Source of the DNA: Prevotella sp.
Lineage (GTDB): Bacteria > Bacteroidota > Bacteroidia > Bacteroidales > Bacteroidaceae
DNA length: 64,000 bases
Direction: 5' to 3'
Assembly (NCBI GenBank): GCA_017474845.1
Contig: JAFVGS010000049.1
Span: 1-64,000, forward strand
The position numbers were made by a program, and so were the translations under genes. A model generated the notes under the pieces. It did no database searches and was not told the origin of the DNA. It worked only from the letters and a program-made list of their open reading frames with translations. Positions 1 through 64,000 of the stretch are shown here, piece by piece. The stretch's first letter is position 1, and each line of letters begins with the position of its first letter.

Positions 1-1
1 T

Positions 2-787
2 ATGGCATTAAAGATCAAAGCGAAGGAGAAGAAGCTTAAGTTCTCCAAAAGGGAAGACGATCCAGGCATCTGGCGCTATGTTATGGTGCCTGAGATCTAT
101 TCAGCATTAGCCCCCTCGAAGGTCATAAAGGAGGCGGCTCTGCGTAGTGGCGTAAACCAGGGCGTAATGCAAGCCTGCTGGGATGCAGCTGGTGATGTCA
201 TCCGTGCATGGGCAACTGAAGGACATACCGTCCCGTTGCCAGGACTTGGAAACATGCGTTTCGGATTGTCCGCGAAAGCGGTGGCAGATGTGAACGATGT
301 CAAGTCGAGTCTCATCCGTACCCGCCGCATCGTGTTCACCCCGACGGTGGCGCTGAAGGAGGAGTTGGCCAGCACGGCCATCAACATCACTTGCTACGAC
401 CGCTACGGTGAAATCGTGAAGCGTGTGACCAGTACAGACCCTGGCACTGTGGAGGAGCCTGATCAGGGCGACGACAACGGTACCGGCGAGAACAACGGCA
501 CTGGCGGTGACTCGCAGAGCCAGACCGTGACGGCGCCCACGATCAGTGGCGAGACGCAGTTCACTGACACCACGCAGGTGAGCATCAGCGGTCCTGCCGG
601 TGCGGAGATCCGCTACACCACCGACGGCAGCACGCCTACGGCTGAGAGCACGCTCTACAGTGAGCCCTTCACCCTGAGCGACACGGCTACCGTGAAGGCC
701 ATCGCCATCATGGGCGGTGTGTCGAGCCAGGTGACTTCACCAAGGGTAGCGGCGGAGGCGGCAGCAACGGCGGAGGCAACGACGTGA
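2..787 (+). CDS. HU-related DNA-binding protein with C-terminal chitobiase-like domain
   Basis: The first 125 or so residues match the HU-related histone-like family of Bacteroidales (basic N terminus rich in KAKEKK, then VIKEAALRSGVNQG and an arm region ending near TPTVALKEEL). An acidic and Gly-rich linker (about 145-170) follows. Residues 175-240 form a small beta-sandwich of the chitobiase/beta-hexosaminidase C-terminal type (AEIRYTTDGSTPT, TATVKAIAIM). The protein probably binds and bends DNA; the role of the second domain is unknown. The last 17 residues, rich in Ala and Glu, look wrong: the +1 frame from about 734 reads FTKGSGGGGSNGGGN and stops at 790-792, as in relatives. A lost T in the run near 734 would explain this. 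The start is 2 bases from the window edge, so upstream signals cannot be seen. Confidence 0.8.
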   Translation: MALKIKAKEKKLKFSKREDDPGIWRYVMVPEIYSALAPSKVIKEAALRSGVNQGVMQACWDAAGDVIRAWATEGHTVPLPGLGNMRFGLSAKAVADVNDVKSSLIRTRRIVFTPTVALKEELASTAINITCYDRYGEIVKRVTSTDPGTVEEPDQGDDNGTGENNGTGGDSQSQTVTAPTISGETQFTDTTQVSISGPAGAEIRYTTDGSTPTAESTLYSEPFTLSDTATVKAIAIMGGVSSQVTSPRVAAEAAATAEATT

Positions 788-818
788 ACTAAACGCCGAC
801 GGGCATCCAAGAAGGAGG

Positions 819-847
819 GAGTCAGGTCTGAGAGGCCTGACTCTTTC
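819..847 (+). terminator. Rho-independent terminator after the HU-related gene
   Basis: GAGTCAGG (819-826) pairs with CCTGACTC (836-843), giving a perfect 8-bp stem with a 9-base loop, followed by a short T run. It lies just after the HU-related gene and before the next promoter. Confidence 0.7.
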
Positions 848-921
848 TGTGTACGCTCGACATGAGCAATGTAATTTCAGAGACAATTATCCGGAAGTGC
901 CTTGATTTTTTCTATTAATCA

Positions 922-953
922 TTTGGTTATTCCAATTCTTCATTGTATCTTTG
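922..953 (+). promoter_or_regulatory. Bacteroidota-type promoter for the pyrophosphatase gene
   Basis: TTTG (922-925), 20 bases, then TATCTTTG (946-953). This matches the known primary-sigma consensus of the phylum. It places the transcript start near 958-960, which rules out the longer reading frame that opens at 902. Confidence 0.75.
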
Positions 954-976
954 CAGCCAAGAAACGATTGCGAAGG

Positions 977-2101
977 ATGATGAAGACGAAGAAAGGCTTT
1001 TGGATGTGGACTGCCATCCTGTATTGTGGTCTCGTATTGACTGTCGTGTCGTGCTCCAAGAATGCCCATCCGGTGGGGCCTGTGCCAGAGCCGGGAGCGG
1101 AGTTCAAGGAAATGTTGCGCTCATTAAATTGGGGGCAGGACACTTGCTACGTCTATGGCCACAAGACGCCCGATGTGGATGCCGTCACCTCAGCCCTCTC
1201 GTATGCAAGGCTGATGAATCTCCTTGGCTATAACTGCAAGGCGAAGGTGTCGAGCCCCACGAATCGGGAGACACAGTACATCTCACAACTCTTCGGCTTT
1301 GCGCTGCCTGAATTAAAGTCGAAGGTAGTGCCCCAGACGCGGCTCATCCTGACTGACCACACGGACTATGCCCAATGTGTGGACGGAGCCCGTGAAGCCA
1401 TCATCTTGCAGAAGATAGACCATCACGTGGAGGGCGATATTGCCGATGCCAGTATTCCCTACGTGCGTCGTGAGATGGTGGGCTCTACAAATACCATCAT
1501 CTATAAGAAGTATAGGGAATTAGGTGTAAACATCGACGACGAGACGGCACGCATCATGCTTGCAGGCATCGTGAGCGACACGCGCAACCTCTCGAAGACC
1601 ACTACGCGTGGCATCGACTCCACGGCCTGGCTGGCCCTCTCCATGCAATTAGGTATCTCACGAGACTCGATGACGGTCATCAACCGCAATATGGAAGATG
1701 CGGCATACGACTATTCCGGCATGACGGATGCCGAGATATTCTTGTCAGACTATAAGGACTATGAGATTAGTGGTCATCTGATAGGTTTCGGCAGTCTGGT
1801 CTGTAAGCAGGCCGAAATGGATGAGTTTATCACACGCATGCTTGCCGTTATGCCTGAGGTGATGCAGCTAAACGGTCGCCAGATGCTCTTTGCCAAAATC
1901 GACAACCTCGTGCCCAATACGGGAAGTGACAGGGACGTGAAGCCATACGTTGAGACCGGCACCTATTTTATCTATTATGGCGGGGGTGCGAAGGAAGTGG
2001 CTGAGGCTGTGTTTGGAGCTTCGCTGTGCGAGGGTGCCTGCTATACCACAGAGAATCTGTCGCGTAAGCAGATCGTCCCCCTCATCACCAAGTTGCTCTA
2101 A
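977..2101 (+). CDS. Lipoprotein family II (DHH) inorganic pyrophosphatase-like protein
   Basis: A 374-residue DHH-superfamily phosphoesterase. The ligand pattern of manganese-dependent family II pyrophosphatases is complete: H62-x3-D66-x-D68 (GHKTPDVDAV), D127, the DHH at 148-150, and D201 in GIVSDT. A DHHA2-type C-terminal domain follows. Uniquely for a normally cytosolic enzyme, it begins with a lipoprotein signal (hydrophobic stretch ending LTVVSC, Cys26), so it should be anchored to a membrane and face the periplasm or the cell surface. The start at 977 (or 980) is chosen because the promoter lies at 922-953. It could hydrolyse pyrophosphate or another phospho-ester outside the cytoplasm; the substrate cannot be told from sequence. 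Four co-directional genes with short gaps follow. Confidence 0.8.
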   Translation: MMKTKKGFWMWTAILYCGLVLTVVSCSKNAHPVGPVPEPGAEFKEMLRSLNWGQDTCYVYGHKTPDVDAVTSALSYARLMNLLGYNCKAKVSSPTNRETQYISQLFGFALPELKSKVVPQTRLILTDHTDYAQCVDGAREAIILQKIDHHVEGDIADASIPYVRREMVGSTNTIIYKKYRELGVNIDDETARIMLAGIVSDTRNLSKTTTRGIDSTAWLALSMQLGISRDSMTVINRNMEDAAYDYSGMTDAEIFLSDYKDYEISGHLIGFGSLVCKQAEMDEFITRMLAVMPEVMQLNGRQMLFAKIDNLVPNTGSDRDVKPYVETGTYFIYYGGGAKEVAEAVFGASLCEGACYTTENLSRKQIVPLITKLL

Positions 2102-2163
2102 TCGTAGTAAAGTATCCGCGACAGGCTGGTCACTCAATAAAATACACACCAAAACTAACGGAT

Positions 2164-3159
2164 ATGAAAGAAAACGGAATTTTGAGAGTGGGAATCATCG
2201 GCACTGGCTGGATTGCCGAAAAGGCAGCCATCACCCTGCGCGGCCTTAAGGACTGTGAGGCCTATGCCGTCGGTTCCCGTACGCCGGAGAAGGCAGTGGC
2301 CTTTGCCCGGCAATGGGGTATTGGTAAGGCCTACGGCTCGTATGCCGCGCTGATGGCCGACCCGGACGTAGACCTCGTGTATGTGGGTACGCCTCACTCG
2401 CATCACTACGACGTGACGCGCGAGGCGCTGCTGGCAGGCAAGCCCTGTCTGGTGGAGAAGGCCTTCATGGCCAACCGCCGCGAGGCCCAGGAGATCATCG
2501 ACCTGGCGCATGAGCGCCGCGTGTTTTTGGCTGAGGCCATCTGGACGCGCTATCAGCCCGTGGTGGCGACGGTGCGCGAACTGATTGCTAATGGTCGCAT
2601 CGGCACGCCCCGTCTGCTCACGGCGACGCTCGGCTACTCTATGGGCGACAAGCCGCGCATCATGCGGGCTGACCTCTGTGGCGGCGCCCTGCTCGACCTG
2701 GGCGTCTATGCACTGAACTTCGTCAGGATGTTCTTCCCGGCCGACATCGTAAGCATCGACAGCCAGTGTGTGAAGTCGGCGACGGGTATGGACCTGACGA
2801 ACGCCATCACGCTCGTGCTGGCCGACGGCATGCTGTGCAACCTGCAGTCGAGTGCCGCCTGCGTGGGTGACAACATCGGCGTGATAGCCGGTACCGACGG
2901 CAACCTGATCATCGACAACATCAACAACCCGCAGACTGTCACTGTGAACGGCCCTGACCGTACGTACGTCGAGACCATCCGCGTGCCGGAGCAGATCACG
3001 GGCTATGAGTATCAGTTCTCGGCCTGCCGCCAGGCGCTCATCGACGGGCTCCTGGAGCCGAGGGAGATGCCTCACAAGGAGACGCTCTACATCATGGAGC
3101 TGATGGACGGGCTCAGACAGAAATGGGGCGTGCGATACCCAATGGACAAAGATTTTTAA
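2164..3159 (+). CDS. Gfo/Idh/MocA family oxidoreductase
   Basis: A 331-residue NAD(P)-dependent sugar or cyclitol dehydrogenase-type protein. The N-terminal Rossmann fold shows GIIGTGWIAEK (glycine-rich loop, about residues 10-20), and the catalytic-site motif reads VEKA (E98, K99) where many relatives have EKP. The C-terminal half is the usual alpha/beta substrate-binding domain. The gene sits 62 bases after the pyrophosphatase gene and 31 bases before the alcohol dehydrogenase, so it is probably in one operon with them. The substrate is not predictable; trans-dihydrodiol-dehydrogenase-like subgroups have the same overall look. Confidence 0.85.
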   Translation: MKENGILRVGIIGTGWIAEKAAITLRGLKDCEAYAVGSRTPEKAVAFARQWGIGKAYGSYAALMADPDVDLVYVGTPHSHHYDVTREALLAGKPCLVEKAFMANRREAQEIIDLAHERRVFLAEAIWTRYQPVVATVRELIANGRIGTPRLLTATLGYSMGDKPRIMRADLCGGALLDLGVYALNFVRMFFPADIVSIDSQCVKSATGMDLTNAITLVLADGMLCNLQSSAACVGDNIGVIAGTDGNLIIDNINNPQTVTVNGPDRTYVETIRVPEQITGYEYQFSACRQALIDGLLEPREMPHKETLYIMELMDGLRQKWGVRYPMDKDF

Positions 3160-3163
3160 CAAC

Positions 3164-3190
3164 AACGAATTAGACGAATTAAACGAATTT
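3164..3190 (+). repeat. Three 9-bp tandem units abutting the alcohol dehydrogenase start
   Basis: AACGAATTA, GACGAATTA and AACGAATTT run head to tail and end at the base before the ATG at 3191. This is one of the cleanest cases of the start-codon repeats described in the findings. Confidence 0.85.
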
Positions 3191-4375
3191 ATGAAGGATT
3201 TTAATTATTACGCACCGACGGAAGTGGTGTTCGGAGAGAAGAGTGAGGAGCAGGTGGCTGCTCTGGTGAAGAAATATGGCGGCACCAAGGTGCTGGTGCA
3301 TTATGGCGGTCAGAGTGCCGTGCGCTCGGGACTGCTCGACAAGATCTGCGGCCTGCTCAGCGAGGGTGGGGTAGACCATGTCACGTTGGGCGGCGTCGTG
3401 CCCAATCCCCGTCTGTCGCTGGCGCAGAAGGGCATCGAGCTCTGCCGCAAGGAGGGTGTGGACTTTATCCTCGCCGTGGGTGGCGGTTCGGTCATCGACT
3501 CGGCGAAGTGTATCGCCTATGGCGTGCCTTACGAGGGCAACGTGTGGGACTTCTATCTCGGCAAGGACGAGCCAAAGCACATGCTGCCAGTGGCTTCCGT
3601 GCTGACCATTCCCGCTGCGGGTTCGGAGATGAGCGAGGCGAGCGTGATCACCAACGAGGACGGCGACGTGAAGTTGGGCTACTCGAACAACATGTCGCGC
3701 CCGAAGTTCGCCATCATGAATCCCCGTCGCACGATGACCCTGCCCCCGTATCAGACGGCAGCCGGCGTGACCGACATGATGATGCACACGATGGAGCGCT
3801 ACTTCACCAAGGACGACGACATGGACTTCACCACCGACCTGGCCGAGGCCGCGCTGCGGAGCATCAAGGCGGCCATCTTCGCCGTGCTGAAGAATCCCGA
3901 GGACTATCGCAACCGAGCCCAGATCATGTGGGGCGGCAGCGTGATGCACAACGGTCTGACGGGCTGTGGCGTCAGCGACGACTGGGCCACGCACCAGCTG
4001 GAGCACGAGCTGAGTGGCATGTTCGACGTGACCCACGGTGCCGGACTGGCCGCCATCTGGCCGTCGTGGGCCCGCTATGTGATGCACGAGAACCTGAGCC
4101 GCTTCGTGCGTTTCGCCGTGAATGTGATGGACGTGCCCAACGACTTCACCGATCCCGAGGGAACGGCCCTGAAGGGTGTCGAGGCGATGGAACGCTTCTA
4201 CCACGCCATCGGCATGCCCATCAACATCAAGGAACTCATCGGCCGCGACATCACCGACGCAGAGATTGCTGAGATGACACGTAAGTGCAGCCGTGACTAT
4301 ACGTCGACCTGTGGCTGCCTGAAGGTGCTGAAGGCCGAGGATATGGAGGCCATCTACAAGCTGGCACGAGGCTGA
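3191..4375 (+). CDS. Iron-containing alcohol dehydrogenase (butanol dehydrogenase/YqhD type)
   Basis: A 394-residue group III alcohol dehydrogenase that should reduce aldehydes to alcohols with NAD(P)H in the cytosol. The nucleotide-binding GGGSVIDSAK begins at residue 97. The four metal ligands fall at D195, H199, H268 and H282, with the same spacing as in E. coli YqhD. The C-terminal all-helical domain is complete. The gene lies 31 bases after the Gfo/Idh gene and 27 bases before the GH9 gene, which fits one transcript. Its likely role is disposal of reducing power or detoxification of aldehydes; the physiological substrate is unknown. Confidence 0.9.
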   Translation: MKDFNYYAPTEVVFGEKSEEQVAALVKKYGGTKVLVHYGGQSAVRSGLLDKICGLLSEGGVDHVTLGGVVPNPRLSLAQKGIELCRKEGVDFILAVGGGSVIDSAKCIAYGVPYEGNVWDFYLGKDEPKHMLPVASVLTIPAAGSEMSEASVITNEDGDVKLGYSNNMSRPKFAIMNPRRTMTLPPYQTAAGVTDMMMHTMERYFTKDDDMDFTTDLAEAALRSIKAAIFAVLKNPEDYRNRAQIMWGGSVMHNGLTGCGVSDDWATHQLEHELSGMFDVTHGAGLAAIWPSWARYVMHENLSRFVRFAVNVMDVPNDFTDPEGTALKGVEAMERFYHAIGMPINIKELIGRDITDAEIAEMTRKCSRDYTSTCGCLKVLKAEDMEAIYKLARG

Positions 4376-4402
4376 TATTGAATCATCAAAAGATACACAA
4401 AA

Positions 4403-7030
4403 ATGAAACAGGTACTGACGTTACTTATGGTGCTGCTGGCAGTCCCCTCGGTAAGCAAGGCACAGGACTTACAACTAAACGACCGCGAGTATTTCGAGCG
4501 GCTGGGTGTGAACTTGCTGGTCTTCAGCAACAGTTTTAACGGCGGGTTCAACGACGAGAAGAACTCGGGTATCGAGATCATCCACCACGGTGTGCGGACG
4601 GTACAGGGCGGTGCCGTGCGTCTGAACAACACACCCGAGCAATGGGACCTCGTACCGCGGATGACCGACCGCAAGGTGGACCGTGACAACGGCAGCATCG
4701 AGGTGGCCTTGCGCTACGATGACTACGACTTCGACAGCCGCATCGTCGTGACCGCCAAGGGCAAGGCGGTGGAGATTGCCGTATGGCTCGACAAGCCCGT
4801 GCCTGAGAAGCTGGCGGGCGAGGCTGGCCTGAACATCGAGTTCCTGCCGTCGCAGTACTGGCTGAAGACCTTCACGATGGACGGTCGCCTGGGCCGTCTG
4901 CCGCGCTATGCCACCAGCCAGACCGTCACCCGTCCGAACAGCGAGAAGCCCCGTCAGTTCAAGGGCTTCAAGACCTACGACGACCGAGGCACAGGCCGTT
5001 TCGTCGACCCGCTGCCCATCGAGACGGGCCACAGCCTGAGCATGGCTACCGACGATCCCTCGCGCCTCGTCACCATCAAGAGCGATGCCGAGCTGAAGCT
5101 CTTCGACGGCCGTATGCTGGCACAGAACGGCTGGTTCGTCCTCCGCAGCGTGTTGCCTGCCGGGAAGACGGGCAAGGTTGTCACGTGGACCGTCGAGCCC
5201 CATGCCATCCCGGGCTGGATACGTGAGCCGAACATCGGCTTCTCGCAGATCGGCTATACCCCGGAGCAGCCGAAGGTGGCCGTCATCGAGCTCGACAAGA
5301 ACGACACGCCGCTGGCTACGGCCAAGCTGATGCGTATCAGTCCCGACGGTACTCAGGAGCAGGCTTTTGAGGGTGCCATCACGTCGTGGGGGCCCTACTA
5401 TAAATATAATTATGTGAAGTTCGACTTCTCGGCCGTGAAGGAGCCCGGCGTCTACTTCATCCTGTATGGCAAGACGAAGACCAACGACTTCCTTATCGAC
5501 GCGCATGTCTACGACAAGATCACCGACGCCACAACCGACGTCTGGGTGCCCATCCACATGGACCACATGTATGTGAACGAGGGTTACCGCACGTGGCACG
5601 GCGAGCCCTTCAAGGAGGGGTATCTGCAGGCGCCGGAGAGCGACCATTTCGACCTGCACCGCCAGGGGGCCTCGACGGATACGAAGTACAAACCCTATGA
5701 ACTCATCCCCGGACTGAACGTCGGCGGATTCTTCGATGCCGGTGACTTCGATATCGAGACAGGCTCGAACATCAACGTGGTGCAGAACTTCATCCGCACC
5801 TGGGAACTCTTCAAGCCCCAGCGCGACGAGACGTTTGTCTCGCAGAAGCAGCGCTATGTAGACCTGCACCGTCCCGACGGTGTGCCCGACATCCTGCAGT
5901 TTATCGAGCATGGCACGCTGAACCTCGTGGCCCAGGCCGAGCAGATAGGACACATGGCCTCGACGCTCTCGAACTCCGTCCTCGACAACTACCACCATCT
6001 GGGCGATGCCGCCTCGATCACCGACGGCCTGCACTATGACCCGAGTCTGAAGCCTTATGAGGTATCGGCCGACGGTAAGCGCTCGGGTACGCCCGATGAC
6101 ATGTGGGCCTTCACCACCCGCAATCCCAGTCTCGACCTGCGTGCCGCCACGATGTTCGCCGCCGCCAGCCATGCCCTCAAGGGCTACAACGACGATCTGG
6201 CCGAGCGTGCCCTCACCCAGTCGAAGCGACTGATGAAGGAGGCCACGGAACTCATCGCCCAGCACAACGCCAGGGAGGATGAATATGCCTGGCTCGACGG
6301 TACGGAACAGACCAACATCGCCAATCCCCGTCAGCAAGGAGCCAAGCCCGACAAGAAGCGACAGAAGCTGTTGGAGCGCAGTCGTATGAACCGTGAGCAA
6401 CTGGGCGACATGGCTACCAACCTCATGCTTTATGGCGCCACGCAGGAGAAGCAATACCTCGACAATTTCTCCGCGCAGATCTGGGACGCCCTCGAGCTGC
6501 GCCTCTCAGGCAATATGCAGACCGCCCTCGACGCTGTGCCCTATATGGATGAGGCTTACAAGGAGAAACTCCGTCCGTACGTGGTGAAATATGAGGAATA
6601 CATCAAGGGCTTCGACACACAGAACCCCTACGGCGTGCCCATCGGACTCGGTAACTGGGCCGGTGTGAACATGGTGCTCAACTTCGGCATCACCGTGAAC
6701 TACGCCCACATCTACTTCCCCGACATTGTCGGCAAGGAGGAGGTCTACCGTGTGGCTAACTGGCTCTACGGCCGTCATCCCTACCACAACTACTCGTTTG
6801 TGGCCGTCGTGGGTGCCACCCGTCCGAAGCAGGTGTTCTACGGCAACAACCGTGCCGACTTCTCTGCCATTCCCGGCAACGTGGCCCCGGGTCTGCTCTT
6901 CCGCAAGCCCGACCACTTTGAGAACTTCGACGACTGGCCCTTCCTCTGGGGACAGAACGAAGGCACCATCGCCGGTAACACACAGTACATCATCTTCGGC
7001 TCGTCGCTTAAGAATATTGTTGCCGAATAA
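4403..7030 (+). CDS. Secreted glycoside hydrolase family 9 glucanase
   Basis: An 875-residue protein with a cleavable signal peptide (cut predicted after SVSKA, residue 20). After a beta-rich N-terminal region comes an Ig-like domain typical of GH9 enzymes (from about 270, NIGFSQIGYTP, to about 370). The (alpha/alpha)6 catalytic domain follows. The catalytic base motif is DAGDF (D445, D448) and the proton donor is probably E853 in WGQNEGTIAGN. GH9 enzymes cleave beta-1,4 links in cellulose, mixed-linkage glucan or xyloglucan backbones. The neighbours are a dehydrogenase and an MFS transporter, not a SusC/D pair, so uptake of its products may use the transporter next door. Confidence 0.85.
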   Translation: MKQVLTLLMVLLAVPSVSKAQDLQLNDREYFERLGVNLLVFSNSFNGGFNDEKNSGIEIIHHGVRTVQGGAVRLNNTPEQWDLVPRMTDRKVDRDNGSIEVALRYDDYDFDSRIVVTAKGKAVEIAVWLDKPVPEKLAGEAGLNIEFLPSQYWLKTFTMDGRLGRLPRYATSQTVTRPNSEKPRQFKGFKTYDDRGTGRFVDPLPIETGHSLSMATDDPSRLVTIKSDAELKLFDGRMLAQNGWFVLRSVLPAGKTGKVVTWTVEPHAIPGWIREPNIGFSQIGYTPEQPKVAVIELDKNDTPLATAKLMRISPDGTQEQAFEGAITSWGPYYKYNYVKFDFSAVKEPGVYFILYGKTKTNDFLIDAHVYDKITDATTDVWVPIHMDHMYVNEGYRTWHGEPFKEGYLQAPESDHFDLHRQGASTDTKYKPYELIPGLNVGGFFDAGDFDIETGSNINVVQNFIRTWELFKPQRDETFVSQKQRYVDLHRPDGVPDILQFIEHGTLNLVAQAEQIGHMASTLSNSVLDNYHHLGDAASITDGLHYDPSLKPYEVSADGKRSGTPDDMWAFTTRNPSLDLRAATMFAAASHALKGYNDDLAERALTQSKRLMKEATELIAQHNAREDEYAWLDGTEQTNIANPRQQGAKPDKKRQKLLERSRMNREQLGDMATNLMLYGATQEKQYLDNFSAQIWDALELRLSGNMQTALDAVPYMDEAYKEKLRPYVVKYEEYIKGFDTQNPYGVPIGLGNWAGVNMVLNFGITVNYAHIYFPDIVGKEEVYRVANWLYGRHPYHNYSFVAVVGATRPKQVFYGNNRADFSAIPGNVAPGLLFRKPDHFENFDDWPFLWGQNEGTIAGNTQYIIFGSSLKNIVAE

Positions 7031-7059
7031 ATGGTACATGGTAAATTGTCAAATTGTAC

Positions 7060-8286
7060 ATGAGGGAGCGGCTTTGGAACAGGAACTATATCAAGGTAAT
7101 GATGGCGAACTTCTCGCTGTTCTTCGCCTTCTATGTCCTGACGCCACTGCTGCCGCTCTACCTGAGTGAACATTTCGGCGCAACAAAGGACGTGATAGGC
7201 CTCGTACTCTCGGGCTACACCATCACGGCTTTGTTGTGCCGGCCTTTCAGCGGTTACATCGTCGACTCCTTCTCGCGCAAGACGGTGCTGATGGTCTGCT
7301 TCGGCACCTTCGCCATCTTCTTTGCCGGCTATCTCGCTGCATCGACCCTGTTGCTGTTCACGATTGTGCGTACCCTGCACGGCGGACCCTTCGGTGCCCT
7401 GACCGTCTCCAACTCGACCGTCGCCATCGACGTGCTGCCCTCCAGCCGCCGTACGGAGGGCATCGGCTACTATGGTCTGTCGAACAACCTGGCGATGGCC
7501 ATCGCGCCCACCGTCGGCATCTTCATCTATAAGTTTACCGCCAGCTTCGAGCTGCTCTTCTGGCTGGCCCTGCTCGTGGCCTGCCTCGGATGGCTGGTCG
7601 ATGCCACGGTGACTTTGCCCTCGAAGGAAATCGTCCGAAACAAGACGAAGTTGTCGATGGACCGTTTCTTCCTCGTCAGAGGCTGGCTCCTCGGTCTGAA
7701 CATGGTGGCGTTCGGCTTCAGTTTCGGCGTGCTGAGCAATTACCTGGCCATCTACGGCAAGGAGGTGATGGGCATTACCGGCGGCACGGGCACCTACTTC
7801 ATGCTCTGTTCCGTCGGACTGATCCTCTCGCGCCTGCAGGGTGGCAAGGCCCTCCGCGAAGGACGGCTCACCTTCAATGCCGGCTCCGGCATGGTCATCT
7901 CCCTCGTCGGCTACACCTTATTCATTCTGATGCCGACGCTCGAACAATTATCCATTGTCAATTATCAATTATCCATTGCCCTCGGCTACTACGGCTCCGC
8001 CCTCCTCATCGGTCTCGGCAACGGACATATGTGGCCCGCCTTCCAGAACATGACCATCAACGTGGCCCGTAACAACCAGCGTGGCACCGCCAACTCCACC
8101 ATTCTCATCTCCTGGGACATCGGCATGGGACTCGGCATCCTCGTCGGTGGCGTCATCTCCGAGATCCTCGGCTACGGCGCTGCCTTCTGGACCGTCGTCC
8201 TCGTCAACGCCGCAGGTGTCGCCTGCTTCTTCCTCGCCACCAGGGTGTTCTTCCTCCAGCGTAACCTGAACCCTACGGTCCACTGA
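7060..8286 (+). CDS. MFS transporter
   Basis: A 408-residue major facilitator protein with twelve predicted membrane segments. The loop between segments 2 and 3 reads RPFSGYIVDSFSRK, the classic MFS loop motif. The ATG at 7060 is preferred to the TTG at 7054. The substrate may be a sugar or an oligosaccharide because the upstream gene is GH9, but drug-efflux relatives look much the same. Residues 297-307 (LSIVNYQLSI) are encoded by a repetitive AT-rich stretch (7946-7978) that resembles the repeats found between genes here, placed in frame between two membrane segments. Confidence 0.85.
   Translation: MRERLWNRNYIKVMMANFSLFFAFYVLTPLLPLYLSEHFGATKDVIGLVLSGYTITALLCRPFSGYIVDSFSRKTVLMVCFGTFAIFFAGYLAASTLLLFTIVRTLHGGPFGALTVSNSTVAIDVLPSSRRTEGIGYYGLSNNLAMAIAPTVGIFIYKFTASFELLFWLALLVACLGWLVDATVTLPSKEIVRNKTKLSMDRFFLVRGWLLGLNMVAFGFSFGVLSNYLAIYGKEVMGITGGTGTYFMLCSVGLILSRLQGGKALREGRLTFNAGSGMVISLVGYTLFILMPTLEQLSIVNYQLSIALGYYGSALLIGLGNGHMWPAFQNMTINVARNNQRGTANSTILISWDIGMGLGILVGGVISEILGYGAAFWTVVLVNAAGVACFFLATRVFFLQRNLNPTVH
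7946..7978 (+). repeat. In-frame AT-rich repeat inside the MFS gene
   Basis: Imperfect repeats of AATTATC and CATTGTC cover 33 bases, a multiple of three, in an otherwise GC-rich gene. The same words recur between genes at 9382-9420. It looks like an insertion of an intergenic-type repeat that kept the frame. Confidence 0.7.
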
Positions 8287-8306
8287 GGCTCTTTTTTCTT
8301 TGAATT

Positions 8307-8338
8307 ATTGTGTTATTCGGATATTATTATTATCTTTG
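8307..8338 (+). promoter_or_regulatory. Promoter of the RND efflux operon
   Basis: ATTG (8307-8310), 20 bases, TATCTTTG (8331-8338). The predicted transcript start near 8344 leaves a leader of about 20 bases before the ATG at 8364 and excludes an upstream in-frame start at 8310. Confidence 0.7.
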
Positions 8339-8363
8339 TACCCAAAATATAAAACGATCAATT

Positions 8364-9383
8364 ATGAAACAGACATTTCTGATGCTGCTGGTCGCTGTGC
8401 TGGTATGCAGTTGCGGTGGAAAAGGTAAGAGGGAGACAAAGGCTCCCACTCGTGTGAAGACGCAGATGGTGTCGCCGGGATTCGTGGATAATGCCCAGCC
8501 ATACGTGGGCATCGTCGAGGAACGGGAGGCAACGGCTGTCAGTTTCACGGGTATGGGCGTGGTGAAGCGGATGCTGGTCAGCGAGGGCCAGGCCGTGAGT
8601 CGCGGTCAGTTGATTGCGGAGATGGACGACACGCAGGCCCGTAACCTCCTGGCCAGTGCCGAGGCCGACATGACGCGTGCCGACGACGCCTTGCAGCGTT
8701 ATGGTATGCTGCACGAGAACGGCTCGCTGCCCGAGGTACAATGGGTGGAGCTGCAGAGCAAGGTGGCCCAGGCGAAATCACAGCTTGAGGTGGCGAAGAA
8801 GAATCTGGCCGACTGTCAGCTGACGGCGCCCGTGAGCGGCATCGTCGGCAAGAAGATGATCGGGGCCGGGGAGACCGCCATGCCCTCGCAGGCCGTGGTG
8901 AATATTCTCGACATCTCGACGGTCAAGGTGAAGGTGGCCATCCCCGAGGCAGAGATCGGCAGCGTCAGTCCAAATACCCGTTCGTCGGTCTTCGTGGCGG
9001 CTATCGACCGCAGCTATGAGGGTGGAAGGATAGAGAAGGGTGTGACGGCCGACGCGCTGACACATACCTATGACATCCGTATCAACGTGACGAACACGGA
9101 CCGCCGGTTGCTCCCCGGTATGGTGGCCAGCGTGAAGTTCACGCCTGAAGGCTCGTCGTCTCTCAGCGGCAAGTCGATCCCTGTGGCGTCGGTTCAGAAA
9201 GGTTCTGACGGCTCGCTCTTCGTCTGGGTCATTGACAAGGACAGCACCGTACACCGTTCTACGGTGACGCTTGGCAGCACGCGTGGCAATTATATATCTG
9301 TCGTGGACGGCATCAGCCTCGGTCAGCGTATCGTCATAGAAGGCTATCAGAAGTTGAGCGACGGCACGAAAGTGATATTTTAA
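8364..9383 (+). CDS. RND efflux periplasmic adaptor (membrane fusion protein)
   Basis: A 339-residue lipoprotein adaptor. The signal ends in LVCSC (Cys17). The lipoyl-like halves are visible at about 55-85 (GMGVVKRMLVSEGQAVSRGQ) and 150-175 (LTAPVSGIVGKK), separated by a short helical hairpin. A beta-barrel and a membrane-proximal domain follow (SIPVASVQKG). It should join the pump encoded next to the TolC-like protein encoded third. Its own promoter starts the operon. Confidence 0.9.
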   Translation: MKQTFLMLLVAVLVCSCGGKGKRETKAPTRVKTQMVSPGFVDNAQPYVGIVEEREATAVSFTGMGVVKRMLVSEGQAVSRGQLIAEMDDTQARNLLASAEADMTRADDALQRYGMLHENGSLPEVQWVELQSKVAQAKSQLEVAKKNLADCQLTAPVSGIVGKKMIGAGETAMPSQAVVNILDISTVKVKVAIPEAEIGSVSPNTRSSVFVAAIDRSYEGGRIEKGVTADALTHTYDIRINVTNTDRRLLPGMVASVKFTPEGSSSLSGKSIPVASVQKGSDGSLFVWVIDKDSTVHRSTVTLGSTRGNYISVVDGISLGQRIVIEGYQKLSDGTKVIF

Positions 9384-9420
9384 TTGACAATTGATAGTGG
9401 ATAATTGAAAATTGACAATT
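9384..9420 (+). repeat. Imperfect tandem repeat between adaptor and pump genes
   Basis: Units of the form AATTGACAATTG, ATAATTGAAA and ATTGACAATT fill the whole gap and end at the base before the ATG at 9421. A TTG at 9412 within it would extend the next frame but is not a credible start. Confidence 0.75.
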
Positions 9421-12400
9421 ATGAAGGAGATGAATTGGCTGAAGTGGCCATTGGAACATTATCCGATATCGCTGCTCATCATCGCTATCCTGTTCGTGCT
9501 GGGTGTCTTTGGTATGTGGGACATGCCGAAGGACGAGTTCCCGCATGCGACCATCCGTCAAGGTGTGGTGGCGGCCGTCTATCCCGGTGCCACGAGCGAG
9601 GAGGTGGAGCAGCAGGTGGCGCGCCCCTTGGAGCGTTACCTCTTCACATTCGGTGAAGTGAACCGTGTGAAGACGACGACACAGTCGCAGAACGGCCTGT
9701 GTATCGTGATGGTGAAGCTGAACGACGACGTGAACAACAAGGACGAGGTGTGGAGTAAGATCAAGCACGGCCTGAACGGATTCAAGATGCAGTTGCCCAG
9801 CGGTGTGCTCGGCATCGTGGTGAATGATGACTTCGGCAATACCTCGGCCCTGCTCATCGCCATCGAGAGTGACCAGCGGAGCTATCGTGAACTGAAGGAG
9901 TATGGTGACAACCTCTCAGACCGTCTGCGCCGCATCCCCTCCGTGGCGAACGTGAAGCTGTTCGGTGAACAGAAGCAGCAGATCTCGCTCTATATAGACC
10001 GTCAGCGGATGCAGGCCTACGGCATCGGACAGCAGCTGCTCTTCAGCCGTCTGCAGGCGCAGGGTCTCACCACCATGAGTGGCAGCATCAACGATGATGA
10101 CCAGCAGATACCCATCTACGTGGAGGCGACGGAGAATTCGGAAGATGAGATTGCCAACCAGATCATCTTCTCCGATCCTGTCACCGGCAAGGTGGCCAGG
10201 GTGAGGGACGTGGCCAGGGTGGTGAGGGAATATGACTCACATGCAAGCCGCATCGAGCAGGACGGCCATCCGTGTATGCTCATCTCGATGGAGATGACGC
10301 CAGGCAACAATGTGGTGCAGTATGGTGAGGAGGTGGACAAGGTGCTCAGCGACTTCCGCCAGAACGAACTGCCCGCCGACGTGAAGGTGACGCGTATTGC
10401 CGACAAACCGAAGGTGGTGAGCCTGAGTGTGACCAACTTCCTGCGCGACCTCTTCGTGGCAATGATCATTATCGTCATCGTGATGATGGTGCTCTTCCCC
10501 CTGCGCTCGGCTATCGTCGCCGCCATCACCATCCCGCTGAGTACGTTCGTCTCGGTGGCGGTGATGTTTATGGCGGGCATTGAACTGAACATCGTCACCT
10601 TAGCGGCGCTCATCGTAGTATTAGGAATGATTGTGGACAACTCAATCGTGGTCATCGACGGCTATCTGGAATACCTCAACAAGGGCTACGAACCCAAACG
10701 CGCGGCCATCGACTCGGCCAAGCAGTATTTCATGCCGATGATGCTCGCCACAATCTGTATCTGTGCCATCTTCTTCCCCTTCCTCATCACGCTGAAGGGT
10801 ATGTTCCTCGACGCCATGCATGACTTCCCGTGGACCATCACCATCAACCTGATGGTGTCGCTGGTGCTGGCCGTGACGGTCATCCCCTTCCTGGAGGTGA
10901 AGATCATCAAGCCGGGTAAGGTGAGTACCGACGGCAACGCCATCACGAAGTGGGTGCAGAGGACGTACGACAAGGCGCTCGACTGGACATTCCGTCATCC
11001 GATGCTGACCATCACGGGCGGTATTGCGGTTGTCCTGATTTCGTTGCTCATCCTGCCGACGCTGAAGGTACGCCTGTTCCCGTTTGCTGACCGCGACCAG
11101 TTTGCCGTGGAGATCTTCCTGCCCGACGGCAAGGGACTGGCAGAGACGGAACTGATTGCCGACTCTGTGCATCACGTGCTGGAGAAGGACGACCGCGTGG
11201 TGGGCATCACGGCCTTTCTCGGCTGTTCGTCGCCACGCTTCATGGATGCCTATGCGCCACAGTTGGCAGGTAATAACTTCGCCCAGTTCATCGTGAACAC
11301 CACGGACGAGTATGCCACACTCGACCTGCTGGCCAAATACCAGCCGATGCTGAGCGAGGCCTTCCCCAATGCCTACGTGAAGTTCAAGAGGCTGGACTAT
11401 CTGGAGGTGCCCGAACTGGAATACCGCTTCTATGGCGACAATCTCGACTCGCTTCACGTTGTGGCCGACCGACTGATGGAACGGATGCGGCAGATGCCCG
11501 ATCTGGAGTGGGTGCATACCGACTATCTACAGCCCTATCCAATCATCAACGTGAAGCTCGATCCTGTGACGTCGGCACAGTTGGGTATCACCCGTACGAC
11601 GGCCCAGTTGGCGTTGACAGCTACGTCGAGCGACCTCCGGGTGGGACAGATCTGGGAGGATAACTATGAGCTGCCCATCGTGGTGAAGGACGATGCCGAC
11701 ATGACCTTCGCCGGTATTGCCAACCTCGGCATCGCGTCGCCTACGTCGATCCTCTCGTCAGGATTGCGCAGCACCAACAGCACCGTTCCCCTGCGTTCGA
11801 TTGCCCAGGTGACTCCCCGCTGGACAGAGAGTCGCATCATGCACCGTGGCGGTGAACGCTGCATCACGGTGACGGGACACTTCCGCCAGGGCATTTTCAC
11901 GGCTCCAGTAGAGACCGAGGTGGCGCGGATCATGCAGGAGGAGATTCTCCTGCCGCAGGGGGTGCGCACGGAGGTGGGCGGTGAGATAGAGTATGGCGAC
12001 GAAGCCATTCCGCAGATTGTCGGCGGCATGGCTATCGCCCTTGTCATCGTGTTCTTCTTCCTGTTGTTCAACTTCCAGAAGTATGGTATCACGCTGGTGT
12101 GTATGGCAGCCCTCGGACTCATGATTCCCGGAGCGCTGATCGGTCTGGGACTGATGAACCGTGCCTTGGGCCTGACCTCTATCTTTGGTCTGATCACGCT
12201 GATGGGTATGATCATGCGTAACGAGATCCTCATCTTTGAACATGCCATCGACCTGATTAATAAATATGTGGCCGAGCATGGTGACTGGACCGTCGACCGT
12301 CAGGGCTACAACGAGGCGGTGAAGCAGGCGGCCTACGATGCCGGTAAGCGGCGTATGGTGCCCATCTTCCTCACCACGGCCACGACGGCTGTGGGTGTGG

Positions 12401-12534
12401 TACCGATGATTCTCGCCCAAAGCTCGTTCTGGATGCCTGTGGGTGTCACCATCTTCGCCGGTGGTATCGGTTCGCTCATCATGGTAGTCATGATGCTGCC
12501 TGTGGTTTATTGGAAAGTGTCAACTAAAAAATAA
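9421..12534 (+). CDS. RND family efflux pump, inner-membrane permease
   Basis: A 1037-residue AcrB/MexB-like permease with the usual duplicated plan: segment 1 near residue 20, a large periplasmic loop, segments 2-6 around 340-540, a second loop, then segments 8-12 at the end. Segment 4 reads GMIVDNSIVVID, so the proton-relay pair is Asp-Asn where AcrB has Asp-Asp. It should export drugs, bile salts or similar compounds by proton antiport together with its neighbours. The gap to the TolC-like gene is only 6 bases. Confidence 0.92.
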   Translation: MKEMNWLKWPLEHYPISLLIIAILFVLGVFGMWDMPKDEFPHATIRQGVVAAVYPGATSEEVEQQVARPLERYLFTFGEVNRVKTTTQSQNGLCIVMVKLNDDVNNKDEVWSKIKHGLNGFKMQLPSGVLGIVVNDDFGNTSALLIAIESDQRSYRELKEYGDNLSDRLRRIPSVANVKLFGEQKQQISLYIDRQRMQAYGIGQQLLFSRLQAQGLTTMSGSINDDDQQIPIYVEATENSEDEIANQIIFSDPVTGKVARVRDVARVVREYDSHASRIEQDGHPCMLISMEMTPGNNVVQYGEEVDKVLSDFRQNELPADVKVTRIADKPKVVSLSVTNFLRDLFVAMIIIVIVMMVLFPLRSAIVAAITIPLSTFVSVAVMFMAGIELNIVTLAALIVVLGMIVDNSIVVIDGYLEYLNKGYEPKRAAIDSAKQYFMPMMLATICICAIFFPFLITLKGMFLDAMHDFPWTITINLMVSLVLAVTVIPFLEVKIIKPGKVSTDGNAITKWVQRTYDKALDWTFRHPMLTITGGIAVVLISLLILPTLKVRLFPFADRDQFAVEIFLPDGKGLAETELIADSVHHVLEKDDRVVGITAFLGCSSPRFMDAYAPQLAGNNFAQFIVNTTDEYATLDLLAKYQPMLSEAFPNAYVKFKRLDYLEVPELEYRFYGDNLDSLHVVADRLMERMRQMPDLEWVHTDYLQPYPIINVKLDPVTSAQLGITRTTAQLALTATSSDLRVGQIWEDNYELPIVVKDDADMTFAGIANLGIASPTSILSSGLRSTNSTVPLRSIAQVTPRWTESRIMHRGGERCITVTGHFRQGIFTAPVETEVARIMQEEILLPQGVRTEVGGEIEYGDEAIPQIVGGMAIALVIVFFFLLFNFQKYGITLVCMAALGLMIPGALIGLGLMNRALGLTSIFGLITLMGMIMRNEILIFEHAIDLINKYVAEHGDWTVDRQGYNEAVKQAAYDAGKRRMVPIFLTTATTAVGVVPMILAQSSFWMPVGVTIFAGGIGSLIMVVMMLPVVYWKVSTKK

Positions 12535-12540
12535 TTTGGT

Positions 12541-13881
12541 ATGAGATATATTTGTATACTTTGTGTCTTCGTATCTCTGTGCTCTAACAAAGCATTTGCA
12601 CAAACATATACATTGGAGCAGATTAAGGACTCTGCCCTGCAGAATAATATTGCCGTCCGCTCGGCACGCTATGACATCGAGGCAGCCCAGCAACAGCGCA
12701 AGGAGGCTTTCACAAAGTATTTCCCCAACATCAGCGGTAAGGGATTCTGGTTCAACGCCAACAAGGGTATGGCTCAGACCACCATCAATCCCGCTGACTT
12801 CATTTCGCCCGAACTGCAGTCTACATTGGCGACGATGTTCCCGGCAGAGGTGTTGGGGGCACTGGTCAGTCCCGTCGACATTTCGATGCTGAAGAATGGT
12901 ACCGTCGGGTCGCTGACGGCTGTCCAGCCCGTCTTTGCCGGTGGGCAGATCATCAACGGCAACAAACTGGCGAAGGTGGGGGAAGACGTGAGCCGTCTGC
13001 AGCTGCAACTCTCTGAACAAGAGGTGGAGAAGACTGCCGAACAGTATTTCTGGCAGTTGGCCTCGTTGCAGGAGAAGATGAAGACCGTCGATGCTGTCGA
13101 CACGCTTCTGCGTGATATTCATAAGGATGTGGATGTGGCGGTGCGTGCCGGTGTGGCCCTGCCCAACGATCGGTTACAGGTGGAGATCCGGCAGAACGAT
13201 ATCGAGAGTCAGAAACTGAAACTGGCAAACGCCATCTCCATCGTCCGTCTGCTCATGACCCAGTATTGTGGCCTGCGTGATACGTCGTTCTCCATCACTT
13301 ATCAGACGGATGTCTCGTCACCTTTACTGGCGAAGCAAGACCATCAGCAGGCGCTGCTCTCGACGGCGGAGTATCAGTTGTTAGGCAAGCAGGTGGAGGC
13401 CACAAGTCTCCAGAAGAAGCTGGCTGTGGGTCAGAACCTGCCGTCGGTGGCTGTTGGAGCAGGTTACAACTACCATAACCTGTTGGATAACGACCATCAT
13501 TTCGGGATGGTATTCGCTACCGTCAGTCTGCCCATATCCGACTGGTGGGGTGGTTCACACGCCATCAAGCGTAAGGCCATAGCGTATCAGAAGGCTCAGG
13601 AGCAGCAGGCCGACAATGCCGAGCTGCTGAAGATCCGGATGCAGAATGCCTGGAATGGGGTGGAGGAGTCGTACCAGCAGTTGCAGATTACCCAGAAGAG
13701 CATCGTCCAGGCAGAGGAGAACCTGCGGCTGCACAGGAACTACTATCAGGCTGGTACCTGCAGGATGTCAGACTTCCTGGAAGCGCAGCTGCTCTATCAG
13801 CAGGCCTGTGACAAGCACACCGATGCCTTTGCAGCTTATCAGAACAAGCTGTTGGAGTACCGGCAGGCCGTCGGACAATAA
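12541..13881 (+). CDS. TolC family outer-membrane efflux protein
   Basis: A 446-residue protein with a signal peptide (cleavage after NKAFA, residue 20) and the two repeated outer-membrane efflux domains rich in coiled-coil (for example 160-240 and 370-440). It forms the outer-membrane exit duct for the RND pump. It is the third gene of the efflux operon and converges with the pantothenate kinase gene, with 8 bases between the stop codons. Confidence 0.9.
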   Translation: MRYICILCVFVSLCSNKAFAQTYTLEQIKDSALQNNIAVRSARYDIEAAQQQRKEAFTKYFPNISGKGFWFNANKGMAQTTINPADFISPELQSTLATMFPAEVLGALVSPVDISMLKNGTVGSLTAVQPVFAGGQIINGNKLAKVGEDVSRLQLQLSEQEVEKTAEQYFWQLASLQEKMKTVDAVDTLLRDIHKDVDVAVRAGVALPNDRLQVEIRQNDIESQKLKLANAISIVRLLMTQYCGLRDTSFSITYQTDVSSPLLAKQDHQQALLSTAEYQLLGKQVEATSLQKKLAVGQNLPSVAVGAGYNYHNLLDNDHHFGMVFATVSLPISDWWGGSHAIKRKAIAYQKAQEQQADNAELLKIRMQNAWNGVEESYQQLQITQKSIVQAEENLRLHRNYYQAGTCRMSDFLEAQLLYQQACDKHTDAFAAYQNKLLEYRQAVGQ

Positions 13882-13889
13882 AGAAAAGG

Positions 13890-14723
13890 CTATTCTTTCT
13901 TGCCGTTGATGGTGTAGTCGAGTGCTGCGCCAATGGCGGTGCAATACTGTGAGTACTTGGGGATATGGAAGCGGATGTCGTAGAGCTTCTCCAAGGCGGG
14001 GAATACCTCCTTGCATTGAGGCAGCAGCGATAGGTTGCCGATGAGCACGAAGTCGCGAATGTCGCTGCCTAATGAGGCGAGCCAGGCGGCGGAGCCGATC
14101 GATTGCAGTACCATCTTAATGATGCCGGCGGCAATATCCTCCTTCGAGGCGTCGCTCTGTGCACGGGCGAAGTTCGAAGCCGTCGTGTCCATGGGCAGTC
14201 CGGGTAACGGCTGGGCGCTGATGTCACCGATGGTCAGGTCGATATTGCGGATGTTTCCCTGTTTGGCCATGGTCGCCACCTGCTTGATGTCGCTGGTGTT
14301 AAGCATGATACGGGCCAGTCCTGCAAGTGTACCGCCTCCTACGCCGATACCGCCGATATGACGCATATCGTCGCCGTCGCACTTCACAAACGAGGTACCT
14401 GTCCCCATCGAAACGACGATGGTATGGTCGAGCTTCGACTCGAAGCGGGCACCAAGACCGTCGGCGATGAACTCCTGCGATTTTGCCGTTGACAGTCCGT
14501 AAATGGGTTGGTCGATATAGGCAGCACCCACACCGGTGAGCATCACCTGTTCCACCTCTTTCAGGTCGATATCGTTGTCGTGCAGATACTTGCCGAAAGC
14601 GCCATAGAGTGAGGTGATGGGGTCGGCAGCGGTGATACGGATTGGCGCAGATACCTTTCCGTTCTTGATTCCTACGATCTTTGTGGTGGAGATGCCCACG
14701 TCAATACCAATGACAATTCCCAT
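13890..14723 (-). CDS. coaW: Type II pantothenate kinase
   Basis: A 277-residue ASKHA-fold kinase that should phosphorylate pantothenate, the first step of coenzyme A synthesis. Visible motifs are the phosphate-1 loop GIDVGISTTK near the N terminus, VSMGTGTSFV, and the adenosine-site glycine run GGGTLAGL. The length fits the staphylococcal-type PanK-II family. The ATG at 14723 is chosen over a TTG nine bases upstream that lies inside a repeat. It appears to be a single-gene unit on the minus strand. Confidence 0.85.
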   Translation of the reverse strand: MGIVIGIDVGISTTKIVGIKNGKVSAPIRITAADPITSLYGAFGKYLHDNDIDLKEVEQVMLTGVGAAYIDQPIYGLSTAKSQEFIADGLGARFESKLDHTIVVSMGTGTSFVKCDGDDMRHIGGIGVGGGTLAGLARIMLNTSDIKQVATMAKQGNIRNIDLTIGDISAQPLPGLPMDTTASNFARAQSDASKEDIAAGIIKMVLQSIGSAAWLASLGSDIRDFVLIGNLSLLPQCKEVFPALEKLYDIRFHIPKYSQYCTAIGAALDYTINGKKE

Positions 14724-14760
14724 AATGTTCAATGTTTAGTGTTCAATGATCAATGTTCAA
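14724..14760 (-). repeat. Tandem repeat abutting the pantothenate kinase start
   Basis: Read on the minus strand, units built on CATTGAACATTG run up to the base before the ATG at 14723. The unit differs from those at other junctions. Confidence 0.75.
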
Positions 14761-14762
14761 TG

Positions 14763-14798
14763 AAAAAAGAAACCCGGCCGCCATCACGCGAAACCGGG
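14763..14798 (-). terminator. Terminator of the tRNA-Phe transcript
   Basis: On the minus strand CCCGG and CCGGG (14794-14798 with 14773-14777) form a GC-rich stem around a 16-base loop, followed by a T-rich run (14763-14768). It lies just downstream of the tRNA. Confidence 0.65.
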
Positions 14799-14814
14799 CT
14801 AATGAAAGGAGGAG

Positions 14815-14887
14815 TGGTACCTCCAGGAATCGAACCGGGGACACACGGATTTTCAGTCCGATGCTCTACCAACTGAGCTAAGGCACC
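14815..14887 (-). tRNA. tRNA-Phe (anticodon GAA)
   Basis: The cloverleaf is complete. The acceptor strands GGTGCCT and AGGTACC pair with one G-T wobble, the D arm is AGCTCAGTTGGTAGAGC, the anticodon loop is CTGAAAA with anticodon GAA, and the T arm contains GGTTCGATTCC. The discriminator base is A. No CCA is encoded, so it must be added after transcription. Confidence 0.95.
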
Positions 14888-14919
14888 AATTTCGGTCGCA
14901 ATCCTTTCGTTTGCGGGTG

Positions 14920-14948
14920 CAAAGGTACAAAGAAAAAATGAAACACAA
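14920..14948 (-). promoter_or_regulatory. Promoter of the tRNA-Phe gene
   Basis: On the minus strand TACCTTTG (14927-14920) lies 33 bases before the tRNA, with a TTG (14948-14946) 18 bases further upstream. Confidence 0.6.
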
Positions 14949-14995
14949 CAAGAATATAGGAAGGAAATGCTTTTCTTTAGCGTTTATTAACACTT

Positions 14996-16057
14996 TTAAA
15001 GTGGATTCCAACCCTGCGCTTTGAGCTCAAACTCCTGATTATCACGGGTTACGAGCACCTGACCGAACTTTGCATCGGTGATGTGCCCGATAAGCTTTAC
15101 TCCCTCAATTTGTTCAATCTTCTCGTGGTCGCCGATGGGAACGGTGAACAAAAGCTCATAGTCTTCGCCGCCATTCAGGGCACAGGTGGTCACGTTCATG
15201 TTCATTTCCTCAGCCATCACGGCCGTCTGGTAGTCGATGGGGATATTCTTCTCGTAGATGCGACAACCCACGCCCGACTGTTTGCAAATGTGCATCAGTT
15301 CTGACGACAGACCATCGGAGATATCCATCATTGCCGTCGGACGGATGCCGGCCTCACGCAGTTTCTGGATGATGTCGCCACGGGCCTCGGTCTGCAGTTG
15401 GCGCTGCAAGAGATATTCCTTACCGGCGAAATCAGGTTCGAAATGTGCTAGCTCCTCAAGGGCGCGTTTGTCGCCCTTCCGCTTGGCCTCCTCCACCTGT
15501 TGGTAATAGACGCTCTTCTCGCGTTCCAGCAGCTGCAGGCCCATATAGGCGGCACCCAAGTCACCGCTGACGCAGATCAGGTCAGTATCCTTGGCACCGT
15601 TGCGGTAGACGATATCCTCTTTCCTGGCCTCACCGATGCAGGTGATGGAGATGGCCAGTCCGGTGTAGCTTGAGGTGGTGTCGCCACCGACGATGTCCAC
15701 ATCCCATTTGTCGCAGGCCATGCGCAGACCGCTGTAGAACTGTTCCATATCTTCCACGGAGAACCGTTTGCTGATTGCCAGTGAGACGGTCATCTGCCGG
15801 GGTATGCCGTTCATGGCGAACACATCGCTGATGTTCACCATTGCACTCTTATAGCCGAGGTGCTGCAGGTCGATGTAGGTCAAGTCGAAATGGACACCCT
15901 CCATCAGTAGGTCGGTGGTGACGAGCACTTCCTTGTCTGGATAGGAGAGAACGGCGCAGTCGTCGCCGACGCCGTATTTCGTACTCTCGTTCTTGATCTT
16001 GATGTCTTTGGTGAGATGGTCGATCAGGCCGAACTCTCCGAGTTTTGCTATTTCCAT
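14996..16057 (-). CDS. thiL: Thiamine-monophosphate kinase
   Basis: A 353-residue member of the PurM/SelD-like ATP-binding family that should convert thiamine phosphate to thiamine diphosphate. It shows GVGDDCAVL, TTDLLMEGVHFD, VNISDVFAMNG and VGGDTTSS in the expected order, and MDISDGLSSEL in the C-terminal half. The start codon lies inside the end of the punA gene (10-base overlap), so the two are probably translationally coupled. It is the last gene of the sppA-lpxK-punA-thiL run. Confidence 0.93.
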   Translation of the reverse strand: MEIAKLGEFGLIDHLTKDIKIKNESTKYGVGDDCAVLSYPDKEVLVTTDLLMEGVHFDLTYIDLQHLGYKSAMVNISDVFAMNGIPRQMTVSLAISKRFSVEDMEQFYSGLRMACDKWDVDIVGGDTTSSYTGLAISITCIGEARKEDIVYRNGAKDTDLICVSGDLGAAYMGLQLLEREKSVYYQQVEEAKRKGDKRALEELAHFEPDFAGKEYLLQRQLQTEARGDIIQKLREAGIRPTAMMDISDGLSSELMHICKQSGVGCRIYEKNIPIDYQTAVMAEEMNMNVTTCALNGGEDYELLFTVPIGDHEKIEQIEGVKLIGHITDAKFGQVLVTRDNQEFELKAQGWNPL

Positions 16058-16920
16058 TCTTCTGTGGGGTGATCGGTGTTGAATTTCTCCTTTTGCTGGC
16101 TCTCAACCTGTTCTGACCGTACGATCATCTCCCTCATAATCGTTGTCATCAGCGGTTGGGCCCTGTTGGCTGCTTTCTGCACTCCTTCGTGGCTGACCTC
16201 TACGGGGGCGTTGAAACCGCCAAGGTCGGTGATGATGGAAATACCGAAAGTGCGGATGCCACAATGATGGGCCACGATAACCTCCGGCACGGTGGACATG
16301 CCGACGGCGTCACCACCCAAGATGCGATACATCTTATATTCGGCAGGCGTCTCAAAGGTGGGACCTTGCACACCGACATAGACACCGTATTTCACCCTTA
16401 TCTTATTCTCACGGGCAATCTCCGTTGCGAGCTTAATCAGTTTCTGGTCATAAGCCTCGTGCATGTCAGGGAAGCGGGGGCCTGTAGGGAAGTTCTTGCC
16501 ACGGAGCGGATGCTCGGGGAAGAAGTTGATGTGGTCGGTGATAATCATCAGGTCGCCTACATGGAAGCTCTCGTTCATGCCTCCTGACGCATTACTGACG
16601 AAGAGTGTCTTGATGCCCAGTTCATACATCACACGGACAGGGAAGGTCACCTCTTTCATCGAGTAGCCCTCATAGAAATGGAAACGGCCCTTCATAGCCA
16701 TGATATCCACGCCGCCGAGCTTGCCGAAGATCAGCTTGCCGCTGTGGCCTTCTACCGTCGATACGGGGAAGTTGGGAATCTCCGAATAAGGGATTTCGAG
16801 GGTGTCAGTTATTTCTGAAGCTAATTGTCCGAGGCCTGTCCCCAGGACGATCGCAGTCTTTGGGTTTGTGGTCATCCGGCTTTTTAGCCAGGATGCTGTT
16901 TCTTGAATTCTTTCGTACAT
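16048..16920 (-). CDS. punA: Purine nucleoside phosphorylase (trimeric PNP family)
   Basis: A 290-residue enzyme for phosphorolysis of purine nucleosides in salvage. It contains AIVLGTGLGQL (phosphate loop), VEGHSGKLIFG, MKGRFHFYEGY, VSNASGGMN and GVQGPTFETPAEY, all typical of the trimeric inosine/guanosine type. Its first 116 bases overlap the end of lpxK in another frame. It also overlaps thiL by 10 bases. Confidence 0.93.
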   Translation of the reverse strand: MYERIQETASWLKSRMTTNPKTAIVLGTGLGQLASEITDTLEIPYSEIPNFPVSTVEGHSGKLIFGKLGGVDIMAMKGRFHFYEGYSMKEVTFPVRVMYELGIKTLFVSNASGGMNESFHVGDLMIITDHINFFPEHPLRGKNFPTGPRFPDMHEAYDQKLIKLATEIARENKIRVKYGVYVGVQGPTFETPAEYKMYRILGGDAVGMSTVPEVIVAHHCGIRTFGISIITDLGGFNAPVEVSHEGVQKAANRAQPLMTTIMREMIVRSEQVESQQKEKFNTDHPTEEWK

Positions 16921-18010
16921 AATTGATAATACTTTGATTGAATGTATTCTCCTGCTCGAGCAGGATCTGGATCTTGATAGGCAGGACGTAGAGACGGCTC
17001 TTCACCTCGTCGCTCAGACCATCCACCTGCTTCAGGCGGGTCTCGTCTTTCTCCGTCGTGACGATGAGCTTGGGCGATGGGAGGGCATTGAATGCTTCGT
17101 TGATACGGTCCACATCCTTCTTCTTGAAGTCGTGATGGTCGCTGAAGGCCAACGGAGTCACCTCCTTGGCATAGGTCTTCAGATCGATCAGCATCTGCTC
17201 GGGTGAGGCGATGCCTGTCAACAATAGGACGTTCTTGTCAGCCAGGGATTCTGATAATGTCTGGGAAATCTCAGCATTTGGAGCAGTCGGGAATACCGGT
17301 CTCAATGTCCCAAACTCATGGGTGGAGAAGAAGAGTTGCTGGTAGGGATAGAGGCCCATCGCCTTGGTGATGACGCGAAACTCCATGGGTTTCAGGTCCT
17401 TCGGACATTTCGTGACGATCACGATGTCGGCGCGGTTCTTGCTCACCACAGGTTCTCTGAGACGTCCAGCCGGCAGCAGCTTGTCATAGATAATCAGACG
17501 GTGGTAGTCGACGAGCAGGATGTTGATGCCCGGTTTCACATAGCGGTGCTGGAAGGCATCGTCGAGGAGGATGACATCGATGTCCTTGACATAGTCCCCG
17601 CTGGTCAGCTTCTCGATGCCTCGGGTGCGTTTCTTGTCCACCGCTACGGTAATATCAGGGAACTTCGTTTTCATCTGGTATGGCTCGTCGCCGATGGTGC
17701 GGACGGTTGCATCGTCACCAGCCAACACGAAACCGCTGGTCTTACGTTTATAGCCCCGGCTCAGCACGGCCACTTTCGCATGGTCCTTCAGCAGACGGAC
17801 CAGGTATTCCACATGTGGGGTCTTGCCGGTGCCGCCGACGGTGATGTTACCGACGGAGATGACCGGTGTACTGTACGGACGGCTTTTCAGGATGCCCATC
17901 TCGAAGAGCAGGTTCCTGAAACCGACGCCCCAACCGTAGAGCCAGCTCAGTGGCAACAGCTTCTTGTTAATGCTGATGAGGTCGCCCTCGATTCTGTCCT
18001 TACCTAACAC
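16805..18010 (-). CDS. lpxK: Tetraacyldisaccharide 4'-kinase (lipid A synthesis)
   Basis: A 401-residue enzyme that should phosphorylate the lipid A disaccharide at the inner membrane. The P-loop is in GNITVGGTGKTPHVEY, and LDDAFQHRYVKPG and VTTEKDETRL follow. The N-terminal LPLSWLYGWG is the usual membrane-associated helix. The start is GTG at 18010, because an in-frame TGA lies six bases upstream. The C terminus runs about 39 codons into punA, an unusually long overlap. Confidence 0.9.
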   Translation of the reverse strand: MLGKDRIEGDLISINKKLLPLSWLYGWGVGFRNLLFEMGILKSRPYSTPVISVGNITVGGTGKTPHVEYLVRLLKDHAKVAVLSRGYKRKTSGFVLAGDDATVRTIGDEPYQMKTKFPDITVAVDKKRTRGIEKLTSGDYVKDIDVILLDDAFQHRYVKPGINILLVDYHRLIIYDKLLPAGRLREPVVSKNRADIVIVTKCPKDLKPMEFRVITKAMGLYPYQQLFFSTHEFGTLRPVFPTAPNAEISQTLSESLADKNVLLLTGIASPEQMLIDLKTYAKEVTPLAFSDHHDFKKKDVDRINEAFNALPSPKLIVTTEKDETRLKQVDGLSDEVKSRLYVLPIKIQILLEQENTFNQSIINYVRKNSRNSILAKKPDDHKPKDCDRPGDRPRTISFRNN

Positions 18011-18036
18011 TTCTCACCTTTTCACTTTTTCACCTT
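18011..18036 (-). repeat. Tandem repeat directly before the lpxK GTG start
   Basis: On the minus strand units such as AAGGTGA, AAAAGTGA and AAAGGTGA lead into the GTG start. The same words occur at 28801-28832 and, in frame, inside the pectin mega-protein gene at 57615-57647. Confidence 0.75.
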
Positions 18037-18040
18037 ATTA

Positions 18041-19855
18041 TTATTTTACTCTCACGTCCTCAAGCATGCGGGTCTGGAGCGTGTTGCCGTTCTTCACGGT
18101 CTGACGGATCTCCATCACAGGCTCGTAGAGGTCACCGAGCAGGGCCTTCAACTCTTCCTGCAGCTTACCGTCGAGATACGAACCCTTGTTCTTCTCATCT
18201 TTCGACAGGAAGGTGTCGAGCCAGTTACCCTTGTCGGGATAGCTCTTAGTATGATATTCTTTGGTCTTGGCGAGTTCGGCGGCCTTCTTCACGGCATCGT
18301 CCAGACTACCAATCTGGTCGACGAGCTTGATCTTGATGGCATCGGTAGCCAGCCATACACGGCCCTGGGCGATGGAGTCGACCTGCGCGGGCTTCATGCC
18401 ACGACCTTCGGAGACGATGTTGAGGAAGTTCTGGTAGCCGCGGTCTACGTAGGTCTGCATATGTGCCATAATCTCGCCGGGATCCTTCCCGAGAACCAGG
18501 TCGGTCTCGTAGTCAGAATATTTATTGGTGGTCACACCGTCGAAGGTCACGCCGAGCTTGTCCTGCACCAGTCCGCTGAGGTTGGGGATTAGTCCGAAGA
18601 TACCGATGCTGCCGGTGATAGTCGTCGGCTCGGCAACGATGCAGTTGGCGGGTGAACTGATCCAGTAGCCGCCGGAGGCAGCGGCGCCACCCATCGATAC
18701 CACCACAGGCTTCTTGGCCTTGACCAGTTTGACGGCATGGCGGATCTGCTCAGAGGCAACGGCGCTGCCGCCGCCCGAGTTCACACGGAACACCACGGCC
18801 TTCACGTCATCATCGTCGGCCAACTTCCGAAGATCCTCAGCCGTCGTCTTGCCCACGATGCAGTGGCCTCCGCCGTTGATCAGGTTTGTGACCTCGCTGT
18901 CAACGATGCTGCCGAAGGCGTAGTAGACGGCAATCTGGTCACCGTCGTCGTTCTTCTCTGTCTTCACGTTCAGCATGTCGGCGAGGGTCAGCTGGTGAAT
19001 CTCGTCGTCCTTGCCGAGTTTCAGGCGTTCCTTGATCTCTGCCTTGAGCTCTTCGGGATACAGGATCTTATCGACGAGCTTGGCTGTCAGATAGTCATCG
19101 GGGTAGGCAAAAGCCATGATGCTGTCGTTGGCCAGCTGATTCAGCTGCTCTGTAGTCACCTTACGGCTCTCGGCAATCTCCTTCAACCAGTACTGCCAGA
19201 TGCCATTCAGGTAGGCCGTGCGCTGCTCACGGTCGTAGTCGCTCATGCCTGTCAGCGTGTTGCGCTCCACATAACTCTTATATTTGCCTACCTTCGCAGT
19301 CAGGTACTTCACGCCGATTTTGTCGTAGAGTCCTTTCAGATACTCGCCCTTGCCACCAAGACCTTTGAAGTCGACATTACCCTCGGCATTCAGGTACACC
19401 TTGTCGGCCACGGAGACCACGTAGTAGTTTGCCTGCATATACTGGTCGGCGTAGGCCACGATCCACTTGCCGCTCGTCTTGAAGTCCTTTAGGGCGTCGC
19501 GCAGCTGCTGGGCGGTGGCGGGGGCGTCGAACTCCGTCAGACCGCCTTCCAGGTAGATGCCCTTGATGTCGTCGTTGTCCTTGGCCTTGCGGATGCTGGC
19601 AATGAGGTCGTCGAGGCCCATGGCACTCATGTCATTCATGCCGAGCACGGCGTCGAAGGGCGTACTACCTTCAGCCCGTTCGCTGATGGTACCGCTGAGT
19701 TTGATCACGAACACCGAGTTGTCCTCCACCTTGGTCGGAACTGATTCGCTGGCCAGCATACCGGCGAGTGAGATGACGAGGAAGAGTCCCGTTATAAGCA
19801 GGAAAATCGCAATGCCACAGACGGTGGCGAGTGTCATTTTAAAGAACTGTTTCAT
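18041..19855 (-). CDS. sppA: Signal peptide peptidase SppA, 67-kDa type
   Basis: A 604-residue duplicated ClpP-fold serine protease anchored by an N-terminal membrane segment (about 8-33). It should degrade cleaved signal peptides at the inner membrane. The catalytic Lys is K193 in GKYKSYVERN and the Ser is S394 in AAASGGYW, in the N- and C-terminal repeats as in E. coli SppA. VNSGGGSAVASEQI (359-370) is the second-repeat active-site strand. It is first in its operon, with a promoter at 19889-19920. Confidence 0.93.
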   Translation of the reverse strand: MKQFFKMTLATVCGIAIFLLITGLFLVISLAGMLASESVPTKVEDNSVFVIKLSGTISERAEGSTPFDAVLGMNDMSAMGLDDLIASIRKAKDNDDIKGIYLEGGLTEFDAPATAQQLRDALKDFKTSGKWIVAYADQYMQANYYVVSVADKVYLNAEGNVDFKGLGGKGEYLKGLYDKIGVKYLTAKVGKYKSYVERNTLTGMSDYDREQRTAYLNGIWQYWLKEIAESRKVTTEQLNQLANDSIMAFAYPDDYLTAKLVDKILYPEELKAEIKERLKLGKDDEIHQLTLADMLNVKTEKNDDGDQIAVYYAFGSIVDSEVTNLINGGGHCIVGKTTAEDLRKLADDDDVKAVVFRVNSGGGSAVASEQIRHAVKLVKAKKPVVVSMGGAAASGGYWISSPANCIVAEPTTITGSIGIFGLIPNLSGLVQDKLGVTFDGVTTNKYSDYETDLVLGKDPGEIMAHMQTYVDRGYQNFLNIVSEGRGMKPAQVDSIAQGRVWLATDAIKIKLVDQIGSLDDAVKKAAELAKTKEYHTKSYPDKGNWLDTFLSKDEKNKGSYLDGKLQEELKALLGDLYEPVMEIRQTVKNGNTLQTRMLEDVRVK

Positions 19856-19888
19856 ACCTTATTAATAAATATAGTTGATTTCAGCCGA

Positions 19889-19920
19889 CAAAGATAGTGA
19901 TTTTTATTGAAACAACCAAA
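19889..19920 (-). promoter_or_regulatory. Promoter of the sppA-lpxK-punA-thiL operon
   Basis: On the minus strand TTTG (19920-19917), 20 bases, TATCTTTG (19896-19889). The leader to the sppA ATG is about 30 bases. Confidence 0.75.
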
Positions 19921-19987
19921 TCTTAGGCAGAATTTTTGTGTTCAGGATATCATTTACCTTCTGACAAGTTGGCACAACTATCAGGAT

Positions 19988-20003
19988 TGGCACGGTTTTG
20001 GCT
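19988..20003 (+). promoter_or_regulatory. Possible sigma-54 promoter upstream of groES
   Basis: TGGCACG, four bases, TGGCT: the GG and GC pairs are at the -24/-12 spacing of the sigma-54 consensus TGGCACG-N4-TTGCW, with one mismatch. A second TTGGCAC lies 18 bases upstream (19969-19975). No CIRCE element and no TAnnTTTG box is seen in this 230-base gap. Confidence 0.4.
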
Positions 20004-20086
20004 GAAAGAATGGCGAGGCACTTGAATAATTGCTTCGTGTATATTGTATATAATAATATGTATAACATTAAAATAAAAACAGTATT

Positions 20087-20359
20087 ATGAACATCAAACC
20101 ATTAGCAGACCGCGTGCTGGTATTGCCCGCACCGGCAGAAGAGAAGATCGGTGGTATCATCATTCCTGATACCGCTAAGGAGAAACCCCTCCACGGAACC
20201 ATCAAGGCCGTCGGTCAGGGAACGAAGGACGAGCAGATGATCCTGAAAGAGGGTGACGAAGTGCTCTACGGCAAGTATAGTGGCACGGAACTCGAGTTCG
20301 AGGGCACCAAGTATCTCATGATGCGTCAGAGTGACGTGCTGGCAGTAATAGAGAAGTAA
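20087..20359 (+). CDS. groES: Co-chaperonin GroES
   Basis: A 90-residue Hsp10. It has the expected [19 protein letters not shown] start, the mobile loop with [13 protein letters not shown], and the C-terminal [14 protein letters not shown]. It caps the GroEL folding chamber. groEL follows after 132 bases. Confidence 0.97.
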
Positions 20360-20384
20360 ATTTTTAGTTTAAAGAAACAAATTC

Positions 20385-22123
<1,739 letters not shown>

Positions 22124-22132
22124 GCCGTCGGT

Positions 22133-23710
22133 ATGCAGAAACTTATAGAACTCTACAGGCAATGGAAAGGTGCGGAGCCTGCCAACGTCAGTCAGATACC
22201 TGGCGGTGGCAGTAACCGCACTTACTTCCGGATTACTGATACGCATGGCCAAAGCGTGATCGGCGTTATCGGCACGAGCCGTGACGAAGATCACGCTTTT
22301 ATCTATCTTACGGAGCATTTCAGTCGCCGTCAGTTGCCTGTGCCGAAGATCCTTGCTGCCAGTGACGATCAGTTGCGTTACTTGCAGACAGACCTCGGTT
22401 CATACTCCCTCTTCGATGCCGTCAGAGGTGGTCGCGAGGCAGGTGGCCGATATACGTTGAAGGAGCAGGAACTGCTGAAGCGTACCATCCGTGAGTTGCC
22501 GAATATCCAGATCCGCGGTGCCCGTGGACTGGACTTCACGAACTGTTATCCTCAGGCGGAGTTCAATCAGGACAGTGTGCTCTTCGACCTAAACTACTTC
22601 AAGTACTGTTTCCTGAAGGCCACCGAACTCGACTTCCACGAACTGAAGCTGGAGGCCGACTTCCGGCTCTTTGCCAAGGATCTGACGACCGATGAGTATT
22701 TCGTTGGCGGGGATACGAAGTCCACTGCCGTAGAGAGCTTCCTCTACCGTGACTTCCAGGCCCGTAACGTGATGCTCGACCACGACGGCAATCCGTACTT
22801 TATTGACTATCAGGGTGGGCGTAAGGGACCTTATTATTACGATCTCGCCTCGTTCCTCTGGCAGGCTTCTGCGAAGTATCCGCATAAGCTGCGCCGTGAA
22901 CTGGTCTATGAATACTACAACTCGCTGAAGAACTATGTCGAGGTGCCGCCAGCCCGTCATTTTGTGAGCAGGCTCTCCTTGTTTGTGCTCTTCCGTACCC
23001 TCCAGGTGCTGGGCGCTTACGGCTTCCGTGGCTATTTCGAGCAGAAGAAGCACTTCATCGAGTCTATTCCGCCGGCCATCCAGAACCTGCGTGAACTGTT
23101 GGCCAGCTCGTCGGTATTCCACTATCCTCATCTGATGGAGATTCTCCGACAGCTGACCGAACTGCCACAGTTCCAGCAGATAGAGACGATTGCCAGTCGT
23201 GCCGACGGTTACAAGACGACGGACTTGAATCCTTATAAGGCTCATCCTCAGGACGGTCCTGCTACGTTCTCCAAGTATGATGCCCAGGGACCGTTGGTGG
23301 TGAGAGTCTACAGTTTCTCCTACCGTGAGGGCATCCCCGAGGATGAGAGTGGCAATGGTGGCGGTTACGTATTCGACTGCCGCAGCACCCACAATCCCGG
23401 ACGTTATGAACCGTACAAGCAACTGACGGGACTCGACGAGCCAGTCATCCGATTCCTGGAGGACGACGGTGAGATCCTGACGTTCCTCGATTCGGTCTAT
23501 AAACTCGCCGATGCCCATGTGCGCCGGTATATCCAGCGTGGATTCACCTCGCTGATGTTCTCTTTCGGCTGTACGGGTGGTCAGCACCGTTCGGTCTACT
23601 CTGCCCAGCATCTCGCTGAGCACATCCATGATAAGTTCGGCGTCGAGGTGCGCATCTGCCACCGTGAGCAGAACATCCATCAGACTTTGGAAGCTATAAA
23701 CATTAAATAA
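22133..23710 (+). CDS. Aminoglycoside-phosphotransferase-like sugar kinase fused to a RapZ C-terminal domain
   Basis: A 525-residue two-domain protein. Residues 1-340 are an APH/AmgK-like kinase: glycine-rich GGGSNRTYFRI (24-34), catalytic loop YRDFQARNVM (205-214, Asp207) and metal site IDYQGG (Asp225). Residues 385-525 match the C-terminal domain of E. coli RapZ, with YVFDCRSTHNPGR (412-424), LTGLDEPV and FSFGCTGGQHRSV (476-488). The RapZ N-terminal nucleotide-binding domain is missing. AmgK phosphorylates N-acetylmuramic acid during wall recycling, and RapZ-C senses glucosamine-6-phosphate; both are known from other bacteria. A MurU-like gene lies two genes on. The recycling role is an inference from these two facts. 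Confidence 0.8.
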   Translation: MQKLIELYRQWKGAEPANVSQIPGGGSNRTYFRITDTHGQSVIGVIGTSRDEDHAFIYLTEHFSRRQLPVPKILAASDDQLRYLQTDLGSYSLFDAVRGGREAGGRYTLKEQELLKRTIRELPNIQIRGARGLDFTNCYPQAEFNQDSVLFDLNYFKYCFLKATELDFHELKLEADFRLFAKDLTTDEYFVGGDTKSTAVESFLYRDFQARNVMLDHDGNPYFIDYQGGRKGPYYYDLASFLWQASAKYPHKLRRELVYEYYNSLKNYVEVPPARHFVSRLSLFVLFRTLQVLGAYGFRGYFEQKKHFIESIPPAIQNLRELLASSSVFHYPHLMEILRQLTELPQFQQIETIASRADGYKTTDLNPYKAHPQDGPATFSKYDAQGPLVVRVYSFSYREGIPEDESGNGGGYVFDCRSTHNPGRYEPYKQLTGLDEPVIRFLEDDGEILTFLDSVYKLADAHVRRYIQRGFTSLMFSFGCTGGQHRSVYSAQHLAEHIHDKFGVEVRICHREQNIHQTLEAINIK

Positions 23711-23718
23711 ACTAGCGT

Positions 23719-24090
23719 ATGAAGACAATTAAACTGTTTATCTGCTGTGTGATGGTCCTTGTGCTGGCCTCATGTTCGGCAAAGCAGACTGCCATCAATC
23801 AGTTGGAGAAATTCTCCACAGAGCTGCGTGACCACAGTCGTTATTACGACGTTCAGGACTGGGAGAAGGCTGGTCAGAAGTTCGTGAAGATCACGAAGAA
23901 GGTGAAAAAGTACGAGACGGAATACACCGCCGAGGAGAAATCCCGTATCGGCAGGCTCGAAGGTGAGTGTGCCGGTTATATGGCCCGTGGTGCCAAGGAT
24001 AACGTGACGGACCGTCTCCGTGGTATCTTCAACGAGATTCAGGGAATTATCGAGGGTGTCACAGACGCTTTCGGAGATTTGTGGAAGTAA
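23719..24090 (+). CDS. Small lipoprotein (DUF6565-like)
   Basis: A 123-residue lipoprotein whose signal ends in VLASCS (Cys19). The mature part is helical and charged (KFVKITKKVKKYETEYTAEE) and ends in a short amphipathic helix. It resembles small Bacteroidales lipoproteins of the DUF6565 type; no function is known to me. It sits between the kinase-RapZ gene (8 bases) and the MurU-like gene (4 bases), so it is co-transcribed with a likely wall-recycling pair. Confidence 0.7.
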   Translation: MKTIKLFICCVMVLVLASCSAKQTAINQLEKFSTELRDHSRYYDVQDWEKAGQKFVKITKKVKKYETEYTAEEKSRIGRLEGECAGYMARGAKDNVTDRLRGIFNEIQGIIEGVTDAFGDLWK

Positions 24091-24094
24091 GGAC

Positions 24095-24808
24095 ATGAGA
24101 CAGGCGATGATCTTTGCCGCCGGACTCGGCACGAGGCTGAAACCGTTGACCGACACGATGCCGAAAGCATTGGTAAGGGTAGGGGGACAGCCTCTGCTGT
24201 GGCATGTCATCCAGAAACTAAAGGCCTCGGGTTATGAGCGTCTGGTGGTGAACGTGCATCACTTTGCGGAGCAGATTGTCGACTATCTGAAGGCTAACGA
24301 TAACTTCGGCCTTGACATCCGCATCAGCGATGAGACGGATGGCCTGCTCGAGACAGGTGGTGGCATTAAGAAAGCCTTACCGTTGTTCGATTCTTCCGAG
24401 CCTATCCTCATCCACAACGTCGATATATTGAGTAATCTCGACCTGAGTGCCTTGCCCACCGAAGCACCATTGTTGGTGGTGAGTCAGCGGAAGACGAAGC
24501 GTTATCTGCAGTTCGACGACGATATGCGACTGATAGGATGGAAGAATATTGAGACTTGTGAGGTGAAAGGTCGCGAGGGACGTCCGTTGGCCTTTTCCGG
24601 CATCCATATGTTTCATCCGTTTCTGGCTCCCTTGCTGGAGAATTGGCCTGACCGTTTCCCCATCATGGACTTCTACCTGAAAGTTTGTGCTGATCATGTC
24701 ATTCGTGGCTTTGATGCCCCCCATCTACAACTCCTCGATGTCGGCAAGCTTGACACGCTCGAACAAGCGGAGGTGTTCATGGAAACTAATTCCCATAATA
24801 AACCATAA
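24095..24808 (+). CDS. MurU-like sugar-1-phosphate nucleotidyltransferase
   Basis: A 237-residue single-domain nucleotidyltransferase. The N terminus has the signature FAAGLGTRLKPLTDTMPKAL (7-26), then ETGGGIKKALP and HNVDIL. The short length without an acyltransferase domain fits MurU (N-acetylmuramate-1-phosphate uridylyltransferase) or small mannose-1-phosphate guanylyltransferase-like enzymes. The AmgK-like neighbour favours MurU. The ATG at 24095 follows the previous stop by 4 bases. The last residues (NSHNKP) are encoded by the AT-rich repeat that fills the gap to guaA. Confidence 0.75.
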   Translation: MRQAMIFAAGLGTRLKPLTDTMPKALVRVGGQPLLWHVIQKLKASGYERLVVNVHHFAEQIVDYLKANDNFGLDIRISDETDGLLETGGGIKKALPLFDSSEPILIHNVDILSNLDLSALPTEAPLLVVSQRKTKRYLQFDDDMRLIGWKNIETCEVKGREGRPLAFSGIHMFHPFLAPLLENWPDRFPIMDFYLKVCADHVIRGFDAPHLQLLDVGKLDTLEQAEVFMETNSHNKP

Positions 24809-24845
24809 TTTACCATAATAATTACGGATAATTACGAATGATTAT
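24790..24845 (+). repeat. CCATAAT/AATTACG repeats overlapping the MurU-like gene end
   Basis: CCATAATA, CCATAATT, CCATAATA, then AATTACGG and AATTACGA follow one another. The first copies encode the end of the upstream protein. The rest lie before guaA. Confidence 0.7.
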
Positions 24846-24888
24846 GGCAATTTGTTTCATAAAAAGATAATTACTCATTTATTTATAT

Positions 24889-26496
24889 ATGCAAAAGATT
24901 ATTATTTTGGATTTTGGCTCTCAGACCACGCAGCTCATAGGCCGTCGTGTCCGCGAGCTGGACACCTTCTGCGAGATCTTGCCTTACAACAAGTTTCCGA
25001 AGGACGATCCCTCGGTCATTGGCGTGATCCTGAGCGGTTCGCCTTTCTCGGTTCATGACCCTGAGGCATTCAAGGTAGACCTGAGCCAGTTTGTGGGGCA
25101 CATCCCAGTACTGGGTATCTGCTATGGTGCCCAGTTCATCAGCCACACCCTCGGCGGTAAGGTTGAAAAGGCAGACAGTCGTGAGTACGGTCGTGCCAAC
25201 CTCGAGACCATCAATCTCTACAATCCGCTCTTCAAGGGATTCTCTACGGGTTCACAGGTGTGGATGAGTCATGGTGATACTATCACCGCCATCCCCGAAG
25301 ACTTCGAGGTGATCGGTTCTACCAAGGATGTGCGGAATGCTGCCTTTGCTTCCACCAAACAACCCATTTGGGCTGTGCAGTTCCATCCCGAGGTGTTCCA
25401 TACGCTTCAGGGTTCGCTGCTGCTGAAGAACTTCGTGGTAGACATCTGCGGTTCCAAGCAGGAGTGGAGTGCTGCCTCGTTTGTTGATTCCACGGTGGCA
25501 GAATTGAAAGAGATGTTAGGACAGGATAGAGTGATATTAGGTCTGAGCGGCGGTGTCGACTCTTCCGTCGCTGCCGTGCTGCTGAACCGTGCCATCGGCG
25601 ACCATCTCACCTGTATCTTCGTCGATCACGGCATGCTCCGTAAGAACGAGTTCCGTCAGGTGATGGACGACTATAAGGTGTTGGGTCTCAACGTGATTGG
25701 TGTCGATGCCAGTGAGAAGTTCTTCGCAGACTTGGCAGGTGTCGATGAACCGGAGCAGAAGCGAAAGATCATCGGCCGTGACTTCGTTGAGGTGTTCAAT
25801 GCCGAGGCGAAGAAGATCACCGATGCCAAGTGGTTGGCGCAGGGTACAATCTATCCCGATCGTATCGAGTCGCTGAACATCACGGGTAAGGTCATTAAGA
25901 GCCACCACAACGTTGGTGGTCTGCCGAAGGAGATGAACCTGCAACTCTGTGAACCGCTGAAATGGCTGTTCAAGGATGAAGTGCGTCGTGTGGGTCGTCA
26001 GCTTGGTATGCCTGAGCATCTCATCACCCGCCATCCCTTCCCGGGCCCGGGCCTTGCTGTCCGTATTCTGGGTGACATCACGCCAGAGAAGGTACGAATC
26101 CTTCAGGATGCTGATGATATTTATATAAAAGGTTTGCGCGAGTACAAGGTGAAATTGTCTGGCGAAGAGGCCCGCAAGGTCTTAGCTGCCGGTGTGCCTG
26201 CCGATATGAAGGACGGCACCATCGAGGTATCCCTCTACGACCAGATCTGGCAGGCCGGTGTCATCCTCCTGAGTACTGTCCGTTCTGTCGGTGTGATGGG
26301 CGATGAGCGCACTTATGAACATCCCGTTGCCCTCCGTGCCGTCACCTCTACCGATGCGATGACTGCCGACTGGGCCCATCTGCCCTACGACTTCATGGCG
26401 AAGGTGTCAAACGAGATCATCAACAAGGTCCGTGGCGTCAACCGCGTCTGCTACGACATCTCTTCCAAGCCCCCCGCAACGATAGAGTGGGAATAA
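24889..26496 (+). CDS. guaA: GMP synthase (glutamine-hydrolysing)
   Basis: A 535-residue two-part enzyme making GMP from XMP. The class I amidotransferase domain shows [11 protein letters not shown] and nucleophile Cys78 in GICYGAQ, with AVQFHPEV. The ATP-pyrophosphatase domain shows [11 protein letters not shown], and the C-terminal dimerisation domain ends in the usual KPPATIEWE. It stands on the same strand as the chaperonin run, with an 80-base gap before it and a histidine kinase after it. Confidence 0.97.
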
Positions 26497-26529
26497 GCTA
26501 TCACACAGAGATACTATAGAATAAATAGC

Positions 26530-27381
26530 ATGACTATCGAAGAAAGTTACAGCCGTCTGCAAGATGAGCATCGTCAGTTGCAGGAGGATTATACTCAATT
26601 GAACACGATGTTCGAGAATATGGGTAAGGGCTACGAAGAAGCTCTCAACCTCTACGACAAGGCTATGGAATCTTCTCGAATGAAGACCGATTTCATTCAG
26701 CAGATTTCCCATGAGATCCGCACCCCGCTGAATATTCTCAGCGGCTTTGCTCAGGTGCTCACCTCGGGTATGGAACTCGATGAGGCCACCCGGCAGGATG
26801 TGACAAAGGGAATCGTCGACAACACGGAGCGTATCACATCGCTGGTAAACAAGATGCTCGAACTGGCAGAGGCTGGCAGCGACAACCCGTTGGAACGTCA
26901 CGACCAGGCGCTGGCCATTCAGATTGCTGCACAGGCCACCGAAGACTCCGGCATCTCGCAGGCCACGCATCTTGACTTCGACCTCGACATCACCCCAGAG
27001 GCAGAGACTGTCATGCTTACCACCGCCCTCGCTCCAGCCACTCGCGCCCTTGTGTTGCTGCTCGACAACGCCATGAAGTTCACGCACCCTGCTGAGGCTG
27101 CAGGAGGTGTGAGCGCTGTGACGGAGAAAGCGCATGCTATGCTCCGCGTTGCCGTTGATGACGGAATGGTTGTCTTCACGGTAGAGGACACAGGCATCGG
27201 GGTATCACCCGAAGAGTCTGAGCATATCTTCGAAGAGTTCGTGCAACTCGACAAATACTATGATGGAACGGGTATCGGCCTTACCGTTGCCCGTTCCTTA
27301 GCCCGCCGCCTGGGAGGCGACATCAGGCTCGACACCGACTATTCCGCCGGCGCCCGCTTTGTTTATACCCTCCCTCTTTAA
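26530..27381 (+). CDS. Soluble sensor histidine kinase
   Basis: A 283-residue kinase without membrane segments. A short coiled-coil (about 8-50) leads into the HisKA box with His61 in QQISHEIRTPLN. The HATPase domain follows, with N-box LDNAMKFTHP, G1 box VEDTGIGVS and G2 box GTGIGLTVARSLARR. It lacks a recognisable sensor domain, so it may be controlled by a partner protein. No response regulator lies nearby. Confidence 0.88.
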   Translation: MTIEESYSRLQDEHRQLQEDYTQLNTMFENMGKGYEEALNLYDKAMESSRMKTDFIQQISHEIRTPLNILSGFAQVLTSGMELDEATRQDVTKGIVDNTERITSLVNKMLELAEAGSDNPLERHDQALAIQIAAQATEDSGISQATHLDFDLDITPEAETVMLTTALAPATRALVLLLDNAMKFTHPAEAAGGVSAVTEKAHAMLRVAVDDGMVVFTVEDTGIGVSPEESEHIFEEFVQLDKYYDGTGIGLTVARSLARRLGGDIRLDTDYSAGARFVYTLPL

Positions 27382-27423
27382 GTCTCTATAATCTGTTACC
27401 GGCGGTACGGCTTGTCTGGTTTA

Positions 27424-27459
27424 GGGATTTCCCTTAGGAAGAGTAGGGGAAATCCTTTT
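27424..27459 (+). terminator. Terminator after the histidine kinase gene
   Basis: GGATTTCCC (27425-27433) pairs with GGGAAATCC (27447-27455), a perfect 9-bp stem with a 13-base loop, then TTTT. Confidence 0.75.
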
Positions 27460-27478
27460 CAAGTGTGAGGAGAATGGG

Positions 27479-27486
27479 CTACCTTT
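27479..27486 (+). promoter_or_regulatory. -7 box of the outer-membrane protein gene
   Basis: TACCTTTG about 27 bases before the ATG at 27514. The -33 region is not a clear match. Confidence 0.5.
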
Positions 27487-27513
27487 GCAGCGTGAACTTA
27501 ATACTTGACGCTT

Positions 27514-28197
27514 ATGAAAAGAATAATGATTGCCCTGATGAGCCTCGTGCTCACGTTGCCTGCTCTCGCACAGTATGGCAGACCTCACTATTATAGCCGT
27601 CCGCCGGCTGCGTATCGTCCGGCAGCTGTGCACAGTCCTCGACCAGCCTATGCCGACATCTACTACGGTTTGCGCATCGGCGCTGCTTTCGCGACGGTGA
27701 ACTCCGATGACCGCTATCTCGACGGCGGCTCGGCCAAGACGGGCCTCAATGTCGGTTTTGTGGCTGGTTTCCAAGTGGCCTATCGTTCGCCGGTGTATTT
27801 CGAGACGGGACTATCGTATATCGAAAAAGGTGGAAAGGGAAACTATGATGGGACGAAGTTCTCGTACAGCCTCGACTATTTAGAGGTGCCGTTGGTGATG
27901 AAGTACATGATCGACATTGACCGTTCGTTCAGCATCCAGCCGTATCTTGGCGGTTACTTGGCCTTGGGCGTTGCGGGAAAGATCAAGGACTTCGGCCATC
28001 GCCAGGCCTACAGCTCCTTCGACTCCAAAGAGGGGTTCCAGCGTTTCGACGGCGGTATCAGGCTCGGTTGCGGTCTTCAGTATGACTTTGTCTATGCGGA
28101 GTTAGGCTATGACTTCGGGCTGGCGAACATCTCGCACGACTATTTCGACACCTCCCGTACTGGTGCCTTCTTCGCCACCGTCGGCTTCAACTTCTGA
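27514..28197 (+). CDS. Outer-membrane beta-barrel protein (PorT-like family)
   Basis: A 227-residue protein with a signal peptide (cleavage after LPALA, near residue 19), a Tyr/Pro/Arg-rich N-terminal segment (YGRPHYYSRPP), then an eight-strand-type barrel. Alternating strands are visible (GLRIGAAFATV, PVYFETGLSYIEKGG, FSIQPYLGGYLALGVAG) and it ends in the aromatic C terminus TVGFNF. Its function is unknown. The ATG at 27514 is preferred to an upstream TTG. Confidence 0.8.
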   Translation: MKRIMIALMSLVLTLPALAQYGRPHYYSRPPAAYRPAAVHSPRPAYADIYYGLRIGAAFATVNSDDRYLDGGSAKTGLNVGFVAGFQVAYRSPVYFETGLSYIEKGGKGNYDGTKFSYSLDYLEVPLVMKYMIDIDRSFSIQPYLGGYLALGVAGKIKDFGHRQAYSSFDSKEGFQRFDGGIRLGCGLQYDFVYAELGYDFGLANISHDYFDTSRTGAFFATVGFNF

Positions 28198-28203
28198 AAT
28201 ATA

Positions 28204-28236
28204 ATATAGGGGCGGCACTAATGGCCGCCCCTATAT
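28204..28236. terminator. Bidirectional terminator between the barrel gene and mscL
   Basis: A 13-bp perfect stem (28204-28216 with 28224-28236) has a 7-base loop, is GC-rich at the top and AT-rich at the base. It lies between converging genes and can serve both. Confidence 0.85.
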
Positions 28237-28253
28237 ATATAATAAGGTGTAGC

Positions 28254-28685
28254 TTACTTCTTTTCCAGCAGGTCGCGGATCTCGGCAAGCAGTTCCTCCT
28301 GTGTGGGACCCTTGGGTGCCTCGGGCTCTGCGGGCTTCGGCTCTTCCTTCTTCTTGGACAGTTTGTTCATGCCCTTGATCATCATGAAGATACAGAAGGC
28401 GACAATCACGAAGTCGATGATGTTCTGGATGAACTGTCCGTAGGCAAAGACGGCAGCACCTGCCTCCTTGGCTTCTGCGAGGGTCTTGTAATTGCCGTCG
28501 CCGAGGTTGACGAAGAGGTCTACGAAACTCACGCCGCCCGTCAGCTTGCCAATAAGCGGCATCAACACATCACTCACCAGCGAGGTGACGATTTTGCCAA
28601 ATGCACCGCCGATGATGACACCGACTGCCATGTCCATCACATTGCCCTTAACGGCAAACTCTTTGAATTCTTTAATAAATCCCAT
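28254..28685 (-). CDS. mscL: Large-conductance mechanosensitive channel
   Basis: A 143-residue inner-membrane channel that opens on osmotic downshock. The first segment is in [20 protein letters not shown] and the second in [19 protein letters not shown] charged tail with a Pro/Glu-rich linker and a terminal helix ([14 protein letters not shown]) follows, as in relatives. It appears to be a single gene. Confidence 0.96.
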
Positions 28686-28800
28686 AATCTTTAATTTTTT
28701 AAGTTTGAACTTTGAATTTATGATTTGATTAGATGTTTTGAAACAGATAATTTGTAATCTTCGTTTTGCAATCTCAGACTTGACAACTCCGATTTAGATT

Positions 28801-28832
28801 CTTTTCACTTTTCGCTTTTAACTTTTCACTTT
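28801..28832 (+). repeat. CTTTTCAC-type tandem repeat upstream of gapA
   Basis: Four 8-base words, CTTTTCAC, TTTTCGCT, TTTAACTT and TTCACTTT. The reverse complement matches the repeat in front of lpxK and the one inside the pectin mega-protein gene. Confidence 0.7.
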
Positions 28833-28873
28833 AATTTAGTATGAAACTGCGTGCAAATATAAGAATTTTTTCG

Positions 28874-28881
28874 TAACTTTG
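28874..28881 (+). promoter_or_regulatory. -7 box of gapA
   Basis: TAACTTTG about 84 bases before the gapA ATG, with only a weak -33 match. The leader would be AT-rich and 75-80 bases long. Confidence 0.5.
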
Positions 28882-28964
28882 CATCCGAAATAAGGAAAAA
28901 AATGCTGAAAAGGCATAAAAAATAGACATTTTTTAGGTATAACCCATTTAAATAACAAAGTAAA

Positions 28965-29993
28965 ATGACAAAAGTAGCTATTAACGGCTTTGGCCGTATT
29001 GGTCGCCTCGCTTTCCGTCAGATGTTCGAGGCAGAAGGTTATGAAGTAGTAGCAATCAACGATTTGACAAGCCCGAAGATGCTTGCTCACCTGCTGAAGT
29101 ACGATACCGCTCAGGGTGGTTTCGCTGGCAAGTTCGGTGAGGGTAAGCACACTGTGGAGGCTACCGAGAACTCTATCATCGTTGATGGTAAGGAGATCAC
29201 CATCTATGCTAAGCCCAACGCTGCTGAGCTGCCTTGGGGTGAGCTGGGTGTTGACGTTGTTCTCGAGTGCACAGGTTTCTATACTTCTAAGGAGAAGGCT
29301 TCTGCTCACATCCAGGCTGGTGCTAAGAAGGTTGTGATCTCTGCTCCTGCCGGCAACGACCTGCCCACCATCGTTTACAATGTGAACCACAAGACCCTGA
29401 CTCCAGCTGACACCGTGATCAGCGCTGCTTCTTGCACCACGAACTGTCTGGCTCCTATGGCTGACGCTCTGAACAAGTTCGCTCCCATCGTGTCTGGTAT
29501 CATGTCTACCATCCACGCTTACACTGGCGACCAGATGATTCTCGACGGTCCTCAGCGTAAGGGTGACCTCCGCCGTAGCCGCGCAGGTGCTCAGAACATC
29601 GTTCCTAACTCAACAGGTGCTGCCAAGGCCATCGGTCTGGTGATTCCCGAGCTGAACGGTAAGCTGATCGGTTCTGCACAGCGCGTTCCGACTCCCACTG
29701 GCTCTACCACTATCCTGGTTGCCGTTGTGAAGGGTAAGGACATCACTAAGGAGGGTATCAACGCTGCCATGAAGGCTGCTGGTACCGAGAGCTTCGGTTA
29801 CACAGAGGATCAGATCGTTTCTTCTGACATCATTGGCATGAAGTTCGGTTCTCTCTTCGACGCTACTCAGACCATGGTTAGCAAGATCGACGACGATACC
29901 TATCAGGTTCAGGTTGTTTCTTGGTACGACAATGAGAACTCTTACACTTCTCAGATGGTTCGCACCATTAAGTACCTCGCCGAGCTGAAATAA
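28965..29993 (+). CDS. gapA: Glyceraldehyde-3-phosphate dehydrogenase, type I
   Basis: A 342-residue glycolytic enzyme. The NAD fold begins with [13 protein letters not shown] and the catalytic Cys157 is in [12 protein letters not shown]. The C-terminal [13 protein letters not shown] is complete. Codon use is strongly biased toward a few codons (high expression). It is followed by a strong terminator. Confidence 0.97.
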
Positions 29994-30023
29994 GCCCAGA
30001 TTACACAGATAATCTAAAATAAT

Positions 30024-30055
30024 TGCCGTCCGATTTTGTCGGACGGCATTTTTTT
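30024..30055 (+). terminator. gapA terminator
   Basis: A perfect 10-bp stem (30024-30033 with 30039-30048), loop TTTTG, then seven T. The loop also supplies the -33 box of the next promoter. Confidence 0.92.
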
Positions 30056-30065
30056 CGTACCTTTG
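30035..30065 (+). promoter_or_regulatory. Promoter of the AAA gene, overlapping the gapA terminator
   Basis: TTTG (30035-30038) lies in the terminator loop and stem edge, with 19 bases to TACCTTTG (30058-30065). This is the exact consensus with the optimal spacing. Confidence 0.8.
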
Positions 30066-30104
30066 TGGCCGATACGTATCAACTCATAAACATGATAAAA
30101 GGTT

Positions 30105-31133
30105 ATGGCAGACTTTAAGGAAATAATAGGTAAGGTTTTTAAAGGCTGTGGTTGTCTGAGCATCGGCTTTTGCGTTCTGCTGGTCATAGTGGGACTCTTT
30201 GCGGATGACGAGGAGAGTACTGAGGTGACAGATGAGACAACCCAGAAGACGGAACAGGTTGAAAAGAAAGACTCTGTCATTGTGAATGAGCCGTTGGAGG
30301 GTGATCCCTATAAGGAACTTGACGAACTGATCGGTCTCAACTCTGTGAAGAAGGAGGTTCGTTCGCTGGCGAACTTCGTGAAATTGCAAAAGCAGCGTGA
30401 GGCACAGGGACTGAAGACGGCAAAGGTGTCGTATCACCTGGTGTTCTATGGATCGCCAGGTACTGGTAAGACCACCGTGGCCCGTATCGTCGGGCGTATC
30501 TATAAAGATCTCGGTGTCTTGAAGAAAGGTCATACGGTCGAGACCGACCGTGCCGGACTTGTAGGCGAGTATGTCGGAAAGACGGGTCCAAAAACCGATG
30601 CGGTGATTATGCAGGCCCTTGATGGTGTACTCTTCATTGATGAGGCCTATTCGCTGGTGCCGAAGGATGGCGGTGGTAGTGACTATGGCCAGGAAGCCAT
30701 CTCGACCATCCTGAAACGTATGGAGGACTATCGTGACCGTCTGGTCGTGATCGTCGCAGGCTACAAGGACGAGATGCAGCGCTTCATCGACTCGAACCCT
30801 GGTCTGCAGTCTCGTTTCAACCGTTACATCGATTTCCCCGACTATACGGGACAAGAGCTGACAGAAATCTTCAAGATGTACATGAAGAAGAACCAGTATA
30901 CACTCAACGATAGTGCTGAGGCCTACCTCAGAACCCGCTTTGATGTTATCGTCGAGAAGAAAGACCGTAACTTCGGTAATGCCCGTTTCGCCCGAAATGT
31001 CTTTGAGAAGAGCATCCAGGCACAGGCCAACCGTCTGGCCGGGCAGACGAATCTGAGTAAGGATCAGTTGACGGAGATTGTCATCTCTGACCTCCGTGAA
31101 GGCTTCACCTCCAAGACAAACATCGGGCAGTAA
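30105..31133 (+). CDS. Membrane-anchored CbbX/SpoVK-like AAA+ ATPase
   Basis: A 342-residue protein. A membrane segment (about 16-33) follows a short basic N terminus with several Cys, then an acidic Thr/Glu linker (35-60). The AAA+ domain has Walker A GSPGTGKTT (116-124), pore-loop EYVGKTG (155-161), Walker B LFIDEA (176-181) and arginine finger SRFNRY (236-241). The domain is of the CbbX/SpoVK type, known from Rubisco activation and from EccA in type VII secretion. Neither partner is present here. It probably remodels a protein at the inner membrane. It overlaps miaA by one base (TAATG). Confidence 0.85.
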   Translation: MADFKEIIGKVFKGCGCLSIGFCVLLVIVGLFADDEESTEVTDETTQKTEQVEKKDSVIVNEPLEGDPYKELDELIGLNSVKKEVRSLANFVKLQKQREAQGLKTAKVSYHLVFYGSPGTGKTTVARIVGRIYKDLGVLKKGHTVETDRAGLVGEYVGKTGPKTDAVIMQALDGVLFIDEAYSLVPKDGGGSDYGQEAISTILKRMEDYRDRLVVIVAGYKDEMQRFIDSNPGLQSRFNRYIDFPDYTGQELTEIFKMYMKKNQYTLNDSAEAYLRTRFDVIVEKKDRNFGNARFARNVFEKSIQAQANRLAGQTNLSKDQLTEIVISDLREGFTSKTNIGQ

Positions 31134-32068
31134 TGCAGAAAATGATCACGATATTAGGTCCGACGGCTTCGGGGAAGACACCTGTGGCAGCGCGGTTGGC
31201 AGCGGAGATTGGCGGAGAGATCATCTCGGCAGACTCGCGGCAGGTGTATCGTCGGATGGATATCGGAACGGGAAAGGACCTGGGGGAGTATGGGGTGATA
31301 CCTTACCATCTGATAGATATCCGGGAGCCGGGTACGAAGTATAACCTGTTTGAGTATCAGCAGGATTTCTTCGATGCCTATCAGGACATCCGGAGTAGGG
31401 GAGCGGTGCCCATTCTCTGTGGGGGAACGGGACTTTATATCGAGGCGGTGCTCAAAGGCTACCATCTCTCTCCCGTGCCTCAGAATCAGGCCTTGCGGGA
31501 TTCTCTGGAAGGCAAGTCGTTGGTAGAGCTGACACAGATGCTGACGGAACTCAAAGCCAAGACTGGTTCGAATATGCACAATACGACAGATGTCGACTCA
31601 TGTCAACGAGCCATCCGCGCCATTGAGATTGAGACCTACAATATTGAGCATCCGACACCCCGGCGGGAGTTGCCTCCGGTGGATAGTATAATAATAGGTA
31701 TAGACATCGATAGGGAACTGCGTCGTGAGAAAATCACCCGACGACTGAAAGCCCGCTTGGAGGAGGGGATGGTCGAGGAGGTGAAGGCTCTGCTTGACGA
31801 AGGCATCCCAGCCGAAGACCTCATCTACTACGGTCTGGAATATAAGTTCGTGACCGAATACCTGACGGGGCAGATCACGTACGACGAGATGTTCACCCGA
31901 CTTGAGATTGCCATCCACCAGTTTGCCAAGCGGCAGATGACTTGGTTCCGTGGCATGGAGCGCCGGGGCTTTCAGATCCATTGGATCGACGCCACCCTCC
32001 CAATGGAGGAAAAGGTATCTCAAATCATACAAATCGTAAATTGTAAATCCGAAAATCGTAAATCATAA
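31133..32068 (+). CDS. miaA: tRNA dimethylallyltransferase (MiaA)
   Basis: A 311-residue enzyme that should add the isopentenyl group to A37 of tRNAs reading UNN codons. The P-loop is GPTASGKTP, SADSRQVYRRMDIGTGK binds substrate, and FAKRQMTWFRGM lies near the end. Two MiaA paralogs are common in Bacteroidota, so another copy may exist elsewhere. Its start overlaps the stop of the AAA gene. The final residues (IQIVNCKSENRKS) come from the repeat that fills the space before the next gene. Confidence 0.92.
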   Translation: MQKMITILGPTASGKTPVAARLAAEIGGEIISADSRQVYRRMDIGTGKDLGEYGVIPYHLIDIREPGTKYNLFEYQQDFFDAYQDIRSRGAVPILCGGTGLYIEAVLKGYHLSPVPQNQALRDSLEGKSLVELTQMLTELKAKTGSNMHNTTDVDSCQRAIRAIEIETYNIEHPTPRRELPPVDSIIIGIDIDRELRREKITRRLKARLEEGMVEEVKALLDEGIPAEDLIYYGLEYKFVTEYLTGQITYDEMFTRLEIAIHQFAKRQMTWFRGMERRGFQIHWIDATLPMEEKVSQIIQIVNCKSENRKS

Positions 32069-32069
32069 G
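32030..32069 (+). repeat. AAATCGTAA-type repeat forming the miaA tail
   Basis: Words AAATCATAC, AAATCGTAA, AAATCCGAA, AAATCGTAA and AAATCATAA encode the last miaA codons and stop, and end at the ATG at 32070. Confidence 0.75.
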
Positions 32070-33005
32070 ATGGCAGTAGAAACGACAAAGTGGGGTATCC
32101 TGTATTGCCCCAAGACAGGCATCAGCAACAAGCGTAAGCGCTGGGAGAAAATTCAGAAGGTTCTCGATGAGCGCGGAGTTGACTACGACTTCGTACAGAG
32201 TGAGACCTCCGACAGTGTGGAACGACTGATGAAGATGATGATCTCCAACGGCTATAAGACCATCGTCATTGTGGGCGGTGACTCGGCACTTAACGATGCG
32301 GCGAACTGTCTGATGATGGAGGAGAAGGAGGTGAGGGAAAGCATCGCCCTGGGAGTCATCCCCAATGGCGTGATGAACGACTTCGCCCGCTTCTGGGAGT
32401 TCGATGAGGACGACATCGAACAGACCGTCGACTGGCTGATAGCACGCCGTATCCGTCAGGTGGATCTCGGCTGTATCCGTTATACAAATGCTAAGGGTGA
32501 GAAGTGTCACCGTTATTTCCTGAATTGTGTCAATATCGGCATGACGGCCGATATTATGAACCTGCGCCGTCAGACGCGTCGGCTTTTTGGCTCGCGTACC
32601 TTATCTTTTATATCGTCGCTCTTCGTGATGCTCTTCCACCGTATGGAGTACAAGATGAAACTGAAGATCAACAGCGACGTGATCGACCGTAAGGTGATGA
32701 CCGTCTGCATCGGCAGTGGGCCAGGTTACGGACAGACCCCCAACGCCGTGCCTTATAACGGTATGCTCGATGTGTCGGTGGTCTATCATCCGGAGATGGT
32801 CCAGCTGATAGAAGGCATCTGGTTGTTGGTGACTGGTCGCTTCCTGAATCATCGTAGTGTCCACCCCTTCCGCACCAAGGAAATCACGGTGGATTATGCC
32901 AAGCATGCGATGGTCGGAGTCGACGGTCGGTTGATGAAAACACCCGTCGGAACTTATCGCGTTAATGTCGAGCAAGAAGTCATCAATTTCCTCATTCCTG
33001 CTTAA
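32070..33005 (+). CDS. Diacylglycerol kinase family lipid kinase
   Basis: A 311-residue protein of the DagK/YegS family. The ATP-binding motif VGGDSALNDAANCL is near residue 70 (the usual form is GGDGT). LGVIPNGVMNDFARFW and VNIGMTADI follow, then the beta-sandwich domain (VCIGSGPGYGQTPNA, MVGVDGRLM). It probably phosphorylates a membrane lipid or a sphingoid base, since Bacteroidales make sphingolipids; this is an inference. It starts at the base pair after the miaA stop region. Confidence 0.88.
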   Translation: MAVETTKWGILYCPKTGISNKRKRWEKIQKVLDERGVDYDFVQSETSDSVERLMKMMISNGYKTIVIVGGDSALNDAANCLMMEEKEVRESIALGVIPNGVMNDFARFWEFDEDDIEQTVDWLIARRIRQVDLGCIRYTNAKGEKCHRYFLNCVNIGMTADIMNLRRQTRRLFGSRTLSFISSLFVMLFHRMEYKMKLKINSDVIDRKVMTVCIGSGPGYGQTPNAVPYNGMLDVSVVYHPEMVQLIEGIWLLVTGRFLNHRSVHPFRTKEITVDYAKHAMVGVDGRLMKTPVGTYRVNVEQEVINFLIPA

Positions 33006-33051
33006 TCCTTAAGCGACTTTCCCAAATATTTGTTAAATGTTGGCATAATAT

Positions 33052-33082
33052 TTTGTTATGTCAAGAAAAGTGCGTACCTTTG
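33052..33082 (+). promoter_or_regulatory. Promoter of the glycogen operon
   Basis: TTTG (33052-33055), 19 bases, TACCTTTG (33075-33082). The leader to the ATG at 33131 is about 42 bases. Confidence 0.8.
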
Positions 33083-33130
33083 AGGAATGAATGCTAAAAC
33101 TTAATTTGATAATAAAACCTATTAGGAACT

Positions 33131-35110
33131 ATGAGTTATTTGCGATTAGAGAAAGCCGTGATGACTAACTTGCAGGAAAGTCTCCGTCGTGAATTCCTCC
33201 GGACTAACCGGTCTGGCGCATATAGCAGTTCTACCCTCGTAGACTGCAATACGCGCAAGTACCATGGTCTGCTGGTTGTTCCTGTGCCAGAACTCGATGA
33301 TGAGAACCATGTGCTCTTGTCGTCGCTCGACTGTACAGTCATCCAGCACGGAGCGGAATTCAACCTGGGACTCCACAAGTATCAGGGCAACAATTTCAGT
33401 CCTAACGGACACAAGTACATCCGTGAGTTTGATGCCACCAAGGTACCGACGACAACGTATCGTGTGGGTGGCGTGATCCTGAAGAAGGAGGTGATCTTCC
33501 AGCACTATGAGGACCGTATCCTCATCCGCTACACACTGGAGGATGCCCATTCTGCCACCACCTTGCGTTTCCGACCGTTCCTGGCCTTCCGCAGCGTCAG
33601 GCAGTTTACGCACGAGAACTCCACTGCCAGCCGTGAATACAGCCAGGTGGACAATGGTATCAAGACCTGTATGTATGCCGGTTATCCCGACCTGTACATG
33701 CAGTTCTCGAAGAAGAACGAGTTTGTATTCCAGCCCGACTGGTATCGTGGCGTGGAGTACCCGAAGGAGCAGGAGCGTGGTTATGCCTCGAATGAGGACC
33801 TCTACGTGCCTGGCTATTTCGAGATGCCTATCAAGAAGGGTGAGAGCATCATCTTCTCCGGTTCTACTTCGCAGATCAAGACCTCGTCGCTGAAGAAACT
33901 CTTCGACGAGGAAGTGGACGACCGCGTACCCCGTGATAATTTCTATCACTGTCTGGTGACGGCTGCCCACCAGTTCCACTTCCGCGATCGCCGCAGTGGC
34001 ACTATGGAGAAGATTGACAAGAAGGACGAGCGTTATCTGCTGGCAGGTTATCCTTGGTTCAAGGCCCGTGCCCGCGACACGTTTATTGCTGTGCCAGGAC
34101 TGACGCTGGCTATCGGCGAGCGTGACTACTTTGAGCTGGTGATGCGAACTGCTGAGCGCGGTCTCCGTGAGTTCATGGAGGGGAAACCCCTGTCTGTGAA
34201 GATTTATGAGATCGAGCAGCCTGATGTGCCCCTCTGGGCTATATGGGCCATCCAGCAGTACACGAAGGAGGTTGGCGTAGAGGCTGGCTTTAAGAAATAT
34301 GGTAAGCTGGTGAAGGATATCGTAAAGTATATCGAGAAGGGTGGTCACCCGAACCTCCGCCTCGATGAGAACGGACTGCTTTACTCCAATGGTCGCGACA
34401 AGGCTGTGACGTGGATGAACTCCACGGCCAACGGTCGTCCCGTCGTGCCGCGCAGCGGTTATATCGTGGAGTTCAATGCTCTTTGGTACAACGCCTTGAA
34501 GTTCTGTGCTGCCATGGTTGCCGATCAGAAGGACGAGAAGGAAGTGAACCATCTGGAGGAAATGGCTGCCAAAGTCAAGACATCGTTCGTCGAGACCTTC
34601 GTCAACGAGTACGGCTATCTGCTCGACTATGTCGACGGCAATATGATGGACTGGAGTGTCCGTCCGAACATGATCTTCGCAGTGGCACTCGACTACTCGC
34701 CGTTGAGTCAGGATCAGATGAAGAGTGTGGTGGATATCTGCACCCGTGAGCTGCTCACCCCGAAGGGACTGCGCTCACTCTCTCCGAAGAGCGGCGGCTA
34801 CAACCCCATCTATGTCGGTCCTCAGACCCAGCGCGACTATGCCTACCATCAGGGAACGGCCTGGCCTTGGCTCGGCGGATTCTACATGGAGGCTTGCCTG
34901 AAACTGTATAAGCGTTCTCGCCTCTCGTTCATCGAGCGCCAGCTCGTGGGCTATGAGGATGAGATGGACTATCATGCCATCGGTACGATCAGTGAACTCT
35001 TCGACGGTAACCCGCCGTTCCACGGACGTGGTGCCATGTCGTTTGCCATGAACGTAGCGGAGATTCTGCGTACGCTCAGACTGATGGATAAGTATTCATA
35101 TCAAAAATAA
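33131..35110 (+). CDS. Glycogen debranching enzyme (amylo-alpha-1,6-glucosidase)
   Basis: A 659-residue cytosolic enzyme. The N-terminal beta domain (1-290) carries REFLRTNRSGAYSSST and NTRKYHGLLV, typical of the bacterial GDE N-terminal family. The (alpha/alpha)6 catalytic domain has YPWFKARARDTFIAVPGL, NALWYNALKFC and YHQGTAWPWLGGFYMEA. It removes branch stubs from glycogen. The GT4 and GH57 genes follow in the same operon. Confidence 0.92.
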   Translation: MSYLRLEKAVMTNLQESLRREFLRTNRSGAYSSSTLVDCNTRKYHGLLVVPVPELDDENHVLLSSLDCTVIQHGAEFNLGLHKYQGNNFSPNGHKYIREFDATKVPTTTYRVGGVILKKEVIFQHYEDRILIRYTLEDAHSATTLRFRPFLAFRSVRQFTHENSTASREYSQVDNGIKTCMYAGYPDLYMQFSKKNEFVFQPDWYRGVEYPKEQERGYASNEDLYVPGYFEMPIKKGESIIFSGSTSQIKTSSLKKLFDEEVDDRVPRDNFYHCLVTAAHQFHFRDRRSGTMEKIDKKDERYLLAGYPWFKARARDTFIAVPGLTLAIGERDYFELVMRTAERGLREFMEGKPLSVKIYEIEQPDVPLWAIWAIQQYTKEVGVEAGFKKYGKLVKDIVKYIEKGGHPNLRLDENGLLYSNGRDKAVTWMNSTANGRPVVPRSGYIVEFNALWYNALKFCAAMVADQKDEKEVNHLEEMAAKVKTSFVETFVNEYGYLLDYVDGNMMDWSVRPNMIFAVALDYSPLSQDQMKSVVDICTRELLTPKGLRSLSPKSGGYNPIYVGPQTQRDYAYHQGTAWPWLGGFYMEACLKLYKRSRLSFIERQLVGYEDEMDYHAIGTISELFDGNPPFHGRGAMSFAMNVAEILRTLRLMDKYSYQK

Positions 35111-35122
35111 GGAGGGACGACG

Positions 35123-36394
35123 ATGAAAGTATTAATGTTTGGATGGGAGTATCCTCCTCACGTATTCGGTGGACTGGCCACCGCCAACTATGGTATCTCC
35201 GAGGGTCTGAAGGCCCAGGGAGATCTGGACATCACGCTCTGTCTGCCTCATCCTTTCGGTGATGAGAGTCTGCACGCCTGTCGTATCGTCGCCATGAATG
35301 CCGTGCCTATCGCCTGGCGCGACGTAGACTATGACTACGTGAAGCAGCGTGTGGGCAACATCATGGATCCCGACTACTATTTCAAGCTCCGTGATCATAT
35401 CTATGCAGACTTCAACTATATGAATGTGAACGACCTCGGTGCGATGGAGTTTGCGGGAGGCTATCCCGGCAACCTGCATGAGGAAATCAACAACTACTCG
35501 ATCATTGCCGGCCAAGTGGCTCGCACTGAGGAGTTTGACATCATTCACGCTCACGACTGGCTGACCTTCCCTGCCGGCATCCACGCCAAGCAGGTGAGTG
35601 GCAGGCCTCTCTGCATCCATGTGCATGCCACCGACTTCGACCGCAGTCGTGGTAAGGTTAATCCCACCGTCTATTCGATTGAGAAGAACGGTATGGACTG
35701 GGCCGACTGTATCATGTGTGTGTCGGAACTGACACGCCAGACGGTCATCAACCAGTATCATCAGGATCCGCGCAAGGTCTATACGGTGCACAATGCCGTG
35801 TATCCCCTGCCGCAGGAGTATCAGGACATTCCGCGTCCCGACCATACGGGCAAGGAGAAGGTTGTCACCTTCCTCGGCCGTATCACGATGCAGAAGGGTC
35901 CCGAGTATTTCGTCGAGGCTGCCACGATGGTGCTTCACCGTACCCGCAACGTCCGTTTCTGCATGGCAGGATCGGGTGATATGATGGATGCGATGATCCA
36001 TCTCGCAGCAGAGCGCGGCATCGCAGACCGTTTCCACTTCCCCGGCTTCATGAGGGGCAAGCAGGTCTATGAGTGCCTGAAGGACTCTGATGTCTATGTG
36101 ATGCCTTCTGTCTCTGAGCCTTTCGGCATCTCGCCGCTGGAGGCCATGCAGTGCGGTACGCCGTCGATCATCTCCAAGCAGTCAGGCTGTGCCGAGATCC
36201 TCGACAACTGTATCAAGGTGGACTACTGGGACATCCACGCCCTAGCTGATGCCATCTATTCTATCTGCCACAACGAGTCGCTCTTCCAGTATCTGAAGGA
36301 GGAGGGCAAGCGCGAGGTAGACCAGATTACCTGGGAGAAGGTAGGCCGCTGGATCCGCACCCTCTATCGCCGCACCCTCGGCTGGGAAGAATAA
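35123..36394 (+). CDS. GT4 glycosyltransferase (glycogen synthase-like)
   Basis: A 423-residue GT-B enzyme. The acceptor side has the MFGWEYPPHVFGGLATANYG start, as in Bacteroidota glycogen synthases, and the donor side has FLGRITMQKGPEYFVEAA and MPSVSEPFGISPLEAMQCGTP (nucleotide-sugar binding, E-x7-E type). It should extend alpha-1,4 glucan from UDP- or ADP-glucose. The gap from the debranching gene is 12 bases. Confidence 0.88.
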   Translation: MKVLMFGWEYPPHVFGGLATANYGISEGLKAQGDLDITLCLPHPFGDESLHACRIVAMNAVPIAWRDVDYDYVKQRVGNIMDPDYYFKLRDHIYADFNYMNVNDLGAMEFAGGYPGNLHEEINNYSIIAGQVARTEEFDIIHAHDWLTFPAGIHAKQVSGRPLCIHVHATDFDRSRGKVNPTVYSIEKNGMDWADCIMCVSELTRQTVINQYHQDPRKVYTVHNAVYPLPQEYQDIPRPDHTGKEKVVTFLGRITMQKGPEYFVEAATMVLHRTRNVRFCMAGSGDMMDAMIHLAAERGIADRFHFPGFMRGKQVYECLKDSDVYVMPSVSEPFGISPLEAMQCGTPSIISKQSGCAEILDNCIKVDYWDIHALADAIYSICHNESLFQYLKEEGKREVDQITWEKVGRWIRTLYRRTLGWEE

Positions 36395-36433
36395 ATAACG
36401 AAATAACGTAATAACGAAATAACGATAATAATT
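36393..36433 (+). repeat. 8-bp tandem repeat abutting the GH57 start
   Basis: AAATAACG, AAATAACG, TAATAACG, AAATAACG, then ATAATAATT and the ATG at 36434. The first unit contains the stop codon of the upstream gene. This is the most regular example in the window. Confidence 0.9.
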
Positions 36434-37804
36434 ATGAAAACGATTTGTTTATATTTCGAAATACATCAGATTATTCATCTGAAGCGCTACCGTTTCTTCG
36501 ATATCGGTACCGACCATTACTATTACGATGACTACGAGAACGAGCGTAGCATCACCGACATCGCCGAGCGCAGCTACATGCCGGCGCTGAACACCCTCCA
36601 CGACATGATCAAGGAGAACGGCAAGTTCTTCAAGGTCGCCTTCTCACTCTCCGGCACAGGCATCGAGCAGCTTGAGATGCATGCCCCGCAGGTAATCGCC
36701 AAGCTGCAGGAGATGAACGAGACCGGCTGCGTGGAGTTCCTCGCCGAGCCCTACAGCCACGGCCTCTCCTCACTGGCTAACCCTGAGACCTTCGCCCTCG
36801 ACGTGAAGAAGCAGGTTGCAAAAATTGAGGAACTCTTTGGCAAGAAGCCGACGGTGGCCCGCAACTCATCACTCATCTACAGCGATGACATCGGTGCACA
36901 GATTGCCGCCATGGGATTCAAGGGCATGCTTACCGAGGGTGCCAAGCACGTGCTCGGATGGAAGTCGCCACACTATGTCTACAACTGCAACCAGGCTCCG
37001 AACCTGAAGCTGTTGCTCCGTGATGTTGAGTTGTCAGATGATATCTCGCTACGCTTCAACAACTCCGAGTGGGACGGCTATCCTCTCTTTGCCGATGCTT
37101 ATATCGACCGTATCGCCCGCTTCCCCGAGGAAGAGCAGATCATCAACATCTTCATGGAACTCTCTGCCCTGGGTATCGCCCAGCCGCTCAGCTCCAACAT
37201 CCTCGACTTCATCCATGCCCTGCCCGCATGTGCCAAGGAGAAAGGCGTTACCTTCATGACGCCGACGGAGATCTGCAAGTCGTGCAAGAGTGTCGGACAG
37301 ATCGATGTGCCTGACACATTGTCATGGGTGGATGAGGAGCGCGATGTCAGCTGCTGGCTCGGTAATGCCATGCAGCACGAGGCCTTCAACAAACTATACT
37401 CGGTGGCAGACCGTCTGCGCATTGCCGATGATCCCCGCATCAATCAGGACTGGGACTATCTGCAGGCTTCGAACAATTTCCGCTTCATGACCACCAAACC
37501 CTCTAACGTAGGTCTGGACCGTGGTATCTACAGCGGACCGTTTGATGCTTTCACCAACTATATGAACATTCTCGGCGACTTCATCAACAGAGTGAACGCC
37601 CTCTATCCGCTCGACATCGACAACGACGAGCTCGAGAGTCTGCTCACCACCATCAAGAATCAGGGTGATGAGATTGAGATGAAGGATAAGGAGATTACCC
37701 GTCTGAAGGCAAAGCTCGAGAAGCTCGAGGGCGCTAAGCCTGAGAAGAAGCCTGCTGCCAAGAAGGCTCCTGCTAAGAAGAAGGCAGAGAAGGCTGCTGA
37801 ATAA
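36434..37804 (+). CDS. GH57 alpha-glucan-active enzyme
   Basis: A 456-residue cytosolic GH57 protein. The N-terminal motif EIHQIIHLKRYRF and the VEFLAEPYSHGLSSL strand (nucleophile region) are those of bacterial GH57 amylases, and STRE-like YSDDIGAQIAAMGF follows. The last 55 residues form a charged coiled-coil and then a Lys/Ala/Pro tail (KKPAAKKAPAKKK) that may bind nucleic acid or polyanions. With the debranching enzyme and GT4 it should handle glycogen turnover. The exact bond specificity is uncertain. Confidence 0.87.
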   Translation: MKTICLYFEIHQIIHLKRYRFFDIGTDHYYYDDYENERSITDIAERSYMPALNTLHDMIKENGKFFKVAFSLSGTGIEQLEMHAPQVIAKLQEMNETGCVEFLAEPYSHGLSSLANPETFALDVKKQVAKIEELFGKKPTVARNSSLIYSDDIGAQIAAMGFKGMLTEGAKHVLGWKSPHYVYNCNQAPNLKLLLRDVELSDDISLRFNNSEWDGYPLFADAYIDRIARFPEEEQIINIFMELSALGIAQPLSSNILDFIHALPACAKEKGVTFMTPTEICKSCKSVGQIDVPDTLSWVDEERDVSCWLGNAMQHEAFNKLYSVADRLRIADDPRINQDWDYLQASNNFRFMTTKPSNVGLDRGIYSGPFDAFTNYMNILGDFINRVNALYPLDIDNDELESLLTTIKNQGDEIEMKDKEITRLKAKLEKLEGAKPEKKPAAKKAPAKKKAEKAAE

Positions 37805-37824
37805 TCATGAAATCTGATCATAAG

Positions 37825-37855
37825 GAAATCGGGGTGGAAGCCCCGATTTCTTTTT
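37825..37855 (+). terminator. Terminator of the glycogen operon
   Basis: GAAATCGGGG (37825-37834) pairs with CCCCGATTTC (37841-37850), loop of 6, then TTTTT. Confidence 0.92.
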
Positions 37856-37882
37856 ATGCGCTAATTGTCGATGACAACATGC

Positions 37883-40477
37883 TTATTTGATAGTAACCAG
37901 TATCTTCTTTAAGTCCTTGTCGGCACTGGAGTTGCCGACCATCAGTTCGTACTTGCCAGGAATCACTCGCATGGTGTTCGTCTGTTCGTCCCAGCCCTCG
38001 AAGCTCTGACGGGGCAGGTCGATGCTGAGGGTCTTGGCCTCGCCCGGATTCAGCTGAACCTGTTGGTAGGCGCGGAGGGATTTCAGCGGACCGTTAGGGT
38101 CATTCAGGTTTCGGAGGTAGACCTGAACGGTCTCGAGGCCGGCCATGTTGCCGGAGTTCTTGACGCTCACTTGTACCTTGTTATTCTGATAGACGAGCTG
38201 GCCGATCTCGAAGGTCGTATAGCTCAGGCCGTAGCCGAAGGGGAAGAGCGCTTCACCCGTATAGTAGCGATAGGTGCGGTTCTTCATCGAGTAGTCGAGG
38301 AAGTCGGGCAGATCCTCGGTGCTCTTGTAGAAGGTGACGGGTAGTTTGCCGCTGGGGTTGTACTGTCCGAAGAGCACTTCGGCAAGTGCCTGTCCGCCGA
38401 GTTCTCCGCCGTACCAGGCCTGCAGGATGGCGTCGCAGCTCTCCAGTTCGGGTACGAGTGCCATCGCCGAGCCGGAACAGTTGACGAAGATCACCTTCTT
38501 GCCAGCTTTGTGAATCATGGCGAGGGTTTCGCGCTGGGCCTTTGGCAGTTCGATGCTCGTACGGTCGCCACCCTTGAAGCCTTCTTCGTTGACGCGCATC
38601 TCCTCGCCTTCAAGTTTCGGCGAGATGCCGCCTACGAAGATGACAGTCTCCGCGTCGCCGATCTGTGCGAGCAGTTCCTGATGGGTGGGTGCCACCTTGT
38701 GCTGGATGTCGAAGCCGAGGAAGGCGAAGTCGCTCACCTGTACGTAGTCGATCTGGATGCGGTAGTGCTCTCCGGCATTCACGTCCATCTCCTTCTGGGC
38801 TCCCTGTATGCGGTTGCGCACCTGCCAGATGTTCACGAGAGTGTCGCCGTTCACGATGAGGCGCACCTTGTCGTCGGCATTGATGTTGAAGATGACGGTC
38901 TCATCCTTCGTGGGTATGAAGGTGGCGTCGAGACGGGCGGAGAAGTTCTCGAGGTTCACGCCTGGGGCGAAGACAGTGTTACCGCCGTTGCTCTGCATGA
39001 TGGGGGAGGTGAGGGTGATGGTGGCAGCTGGCGAGCCGCTCATCTCCGTATTATTATAATACGTGGCCTGCATGCCTTGGCTGCCGAGAGGTGTCTTCAG
39101 ATCGGCAAAGCGACTCTCGAACACCTCGTTGCGCGTCAGACCGCAGCCGCTGATGTATCTGGCCTGTGGGCTGATCTGCCGGATACCTTCGAGGGATGTG
39201 ATCGTGCGGGTGGCAAAGCCGGAGTAGTTGCCCCACTGCATGACGGAGTCGATGGCATTGGCACCCATTACAGCTATTTCCTGCTGCGGCTGTGCCACAG
39301 CAGAAGTTAGTGGCAGGATACCATTGTTCTTCAGGAGGACGATGCTCTTGCGAGCCATGTTGAGGGCGAGCTGCTTGTGGGCATCGCAGGCGACGACACT
39401 TTCGGGAATCTTTGTCCAGGGGTTCAGCTCGTCAGGATCCAGGTCTCCGAGTTCGAAGCGGGCGATGAGTAGGCGGCGCAGACTCTTGTCGAGGTCAGCC
39501 TCCTTGATGTCTCCGCGGCGTACGGCCTCCGGCAGATGCTTGTATTCCGAGCCACACTCCACGTCGGTACCAGCCAGCACGGCCTGTGCCGAAGCCTGGG
39601 CGCCGTCCTTGGCCGTGTTGTGCCAGCGTGGCAGGAAGTCGCGGATGGCGCCGCAGTCGGAGGTAATCAATCCGTCGAAGCCCCATTCGTCGCGCAGGAT
39701 CTGCTGTTCATAGCGAGTCTGGGCACAGCAGGGCTGGCCGTCGATACGCTGGTAGGCACACATAATCTCTGCCACCTTGCCCTCCTGCACCAGTGCCTTG
39801 AAGGCTGGCAGATAGGTCTCCCAGAGATCGCGCTCAGGCAGATTCTCGACATTAAACTCATGACGATTCCACTCCGGGCCGCTATGTACGGCAAAGTGCT
39901 TGGCGCAAGCAAGGAGTTTTTTATATCCGTCACCCAACCACTGTCCGTCATACGTCATGCCTTGCAGGCCGCGGACGACGGCCAGTCCCATCTTCGCCGT
40001 CAGATAGGGATCCTCGCCGTAGGTCTCCTGGCCGCGTCCCCAACGGGGATCACGGAAGATATTGATGTTCGGCGTCCAGAACGACAGGCTCTGGTAGCGC
40101 TTGATGTCGCCAGCACGTTTCGCCTGCAGGGCCTTCACGCGGGCCTCGTCGCTGACGGCGGTAAACACCTTGTGCAGCAAGGCGTCGTCCCACGAGGCGG
40201 CCATACCCATCGTGATGGGGAACACGGTGGCGAAGCCGTTACGGCCCACGCCGTGCAGGGCTTCGTTCCACCATTGGAACTGCGGGATGCCTAATCGCTC
40301 GATGGCGGGTGAGGTGTCCATCATCAGGCTGACCTTCTCTTCGAGTGTCAGTCTCGTCAGCAGATCGTCGGCCCGTTGTGCAGCCGGCAGATTCGGATTC
40401 TGATACGGTAATGTCTGTGCACTGAGGCTCATGGCCGTCAGCACAGCGCAAAGCATAGTTGTTAGTCTTTTTTTCAT
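37883..40477 (-). CDS. GH3 beta-xylosidase/beta-glucosidase with PA14 domain
   Basis: An 864-residue secreted enzyme (signal cleaved after MSLSA, residue 20). The GH3 barrel carries the nucleophile Asp274 in GLITSDCGAI, with KHFAVHSGPE near 193-202. The SDCGAI form and the TDVECGSEY stretch are typical of xylan 1,4-beta-xylosidases. A PA14-like beta domain is inserted after the second GH3 domain (about 470-610), and a fibronectin-III-like domain closes the protein. Its ATG overlaps the BNR gene stop (ATGA). In a pectin locus, beta-xylose of xylogalacturonan is a plausible target. Confidence 0.88.
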   Translation of the reverse strand: MKKRLTTMLCAVLTAMSLSAQTLPYQNPNLPAAQRADDLLTRLTLEEKVSLMMDTSPAIERLGIPQFQWWNEALHGVGRNGFATVFPITMGMAASWDDALLHKVFTAVSDEARVKALQAKRAGDIKRYQSLSFWTPNINIFRDPRWGRGQETYGEDPYLTAKMGLAVVRGLQGMTYDGQWLGDGYKKLLACAKHFAVHSGPEWNRHEFNVENLPERDLWETYLPAFKALVQEGKVAEIMCAYQRIDGQPCCAQTRYEQQILRDEWGFDGLITSDCGAIRDFLPRWHNTAKDGAQASAQAVLAGTDVECGSEYKHLPEAVRRGDIKEADLDKSLRRLLIARFELGDLDPDELNPWTKIPESVVACDAHKQLALNMARKSIVLLKNNGILPLTSAVAQPQQEIAVMGANAIDSVMQWGNYSGFATRTITSLEGIRQISPQARYISGCGLTRNEVFESRFADLKTPLGSQGMQATYYNNTEMSGSPAATITLTSPIMQSNGGNTVFAPGVNLENFSARLDATFIPTKDETVIFNINADDKVRLIVNGDTLVNIWQVRNRIQGAQKEMDVNAGEHYRIQIDYVQVSDFAFLGFDIQHKVAPTHQELLAQIGDAETVIFVGGISPKLEGEEMRVNEEGFKGGDRTSIELPKAQRETLAMIHKAGKKVIFVNCSGSAMALVPELESCDAILQAWYGGELGGQALAEVLFGQYNPSGKLPVTFYKSTEDLPDFLDYSMKNRTYRYYTGEALFPFGYGLSYTTFEIGQLVYQNNKVQVSVKNSGNMAGLETVQVYLRNLNDPNGPLKSLRAYQQVQLNPGEAKTLSIDLPRQSFEGWDEQTNTMRVIPGKYELMVGNSSADKDLKKILVTIK

Positions 40478-41592
40478 CGTTGTTTGGTTTTTATGTTAAT
40501 AATCGTACATTCCACGTCTTCCTTGTTGGTGGCGTAGGCTACATAGAGACGGCCGTTGTAGACCATCGATTTGGGATAGTTATAGCCGAGGGTTTTGGCC
40601 TTGCCCGGATAGCGCTGGGGTTGAAGGTTTGAGCCTCCGGCCCTCAATAATACGGCCTTGTCAAAACGGATGCCGTCGTCACTAAACAGCGCAACGAGGG
40701 GATAACGGCGTTTTGCTCCCGTCGGATTGCCTACCAGGTAGGCTGTGCCATCGGGTATATTGCCTGCACTCTGTTTCACTCGGGCGTCAGGGATATTGGT
40801 GACTATCGGTTCTGTCCACGTCTCACCTCGGTCACGACTCAGCGACACCATCTTCCGATAACTGCTGTTTTGGTCACGGAAGACCATTGTGAGCGTACCG
40901 TCCCTTTGCTGATACAGGCTTGGTTCCAGTTCCTGCGACTGCTTCCCTCTTTCATGAACCGTCATCTGTCCCCGATACCAGCCGCTGCGTCCTGTTGGAT
41001 CATCAGTGTAGATGGGGGCAACGTGCAGGCCTGGCTGGAAATGGGCTGCTCCTACGATCCGTCCGTCAGCCGTCGGGTAGGGATCTTGTTCTATCACACC
41101 ATTCATCACCCGTCCGTCTGCCATTCTGACAGGCTGAGGCTCGCTCCAGCGGCTACCATCTGTACTATATATGAAACAGGTGTAGCCGCCGATGGGCTGC
41201 ATACCCTTGGGCCAGACGTTGACGAAGGCTGTGAGTGTGTCCTTCGTACTGATCCATCCGCCCGAAGTGCAGTAACTGCTGTCCGTCGTAGCTGCCAATA
41301 ACTCAGGTGACGTCCATGTGACGCCTTCGTCTGTGCTTTTGCTATACATCACGCAGGTCTCTGGCGCATCCTCATCAGTCTGTGAACTCTGCCACATGCA
41401 GTAGAGCACATCCTTGAAGGCCGTCATCACGACACCGTTGGCATAGTGGTGGGTCTCATCATTGGGTGAGAAGATGGTCACGGTCTTTGTGTCGCCCATC
41501 ATCGTCAGGCCCAGAGTCTCCACGTTGGTAGTGTCTATCACTCCAGATGAGAGATAGGGTAGGATTCCGAGGATGATTGTTGACAATATCAT
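40474..41592 (-). CDS. Secreted BNR-repeat beta-propeller protein (sialidase-like)
   Basis: A 372-residue protein with a hydrophobic N-terminal signal (MILSTIILGILPYL). Two Asp-box motifs are visible, STDEGVTW and SRDRGETW, plus STDGSRW, so it should fold as a six-bladed propeller of the sialidase superfamily. Its true enzyme class is unknown; many pectin- and glycan-active families share the fold. A TTG 15 bases upstream of the chosen ATG at 41592 overlaps the -7 box and is rejected. It is coupled to the GH3 gene by a 4-base overlap. Confidence 0.75.
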   Translation of the reverse strand: MILSTIILGILPYLSSGVIDTTNVETLGLTMMGDTKTVTIFSPNDETHHYANGVVMTAFKDVLYCMWQSSQTDEDAPETCVMYSKSTDEGVTWTSPELLAATTDSSYCTSGGWISTKDTLTAFVNVWPKGMQPIGGYTCFIYSTDGSRWSEPQPVRMADGRVMNGVIEQDPYPTADGRIVGAAHFQPGLHVAPIYTDDPTGRSGWYRGQMTVHERGKQSQELEPSLYQQRDGTLTMVFRDQNSSYRKMVSLSRDRGETWTEPIVTNIPDARVKQSAGNIPDGTAYLVGNPTGAKRRYPLVALFSDDGIRFDKAVLLRAGGSNLQPQRYPGKAKTLGYNYPKSMVYNGRLYVAYATNKEDVECTIINIKTKQR

Positions 41593-41596
41593 GTTG

Positions 41597-41628
41597 CAAA
41601 TATACAAAAGATTTTTGAATTAGCCAAA
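41597..41628 (-). promoter_or_regulatory. Promoter of the BNR-GH3 pair, apparently leaderless
   Basis: On the minus strand TTTG (41628-41625), 20 bases, TATATTTG (41604-41597), then only 4 bases to the ATG at 41592. Confidence 0.75.
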
Positions 41629-41661
41629 TCTTTATCCCTTAAAAGTTAGTTTATGTATAAG

Positions 41662-41727
41662 AGGTGCCTTGTAAAACATAGTAAGGTGCCTTGTAAAACG
41701 TAGAGAAGTGCCTTGTATAGTTAAAAC
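41662..41727. repeat. Three tandem 22-bp repeats
   Basis: Copies at 41662-41683, 41684-41705 and 41706-41727 share the core GGTGCCTTGTAAAAC, with the third copy degenerate. The spacing is exactly 22. Confidence 0.9.
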
Positions 41728-41736
41728 AACGCCAGT

Positions 41737-41809
41737 GTTTGATAAATCAAAGGCATTGTTTAATAAAACAAAGGCATTGTTTAATAAATCAAAGGCGTCG
41801 TTCAATAGA
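41737..41809. repeat. Three and a half tandem 21-bp repeats
   Basis: Copies at 41737-41757, 41758-41778 and 41779-41799 plus a partial copy from 41800 share GTTTAATAAATCAAAGGC. The 21-bp unit keeps a reading frame open on both strands, but no gene is claimed. Confidence 0.9.
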
Positions 41810-41824
41810 ATTTTGTACAAAAGA

Positions 41825-41847
41825 GGGGAGGCAATCATTGCCTCCCC
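41825..41847 (-). terminator. Terminator after the duplicated surface protein gene
   Basis: GGGGAGGCAA (41825-41834) pairs with TTGCCTCCCC (41838-41847), loop TCA. On the minus strand it is followed by a T-rich stretch. It lies 35 bases after the stop of the gene at 41882-44194. Confidence 0.75.
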
Positions 41848-41881
41848 AATTATTTACGTTTTGAAGTTAATCTGTGCAGGT

Positions 41882-44194
41882 TTACTTCTGGATGTACTTC
41901 TTACCGTTCTTGATCACAAGACCCTTATAAGAAGCGTTCACCTTCTGACCAGCGATGTTGTAGATAGCACCATTAGCAGCAGCCTTCACAACCTTAGCAC
42001 TCTTAATAGCGGTCTGGCCACCACCTGTGTAGATTACAACACCGTCCTCGGTAGCGATGGTAACATCGTCAGCCTTAGAGAATGCGAATGCAGCAGCAGT
42101 GATCTTAGAACCGTTAGCATTAACGATGTACTTACACTCCTTGAAGATGGGGAATGCGATGACACCAAGACCGTTGACCTTGATAGCAGTCCAAGAAGTA
42201 GTACCGTCTTCGTTAGTTGTCTGGTGAGCAGCATACTTCTCAGGATCGGTAGCCTTCAGGAATTCCTGCTCAGCCCACTCTACAGAGTTCTTAACCTCAT
42301 TCAGCTCGCCTTCACCCTTCAGCTCGAAGCTGTAAACAGCGCCGAGGTCTGTAGAAGCGTCGCCCTGAGCAGCGAACTTGTAACCAATAGCGGTACCCTC
42401 TTCGAATACGGTGTAAGCCTTGTTAGAAGAAGCCTTGTGGATGACATACAGGAAACCATCTTCATTAGCGGTGAACTCCAGATATGCACCGCTAACGGGA
42501 GCAAGCAGTGTAGTAGAAGGAGTACCACCGTCGGCATCCTTCGGGTTAGTTCCACCCTGGAGACCACCCTTGAACGTAGCACCGTTAATAACGGCTGCAA
42601 CATCCTGGGGCTTGTAGGTGTCGTCAGCACCGATGGCGCATGTGACCTCATCAAGTGCGGCGATTTCAGTTCCGGCAGCCAGAGCTGTACCGTTTTCTGA
42701 ATCAAGTTCAAGTGCGTTTTCAACGTTTAAGGCAACGATCTTAGCATCGCCAACAGGCTGAACGGGCTCACTGCTCTCAGGAACAATATGGGATACAGCC
42801 TTGGTTTCAGGATCGAAGGTGATAAAGAGTGTTGCTGCTTCTTCTGCCAAATCGAGGACATAGTTGCCGTCAGGACCGTCACCACCATAATTCTCAGACC
42901 AGTCGTGGTTGACACGAACCTTGAGCTGATATGAACCAGCGGCTACGTTGTTGAAAACAGCAGCATAGAACTTGTTCTCCTCGTCCCAAGTCATATCGGT
43001 ATCATTGTCCCAGTTACCGTTGATGGTACCAATGACAGAGTAGGTCTTTTCGCCAATCACAGCCTCACCAGTCTTTTCAGGATCTGCAGAAACCTCCTTG
43101 GTATCAGCGTTGAATGTGAAGGTCACAGTATATATAGCTGTCTCATCAACGGTCAGAGTGGCGTTGCCGTTTGGACCATTCTCGTTACCATAACTCTCTG
43201 TCCAAGCGTGATCCTTGGCAACCTTATACTCATATGTTACGCCCTTCTCCAGAACGACGCCTTCCTTCACGAGGGTGTAAGTCACACCATCAGTACTCGT
43301 CATGTCGTTGTTGGTATCTGCGGTATCCCAGTTGGAGCCCAGCAGGTTAGAGCCACCTGCGACAGTCCATAATTCGATTGTAGGCTCAACAGGAGTAGCG
43401 CTACCTTCGCCGATGATGGTCACACCATCAGAAGTAGAAGAAATGCTTACGTTGTCCTCTGTGCTGAATGCGAAACCAGCAGCCGTGAGCTTAGAACCAT
43501 TGGCATTGACGATGTACTTGCAATCCTTGTAGACAGGGAACTTGATGACACCAAGGCCGTTGACCTTGATAGCATCCCAAGTAGTCTTACCTTCTGCGTC
43601 AGTAGAAGTATGAGCTGTATACTTATCAGGAGCGGTATTCTTCAGGAATTCCTGCTCTGCCCACTCGATAGGGTTCTTGACCACATACTGCTCGTTCTCA
43701 ACCTCGTAGGGAAGAGTGAACTGGTAAACAGCACCGAGATCGGTAGCAGCATCGCCGATAGCTGCGAACGTGTAGCTGATAGCAGTACCCTCCTCAAACA
43801 CGCTGTAAGCCTTGTTTGAAGAAGCCTTGTGCATCACGTAGAGGTAACCGTCAGCCTTTGCCTCGAATACGAGGAAAGCACCGCTGGCTGGCTGAAGCAG
43901 AGTGGTAGCAGGTGTGCCACCATCAGCATCTTTCGGGTTTGTACCACCCTGTAGACCGCCGGCGATCTCTGTTCCGTTGACTGTAAATTTAGCAGACTGG
44001 GGCTTGTAGGTGTCGTCGGCACCGATTGTAGCCACAATGCTCTCTGTCTCACCGATGACGGTGCCAGCAGCCAGTGCGGTACCGTTGTCGGCATCCAGCT
44101 CCAATGCATTGTCTGCATTGAATGTGCAGATTTCCTGCGCATTCATACTCAGTGCTGCAAAGATTGCAGCTGCGCTAAGTAAAATTTTCTTCAT
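41882..44194 (-). CDS. Secreted protein with a duplicated domain around two starch-binding-like modules
   Basis: A 770-residue protein with a signal peptide (cleaved near MNAQ, residue 20). Residues 25-265 and 487-725 are copies of one unknown domain: both hold LQGGTNPKDADGGTP, HKASSNKAY and VNGLGV. Between them lie two X25/SusE-like beta modules (about 272-370 and 380-470), each with a pattern like DHAWTESYG or NHDWSENYG followed by a GPNGN-type turn. The end (IYNIAGQKVNASYKG) resembles the C-terminal tails of secreted Prevotella proteins. It may bind carbohydrate at the cell surface; I do not recognise the outer domain. It has its own promoter. Confidence 0.7.
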   Translation of the reverse strand: MKKILLSAAAIFAALSMNAQEICTFNADNALELDADNGTALAAGTVIGETESIVATIGADDTYKPQSAKFTVNGTEIAGGLQGGTNPKDADGGTPATTLLQPASGAFLVFEAKADGYLYVMHKASSNKAYSVFEEGTAISYTFAAIGDAATDLGAVYQFTLPYEVENEQYVVKNPIEWAEQEFLKNTAPDKYTAHTSTDAEGKTTWDAIKVNGLGVIKFPVYKDCKYIVNANGSKLTAAGFAFSTEDNVSISSTSDGVTIIGEGSATPVEPTIELWTVAGGSNLLGSNWDTADTNNDMTSTDGVTYTLVKEGVVLEKGVTYEYKVAKDHAWTESYGNENGPNGNATLTVDETAIYTVTFTFNADTKEVSADPEKTGEAVIGEKTYSVIGTINGNWDNDTDMTWDEENKFYAAVFNNVAAGSYQLKVRVNHDWSENYGGDGPDGNYVLDLAEEAATLFITFDPETKAVSHIVPESSEPVQPVGDAKIVALNVENALELDSENGTALAAGTEIAALDEVTCAIGADDTYKPQDVAAVINGATFKGGLQGGTNPKDADGGTPSTTLLAPVSGAYLEFTANEDGFLYVIHKASSNKAYTVFEEGTAIGYKFAAQGDASTDLGAVYSFELKGEGELNEVKNSVEWAEQEFLKATDPEKYAAHQTTNEDGTTSWTAIKVNGLGVIAFPIFKECKYIVNANGSKITAAAFAFSKADDVTIATEDGVVIYTGGGQTAIKSAKVVKAAANGAIYNIAGQKVNASYKGLVIKNGKKYIQK

Positions 44195-44247
44195 AAATTT
44201 AATTTTTTAGTTTATAATTAGTTTAAAATAGGGGTTTATTTCCGTTG

Positions 44248-44279
44248 CAAAGATAGAACTTTATTTCTAAATATACAAA
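44248..44279 (-). promoter_or_regulatory. Promoter of the duplicated surface protein gene
   Basis: On the minus strand TTTG (44279-44276), 20 bases, TATCTTTG (44255-44248). A leader of about 48 bases follows. Confidence 0.78.
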
Positions 44280-44310
44280 CTTTTGGAAACTTTTTTGTTT
44301 AAAAGATTAT

Positions 44311-44348
44311 AAAAGGAGGGATAGCAAGCATGTCGCTTCCCTCCTTTT
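44311..44348 (-). terminator. Terminator after the small lipoprotein gene
   Basis: AAAAGGAGGGA (44311-44321) pairs with TCCCTCCTTTT (44338-44348), with a second short stem inside the loop. Confidence 0.7.
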
Positions 44349-44359
44349 GAATCTTTATT

Positions 44360-44818
44360 CTATTTCTTTCCGATAAACTCGTACTTGAATTCGTAGTTCT
44401 TACGGCCCACCTTCTGACTGATGGTGAAGGAGGTCGTCATATTACCGTTCTCATCTATTCTACCAGAGAATGCTACGCCCAGTTTATTGGCATCGCTGGC
44501 AGTCTGGTTGAAGAACTGATAGCCATAGTTGGCGTGCCAAACGTTTGCAATCGAGGTGGCATCGAGAGATGTCTCAGGGCAGGAGAAGGTGACATTGGTC
44601 ACATTGGCTTCACTGCCAGCAGCAAGTGTTACAGTTCCGCTGTATGTCTCGGAGCCGTCATCACCAGTACGGGTCCATGTGCCGCTGTACGTGCCTGCAG
44701 AACCCTGGGCAGCCGTCTTGTCGTAGTTGATGACGGGATCGTCATTGTCGTCGCCACAAGCTACGAAGGTGCAGCTGAGTGCGAGAGCGGCTATTGCTGA
44801 AAAGATATATTTCTTCAT
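44360..44818 (-). CDS. Small lipoprotein, calycin-like
   Basis: A 152-residue lipoprotein (signal ends FVACGDD, Cys18) with a beta-rich body: GTYSGTWTRTGDDGSETYSG, then FSGRIDENGNMTTSFTI and a final NYEFKYEFIGKK strand. The strand pattern resembles calycin-like lipoproteins of Bacteroidales. It follows SusD by 34 bases and ends at a terminator, so it is probably the last gene of the SusC/D transcript and may help bind the glycan. The ATG at 44818 is used in place of a TTG inside the repeat. Confidence 0.7.
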   Translation of the reverse strand: MKKYIFSAIAALALSCTFVACGDDNDDPVINYDKTAAQGSAGTYSGTWTRTGDDGSETYSGTVTLAAGSEANVTNVTFSCPETSLDATSIANVWHANYGYQFFNQTASDANKLGVAFSGRIDENGNMTTSFTISQKVGRKNYEFKYEFIGKK

Positions 44819-44850
44819 AATTTTCAATCTTCAATGTTCAATAATCAATC
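44819..44850 (-). repeat. Tandem repeat abutting the small lipoprotein start
   Basis: On the minus strand words ATTGATT, ATTGAACATT and GAAGATTGAAAATT run to the base before the ATG at 44818. Confidence 0.7.
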
Positions 44851-44852
44851 TA

Positions 44853-46694
44853 TTAATATCCAGGATTCTGGTCTGCCACAGAGATGCCAGTGTTAGCACT
44901 GATCTCGTTGGTGGGAATCGGACGATACCATCTGATATTGCCGTCGTTGCCCTTCATGGCATTCTCGTCGGAGATATACTCGCTGAACTCCACGTTGTAA
45001 CGAACCAGCTGCTTGGTGCGGCGGAGGTCCATCCAACGGTGTCCCTCGCCATAGAGCTCACGGGCACGCTCATCGAGAACGAGGTCGATGTCCTTGATGG
45101 TGAAGTTGCCAGTGGTGGTGTATTCAGGCTTGTAGGCACTGAATGAAGCCAGGGCGGAAAGGCCGGCACGGCTGCGGACGGCGTTGATCTTATCAAGAGC
45201 CTGAGCGGTCTGGCCTGCCATCAGGTAAGCCTCGGCAGCAATCAGGTACATGTCGCTCACGTGGAGCAGGACGATGTCGCGATAGTTGTTAGCCTTGTTG
45301 GTGAAGTCGGCAGCAGCATCGTCGAACTTCTTCACACAGGCACCATTGCTGGTCTGGACGTTGTAGTCTGTAATGGCCACTTTCGACTTGGTCCATTTTG
45401 CTACACCGTTAGCATCCTGGACATAAACCCAGAGGGTGACCTGAGGCAAAGTGAGCAGAGACACGCGGACGTCGGCATTGGCATACTTGTCCTTATCGGC
45501 AATCAACTGGCTCTCGTGTGAGTCGATCCAGGCCTGTACTTCTTTCTCAGTATAGTAGTGGGGGAAGTATGCCTTGCAGATGGGCATCGTGCTAAGCTTA
45601 TCTCTTGAGTTATAGTAGGCGTAATATCCTTCAGTGCCCCAAGTAGGCTTGCCGCTGCCGTCGAATGAAGAGTTATACATGAACATCATATAGGTGGCAT
45701 CGTAGCGGTTATCGCCCTTCTCAAAGAGGTACATGCTCTTCTGCGACTGGCAGTCATCAGAGCTGACACCCTTGATACCGCTGGCGTCATAGGCTCCGTA
45801 GTAACCGCCGAAGGTGCCGTGCATAGAGTGTCCACCATCCATGATGTCACCAGGATAGCCGTTGCGCTCATACTGGATGGAGAAGATTTCCTCAGCGTTG
45901 CCCTCATTGAAGGGTGACCATTTGTCCTCAAACGACATGGTTAGACTGATGCCGTTGATGGCCTTCTCTGCCCAAGAGGCAGCCTGACTGAAGTTGGAGG
46001 TGCTGTTGACAGAATAAGAACCATCGGTAGCACTGCCGCTTAAAGAGGTGTCGAGATCCCAGCCTGCTGCCAGATAGACCTTGGCGAGCAAGGCTGCGAT
46101 AGACTGCTTGCTGGCATGGCCATCATGGCGCTGTGTGTCCAGTGTGGAACTGTTGTAGAGACTGGTCAGATCCTCAATCATACTTGCGTAAACCTCGTTC
46201 AGCGGCGTACGGGGATAGTTGGTCTCCGCACTGTTGATGTACTCTGTGATATAAGGTACACTGCCGAAGTGCTGGGTCAGGATGTAGTAGCCGTAGTTAC
46301 GGAGGAAGCGGGCTTCCTGGCCTAACTGTGAGTCGGCACCTGCATAGTAGATGACACCGTTTGACAGGTTGATGGTCTTATACAAATTAGAGTAGAGGCT
46401 GGTGATGGTACCATTGTCTGCATTAAAGGTATAGGTGTCGAAATCAGACACAGTCTTACCACGGGTGTGGATATAGAGGTCGGTACCTCTTGAGAACAGG
46501 TCTGTATTGAATCCGTATGACTTCATGCTGCTGTATGCAGCGGTCAGCAGTGTGGACGCATCCTTGCTGAAGAAATCTTCTGCCGTCTGTCCGCCAGCCG
46601 ACTTGTTCTCGGCTTCCAGGAAGTCGCTGCAGGCTGTCAGTGTGAAACCTGCAAAGAGGGCGGCAATCACTGATAAATATATATTCTTTTTCAT
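44853..46694 (-). CDS. SusD/RagB family glycan-binding lipoprotein
   Basis: A 613-residue surface lipoprotein (signal ends LTACSDF, Cys22). The N-terminal TPR-like helices and the C-terminal SusD domain are clear, with the terminal DERARELYGEGHRWMDLRRT motif. It should cap the SusC barrel and deliver pectin oligosaccharides. It follows susC by 46 bases that contain a tandem repeat. Confidence 0.95.
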   Translation of the reverse strand: MKKNIYLSVIAALFAGFTLTACSDFLEAENKSAGGQTAEDFFSKDASTLLTAAYSSMKSYGFNTDLFSRGTDLYIHTRGKTVSDFDTYTFNADNGTITSLYSNLYKTINLSNGVIYYAGADSQLGQEARFLRNYGYYILTQHFGSVPYITEYINSAETNYPRTPLNEVYASMIEDLTSLYNSSTLDTQRHDGHASKQSIAALLAKVYLAAGWDLDTSLSGSATDGSYSVNSTSNFSQAASWAEKAINGISLTMSFEDKWSPFNEGNAEEIFSIQYERNGYPGDIMDGGHSMHGTFGGYYGAYDASGIKGVSSDDCQSQKSMYLFEKGDNRYDATYMMFMYNSSFDGSGKPTWGTEGYYAYYNSRDKLSTMPICKAYFPHYYTEKEVQAWIDSHESQLIADKDKYANADVRVSLLTLPQVTLWVYVQDANGVAKWTKSKVAITDYNVQTSNGACVKKFDDAAADFTNKANNYRDIVLLHVSDMYLIAAEAYLMAGQTAQALDKINAVRSRAGLSALASFSAYKPEYTTTGNFTIKDIDLVLDERARELYGEGHRWMDLRRTKQLVRYNVEFSEYISDENAMKGNDGNIRWYRPIPTNEISANTGISVADQNPGY

Positions 46695-46734
46695 ATCTTC
46701 TTTACTTCTTTAACTTCATTAACTTCTTAACTTC
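46695..46734 (-). repeat. GAAGTTAA tandem repeat abutting the susD start
   Basis: On the minus strand GAAGTTAA, GAAGTTAAT, GAAGTTAAA, GAAGTAAA and GAAGAT run into the ATG at 46694. Confidence 0.88.
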
Positions 46735-46740
46735 AATCCC

Positions 46741-49700
46741 TTAGAACTTAATGCTTGCGCCAACCTGATAGTTGATGGTGCTAGGACCATCCTGCTTAAC
46801 ACCTGCACCTGCCCACTCTGGGTCGAAGCCTTTGTAGCCAGTGAAGACGAACGGATTGGTAATCGTTGCATAGAGACGAAGGTGCTTGCAGCCGATCTTG
46901 TTGAGGAGATTCTTCTCGAAAGTGTAGCCTAACGTGATGTTCTTCACCTTCATGAAGGTGGCATCGACGACACCCTTGGCTTGGTTCCATTCTGAAGCCT
47001 GACGGCCAACACCGCCGCTGCTACCACCGTTGTTGGGGAAGGGATACTCACCGTAGTGAGTGGTCTCCTGATACTTCGGATTGATGTAGGTGCCGTCAGG
47101 ATTCACGCCGTCGCAGTCAATCAATGTACCAGCAGGGATGTACCAGTCCATGTTCAACTTCTGACGACCACGGTCACTGAGGTCAACGATGTTACTGGTC
47201 AGGAAGGAAGAATAAACCTTATAGCCCACCTTGGCATAGAGGGAGAACGAGAAGTCCCAGTTCTTCCAGCTGAGGTTAGAGGTGAAGCTACCCGTAAAGT
47301 CAGGATCCATGCTCGTGATGGTGCGGTCATCCGGATTGATGTTGCCATCGCCGTTCTGGTCGACTACCCATGGCTGACCCTCAGTCAGACCGTAAACCTT
47401 ATAGTAATAATCATACTCCTTCATGGTAGAACCTGGTGTCAGGCCAGCATTCTTAGCTGCCATATTATCAGGAACCGTCATGTCGCGGTCAGAGACGATG
47501 CCGCCCCATTCGTAAGCATATACGTTGTTGGCAGAATAGTCGACGAACAGGTTGCCTGTCGTACCAGAGCTGAGCACTCTGTCACCAGTACCGTTAATCT
47601 CGCGTACCCTATTCTTATTATGTGAGAAGGTGAGGGTGGTCTCCCAGTGCCAGTCCTTGTTCTCAATGTTGATGGTGGTCAATGCGATTTCAATACCAGT
47701 ATTGCGGACAGATCCGACGTTGGTCACCATCGTGCCGCCACCAGAGACGAGCGGAAGCTGGACGGGGAAGAGCAGATCTTTAGATGTCTTCTGATAGAAA
47801 TCGATGCTACCGTTGATGCGGCCACCGATGAAACCGAAGTCGATACCGGCATTGTACTCGGTAGAGGTCTCCCACTGCAGATCCTTATTCACAATGCTGG
47901 AGGCTGTATAGCCAGTGTTGTATGAGCTTCCGAAAGGATAGCTGATAGGACTTGAGAGTGTCTGCTGAGTATCGTAGGCACCGATACCGGTGTTGTTACC
48001 AGTCACACCGTATGAAAGACGGAGCTTCAAGTTGCTGAGCCAATTGCTGGCTTTCTGCATGAATGGCTCTTCAGAGATACGCCAGGCAGCAGCTGCAGAG
48101 GGGAATGTACCCCAGCGGTTGTCCTTGGTGAACTTCGAGCTGCCATCACGACGGATGGTGGCGGTCACCAGGTACTTACCCTTATAGCTGTAGTTTAAGC
48201 GCGCAGCATAAGATATCATACTCGTTTCACTGTAGCCGGATCCGAAACTGGCAAGTGCAGTTGCACCGTCAGAATTCTTTGCCGTACCGATATTCCACCA
48301 ATCAGTATGCTCCAACACGTCAGTACCTCCCATGCTGATCTTCTCCGTATTGCTGGCCTCTGAAGAGAATAACAGCATTACACCGATGTTGTGATCATTG
48401 GCGATGGTGGTGTTGTAGTTAAGGATGTTGTCCCATGTCCAAGAGAAAGAACGATTAGTTGTCAGACTTGCAGAGTTCTGAGACAGTCCAGAATCGTAGA
48501 AGTTTCCGTCTTCATCCTTGTATCCCTCGAAGTAGCCCTCACGATAGTTGTTATAGCTGGGAGAGAAGGTGGTCTTGAAGTCCAGACCCTTGATGATGTC
48601 AAATTTCACGTAGAAGTTTCCTAATACTCTCCAGGTCTCACGCTCATTTTTGGTGCTCTGCATCTTGAGTAGCGGGTTGGGCTCGTCAGAGAACTGGTAG
48701 GAAGCTGTACCCAAAGCCTGGTAGTTACCGGGCTTGGCATACGGTTTGCCATTGGCATCGTATGGAGTCATATAGGGGTTCATGCGGAAAGCACTCTGAA
48801 TGGCTGCGTCGTTGGCATAGTCGTTCTCGAGACGGGCTGCGTTAAAGCTGAATCCTGCACTCACGACCTTGTTGATCTTGGCATCGATACTTCCCTTGAA
48901 GTTAATGCGGTTAGACTTATCGCCTTTGTAGACGCCTTCTTCACCGTTGTAACCAACACCGATATGATAGTTGATGTTTTCACTACCACCGCTGACAGCT
49001 AAGTAATGGTTCTGCTGGCTACCGTTCTGGGTCACCATGTCGGGCCAGTCGTAAGTGTTACCGCTGGCGAGCATTTCCTTCATGCGGTAGGCTCCTGAAC
49101 CCTCGGCCTCACGAAGCAGACACTGCTCCAGGATGGAACCACCGATCTGGTAGGCGGGGTGTGAAGAGTTGGCTGTGGTGGCTGTAGCACCATTACCTGC
49201 GTAGGTCAGGAACTTCATGAAACGGAAGTTGTAGAACTGCTGTCCGTCCATGAACTCCGGTAAGCGGGCGGTCTTCGACCAGCCGTAGTATCCGTCGTAG
49301 CTGATGGTTGGCTTCTGGTCGCTCTTCGACTTCACGGTCACACCGCCCTTGGTGGTCACCATGACGACACCTGCCGTAGCACGGCTACCATAGATAGCAG
49401 TAGAAGAAGCATCCTTCAGCACGTCGATGCGCTCAATGTCCTGCGGGTTCAGCCAGTCGATATCATCACACATGACACCGTCAACCACATAGAGTGGGGT
49501 GGTCTTAGAGTTAATAGACGACTTACCACGGATCTCAATGCTGTAGCTGCCGCCACGACCAGAGGTCTGGGTGATGTTCACACCAGGGTTGCTACCCTGC
49601 AGGTTACCCAGCACAGAGGGAGCACCCTTCGCATTCAGCTGTTCGGTGTTCACGGATGATACAGAACCCGTCAGGTCCTGCTTCTTCATCGTACCGTAAC

Positions 49701-50028
49701 CCACGACAACCACGTCCTGAAGGGTCGTGGCGTCTTCCTTGAGGACTACGTTAACACTTGTCTTACCAGCGACATTGACATCCTGCGACTGCATACCGAT
49801 GTACGAAATCGTAAGCACATTGCCACTCTCCAATTTAATGGTGAAGTTACCGTCGAAGTCCGTCACTGTGGCATTCTTGGTACCTTTCTCCATTACAGTA
49901 GCGCCGATGACGGCCTCGCCCGTTTCATCGACCACATTTCCTGTCACCGTCTGTGCAGATACAGTGCCTATGAAAAGGCTGAGTACCAACATTAGCGCGA
50001 TGCGGAACGCTTTTAAATTACCTTGCAT
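46741..50028 (-). CDS. SusC/RagA family TonB-dependent outer-membrane transporter
   Basis: A 1095-residue importer. A signal peptide (cleaved after GTVSA, residue 25) is followed by a carboxypeptidase-D-like domain (about 27-105, VTGNVVDETGEAVIGATV), a TonB-box/plug region (DVVVVGYGTMKKQDLTGSV, then YVVDG and IERIDVLKDASSTAIYGSR) and a 22-strand barrel ending in an aromatic residue. It should import pectin fragments with SusD. It has its own promoter and a LacI-type palindrome upstream. Confidence 0.96.
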   Translation of the reverse strand: MQGNLKAFRIALMLVLSLFIGTVSAQTVTGNVVDETGEAVIGATVMEKGTKNATVTDFDGNFTIKLESGNVLTISYIGMQSQDVNVAGKTSVNVVLKEDATTLQDVVVVGYGTMKKQDLTGSVSSVNTEQLNAKGAPSVLGNLQGSNPGVNITQTSGRGGSYSIEIRGKSSINSKTTPLYVVDGVMCDDIDWLNPQDIERIDVLKDASSTAIYGSRATAGVVMVTTKGGVTVKSKSDQKPTISYDGYYGWSKTARLPEFMDGQQFYNFRFMKFLTYAGNGATATTANSSHPAYQIGGSILEQCLLREAEGSGAYRMKEMLASGNTYDWPDMVTQNGSQQNHYLAVSGGSENINYHIGVGYNGEEGVYKGDKSNRINFKGSIDAKINKVVSAGFSFNAARLENDYANDAAIQSAFRMNPYMTPYDANGKPYAKPGNYQALGTASYQFSDEPNPLLKMQSTKNERETWRVLGNFYVKFDIIKGLDFKTTFSPSYNNYREGYFEGYKDEDGNFYDSGLSQNSASLTTNRSFSWTWDNILNYNTTIANDHNIGVMLLFSSEASNTEKISMGGTDVLEHTDWWNIGTAKNSDGATALASFGSGYSETSMISYAARLNYSYKGKYLVTATIRRDGSSKFTKDNRWGTFPSAAAAWRISEEPFMQKASNWLSNLKLRLSYGVTGNNTGIGAYDTQQTLSSPISYPFGSSYNTGYTASSIVNKDLQWETSTEYNAGIDFGFIGGRINGSIDFYQKTSKDLLFPVQLPLVSGGGTMVTNVGSVRNTGIEIALTTINIENKDWHWETTLTFSHNKNRVREINGTGDRVLSSGTTGNLFVDYSANNVYAYEWGGIVSDRDMTVPDNMAAKNAGLTPGSTMKEYDYYYKVYGLTEGQPWVVDQNGDGNINPDDRTITSMDPDFTGSFTSNLSWKNWDFSFSLYAKVGYKVYSSFLTSNIVDLSDRGRQKLNMDWYIPAGTLIDCDGVNPDGTYINPKYQETTHYGEYPFPNNGGSSGGVGRQASEWNQAKGVVDATFMKVKNITLGYTFEKNLLNKIGCKHLRLYATITNPFVFTGYKGFDPEWAGAGVKQDGPSTINYQVGASIKF

Positions 50029-50064
50029 ACTTAGTTATTTATTAGTTATAATTAAATTTTGATG

Positions 50065-50096
50065 CAAATTTACGTCTTTTTAGGGAAATAAACGAA
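50065..50096 (-). promoter_or_regulatory. Promoter of susC
   Basis: On the minus strand TTCG (50096-50093), 20 bases, TAAATTTG (50072-50065). The -33 box deviates from TTTG in the same way as in the GH28 promoter. Confidence 0.6.
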
Positions 50097-50117
50097 AATA
50101 TTTCCTAAAAACAACAC

Positions 50118-50129
50118 GTAAACGTTTAC
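50118..50129. promoter_or_regulatory. LacI-type operator upstream of susC
   Basis: GTAAACGTTTAC, a perfect 12-bp palindrome with central CG, the shape of LacI-family operators. Its centre is about 55 bases upstream of the -7 box centre. Confidence 0.6.
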
Positions 50130-50158
50130 AAATATTGTTAAATTTCCATCAATAGAAA

Positions 50159-50191
50159 AATAAGGTGCAGCCTGTGCGGCTACACCTTATT
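50159..50191 (-). terminator. Terminator of the GH28-PL1-CE8 transcript
   Basis: A 14-bp stem (50159-50172 with 50178-50191, one G-T pair), loop of 5, followed on the minus strand by TTTTTC. Confidence 0.88.
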
Positions 50192-50210
50192 ATATATAGA
50201 AGAGAGGGGT

Positions 50211-52898
50211 TTATCTCACGACGGTCTTCTTACCGTTGATGATATAGATACCCTTGCCGGGATTCTTGACGCGTACACCCTGAAGGTTGTAGATGACATC
50301 CTCGCCCGTCGTCGTCTTCGTCGTCTTGACCTTCTGGATGTCGGTAGTGCCTGCCACGTGAGCCTCTGGGCCGAAGCCGCCATGGGCGTTGGCGGAACGG
50401 ATGGTCAATCGGTGGAGGCCTGGGTTGACATCAACATTATACGACGTCTCCTCTGTAATCGTGATGAGCTCGTCATTCTGGAATAATGCATAGGCGATGG
50501 CACCGTCGACAGCAGTCCAGGTGACGGAACCGTTGGCATAGTTGGCATCGGCAGGAGCAGCTACCTGCTTGGTGTGCTTCGCGGGATTCCATTTCTTTTC
50601 AGTATTGGCGGAGAACATCGCCTTGTATGAGAACTCTTCCGCCTGGCTGGCTGAGAGGATGGTCTGGTAGTTTGACTTGAACTTGATGGTGTTGGTTTCA
50701 GGGTTGATAACTGTACCATCAATATCTATTGTATTATACTCACCGAATACAAGGGGATCGGTCTCTGTCTTTCCTTCCTCCGTCCATCGGGTGGGGACGA
50801 TTGTGTTTTCAGCAAACTCGTCAAGTGTGGTGTTCAAGTAGACTGCTATGGGCTGGTTACTCCATGTGCGTCCGAAACTCCAATCGCCTTTGCCCTGAGA
50901 GAGGTCAACCACTTTACAATTGTCAAACACATAACCGAACTTTGTCAGTGTACGGGGTGCTACAATCACACGTGTGCCGCCGCCATTAGTGAATCGGGGC
51001 TCAAGAGAGAGGGTGGAGTTCTGGATTCGGATGTCGCCGCCTCCACAGATGAAGTCATATACACCATGGATGTCACAGTCTTCCCAATACGACTGGGCTT
51101 TGTTGTTCATACAATAATATGTATTCTCATGGGAGAGCATCCTGACGTTTTTACCTATAGTACGGTTGCCGAGGTCATTCAGCACAGCGGCTGCGCCTTT
51201 TGAATCGGCGGCGTAGTAGTCAAGGTCATTCTTCAAGGTCAGGTCCTGCAGATAGAGGTTAGTGGCTTTGTCGTTCAGTAACAAATCTGCTGATCCCAAG
51301 CCCTCAAGCGAGTAGTCTGGCTCGTTGACAATAATGGTCTTGTCTGTAGACTGTCCAATGATGGAGATGTTGTGTCCGCTGATGGTTGTTCCCACGGCAT
51401 CGCCTAAATCATAAGTACCATTGGGCAAGAAGATGAAAAGCCGTTCGGAACCTTTGGACAAGTTAAGTGTATTGACCATTTCGATGACCTCAAGGAAACC
51501 TTCGTCATCATCAGGCTTGACGATGTACCAGTTGCCGATGTTTTCATAGCCTTCATCAGCCGTATTGATGATCCTGACGCCGTGTATCTTCATCTCGTTT
51601 TCTGTCTTGATGAGAAGAGTTAGGGTTCCAGGTTTACCTTCATAGTTATAGTGTACGAGATCTCCGTCTTCATTTACTGTAACGCTGAGAACTTTAAGCG
51701 TGTCGCCAGCTTCAGATTTGAAGATAATGGTGTCATTCTTATTCTCATTGCAAAGTTTCATAGTGATTGTTGCCCTTTGGCCGACGAGCAGGTCAATCTG
51801 ATTGCCGTCCTTAAAGGCCCATCCGTGAGTCTCACTGACCCATCCGCATCCCTCGCCCTTGGGATTAAAGGCCTCATGGTTGTCAGGGTCGAAGAAGAAG
51901 TCTGTGAGGTCAAAGTCGTATACGGCATATGAGCTTGCCTCTTCGATGATGGTGGCGATAGCGTAGAGGTTGATGTCCTTGTCCACCTTCTCGCCAACGG
52001 TATACTTCTGGCCGCCGTTAGGCTCGTGATACCAACCGCGCATCTTGTAGCCATCTTTGACCTTCACAGTGTTGTCGCTGATATCGAACTTCTCGATGGC
52101 CGTACCCTTCTCACGACGCCCCACACCTAAGACGGTCGTATGGTCGGTGTCGTAATAGGTCAGTTTGACGCTGGACTTCTGCGTCACGGTCAGCTTATAC
52201 TGCACCGTCTGCTCGCCATTGGTCATTTCAATGGTAACGGAGCATGTGGTGTCATTTCCTTCATAGGTGATACCACTGACAGTACCTGTCTTGGCTATTG
52301 CAGTTACGGGATTCTCCTCACTGGGCAGTGGGGCGTCATAGTCGATTACCAACTCTGCTTCGAAAGACGTACCGAAAAGCTCTTCAGCGGAATACTTGGT
52401 GCCGTTGAAAGTCAGCGAATCCAATGCCGGTGGATCCAGGGGGACTGGTGCTACTTTCTGAACAACGCTGATGCTGAGCAGGCTCCCGCCATTATTGATG
52501 ATGGTCACATAGCCGTTTTCCACGTCGGCATCTGTAGCAGTATAGATGGTATCTGCCTTTGCAGCGGCTTCCCCACCGATCGTATACGCAAAGTCTTCGC
52601 CGCCTTTCACCGTTACTACGTCGAGATTGCTCTGTACCTCCACCTTGAAGATCACGCTGTCTTCCGTCCAAATGCCATCCTCGCCATTATCGATGGCTTT
52701 GCCGTTGGGTTCGACGATAAGGGCGATGTCGTTGACCTTGATGATGATGGTGTCGGTTGTTGTTGATGCTTCAACCAGCCTGTCTGAGATGGTCTCATCA
52801 TTGAAATCCCAGGTGGCAGTCACATCCTGGGCCTTGGCAAGGCCTGCCAGCAGACATAGCAGCCATAGTGTAGCAATTCTTTGTAATTGTTTCATCAT
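50211..52898 (-). CDS. CE8 pectin methylesterase-like protein with altered active site
   Basis: An 895-residue secreted protein (signal ends AKAQ, residue 24). The N-terminal half has beta domains, including a Listeria-Bacteroides repeat-like unit (KDGYKMRGWYHEPNGG, about 282-296). The CE8 right-handed helix lies at about 455-740. The nucleophile Asp615 (GVYDFICGGG) and Arg677 (FGRTW) are present. The usual Gln-Asp-Thr reads Glu-Asn-Thr (591-593), and the upstream Gln seems replaced by Ala. The C-terminal tail (VIYNLQGVRVKNPGKG) is a secretion-type tail. It may be weakly active or a binding protein. Confidence 0.82.
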   Translation of the reverse strand: MMKQLQRIATLWLLCLLAGLAKAQDVTATWDFNDETISDRLVEASTTTDTIIIKVNDIALIVEPNGKAIDNGEDGIWTEDSVIFKVEVQSNLDVVTVKGGEDFAYTIGGEAAAKADTIYTATDADVENGYVTIINNGGSLLSISVVQKVAPVPLDPPALDSLTFNGTKYSAEELFGTSFEAELVIDYDAPLPSEENPVTAIAKTGTVSGITYEGNDTTCSVTIEMTNGEQTVQYKLTVTQKSSVKLTYYDTDHTTVLGVGRREKGTAIEKFDISDNTVKVKDGYKMRGWYHEPNGGQKYTVGEKVDKDINLYAIATIIEEASSYAVYDFDLTDFFFDPDNHEAFNPKGEGCGWVSETHGWAFKDGNQIDLLVGQRATITMKLCNENKNDTIIFKSEAGDTLKVLSVTVNEDGDLVHYNYEGKPGTLTLLIKTENEMKIHGVRIINTADEGYENIGNWYIVKPDDDEGFLEVIEMVNTLNLSKGSERLFIFLPNGTYDLGDAVGTTISGHNISIIGQSTDKTIIVNEPDYSLEGLGSADLLLNDKATNLYLQDLTLKNDLDYYAADSKGAAAVLNDLGNRTIGKNVRMLSHENTYYCMNNKAQSYWEDCDIHGVYDFICGGGDIRIQNSTLSLEPRFTNGGGTRVIVAPRTLTKFGYVFDNCKVVDLSQGKGDWSFGRTWSNQPIAVYLNTTLDEFAENTIVPTRWTEEGKTETDPLVFGEYNTIDIDGTVINPETNTIKFKSNYQTILSASQAEEFSYKAMFSANTEKKWNPAKHTKQVAAPADANYANGSVTWTAVDGAIAYALFQNDELITITEETSYNVDVNPGLHRLTIRSANAHGGFGPEAHVAGTTDIQKVKTTKTTTGEDVIYNLQGVRVKNPGKGIYIINGKKTVVR

Positions 52899-52942
52899 AA
52901 TGAATTGTATTTAATAAGTTCTTTAATGTTTGTTGATATTGT

Positions 52943-54721
52943 CTATTTATATACTTTTGTCACGGTCTTGCTCCCGTCGGTCATACGCTCCACTCGGATG
53001 GTTACTCCCTTCCGAGGAGTGTCGAGCCGAAAGCCCTCGAGCGAGTAGTATTCGGTGCTGAGGATACCGGAGACAGGCTTCAATGGTATGATGCCCGTCT
53101 TGCTACTGGCGGGGTAGTATTCCTCGATGGTACTCTCGGCATCGGCGTTTCCGGCCTTCATGATATCCTCAACGATAGAGTTCATGTAGACCTCAACGTT
53201 CGTGTACCAGCCTTTCTCGGTATCGAGGGTATAGGCATTGCCGTCAGCCGCGTCGTTTGGATTAAGGCCATTGGCCGATTCCCATTCGTCAGGCATGCCG
53301 TCGCCGTCGGTGTCAAAATCTTCAGAGCGGCTCTCTGATGCCAGATCAGGGAAACTGGGACAGGCAGGATCCTGAACGCCATCGGGATCGTTGATGATAT
53401 CTACGATTCCTTTGATACCGGTCTTAGTACCAGTATAGGTGACGACGCCAGCCTGAGTCTCTTCCATGAAACGTGCATCGACGGCATCGCGGTAGATGGA
53501 AGCACCGGCATACGACAACACCTTTTCATAAGTGGTCTCTGCAGAATGGGTCGTTATGTCGCCAATAGGACATGGACCATCTACCTTAATCCGGATACAG
53601 TCCTCACCATTTGCGTTCTGCTTATAGATGACAGTGTCGCCGTAGAAATGCTTGGGATCTTTGCTGTATTTCTCGCCGTCGATGGTGAATGTACCGGCAT
53701 CGATGGTAACACCTTTCCAGTCATAGTTGGCTGCTTTGTCACCAGCGGCAGTCACATAGTTACCGCTAATATAATAGCGGCTTGTCATACCGATTTGGTC
53801 TCCTTCCGTCGAATTGCCGGATGCACCAACGCTGACCTGGGTGACCGTCTTAGTGTTCTTGGTTCCGGGACCTGACTTGTAGTAGTTGTTGACGATGTTG
53901 ATATAACCACCGCCAGGACCGCCATAGCAGCCGTTGCCGTTGCCCCAGTTATACATCACACAATTGCGGAGGTCGACAGTTTCGGCCTGAATCGTGTTCT
54001 CCCACTTGTATTGGTCGTAATACATGTTTTTTGTGTAGTCTCCCCATCCATATCGGGCACCGTTGAAACGGGGTACGCGGTTGTTCAGGTGGATGAGTAG
54101 GTTATGGTGGAACGAGGCGAGTTTACCGCCCCAGATACCGCCGTAGCTGTGGTTACCCTTGCCGTGGCCAGCATCGTTCTGGGCTTCGCCAACGGTACAC
54201 CACTGCATGGTGAAGTTGTTGTTGTCATAGAATGAGGCCACTTCGTCGATGCTCCAGCTGAAGGAGCAGTGGTCGAGCATAATCTGATTACGCCTGCGGC
54301 CCCATGTGGCATCGGCACCGTCGTTTACGTCTTTCACCTGACTGCGGCGGAAACGGAGGAAACGCACAATTACATTGTCGCATTTGCCGAAGTAGATGGT
54401 ATAGTATCGCAGGGTAATGCCCGGATAGGGGGCCGTCTGTCCGGCAATAGTGGTGTTGGAGGTGATATCCAACTGAGACTTCAGGTCAATATAGCCGCTC
54501 ACATCGAAGACGATGGTCTTGGCATTGTTTCCTTTCAGCGCCTCTCGCAGGGAACCAGCACCAGAGTCGTTGAGGTTGGTGACGTGCCTGATTTCTCCGC
54601 CCCGTCCACCAGTGATATAACGTCCGTGTCCTTCTGCACCGGGGAAGGCGGGGATTTCTTCTTGTGCCATTGCTGTCAAAGTGCCGACAGCCATTACCAT
54701 TGTTAATAAGATATTCTTCAT
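52943..54721 (-). CDS. Secreted pectate lyase (PL1 family)
   Basis: A 592-residue parallel beta-helix enzyme (signal ends TAMAQ, residue 20). EIPAFPGAEGHGRYITGGRGG and VTNLNDSGAGSLREAL open the helix, with IMLDHCSFSWSIDE and VPRFNGARYGWGDY further on, as in Bacteroidota PL1 enzymes. It should cleave homogalacturonan by beta-elimination, producing unsaturated ends that the GH105 domain next door can remove. It lies 19 bases after the mega-protein gene. A calcium-site-like DTDGDGMPDEWE segment (about 469-480) is present near the end. Confidence 0.9.
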   Translation of the reverse strand: MKNILLTMVMAVGTLTAMAQEEIPAFPGAEGHGRYITGGRGGEIRHVTNLNDSGAGSLREALKGNNAKTIVFDVSGYIDLKSQLDITSNTTIAGQTAPYPGITLRYYTIYFGKCDNVIVRFLRFRRSQVKDVNDGADATWGRRRNQIMLDHCSFSWSIDEVASFYDNNNFTMQWCTVGEAQNDAGHGKGNHSYGGIWGGKLASFHHNLLIHLNNRVPRFNGARYGWGDYTKNMYYDQYKWENTIQAETVDLRNCVMYNWGNGNGCYGGPGGGYINIVNNYYKSGPGTKNTKTVTQVSVGASGNSTEGDQIGMTSRYYISGNYVTAAGDKAANYDWKGVTIDAGTFTIDGEKYSKDPKHFYGDTVIYKQNANGEDCIRIKVDGPCPIGDITTHSAETTYEKVLSYAGASIYRDAVDARFMEETQAGVVTYTGTKTGIKGIVDIINDPDGVQDPACPSFPDLASESRSEDFDTDGDGMPDEWESANGLNPNDAADGNAYTLDTEKGWYTNVEVYMNSIVEDIMKAGNADAESTIEEYYPASSKTGIIPLKPVSGILSTEYYSLEGFRLDTPRKGVTIRVERMTDGSKTVTKVYK

Positions 54722-54740
54722 ATTCGTTTGTTTTGTTATA

Positions 54741-57700
54741 TTATTGCATTCTTTGTATTCCTTCCCAACGAACGTCCCATTGGCAGTCTTTCGGGAATCC
54801 GGGATTAAGCGGCTCCTTGCAGCCGTCCCAGCCGGCGCACATCATGGCGACAGCGGTGAGCAGGGCCCCATTGCCGGGGAGATAGCAGCGCAGACGGTCT
54901 GCGGTCTGGAAGTTATGTCCGTTTTTAAGATAGGTATTCTTCTGGGTGTCGATGAGGAGGGCTTTGAGGGCAGTCTCTGGTTCTCCGAGACGGGCAGCGG
55001 CCATGGCTATCATGCCGTAGTCCCAGCCCCAGGTGGTCTGCCAGTTCCAGTTCTGCATCACCCAGTCGAGGGTTTGCTTCATTTCCCCTTTATTATATAA
55101 TAATGTGTAGGGAGGGGTAGGGTGATTAGGGAGAAGACCACAGGCTCCGAGAACGGCAGGATGGTCTGAGCGGGATTTCTCTGCGAAGGCTTCTGTCGAA
55201 ACTGAGGGCAGCCCGGCGCTGTAGATGCCATTCTGCTCGGGGAGGGGAGACAGGTGGGCAATGATATGATCCCATTGGGCATTGCGTTCCTTGCCCTGAC
55301 GTTCACGCCAGAGATTAGCAATACTAAGACCATACTGCCAGTAGGCCAGTTCGAAGGGATGGTCATAACTGAAGTCCTTCGACAGGGTCTCCTGCATGGC
55401 GGTGGCTCCCTTGAGATGGTAAAGCCTTGTCTTTTTGTCATAGCTGACAAAGTCGGCCATAAATTCGGCAGTAGCTTCAACTTGCTCGCCGTAAGTCTGG
55501 AGTGTTTCAGCAGACGGGTTGTAGCGATACATCTCTTCTGCGAAGTAGATGTAGTGGGGCTGTTGCCAGATGAGGAACGAACCGATGTTAGAGGGTGCCT
55601 CGCCAGCCCAGGGGTCGGTCATCTTCATCCAGCGGACTCCCTTGAAGCCCTGGCGCTCGGCTATCTGACGGGCGACGGGGTAGGCTGTCTCGTTATACCA
55701 CTTGAGTATCTGCTCTAATACCTCAGGCCGGTTCCAGAGAGCGAAGTCAACGGCATGCCACCACGTCATCTCTAAATGAGGGCGGCCGAACCATGAATTA
55801 TAGGTCAGGCCTGTCTCTTGTGGGGGAATGTTGTTGGCACAGTTGATCTGCGTGAGGTATTGTGAGAGAACGACACGGCGTTCCAGCTCCTTGGCACGGG
55901 GATCGGTGCAATGCGAGAAGTCTACCATGGCACCTTCGTTCCACCATTGGTGCCAGTGGCGCTGTGTGGCCTTGTGGTATTGGTCGTATTCGTAGGTAGG
56001 GGTATTAGGATGAATAGGGGAATTAGGGCGATTAGAGAGGTATTCAACAGCGAAGGTCAGCACGTTGTCGGTGGTGCTGAGCTCGAAGTGATGACGGTCG
56101 CACTCCTGCAGGGTGGCTTGGCCTTCCCATTGGAGGAGTACGTCATATTTAGTGTCGTCGAGGGTGCGCTCGATGATGGCAGAATGGTCGTCTTGGGAGA
56201 TGATAACTGACAGGTGGCGCTCAGGCTTTTTCCAGTCGTTGGCATCGTCGGAATGTTTTCCCGTAGGATAGGAGAACCGAAGGGCAACAGTCGCTCTCCG
56301 GTCTTTTAAAAGGTTACTCTGGATTCTGGCGTAGAGCGCATCCTTCGAGGGATGGACGCCGGTAGTGACTTGAACTGATTCACCATCTGCCTTGAAGGAA
56401 GACTCAATCTCTCCGTCCCAAAGATGGAGGGTCTGTTTAGGGGATTTTATGGAGGTTAGGGGAATTAGCGCTCCGTGGGAATCCTTGAGGTCGAGGCCGA
56501 AGGTGCCAAGGTTCAGACGGTGTGGATTGACACGGAAGAACTCTGTGGCCAGTACTTTGCGATCAGTCTCTCCTCCTTGGGGGGAGTTGGAGAGGGTCTT
56601 GTATTCTACGGCATAGACCTCCTGATGGCCGTGACCGAGGTCGAAGGCTTTCTCCGACTCCTGCGGTGTAAGACCGGTGGTGTTTTCGAACTTATGCCAT
56701 CCCCAGTCGGACATGGCTGTCAGGGGCACACCTGCCCCATATTCAAAAGGGAACGACTGCAGTCCTGTAATATCGACAGTCGTGGCGAAGTGGCCGTTGC
56801 CGACAGAGAGTGAGGCGAGAGGATCGGCCTCGGTAACGACAGGGTTGTTACGAGTCACGACGGACTGCCTGTCTATGGCAGCCGTCGTGTTCTCTGTATC
56901 GTAACCTAACATTTCCATTTCAAGCGAAGCCCAGATGAACGGACCGACACCCTTGGCGTCGTTGTCGCGGACAGGCTCCGAGAGGTAGTAGGCATAACTG
57001 CCGTTGCGCGTCGTGTTCTCATTGACGGTGCCCTTGGGGTTCACTTTCTTCATCGCATCGATGACCTCAGGTGTGGCAGCAGGACCAAGACCGGCCACGC
57101 TGCAGCAGTTCGTCAGCGAGATGGTCTTGTCGGCATTTACACGGATAAAATTGTTAATGATGCCCTTATAGGCCTTGATACCTGCATCGCGGTATTTCGC
57201 TCCGACATAACCCTTGCGGTAGGCTTTCAGCAGGGCATAGGTGAACATGGCGGAGCAAGTGCTCTCCAAGTAGTTGCCCTCACGCTGCGGAGAGTCCATC
57301 ACCTGATACCATACGCCACTCTTTTGGTCCTGCCACTTCAGGATGGCGTCGAAGTCCTTCACCAGCAGGTCGATGACCTCACTGCGACGTGCATAGTCCT
57401 CGGGCAGGGCGTCGAGCACCTCGATGAGTGCCATCGTGTACCAGCCCTGGGCACGGCCCCAGCAGTGCTGTGAGAGTCCTGTCTCCTTGTCGGCCCAGAA
57501 GGTGTTGCGGGTCTCGTCGTAGGCATGGCGGTTCAGGCCGGTCTTCGGGTCGAGGGTACGGTCGTAGGTGATCTTCAGCTGATTCACGGCATCATCGTAG
57601 ATGGTGGTAGCAAATTTATCACCTTTCGCTTTTCCTTTTTCACTTCCCGTGATGGGGGCAGTGAGGCAGCGGAAGGGCAGTCCCATGAAGATGCCGTCGA

Positions 57701-59549
57701 GCCACACCTGATAGGCGTAGATGGCCTTGTGCCAGAATACCTTGTCGGCAATGGTGCGCGGCTGGTTCTCCAACTGCTTCATCATCGTCTTCATGGCCAG
57801 CAGGTTCTTCGCCTCGGGCCACTTCTGGTACATACGGGTCACGAAATGGCCCGTGCGGATATTGTCGAGGTTATAGTCGAGGATGTCATAGCCCCGGATG
57901 TCGCCCTGGGCGTTGATCATGGTGTCGGTATATTCCTGACAGTACTTGCGGATGTCCTCGCCGCCATATTTTAAATAGGTGTCGAGCATACCCTCTAACT
58001 CGATGCCCATCACGTAGCTCCATTTGGGCTTTGTCGAGAAGTCGAGCAGATAACTCTTCGGCACGCGCTGCATTTCCGAGTAGGTAAGCCACTCGCTATA
58101 GTGCTTGTAGGGCTTCTGGTCCAGCACAAGTGAACCGTTGATGAAGAGGTTTTCGAAGTTGATGTTGCGGGTCTTGCCGCTCCTGAAGTTACCAGACTGT
58201 ACCCCGTTGAACCTGCAGTTCTTCACCAGCACGTCGTACACATAGGTGTCTTCGTCGAGGCCGATGATCTGTACGCCGTATTTGGACTTCTCGCTGGTGA
58301 CGTTCTCCATATAGACGTTACGGACGGTGGGATAGAAGCCTCTGCAGCAAACCTCGTTGTGTTCGTAGTCGAGGTTGATCTTCAGTACGCTCTCCTTGCA
58401 GACGCCCACCTTGATGTCCTTCATGTTGATGTTTTCGATGATGCCGCCTCGGCAGGAGTTCGTCTTGATGCGCAGCACGCGCTCCAGTTCCGGGGAGTCC
58501 ATCACGCAGTCGTGAGCAAAGACGTTCTGGCAGCCGCCTGAGATCTCCGATCCGATGACCACACCACCGTGGCCGTTCTTCATCTCACAGTTGCGGATGA
58601 TGATGTTCTTCGACGGCATGTTCCTTTCCCTGCCGTCACGGTTGCGACCGCTCTTGATGGCGATACAGTCATCACCGGTATTGAAGAAACAGTCCTCGAT
58701 GAGCACACGGTCGCAGCACTCCGGGTCGCAGCCGTCACCGTTGGGACCGTCGTTGATCATCTTCACCCGACGGACGGTGATATCGGTAGAGTGGAGGGGA
58801 TGGATCACCCAGAACGGCGAGCGTAGCAGGGTGACATCCTCCAACAGGATGCCCTCGCACTTGTTGAAGCTCACGAGTTGCGGGCGCAGTCCGTCCTTCG
58901 GACCGAACACACGCTCCGGTGAACGCTCACCTTTCTCATTATACATGGGGATGCCGTCCTCACCGTTCTTCAACAGACGTGGACGTGACTCGATACGCTG
59001 GCTGATCATGCCTTCCTTCCAGCCGAAGCGGGGATTGCCGTTCCATGGCCACCAGGTGTCGTTCGAGCCGCCGCCGTCGATGGTTCCCTTACCCGTGATG
59101 GCGATGTCCTTGGCACCGAAGGCATAGACACAAGGGGAAAGGTTGAAACACTCCAGTCCCTCCCACGAGGTCTCCACGATGGGATAGAGCTCAGGCTCGA
59201 AGGCAAACTCCAGCACGGCGCCTTCCTCAATGACGAGGTTCACGCCGCTCTTTAGCGTGATGGCTCCCGTGAGGAATGTCTGTCCGGCTGGTACGACGAC
59301 CTTGCCGCCGCCCTTCTTCGAGCACTGGTCGATGGCCTTCTGGATGGCCTTCTGGTTCTTGGCGGCTGTCGCTTCAGTACTGGCGCCATACTTGGTGATT
59401 GGGTAGTCTTTGTCCGCAAACTGCGGCTCACGGATGCTCTGCTCAATTTGCCTGTACATCGCTGTGTCCCAGCCTTGGGCAATTGCCAATACCGGGGCGA
59501 GAAGACTTAGCACGAGCCATAGGGTTCTTTTTTTCATCTTTTTATGCAT
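54741..59549 (-). CDS. Trifunctional pectinase: GH28 + GH105-type + six-hairpin-like domain
   Basis: A 1602-residue secreted protein (signal ends LAIAQ, residue 25; a second ATG at residue 5 is possible). Residues 45-480 are a GH28 polygalacturonase with all motifs: NGD (270-272), TGDD (291-294), GHGG (326-329) and RIK (360-362). Residues 505-885 are a GH105-type unsaturated uronyl hydrolase (WLDGIFMGLPF, HCWGRAQGWYTMAL). Residues 900-1602 look like another six-hairpin glycosidase with a beta N-terminal part (SWFGRPHLEMTWWHAVDF); I cannot assign a family. Five in-frame repeat-like inserts occur in the last two domains. It heads the transcript that also encodes PL1 and CE8. Confidence 0.85.
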   Translation of the reverse strand: MHKKMKKRTLWLVLSLLAPVLAIAQGWDTAMYRQIEQSIREPQFADKDYPITKYGASTEATAAKNQKAIQKAIDQCSKKGGGKVVVPAGQTFLTGAITLKSGVNLVIEEGAVLEFAFEPELYPIVETSWEGLECFNLSPCVYAFGAKDIAITGKGTIDGGGSNDTWWPWNGNPRFGWKEGMISQRIESRPRLLKNGEDGIPMYNEKGERSPERVFGPKDGLRPQLVSFNKCEGILLEDVTLLRSPFWVIHPLHSTDITVRRVKMINDGPNGDGCDPECCDRVLIEDCFFNTGDDCIAIKSGRNRDGRERNMPSKNIIIRNCEMKNGHGGVVIGSEISGGCQNVFAHDCVMDSPELERVLRIKTNSCRGGIIENINMKDIKVGVCKESVLKINLDYEHNEVCCRGFYPTVRNVYMENVTSEKSKYGVQIIGLDEDTYVYDVLVKNCRFNGVQSGNFRSGKTRNINFENLFINGSLVLDQKPYKHYSEWLTYSEMQRVPKSYLLDFSTKPKWSYVMGIELEGMLDTYLKYGGEDIRKYCQEYTDTMINAQGDIRGYDILDYNLDNIRTGHFVTRMYQKWPEAKNLLAMKTMMKQLENQPRTIADKVFWHKAIYAYQVWLDGIFMGLPFRCLTAPITGSEKGKAKGDKFATTIYDDAVNQLKITYDRTLDPKTGLNRHAYDETRNTFWADKETGLSQHCWGRAQGWYTMALIEVLDALPEDYARRSEVIDLLVKDFDAILKWQDQKSGVWYQVMDSPQREGNYLESTCSAMFTYALLKAYRKGYVGAKYRDAGIKAYKGIINNFIRVNADKTISLTNCCSVAGLGPAATPEVIDAMKKVNPKGTVNENTTRNGSYAYYLSEPVRDNDAKGVGPFIWASLEMEMLGYDTENTTAAIDRQSVVTRNNPVVTEADPLASLSVGNGHFATTVDITGLQSFPFEYGAGVPLTAMSDWGWHKFENTTGLTPQESEKAFDLGHGHQEVYAVEYKTLSNSPQGGETDRKVLATEFFRVNPHRLNLGTFGLDLKDSHGALIPLTSIKSPKQTLHLWDGEIESSFKADGESVQVTTGVHPSKDALYARIQSNLLKDRRATVALRFSYPTGKHSDDANDWKKPERHLSVIISQDDHSAIIERTLDDTKYDVLLQWEGQATLQECDRHHFELSTTDNVLTFAVEYLSNRPNSPIHPNTPTYEYDQYHKATQRHWHQWWNEGAMVDFSHCTDPRAKELERRVVLSQYLTQINCANNIPPQETGLTYNSWFGRPHLEMTWWHAVDFALWNRPEVLEQILKWYNETAYPVARQIAERQGFKGVRWMKMTDPWAGEAPSNIGSFLIWQQPHYIYFAEEMYRYNPSAETLQTYGEQVEATAEFMADFVSYDKKTRLYHLKGATAMQETLSKDFSYDHPFELAYWQYGLSIANLWRERQGKERNAQWDHIIAHLSPLPEQNGIYSAGLPSVSTEAFAEKSRSDHPAVLGACGLLPNHPTPPYTLLYNKGEMKQTLDWVMQNWNWQTTWGWDYGMIAMAAARLGEPETALKALLIDTQKNTYLKNGHNFQTADRLRCYLPGNGALLTAVAMMCAGWDGCKEPLNPGFPKDCQWDVRWEGIQRMQ
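55086..55136 (-). repeat. In-frame repeat insert (residues 1472-1488)
   Basis: On the minus strand CCCTAATCACCCTACC-type words end in an AT palindrome and encode a Pro/Tyr-rich loop. It shares words with the inserts at 55992-56039 and 56430-56471. Confidence 0.65.
55992..56039 (-). repeat. In-frame repeat insert (residues 1171-1186)
   Basis: On the minus strand units CCTAATTCC, CCTATTCAT and CCTAATACC have a 9-base period and encode a Pro/Asn-rich loop. Confidence 0.75.
56430..56471 (-). repeat. In-frame repeat insert (residues 1027-1040)
   Basis: On the minus strand CTAATTCCCCTAACC and AATCCCCTAAAC words occur in frame. They belong to the same word family as the inserts at 55086-55136 and 55992-56039. 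Confidence 0.6.
56559..56594 (-). repeat. In-frame palindromic insert (residues 986-997)
   Basis: On the minus strand CTCTCC...CCCCCCAAGGAGGAGAG can fold on itself and encodes LSNSPQGGETDR. Confidence 0.6.
57615..57647 (-). repeat. In-frame AAAGTGAAAA-type insert (residues 635-645)
   Basis: On the minus strand GAAGTGAAAAAGG, AAAAGCGAAAGGTGAT words match the intergenic repeats before lpxK and gapA. They encode GSEKGKAKGDK between GH105 helices. Confidence 0.7.
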
Positions 59550-59576
59550 TTAGTTCGTAGTCTCACAATTTGCGTA

Positions 59577-59607
59577 CAAAGGTACGAAAAACCGTGAAAA
59601 CTACGAA
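59577..59607 (-). promoter_or_regulatory. Promoter of the GH28-PL1-CE8 transcript
   Basis: On the minus strand TTCG (59607-59604), 19 bases, TACCTTTG (59584-59577). The leader to the ATG is about 22 bases. Confidence 0.68.
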
Positions 59608-59630
59608 CTATATTGCCGGAAAAAAACAAC

Positions 59631-59642
59631 GTAAACGTTATC
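59631..59642. promoter_or_regulatory. LacI-type operator-like site upstream of the GH28 gene
   Basis: GTAAACGTTATC matches the susC palindrome at 10 of 12 positions. Its centre is about 56 bases upstream of the -7 box centre, nearly the same as at susC. Confidence 0.5.
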
Positions 59643-59654
59643 TTAGACCGTCCA

Positions 59655-60650
59655 TTACTGGATCTCCCAGCCGATGGCCGAGGCTCCGAGAACAGCAGCC
59701 GAGGCTCCGTCGAGACCGCTCACGAGGAACTGTGCCTTGTTCTTGAAGATGTTCATCACATGGGCGTTGTATGCCTCGCGGATGGGCTTCATGATCAGTT
59801 CACCGGCCTTCACCATGCCACCGAAGAAGATGAATGCCTCGGGCGATGAGAAGGCTGCGAAGTCTGCACAGGCCTCACCCAGCATCTTACCCGTGAACTC
59901 ATAGATCTCCTTGGCCAGTGCGTCGCCCTTGCCGGCAGCGATGGAGACGTCGAGCGAGGTAATCTTCTCGGGATCCATCTCGCGGAGCAGGCTCGGACGG
60001 TCTGTCTTGGCCAGCAGCTCACGTGCCGTACGTGCCACACCCGTGGCCGAGCAGTAAGCCTCCAGACAGCCTGTACGTCCGCATCCGCAGCTGCGTCCCT
60101 CTGCTCCACGTACCATCGTCACATGTCCCAGCTCACCTGCGAAGCCGTCGTGGCCATAGAGCAGCTGACCGTTCACCACGATACCAGAGCCTACGCCCGT
60201 GCCGAGGGTGATGACGATGAAATTCTTCATGCCTCGAGCCACACCATACACCATCTCACCGATGGCGGCGGCATTGGCGTCGTTGGTCAGGGCGACGGGG
60301 ATGTTGTCCAGACGCTCGCTAAACAGCTTGGCCAGGGGCACCACGCCATTCTTAGCCCAAGAAAGGTTCGGGGCAAACTCTATGGTGCCGTTGTAGTAGT
60401 TGCCGTTGGGAGCACCGATACCCATGGCCTTGATCTTCTCGATGCCGCCCACCTGGTCGATGATCACCTGCAGCGCCTCCACACAGGCGTCCACATAGTC
60501 TTCCACTTTCTCGTAACTGCCGGTCTTGATGGCCGTTGTTGCCTTGATCTCACCACGGGCATCGACGATGCCGAAAACGGAGTTCGTTCCTCCTAAGTCC
60601 AAGCCGATGACATAGGGCTTGATAGCTGCATTTTGTTCGTTCATATTCAT
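59655..60650 (-). CDS. ROK family sugar kinase (glucokinase-like)
   Basis: A 331-residue ROK protein. The phosphate loop is GLDLGGTNSVFG, the catalytic region is LTNDANAAAIGE, and the zinc-binding motif is CGCGRTGCLEAY after GELGHVT. It should phosphorylate glucose or a related hexose in the cytosol. No helix-turn-helix is present at the N terminus, so it is a kinase and not a ROK regulator. It sits upstream of the pectin locus on the same strand, with a promoter between them. Confidence 0.9.
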   Translation of the reverse strand: MNMNEQNAAIKPYVIGLDLGGTNSVFGIVDARGEIKATTAIKTGSYEKVEDYVDACVEALQVIIDQVGGIEKIKAMGIGAPNGNYYNGTIEFAPNLSWAKNGVVPLAKLFSERLDNIPVALTNDANAAAIGEMVYGVARGMKNFIVITLGTGVGSGIVVNGQLLYGHDGFAGELGHVTMVRGAEGRSCGCGRTGCLEAYCSATGVARTARELLAKTDRPSLLREMDPEKITSLDVSIAAGKGDALAKEIYEFTGKMLGEACADFAAFSSPEAFIFFGGMVKAGELIMKPIREAYNAHVMNIFKNKAQFLVSGLDGASAAVLGASAIGWEIQ

Positions 60651-60683
60651 ATGGTTTAATGTCTATAATTCCTAATTTGGGTA

Positions 60684-60691
60684 CAAAGTTA
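60684..60691 (-). promoter_or_regulatory. -7 box of the ROK kinase gene
   Basis: On the minus strand TAACTTTG about 34 bases before the ATG. The -33 match (TTG) is 17 bases away, shorter than usual. Confidence 0.45.
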
Positions 60692-60753
60692 CGAAAATAT
60701 TCTGAAATCAAGCCTCCTTTTATTATTTTTTTAGCATTAAATTAGCATAAATG

Positions 60754-60784
60754 TTTGTCATTTTGAAAAATATTACTACTTTTG
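60754..60784 (+). promoter_or_regulatory. Promoter of the TPR/SpoIIE phosphatase gene
   Basis: TTTG (60754-60757), 19 bases, TACTTTTG (60777-60784). The predicted transcript start is near 60790, so the in-frame ATG at 60751 cannot be used. Confidence 0.75.
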
Positions 60785-60807
60785 TACCGTCTTCAAGACA
60801 GTTTGAT

Positions 60808-62871
60808 ATGCGAAAGAGTACAATAATACTGACGTTGATACCGCTTCTTCTCCTTGTCCTCGCCGTCTCATGCGGAAAGACAGGGCGTCAGGAGAGGATT
60901 GTCAAGTCGGGCCATGCCGACAGCGTGCTTTTTGATGTGGGTGTGGAGAAGGATTACGGGCGCATGCTCGTCCTCGTCGACAGCTTTGAGGCGGCAGGCG
61001 ATCTCTCTACGCTCGATGCTAACCGCTGGCGTGGCGTAGCCTATTACCGTCAGGGACAGTACCGCAAGTCGGAGCAGTATTATTGGAAGGCACTCGAGGG
61101 CAAGGCGAAGGGCGACGAGGATATGCTCAGTTATAATAAGGTGGCGCGCCGACTGTCGGAGCTGCTCCTTGTGCGGGGTGACTACGAGGGTTCGCTCCGT
61201 GTGGCCATCCCCGCTGTGAAGAAGATGGACGAGACGGGCATCGGCTCTGACATCGACTATGCCATCCTGCTCAATAACATCGGCTGCTGCCAGTTGAACC
61301 TCGGACAGGACAAGGAGGCCAACGAGAGCTTCCTCACCGCCCGCGGCCACTATGCCAACCGCTGGCAGTCAGACAGTACCAGCCGCGGTTTCCAGGAGGC
61401 CGTCATCGGCACCGTCTATACGAGTCTGGCCTACATCAACATGCGGCGCTATGCCGAGTCGATTTACTGGATCGATCGTACGGAGATGCTGCTGAACATG
61501 TATCGGCAGCGTCCCGACGCCCGTTCCGAGTACTTCGACGAGTATCAGGGCCGTATTGAAATCATGCGTGCCGTCGCCCGTCAGGGTCTGGGCCAGAAGG
61601 AAGAGGCCGCCAAGGCCTATCAGGCATTCTTGAAGACCGACTATTCCAAGACCGGTACGGGCCATATCAATGCCAACGAGTATCTCGTGGCGGCCCAGCG
61701 CTATAGGGAGGCGGCAGACAATTACCGATACCTCGACCAGGTGTTGAGCGATATGGGCATGGAGGAAACGCTCGACAACATCCAGCTCTATATGCTGCCC
61801 AAGTACACGTCTAATGCCGAGGCAGGGCGTAAAGACTCCGCCCTTGTTGCAGGAAAGCGCATCCTCGCCGTCCTCGACTCTGCCATTACCATCCAGAAGA
61901 ACAGTACGACGGCCGAGATGGCCACCATCTACGATACGCAAGGGAAGGAAGCCGAAATCGCCCACCAGCAGGCCGACCTGGCCCGTCAGCGCCTTTTCAG
62001 CGCCCTCATCGCCTTAGGATTGGTGGTCACGTTCTTCTCCGTCTTCATCTTCTTCCGTTACCGTTCGGCCAAGCGGCTGGAACATGCCCATGAGAAGCTG
62101 CAGCAGGCCTATGACAAATTAGAGGAGACGACGGCCGCCAAGGAACGTATCGAGAGTGAACTGCGCATCGCACGGGACATCCAGATGTCGATGGTGCCGA
62201 ATATCTTCCCCGATCAGGAGGGACTCGACATCTATGCCGTCATTGAACCCGCGAAGGAGGTGGGTGGCGACCTCTACGGTTATCTGCTCATCGGTGACAA
62301 ACTTTATTTCACCCTCGGTGACGTGTCGGGCAAGGGTGTGCCCGCCTCGCTCTTCATGGCGCAGGCCACACGGCTCTTCCGTACGCTGGCCGCCCAGGGC
62401 ATGTTGCCGGCAGAGATTGCCACCCGCATGAACGCCGCCTTAGTGGAGGACAACGAACAGGGCATGTTCGTCACGATGTTTCTCGGCTTGGCCGACCTGA
62501 ATACCGGACATCTCGAGTTCTGCAATGCCGGTCATAACCCGCCGTTGATGAAGGATGCATCTGGCCATTGGACGTTCCTCGAGATGGTTCCCAATGCGCC
62601 CATCGGCATGTGGCCGGGCCTGCAGTTCAAGGAGGAGCATGTGGACTCCATCAAGGGCATGCCGCTGCTCGTCTATACCGACGGCCTGAACGAGGCGGAG
62701 AACCGTGAGCAGGTACAGTTCGGAGACGACCGTCTGATAGAAGAGCTGAACCATACCACCTTCAAGAATGCGAAGGAGGTCATCGACAAGCTGATGGCCG
62801 ACGTGAAGCAGCATCGCAACGGAGCTGCTCCCAACGACGACATGACGATGATGTGTATCAAGATCAGTTAA
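60808..62871 (+). CDS. TPR-containing SpoIIE-type serine phosphatase, transmembrane
   Basis: A 687-residue signalling protein. An N-terminal signal (with Cys22 in AVSCGK, possibly lipidated) is followed by a TPR-rich region (about 60-330) expected in the periplasm, a membrane segment (397-417), a coiled-coil (420-455) and a cytoplasmic PP2C/SpoIIE domain (456-687). Metal-binding Asp residues are in GGDLYG (D488), GDVSGKG (D505), YTDGLNE (D625) and NDDMT (D677-D678). It probably dephosphorylates an anti-sigma-factor antagonist-like target in response to an outside signal. No partner is next to it. Confidence 0.88.
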   Translation: MRKSTIILTLIPLLLLVLAVSCGKTGRQERIVKSGHADSVLFDVGVEKDYGRMLVLVDSFEAAGDLSTLDANRWRGVAYYRQGQYRKSEQYYWKALEGKAKGDEDMLSYNKVARRLSELLLVRGDYEGSLRVAIPAVKKMDETGIGSDIDYAILLNNIGCCQLNLGQDKEANESFLTARGHYANRWQSDSTSRGFQEAVIGTVYTSLAYINMRRYAESIYWIDRTEMLLNMYRQRPDARSEYFDEYQGRIEIMRAVARQGLGQKEEAAKAYQAFLKTDYSKTGTGHINANEYLVAAQRYREAADNYRYLDQVLSDMGMEETLDNIQLYMLPKYTSNAEAGRKDSALVAGKRILAVLDSAITIQKNSTTAEMATIYDTQGKEAEIAHQQADLARQRLFSALIALGLVVTFFSVFIFFRYRSAKRLEHAHEKLQQAYDKLEETTAAKERIESELRIARDIQMSMVPNIFPDQEGLDIYAVIEPAKEVGGDLYGYLLIGDKLYFTLGDVSGKGVPASLFMAQATRLFRTLAAQGMLPAEIATRMNAALVEDNEQGMFVTMFLGLADLNTGHLEFCNAGHNPPLMKDASGHWTFLEMVPNAPIGMWPGLQFKEEHVDSIKGMPLLVYTDGLNEAENREQVQFGDDRLIEELNHTTFKNAKEVIDKLMADVKQHRNGAAPNDDMTMMCIKIS

Positions 62872-62886
62872 ATTATCTCCGTTTTC

Positions 62887-62918
62887 CTTGCTCGTTTCGA
62901 TATAATTTTGTACCTTTG
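62887..62918 (+). promoter_or_regulatory. Promoter of the LysE-type gene, with almost no leader
   Basis: CTTG (62887-62890), 20 bases, TACCTTTG (62911-62918), then 8 bases to the ATG at 62927. Confidence 0.7.
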
Positions 62919-62926
62919 CACTCGAT

Positions 62927-63592
62927 ATGCCGATACATATACCTATTAATATTTTGGATTTCATCTTCAAGGGGATGATGATCGGGATGATTGCAAGTGC
63001 CCCGATGGGCCCCGTCGGTATCCTTTGTGTGCAGCGGACGCTGAACAAAGGACGCTGGTATGGTATGGCCACTGGAGTGGGTGCTGCTGTCAGCGACATC
63101 CTGTATGCCGGCTTTGCAGGCTTCGGTATGTCGTTCGTCATGGACCTGATCAACAACGACCAGAATCGCTTCTATCTGCAGATGGGCGGTAGTATCATGC
63201 TGCTGTGCTTCGGCCTGTACACGTATAAGACCGACCCTACGAAGAAGATGCATAAGTCTGGACAACAGAAGGGAACGCTGTGGTATAACACGTGGACGGC
63301 GTTCCTCGTGACGTTCTCCAACCCGCTGATCATTTTCCTGTTCCTGGCCCTCTATGCCCAGTTCGCCTTCGTGTTGCCCGACCATCCGTTTGAGATGCTC
63401 GTAGGCTTTGCCAGTATCGTGGGCGGTGCCCTGCTGTGGTGGTGGGGACTGACTTGGCTGGTGGACCGCATCCGCACGAAGTTCGATACGGCGGGCATCC
63501 GCATCATCAATCAGATCATCGGTGTGGCCGTGATCATCGTCTCTGTCTTGATGCTGTTAGGCCTGACAACCAACCTGATCCGCTTTTTCTGA
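62927..63592 (+). CDS. LysE family exporter
   Basis: A 221-residue inner-membrane protein with six predicted segments. The first carries IASAPMGPVGILCVQRTL, the family signature, and ATGVGAAVSDILYAGFAG follows; the second half has TFSNPLIIFLFLALYAQF. LysE-type proteins export amino acids or related compounds. The substrate is unknown. It is transcribed from its own promoter with a leader of only a few bases. Confidence 0.88.
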   Translation: MPIHIPINILDFIFKGMMIGMIASAPMGPVGILCVQRTLNKGRWYGMATGVGAAVSDILYAGFAGFGMSFVMDLINNDQNRFYLQMGGSIMLLCFGLYTYKTDPTKKMHKSGQQKGTLWYNTWTAFLVTFSNPLIIFLFLALYAQFAFVLPDHPFEMLVGFASIVGGALLWWWGLTWLVDRIRTKFDTAGIRIINQIIGVAVIIVSVLMLLGLTTNLIRFF

Positions 63593-63624
63593 CGACAACT
63601 ATGACAACATAGACAACTCGAAAT
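63591..63624 (+). repeat. Three 9-bp tandem units before the DUF4924 gene
   Basis: GACGACAAC, TATGACAAC and ATAGACAAC, then TCGAAAT and the ATG at 63625. The first unit overlaps the upstream stop codon. Confidence 0.85.
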
Positions 63625-64000
63625 ATGTTTGTAGCGCAGGAACTAAGAAAGAAGAATATCGCAGAGTATCTGCTGTATATGTGGCAGATAGAGGACACGA
63701 TACGGGCGTTTGACTGCTCGCTGAGGAGAATCCGCGACGAGTATGTCAGCCGCTTTGACTATACCGAGGAACAGAAGGAAGAGGAAATCGACTGGTTCGG
63801 CAACCTTATCCGCATGATGAATCAGGAGGGCTGTCGCGAGAAGGGGCACCTGCAGATCAACAAAGTAACGCTGCAGATGCTGACAGAGCTGCACGATCAG
63901 TTGTTGCAGTCACCGAAGTTTCCGTTCTACAACACGGCTTACTATAAGGTGTTGCCGTTCATCGTGGAGCTGCGCAACCGTGGGGCGAATAAGGAGGAGA
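63625..64000 (+). CDS. DUF4924 family protein (partial, runs off the window)
   Basis: The first 125 residues are visible and the frame is open at the window end. The protein is helical and charged (MFVAQELRKKNIAEYLLYMWQ, then EEQKEEEIDWFGNLIRMM), matching the DUF4924 family found in Bacteroidales. No function is known to me. It follows the LysE-type gene by 32 bases and is probably co-transcribed. Confidence 0.8.
   Translation, partial: MFVAQELRKKNIAEYLLYMWQIEDTIRAFDCSLRRIRDEYVSRFDYTEEQKEEEIDWFGNLIRMMNQEGCREKGHLQINKVTLQMLTELHDQLLQSPKFPFYNTAYYKVLPFIVELRNRGANKEE

Follow-up and report, generated by a model that had tools for sequence, protein, structure and literature searches.

The short tandem-repeat arrays found between the genes of this Prevotella genome belong to dispersed, species-differing families that have probably been copied into gene ends over older spacers or arrays, and are predicted to be kept there by selection as Shine-Dalgarno-free spacers leading from stop to start. 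The observations behind this reading include: (i) recurrence of unit families across loci, (ii) a burst of one family in one species, (iii) a non-repeat head that often carries a TAA stop, (iv) orthologous sites that are array-free, (v) swaps of whole arrays, and (vi) length changes by whole units. In addition, the sense strand of arrays at gene ends is statistically stop-rich and purine-rich, and the array phase places A at -3, -6, -12 and -13 more often than chance allows. The arrays are predicted to shape how ribosomes exit one gene and start on the next.

The window, i.e., the whole 64-kb stretch of DNA analysed here, is part of a 2.15-Mb metagenome-assembled genome (59% complete), the closest named records of which are rumen Prevotella / Xylanibacter ruminicola. 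Genes were predicted with a simple codon-usage caller written for this analysis, and all gene-based counts depend on it. Arrays were scored by tandem self-match (threshold of at least 10, upstream spacers of at least 25 nt) against a null of dinucleotide shuffles; four contig stretches of the window genome that read N were left out of the intergenic survey of 115 arrays and of the analyses after it. Rfam at the gathering threshold returned one tRNA and nothing else. The main comparison is to a sister genome (G240, the genome of locus L057), which has 87-95% DNA identity to the window in the main matches. A first-pass annotation of the window had listed arrays at 12 places; Tandem Repeats Finder (TRF) and inspection of the letters located arrays, with units of 7-10 bp, at all 12, those at 7033 and 63591 being weak (TRF 33 and 36). 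The arrays of the window are as follows.

3164..3190, + strand: 9-bp array (ACGAATTA) with a MocA-type oxidoreductase gene (2164-3159) on one side and, on the other, an iron alcohol dehydrogenase gene whose ATG is at 3191; the sister genome has the same array.
7031..7059, + strand: weak 7-bp array filling the gap ahead of the MFS transporter start at 7060; TRF score 33.
7945..7977, + strand: heptamer array (CAATTAT) within the MFS transporter gene 7060-8286, where it encodes QLSIVNYQLSI; at this place, homologues have other arrays, a different loop, or none.
9384..9420, + strand: heptamer array (AATTGAC) filling the gap between an HlyD-type gene (8364-9383) and an AcrB-type gene (9421-12534); one 7-nt unit shorter in the sister.
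14724..14760, - strand: heptamer array (CATTGAA) immediately 5' of gene 13890-14723, at its ATG; the array of the sister is 7 nt shorter.
18011..18036, - strand: 8-bp array (AAGGTGAA) with an S49 peptidase gene (18041-19855) on one side and, on the other, an LpxK-type gene (16805-18010) that starts with GTG; the sister has GTTTACA units instead.
20380..20460, + strand: CCATAAT units, direct and inverted, in the spacer ahead of a Cpn60 gene (20492); the start is not reached.
24793..24844, + strand: two 10-bp arrays (CCATAATAAA, AATAATTACG) ahead of a GMP-synthase gene (24889), ending about 43-44 nt short of the start.
28801..28832, - strand: heptamer array in the divergent gap 28686-28964.
32031..32068, + strand: 7-bp array (AAATCGT) forming the end of an IPP-transferase (miaA-type) ORF (31133-32068) and adjoining the next ATG (32070); the sister has a 9-mer inverted-arm element.
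36393..36433, + strand: 8-bp array (AAATAACG) filling the junction from a GT1 gene (35123-36394) to a GH57 gene (36434-37804); this junction was compared in 77 relatives.
44819..44851, - strand: heptamer array (ATTGAAN) separating a SusD gene (44853-46694) from gene 44360-44818; the sister differs by one substitution.
46697..46734, - strand: 8-9 bp array (GAAGTTAAA) flanked by gene 46741-50028 and the SusD gene; the sister has an identical array.
63594..63618, + strand: weak 9-10 bp array in the gap from a LysE-type gene (62927-63592) to the next ATG (63625); TRF score 36.

As the 3' end of the IPP-transferase ORF, the array at 32031-32068 is translated.

Enrichment before genes over shuffled sequence was confirmed: in 689 kb of the window genome, 52 of 308 upstream spacers (at least 25 nt, score of at least 10) hold an array compared to 0.81% of dinucleotide shuffles. 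The 109.6 kb of intergenic DNA (gaps of 20-3000 nt) includes 115 arrays vs. 4 in shuffled gaps. Periods of 7, 8 and 9 are the most common (25, 26 and 23 arrays, respectively) in a scan of periods 2-25; period 6 is represented by 0 arrays and periods 2-6 combined by 3. Among relatives, Prevotella sp. ne3005 has an array in 13/93 upstream spacers (shuffles 1.7%) and X. ruminicola D31d in 7/85 (shuffles 0.5%). Farther out in the genus, arrays are scarce, as noted for G016 (1/98) and G024 (2/74), with 0/63 upstream spacers in six distant congeners and 2/101 in fourteen other families of the order. Three carriers have 10.5, 8.5 and 4.5 arrays per 10 kb of intergenic DNA, and elsewhere the figure is 0.4-2.0. 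A pattern of three AATTGAN units is matched in 62 of the 119 genus genomes (maximum of 234 matches in one genome) and in 12 of 80 genomes across the class, the window genome counted; the reversed control has none in most genomes, but 29 in one. G129, G126 and G092 are examples of genomes in which this AATTGAN family has burst. An assembly artefact is ruled out as the source of the arrays by their presence in isolates (ne3005, KHT3, D31d and P6B1) and by the control junctions in those loci, which are alignable.

The units are not private to their sites. The first-pass annotation had the unit differ at each site, so that the arrays would not be copies of one element. Privacy of the units to a site is not confirmed: 82 of 1624 array pairs of the window genome share an identical unit (6 expected from a letter-permuted null), and seven window arrays match 1-12 further places in the sister. 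Matches of 83-97% identity in G240 number 12 for the array at 9384, 11 for 32031, 8 each for 7945 and 46697, 5 each for 44819 and 28801, and 1 for 14724, with 40/260 and 40/226 candidates scored; among these scored candidates, no further match was found for the arrays at 3164, 18011 and 36393. In two isolates, 33 of 46 arrays have a unit within one mismatch of a window-genome unit (21 expected). No unit dominates, as the most frequent one of the window genome occurs in only 7/115 arrays, and TAACTGA is absent from the 60 most frequent. With periods of 7-9, shared units and one family of 91 matches, the arrays have the head-to-tail 7-base units, intergenic placement and dispersal of a heptamer family.

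The family of 91 matches is a burst in G240. Its heptamer, AAGTTCAAAGTTCAAA, takes the place of the 36393 array in that genome and matches there 91 times on 46 contigs, a count in which neighbouring units overlap. The same heptamer is found 16 times in G266, 2, 1 and 1 times in three other genomes (one of the single matches being in the window genome), and 0 times in 12 of the 17 genomes. The window unit at 36393 has 5 further matches on 4 contigs of its own genome and is found in 1 of 10 relatives; the unit of this junction is not enriched among the other arrays of the same 20-kb locus (6/47 vs. 4.9 expected, p=0.36).

The AAGTTCAAAGTTCAAA family was sampled at 50 places on 40 stretches of G240 (about 300 kb). 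Of these places, 24 are in same-direction gaps (20 with the array in sense and 4 in antisense orientation), 18 fall within coding sequence as called (some perhaps miscalls) and 8 lie elsewhere. In this one family, the one examined for a head, 33 of the 50 arrays have the non-repeat head ATCATAAAG, 23 of them in the form GTAATCATAAAG, and the head is missing at 17; it is present at 21/24 same-direction arrays vs. 6/18 in called genes. The far end of the arrays is variable. Overall, ATCATAAAG occurs 47 times in the 300 kb of G240 stretches vs. 10 times in 689 kb of the window genome. For 9 of the 20 sense same-direction arrays, the TAA of TAATCAT is the stop codon of the upstream gene, and genes ending in TAATCAT are noted at 12/219 in the G240 stretches vs. 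5/491 in the window genome. With a constant head and a variable length and tail, the copies may be made by a putative templated reaction that would start at the head.

Ten G240 arrays of the family have a candidate orthologous site in the sequence compared. Three of these sites have no array in the window genome, one is swapped (36393), two have another array in the relative (L400 and L404), and four (numbers 12, 27, 35 and 38) are without clean alignment. At two of the array-free sites (L375/L137 and L381 (5010)/L150), the window-genome gene calls overlap by 4 nt; at the third (L381 (3938)/L150), where the caller missed the upstream gene, a two-base gap was read by eye from the alignment. G240 appears to have gained the array rather than the window genome to have lost it, on a comparison of two states without an outgroup. 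No clean target-site duplication was seen at the aligned filled and empty sites, the flanks of which have diverged.

Whole arrays are also exchanged between sister species. Of eight window arrays compared to G240, those at 3164, 44819 and 46697 are the same, those at 9384 and 14724 are one unit shorter in the sister (37 nt vs. 30 nt, exactly 7 nt), those at 18011 and 36393 are swapped, and that at 32031 is replaced by the inverted-arm element. Thus, the change in unit number that the first-pass annotation proposed to look for between strains does occur at two arrays when the sister genome is compared, but three others are swapped or replaced outright. The alleles at 9384 and 14724 differ by whole units as in variable-number tandem repeats (VNTRs); the conservation of units between close relatives expected of a VNTR is, by contrast, broken by the two swapped and one replaced arrays among the eight.

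The GT1/GH57 junction of the glycogen operon (36394/36434) was compared in 77 of 80 relatives, with 3 dropped at a contig edge. An array lies in the last 60 nt of the spacer (spacer of at most 200 nt) at 60 of 74 called junctions, and its unit varies by species (AATAACG, GGTAAAAAAGTAAA, GTTAAGAATTAAGA, AATTGAAAATTGAT, ATTAAAC, AATTGTA and others). The 74 called junctions plus the window provided 51 alleles with a spacer of 25-60 nt for comparison of identity. In the 25 pairs with 120-nt flanks at least 95% identical, the spacer identity is at most 0.60 in 64% and at least 0.80 in 20% of pairs. By contrast, at control junction 1 of the same operon (50 pairs, the flank being the first 60 nt of the downstream gene) these values are 0% and 58%, and at control junction 2 (53 pairs, same operon) 4% and 92%. 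Sister species thus hold unrelated arrays between flanks that are 95-98% identical; the window and L057 have flanks 0.983 identical and a spacer identity of 0.55. Two further junctions were followed across 28 genomes. The junction before 18010 has a clear swap in L251-L253, with start choices uncertain in more distant loci, and few loci are comparable at the junction before 3191 because the upstream sequence is mostly different.

Exchange extends to coding sequence. The MFS transporter gene includes an array that is read on the opposite, stop-free strand and encodes a loop of the protein; depending on the species, the DNA of this loop is an array of the CAATTAT, TTCACTC, CTCTCACC or AATGGTC type. 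By eye, the loops of 30 rows (the window counted and L364 missing) are array-like in 18, doubtful in 1 and of another kind in 7, and 4 are without a loop (L353, L355, L357 and L359). Loop types among the 120 best of 7999 homologous proteins are QLSIVNYQLSI (58), SSFLLPHSSF (29), QCSMVNVQWSM (29), others (3) and unparsed (1). Proteins P0049 and P0033 are 99.7% identical outside the loop and differ in loop type; judged from the peptides, both loops are likely encoded by arrays. In the transporter gene, array sequence is seen to enter a protein loop in frame.

The position of the arrays between genes points to the stop codon. The first-pass annotation had the arrays often ending at the start codon, which holds for 10 of the 12 it listed (0-8 bases from the start, 18011 at a GTG) and not for 20385 and 24790, which stop 31 and about 43 bases short. 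The start codon as anchor is not upheld: of the 61 arrays with at least 40 nt of free room in same-direction gaps (three genomes pooled), 2 adjoin the start and 20 adjoin the stop, where 4.4 would be expected at either, and the stop codon is therefore taken as the anchor. Across all same-direction gaps of the three pooled genomes (103 arrays), 58 are 8 nt or less from the upstream stop and 31 are equally close to the start, with 39.4 expected each. Arrays reach start codons because short operon gaps get filled end to end. Gaps of 20-60 nt have an array in 38/117 same-direction cases vs. 0/23 convergent cases (Fisher p=5e-4), and longer gaps have some arrays in every orientation. Besides starts, arrays are placed after stops, beside promoters, in divergent gaps, as paired inverted arms and inside coding sequence.

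Arrays at gene ends present the purine-rich, stop-rich strand as sense. Stops in all three frames are found on the sense strand of 21/31 start-abutting arrays (antisense 7/31) and of 17/31 stop-abutting arrays (antisense 5/31); arrays distant from gene ends have no such strand preference (10 and 10 of 41). Stop codons in register with the array are little above chance (6/53 vs. 3.1).

The arrays also have features related to translation. They are AT-rich as first described (0.76 AT in array spacers vs. 0.71 in array-free spacers), and the claim of little structure stands in part: the leader plus gene start folds at -6.47 vs. -7.29 kcal/mol with shuffled spacers (p=0.007), a small effect, and the spacer alone gives p=0.09. 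Shine-Dalgarno-like words occur in 3% of 38 array spacers and 5% of 79 array-free spacers; a Shine-Dalgarno function of the arrays is ruled out by the rarity of such words. Adenine at -3, -6, -12 and -13 aids translation initiation in Flavobacterium johnsoniae, according to the portion of the report consulted (PMC6847099). At array junctions, the phase of the array relative to the start puts A in 0.615 of the cells at these positions vs. 0.506 for random phase (p=0.001; 85 array junctions, 57 of them from named loci, with per-gene weights over 34 distinct downstream genes), and the junctions thus conform to the Kozak-like adenine positions of Bacteroidota. The A-rich stretches are wide (from -3 to -6 and from -10 to -14), with A equally frequent at -4, -5, -10, -11 and -14; hence, the four positions are not singled out. 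The arrays are predicted to tune termination and re-initiation between cistrons.

A sequence of events that would give rise to these patterns begins with a repeat family that arises and is then copied to many gene ends from the head onward. An incoming copy would displace the earlier spacer or array, and selection would afterwards set orientation and phase; near gene ends, the surviving copies would be those that give stop codons and an adenine-rich, unstructured start region. Local replication slippage, in which each array expanded locally from a short seed within an AT-rich spacer, with units diverging by slippage and mutation and selection only keeping spacers unstructured, is an unlikely alternative source. 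Slippage would account for the two arrays that differ by exactly one 7-nt unit between the sisters and for the predominance of periods 7-9 with periods 2-6 nearly missing (3 arrays), as an excess of such periods would suit slippage loops too big for mismatch repair. However, the units recur across loci far over the letter-permuted null, entire arrays are replaced between flanks 95-98% identical, and a single-unit burst in one species with a common non-repeat head already weakens this explanation. An equally small chance is given to recombination of junction alleles, by which old and rarely originated arrays would be moved between Prevotella species by homologous recombination through conserved flanks. 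Some distinct species do have one array in common at a given junction (L062 with L072; L111 with L120), the flanks of swapped arrays are highly similar, and recombination could explain the different loops of the two transporter proteins that are otherwise 99.7% identical; yet it leaves unexplained the genome-wide burst in G240, the absence of that unit from 12/17 genomes, and the orthologous junctions that are array-free.

The least probable of the alternatives is that the arrays exist through a role in initiation, as ribosome landing zones whose placement before starts is their cause. The array phase and the short gaps (38/117 same-direction vs. 0/23 convergent) argue for such a role, whereas arrays in longer gaps are anchored at stops, not starts; arrays are also found inside coding sequence (18/50 G240 places in called genes, some of these being possible miscalls), within divergent gaps and in the form of inverted arms; and array-poor Prevotella (G016, G024 and distant species) do without them. 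The first-pass annotation had proposed landing zones or insulators tuned by copy number: its description as AT-rich, Shine-Dalgarno-poor, slightly less folded sequence of varying copy number, to which the phased A is added, is retained, but not its picture of independent local repeats before starts. Copying into gene ends remains the preferred account. A bolder form of it, held tentatively and judged somewhat improbable as a whole, is that rumen Prevotella have a copy-and-paste system for tiny elements composed of a stop-codon head and a heptamer ladder. Each species would have its own repeat word, which is pasted at stop-start junctions and opens 4-base overlaps into spaced genes with new stop and start context, and initiation regions and protein loops would be rewritten in single steps.

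Parts of this picture are already in print, as far as the consulted portions of the reports describe them: heptamer arrays near starts (PMC4679880) and stops (PMC4692102), fast-changing Borg repeats (PMC9879509) and a tandem repeat in a Bacteroidales MITE (PMC4596501). The TAACTGA heptamer direct repeats of Beggiatoaceae, some cyanobacteria and five Bacteroidetes, for which a translational role is proposed, are similarly described (PMC4679880, in part) as few-unit arrays, mainly intergenic, in one orientation and mostly without a Shine-Dalgarno site. They most often end 1 nt before the start codon, and sets may overlap the end of the upstream ORF, as is observed here. By contrast, the same account has a single dominant unit, with related heptamers rare as direct repeats, whereas the Prevotella arrays form many 7-9 bp families, are swapped at one site between sisters, in some cases have a head, abut stops when given room, and are phased to Kozak-like positions. 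The GGGAATC and GGGGAYT heptamers of Xanthomonas and Nostoc likewise occupy gaps between ORFs that run in one direction, on the sense strand and no farther than 50 bp from stops, including stop overlaps, but are described in the text available (PMC4692102) as G-rich quadruplex formers of one motif, in contrast to the AT-rich arrays of many motifs in Prevotella. The tandem repeats of archaeal Borgs are, in the part of the source consulted (PMC9879509), also fast-evolving, A-enriched, and found in gaps and in frame within ORFs. Their units are perfect, of ~20 nt in the examples consulted, with ORF unit lengths divisible by 3; by contrast, the Prevotella units are imperfect, 7-9 nt long, common to many loci, and 7 nt inside the gene. 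No published account of wholesale unit exchange at one junction, of a stop-bearing head, or of phase to initiation positions was found among the titles and abstracts of the open-access papers listed. If true, copying into gene ends would allow fast, one-step change in the coupling of operon genes in a phylum largely without Shine-Dalgarno pairing. The older observation of heptamer arrays beside starts in Beggiatoa and cyanobacteria becomes testable, since sister species with near-identical flanks differ in, or lack, the array at the same junction. One genome is insufficient to read such arrays as conserved regulatory sites.

The BrickBuilt MITE of Porphyromonas gingivalis resembles the arrays, in the portion of the report seen (PMC4596501), in being an intergenic, multi-copy element of the Bacteroidales with a tandem repeat; in BrickBuilt, the repeat is inside inverted ends. 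It differs, in the same portion (PMC4596501), by its 23-bp unit, single family, 19 copies in one strain and distance of at least 49 nt from genes, whereas most Prevotella arrays are without an inverted partner and many adjoin genes. Among neighbouring array pairs, 12/35 are inverted partners vs. 47/989 random pairs. A strict filter for an array, an AT palindrome and an inverted array returned 3 elements in G060 and 1 in G062 (200 kb each), 1 in 1.39 Mb of named loci, and 0 in the window genome, G016, G024 and two more distant sets. Looser elements of this architecture are discernible by eye in the window-genome loci L147, L152 and L154.

Short tandem arrays also occur as inverted pairs within larger elements. 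In two isolates, intergenic elements of ~165-225 bp run from an octamer array through an AT-rich palindrome to an inverted octamer array; the octamer is site-specific, and both arms of one element agree. Elsewhere, GAAGTTAA arrays form inverted pairs that flank a common core beginning with AAAGGGACATTA or AAAGGACAATA, an arrangement like that of a MITE family with the arrays as its ends.

Paired-array elements (L numbers are compared sequence loci)
L203 16288-16511, octamer-palindrome-inverted octamer, isolate ne3005
L207 8239-8404, same order, isolate ne3005
L209 17917-18084, same order, isolate ne3005
L215 11580-11771, same order, X. ruminicola D31d
L144 340-520, inverted GAAGTTAA pair with common core
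L016 5950-6145, same
L008 7730-7920, same

GC-rich hairpin modules (e.g., CTTGGCAGAGCCAAGCGGCAAAGCCGAGCG) are embedded in other arrays, as if arrays were preferred targets of a second, REP-like element. At further loci, the array end is immediately followed by a TAnnTTTG-type motif, which we take to be the -7 promoter element.

Hairpin modules and promoter elements
L381 about 3900-3960, hairpin module within array
L389 about 4000-4060, same
L354 and L356, same, in the transporter loop
G240 (close sister genome), same, at the counterpart of window 32031
L022 3856-3883, array end, then -7 element
L009 7205-7295, same
L393 about 3985, same
L384 about 4021, same

Between the debranching-enzyme and GT1 genes, the strongly conserved GGAGGAACGACG (window 35110-35123) looks like a Shine-Dalgarno site, which is unusual in this phylum. 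At the GH57 gene junction of some species (L091, L093, L094, L101, L135 and other relatives), there is no array but a leader with a GGGGGGATAAGAGGGGGG end a few bases before the start, which looks like another dispersed element. Two longer tandem arrays, with 22-bp and 21-bp units, occupy window 41662-41807, inside a gap (41593-41881) flanked by two minus-strand genes.
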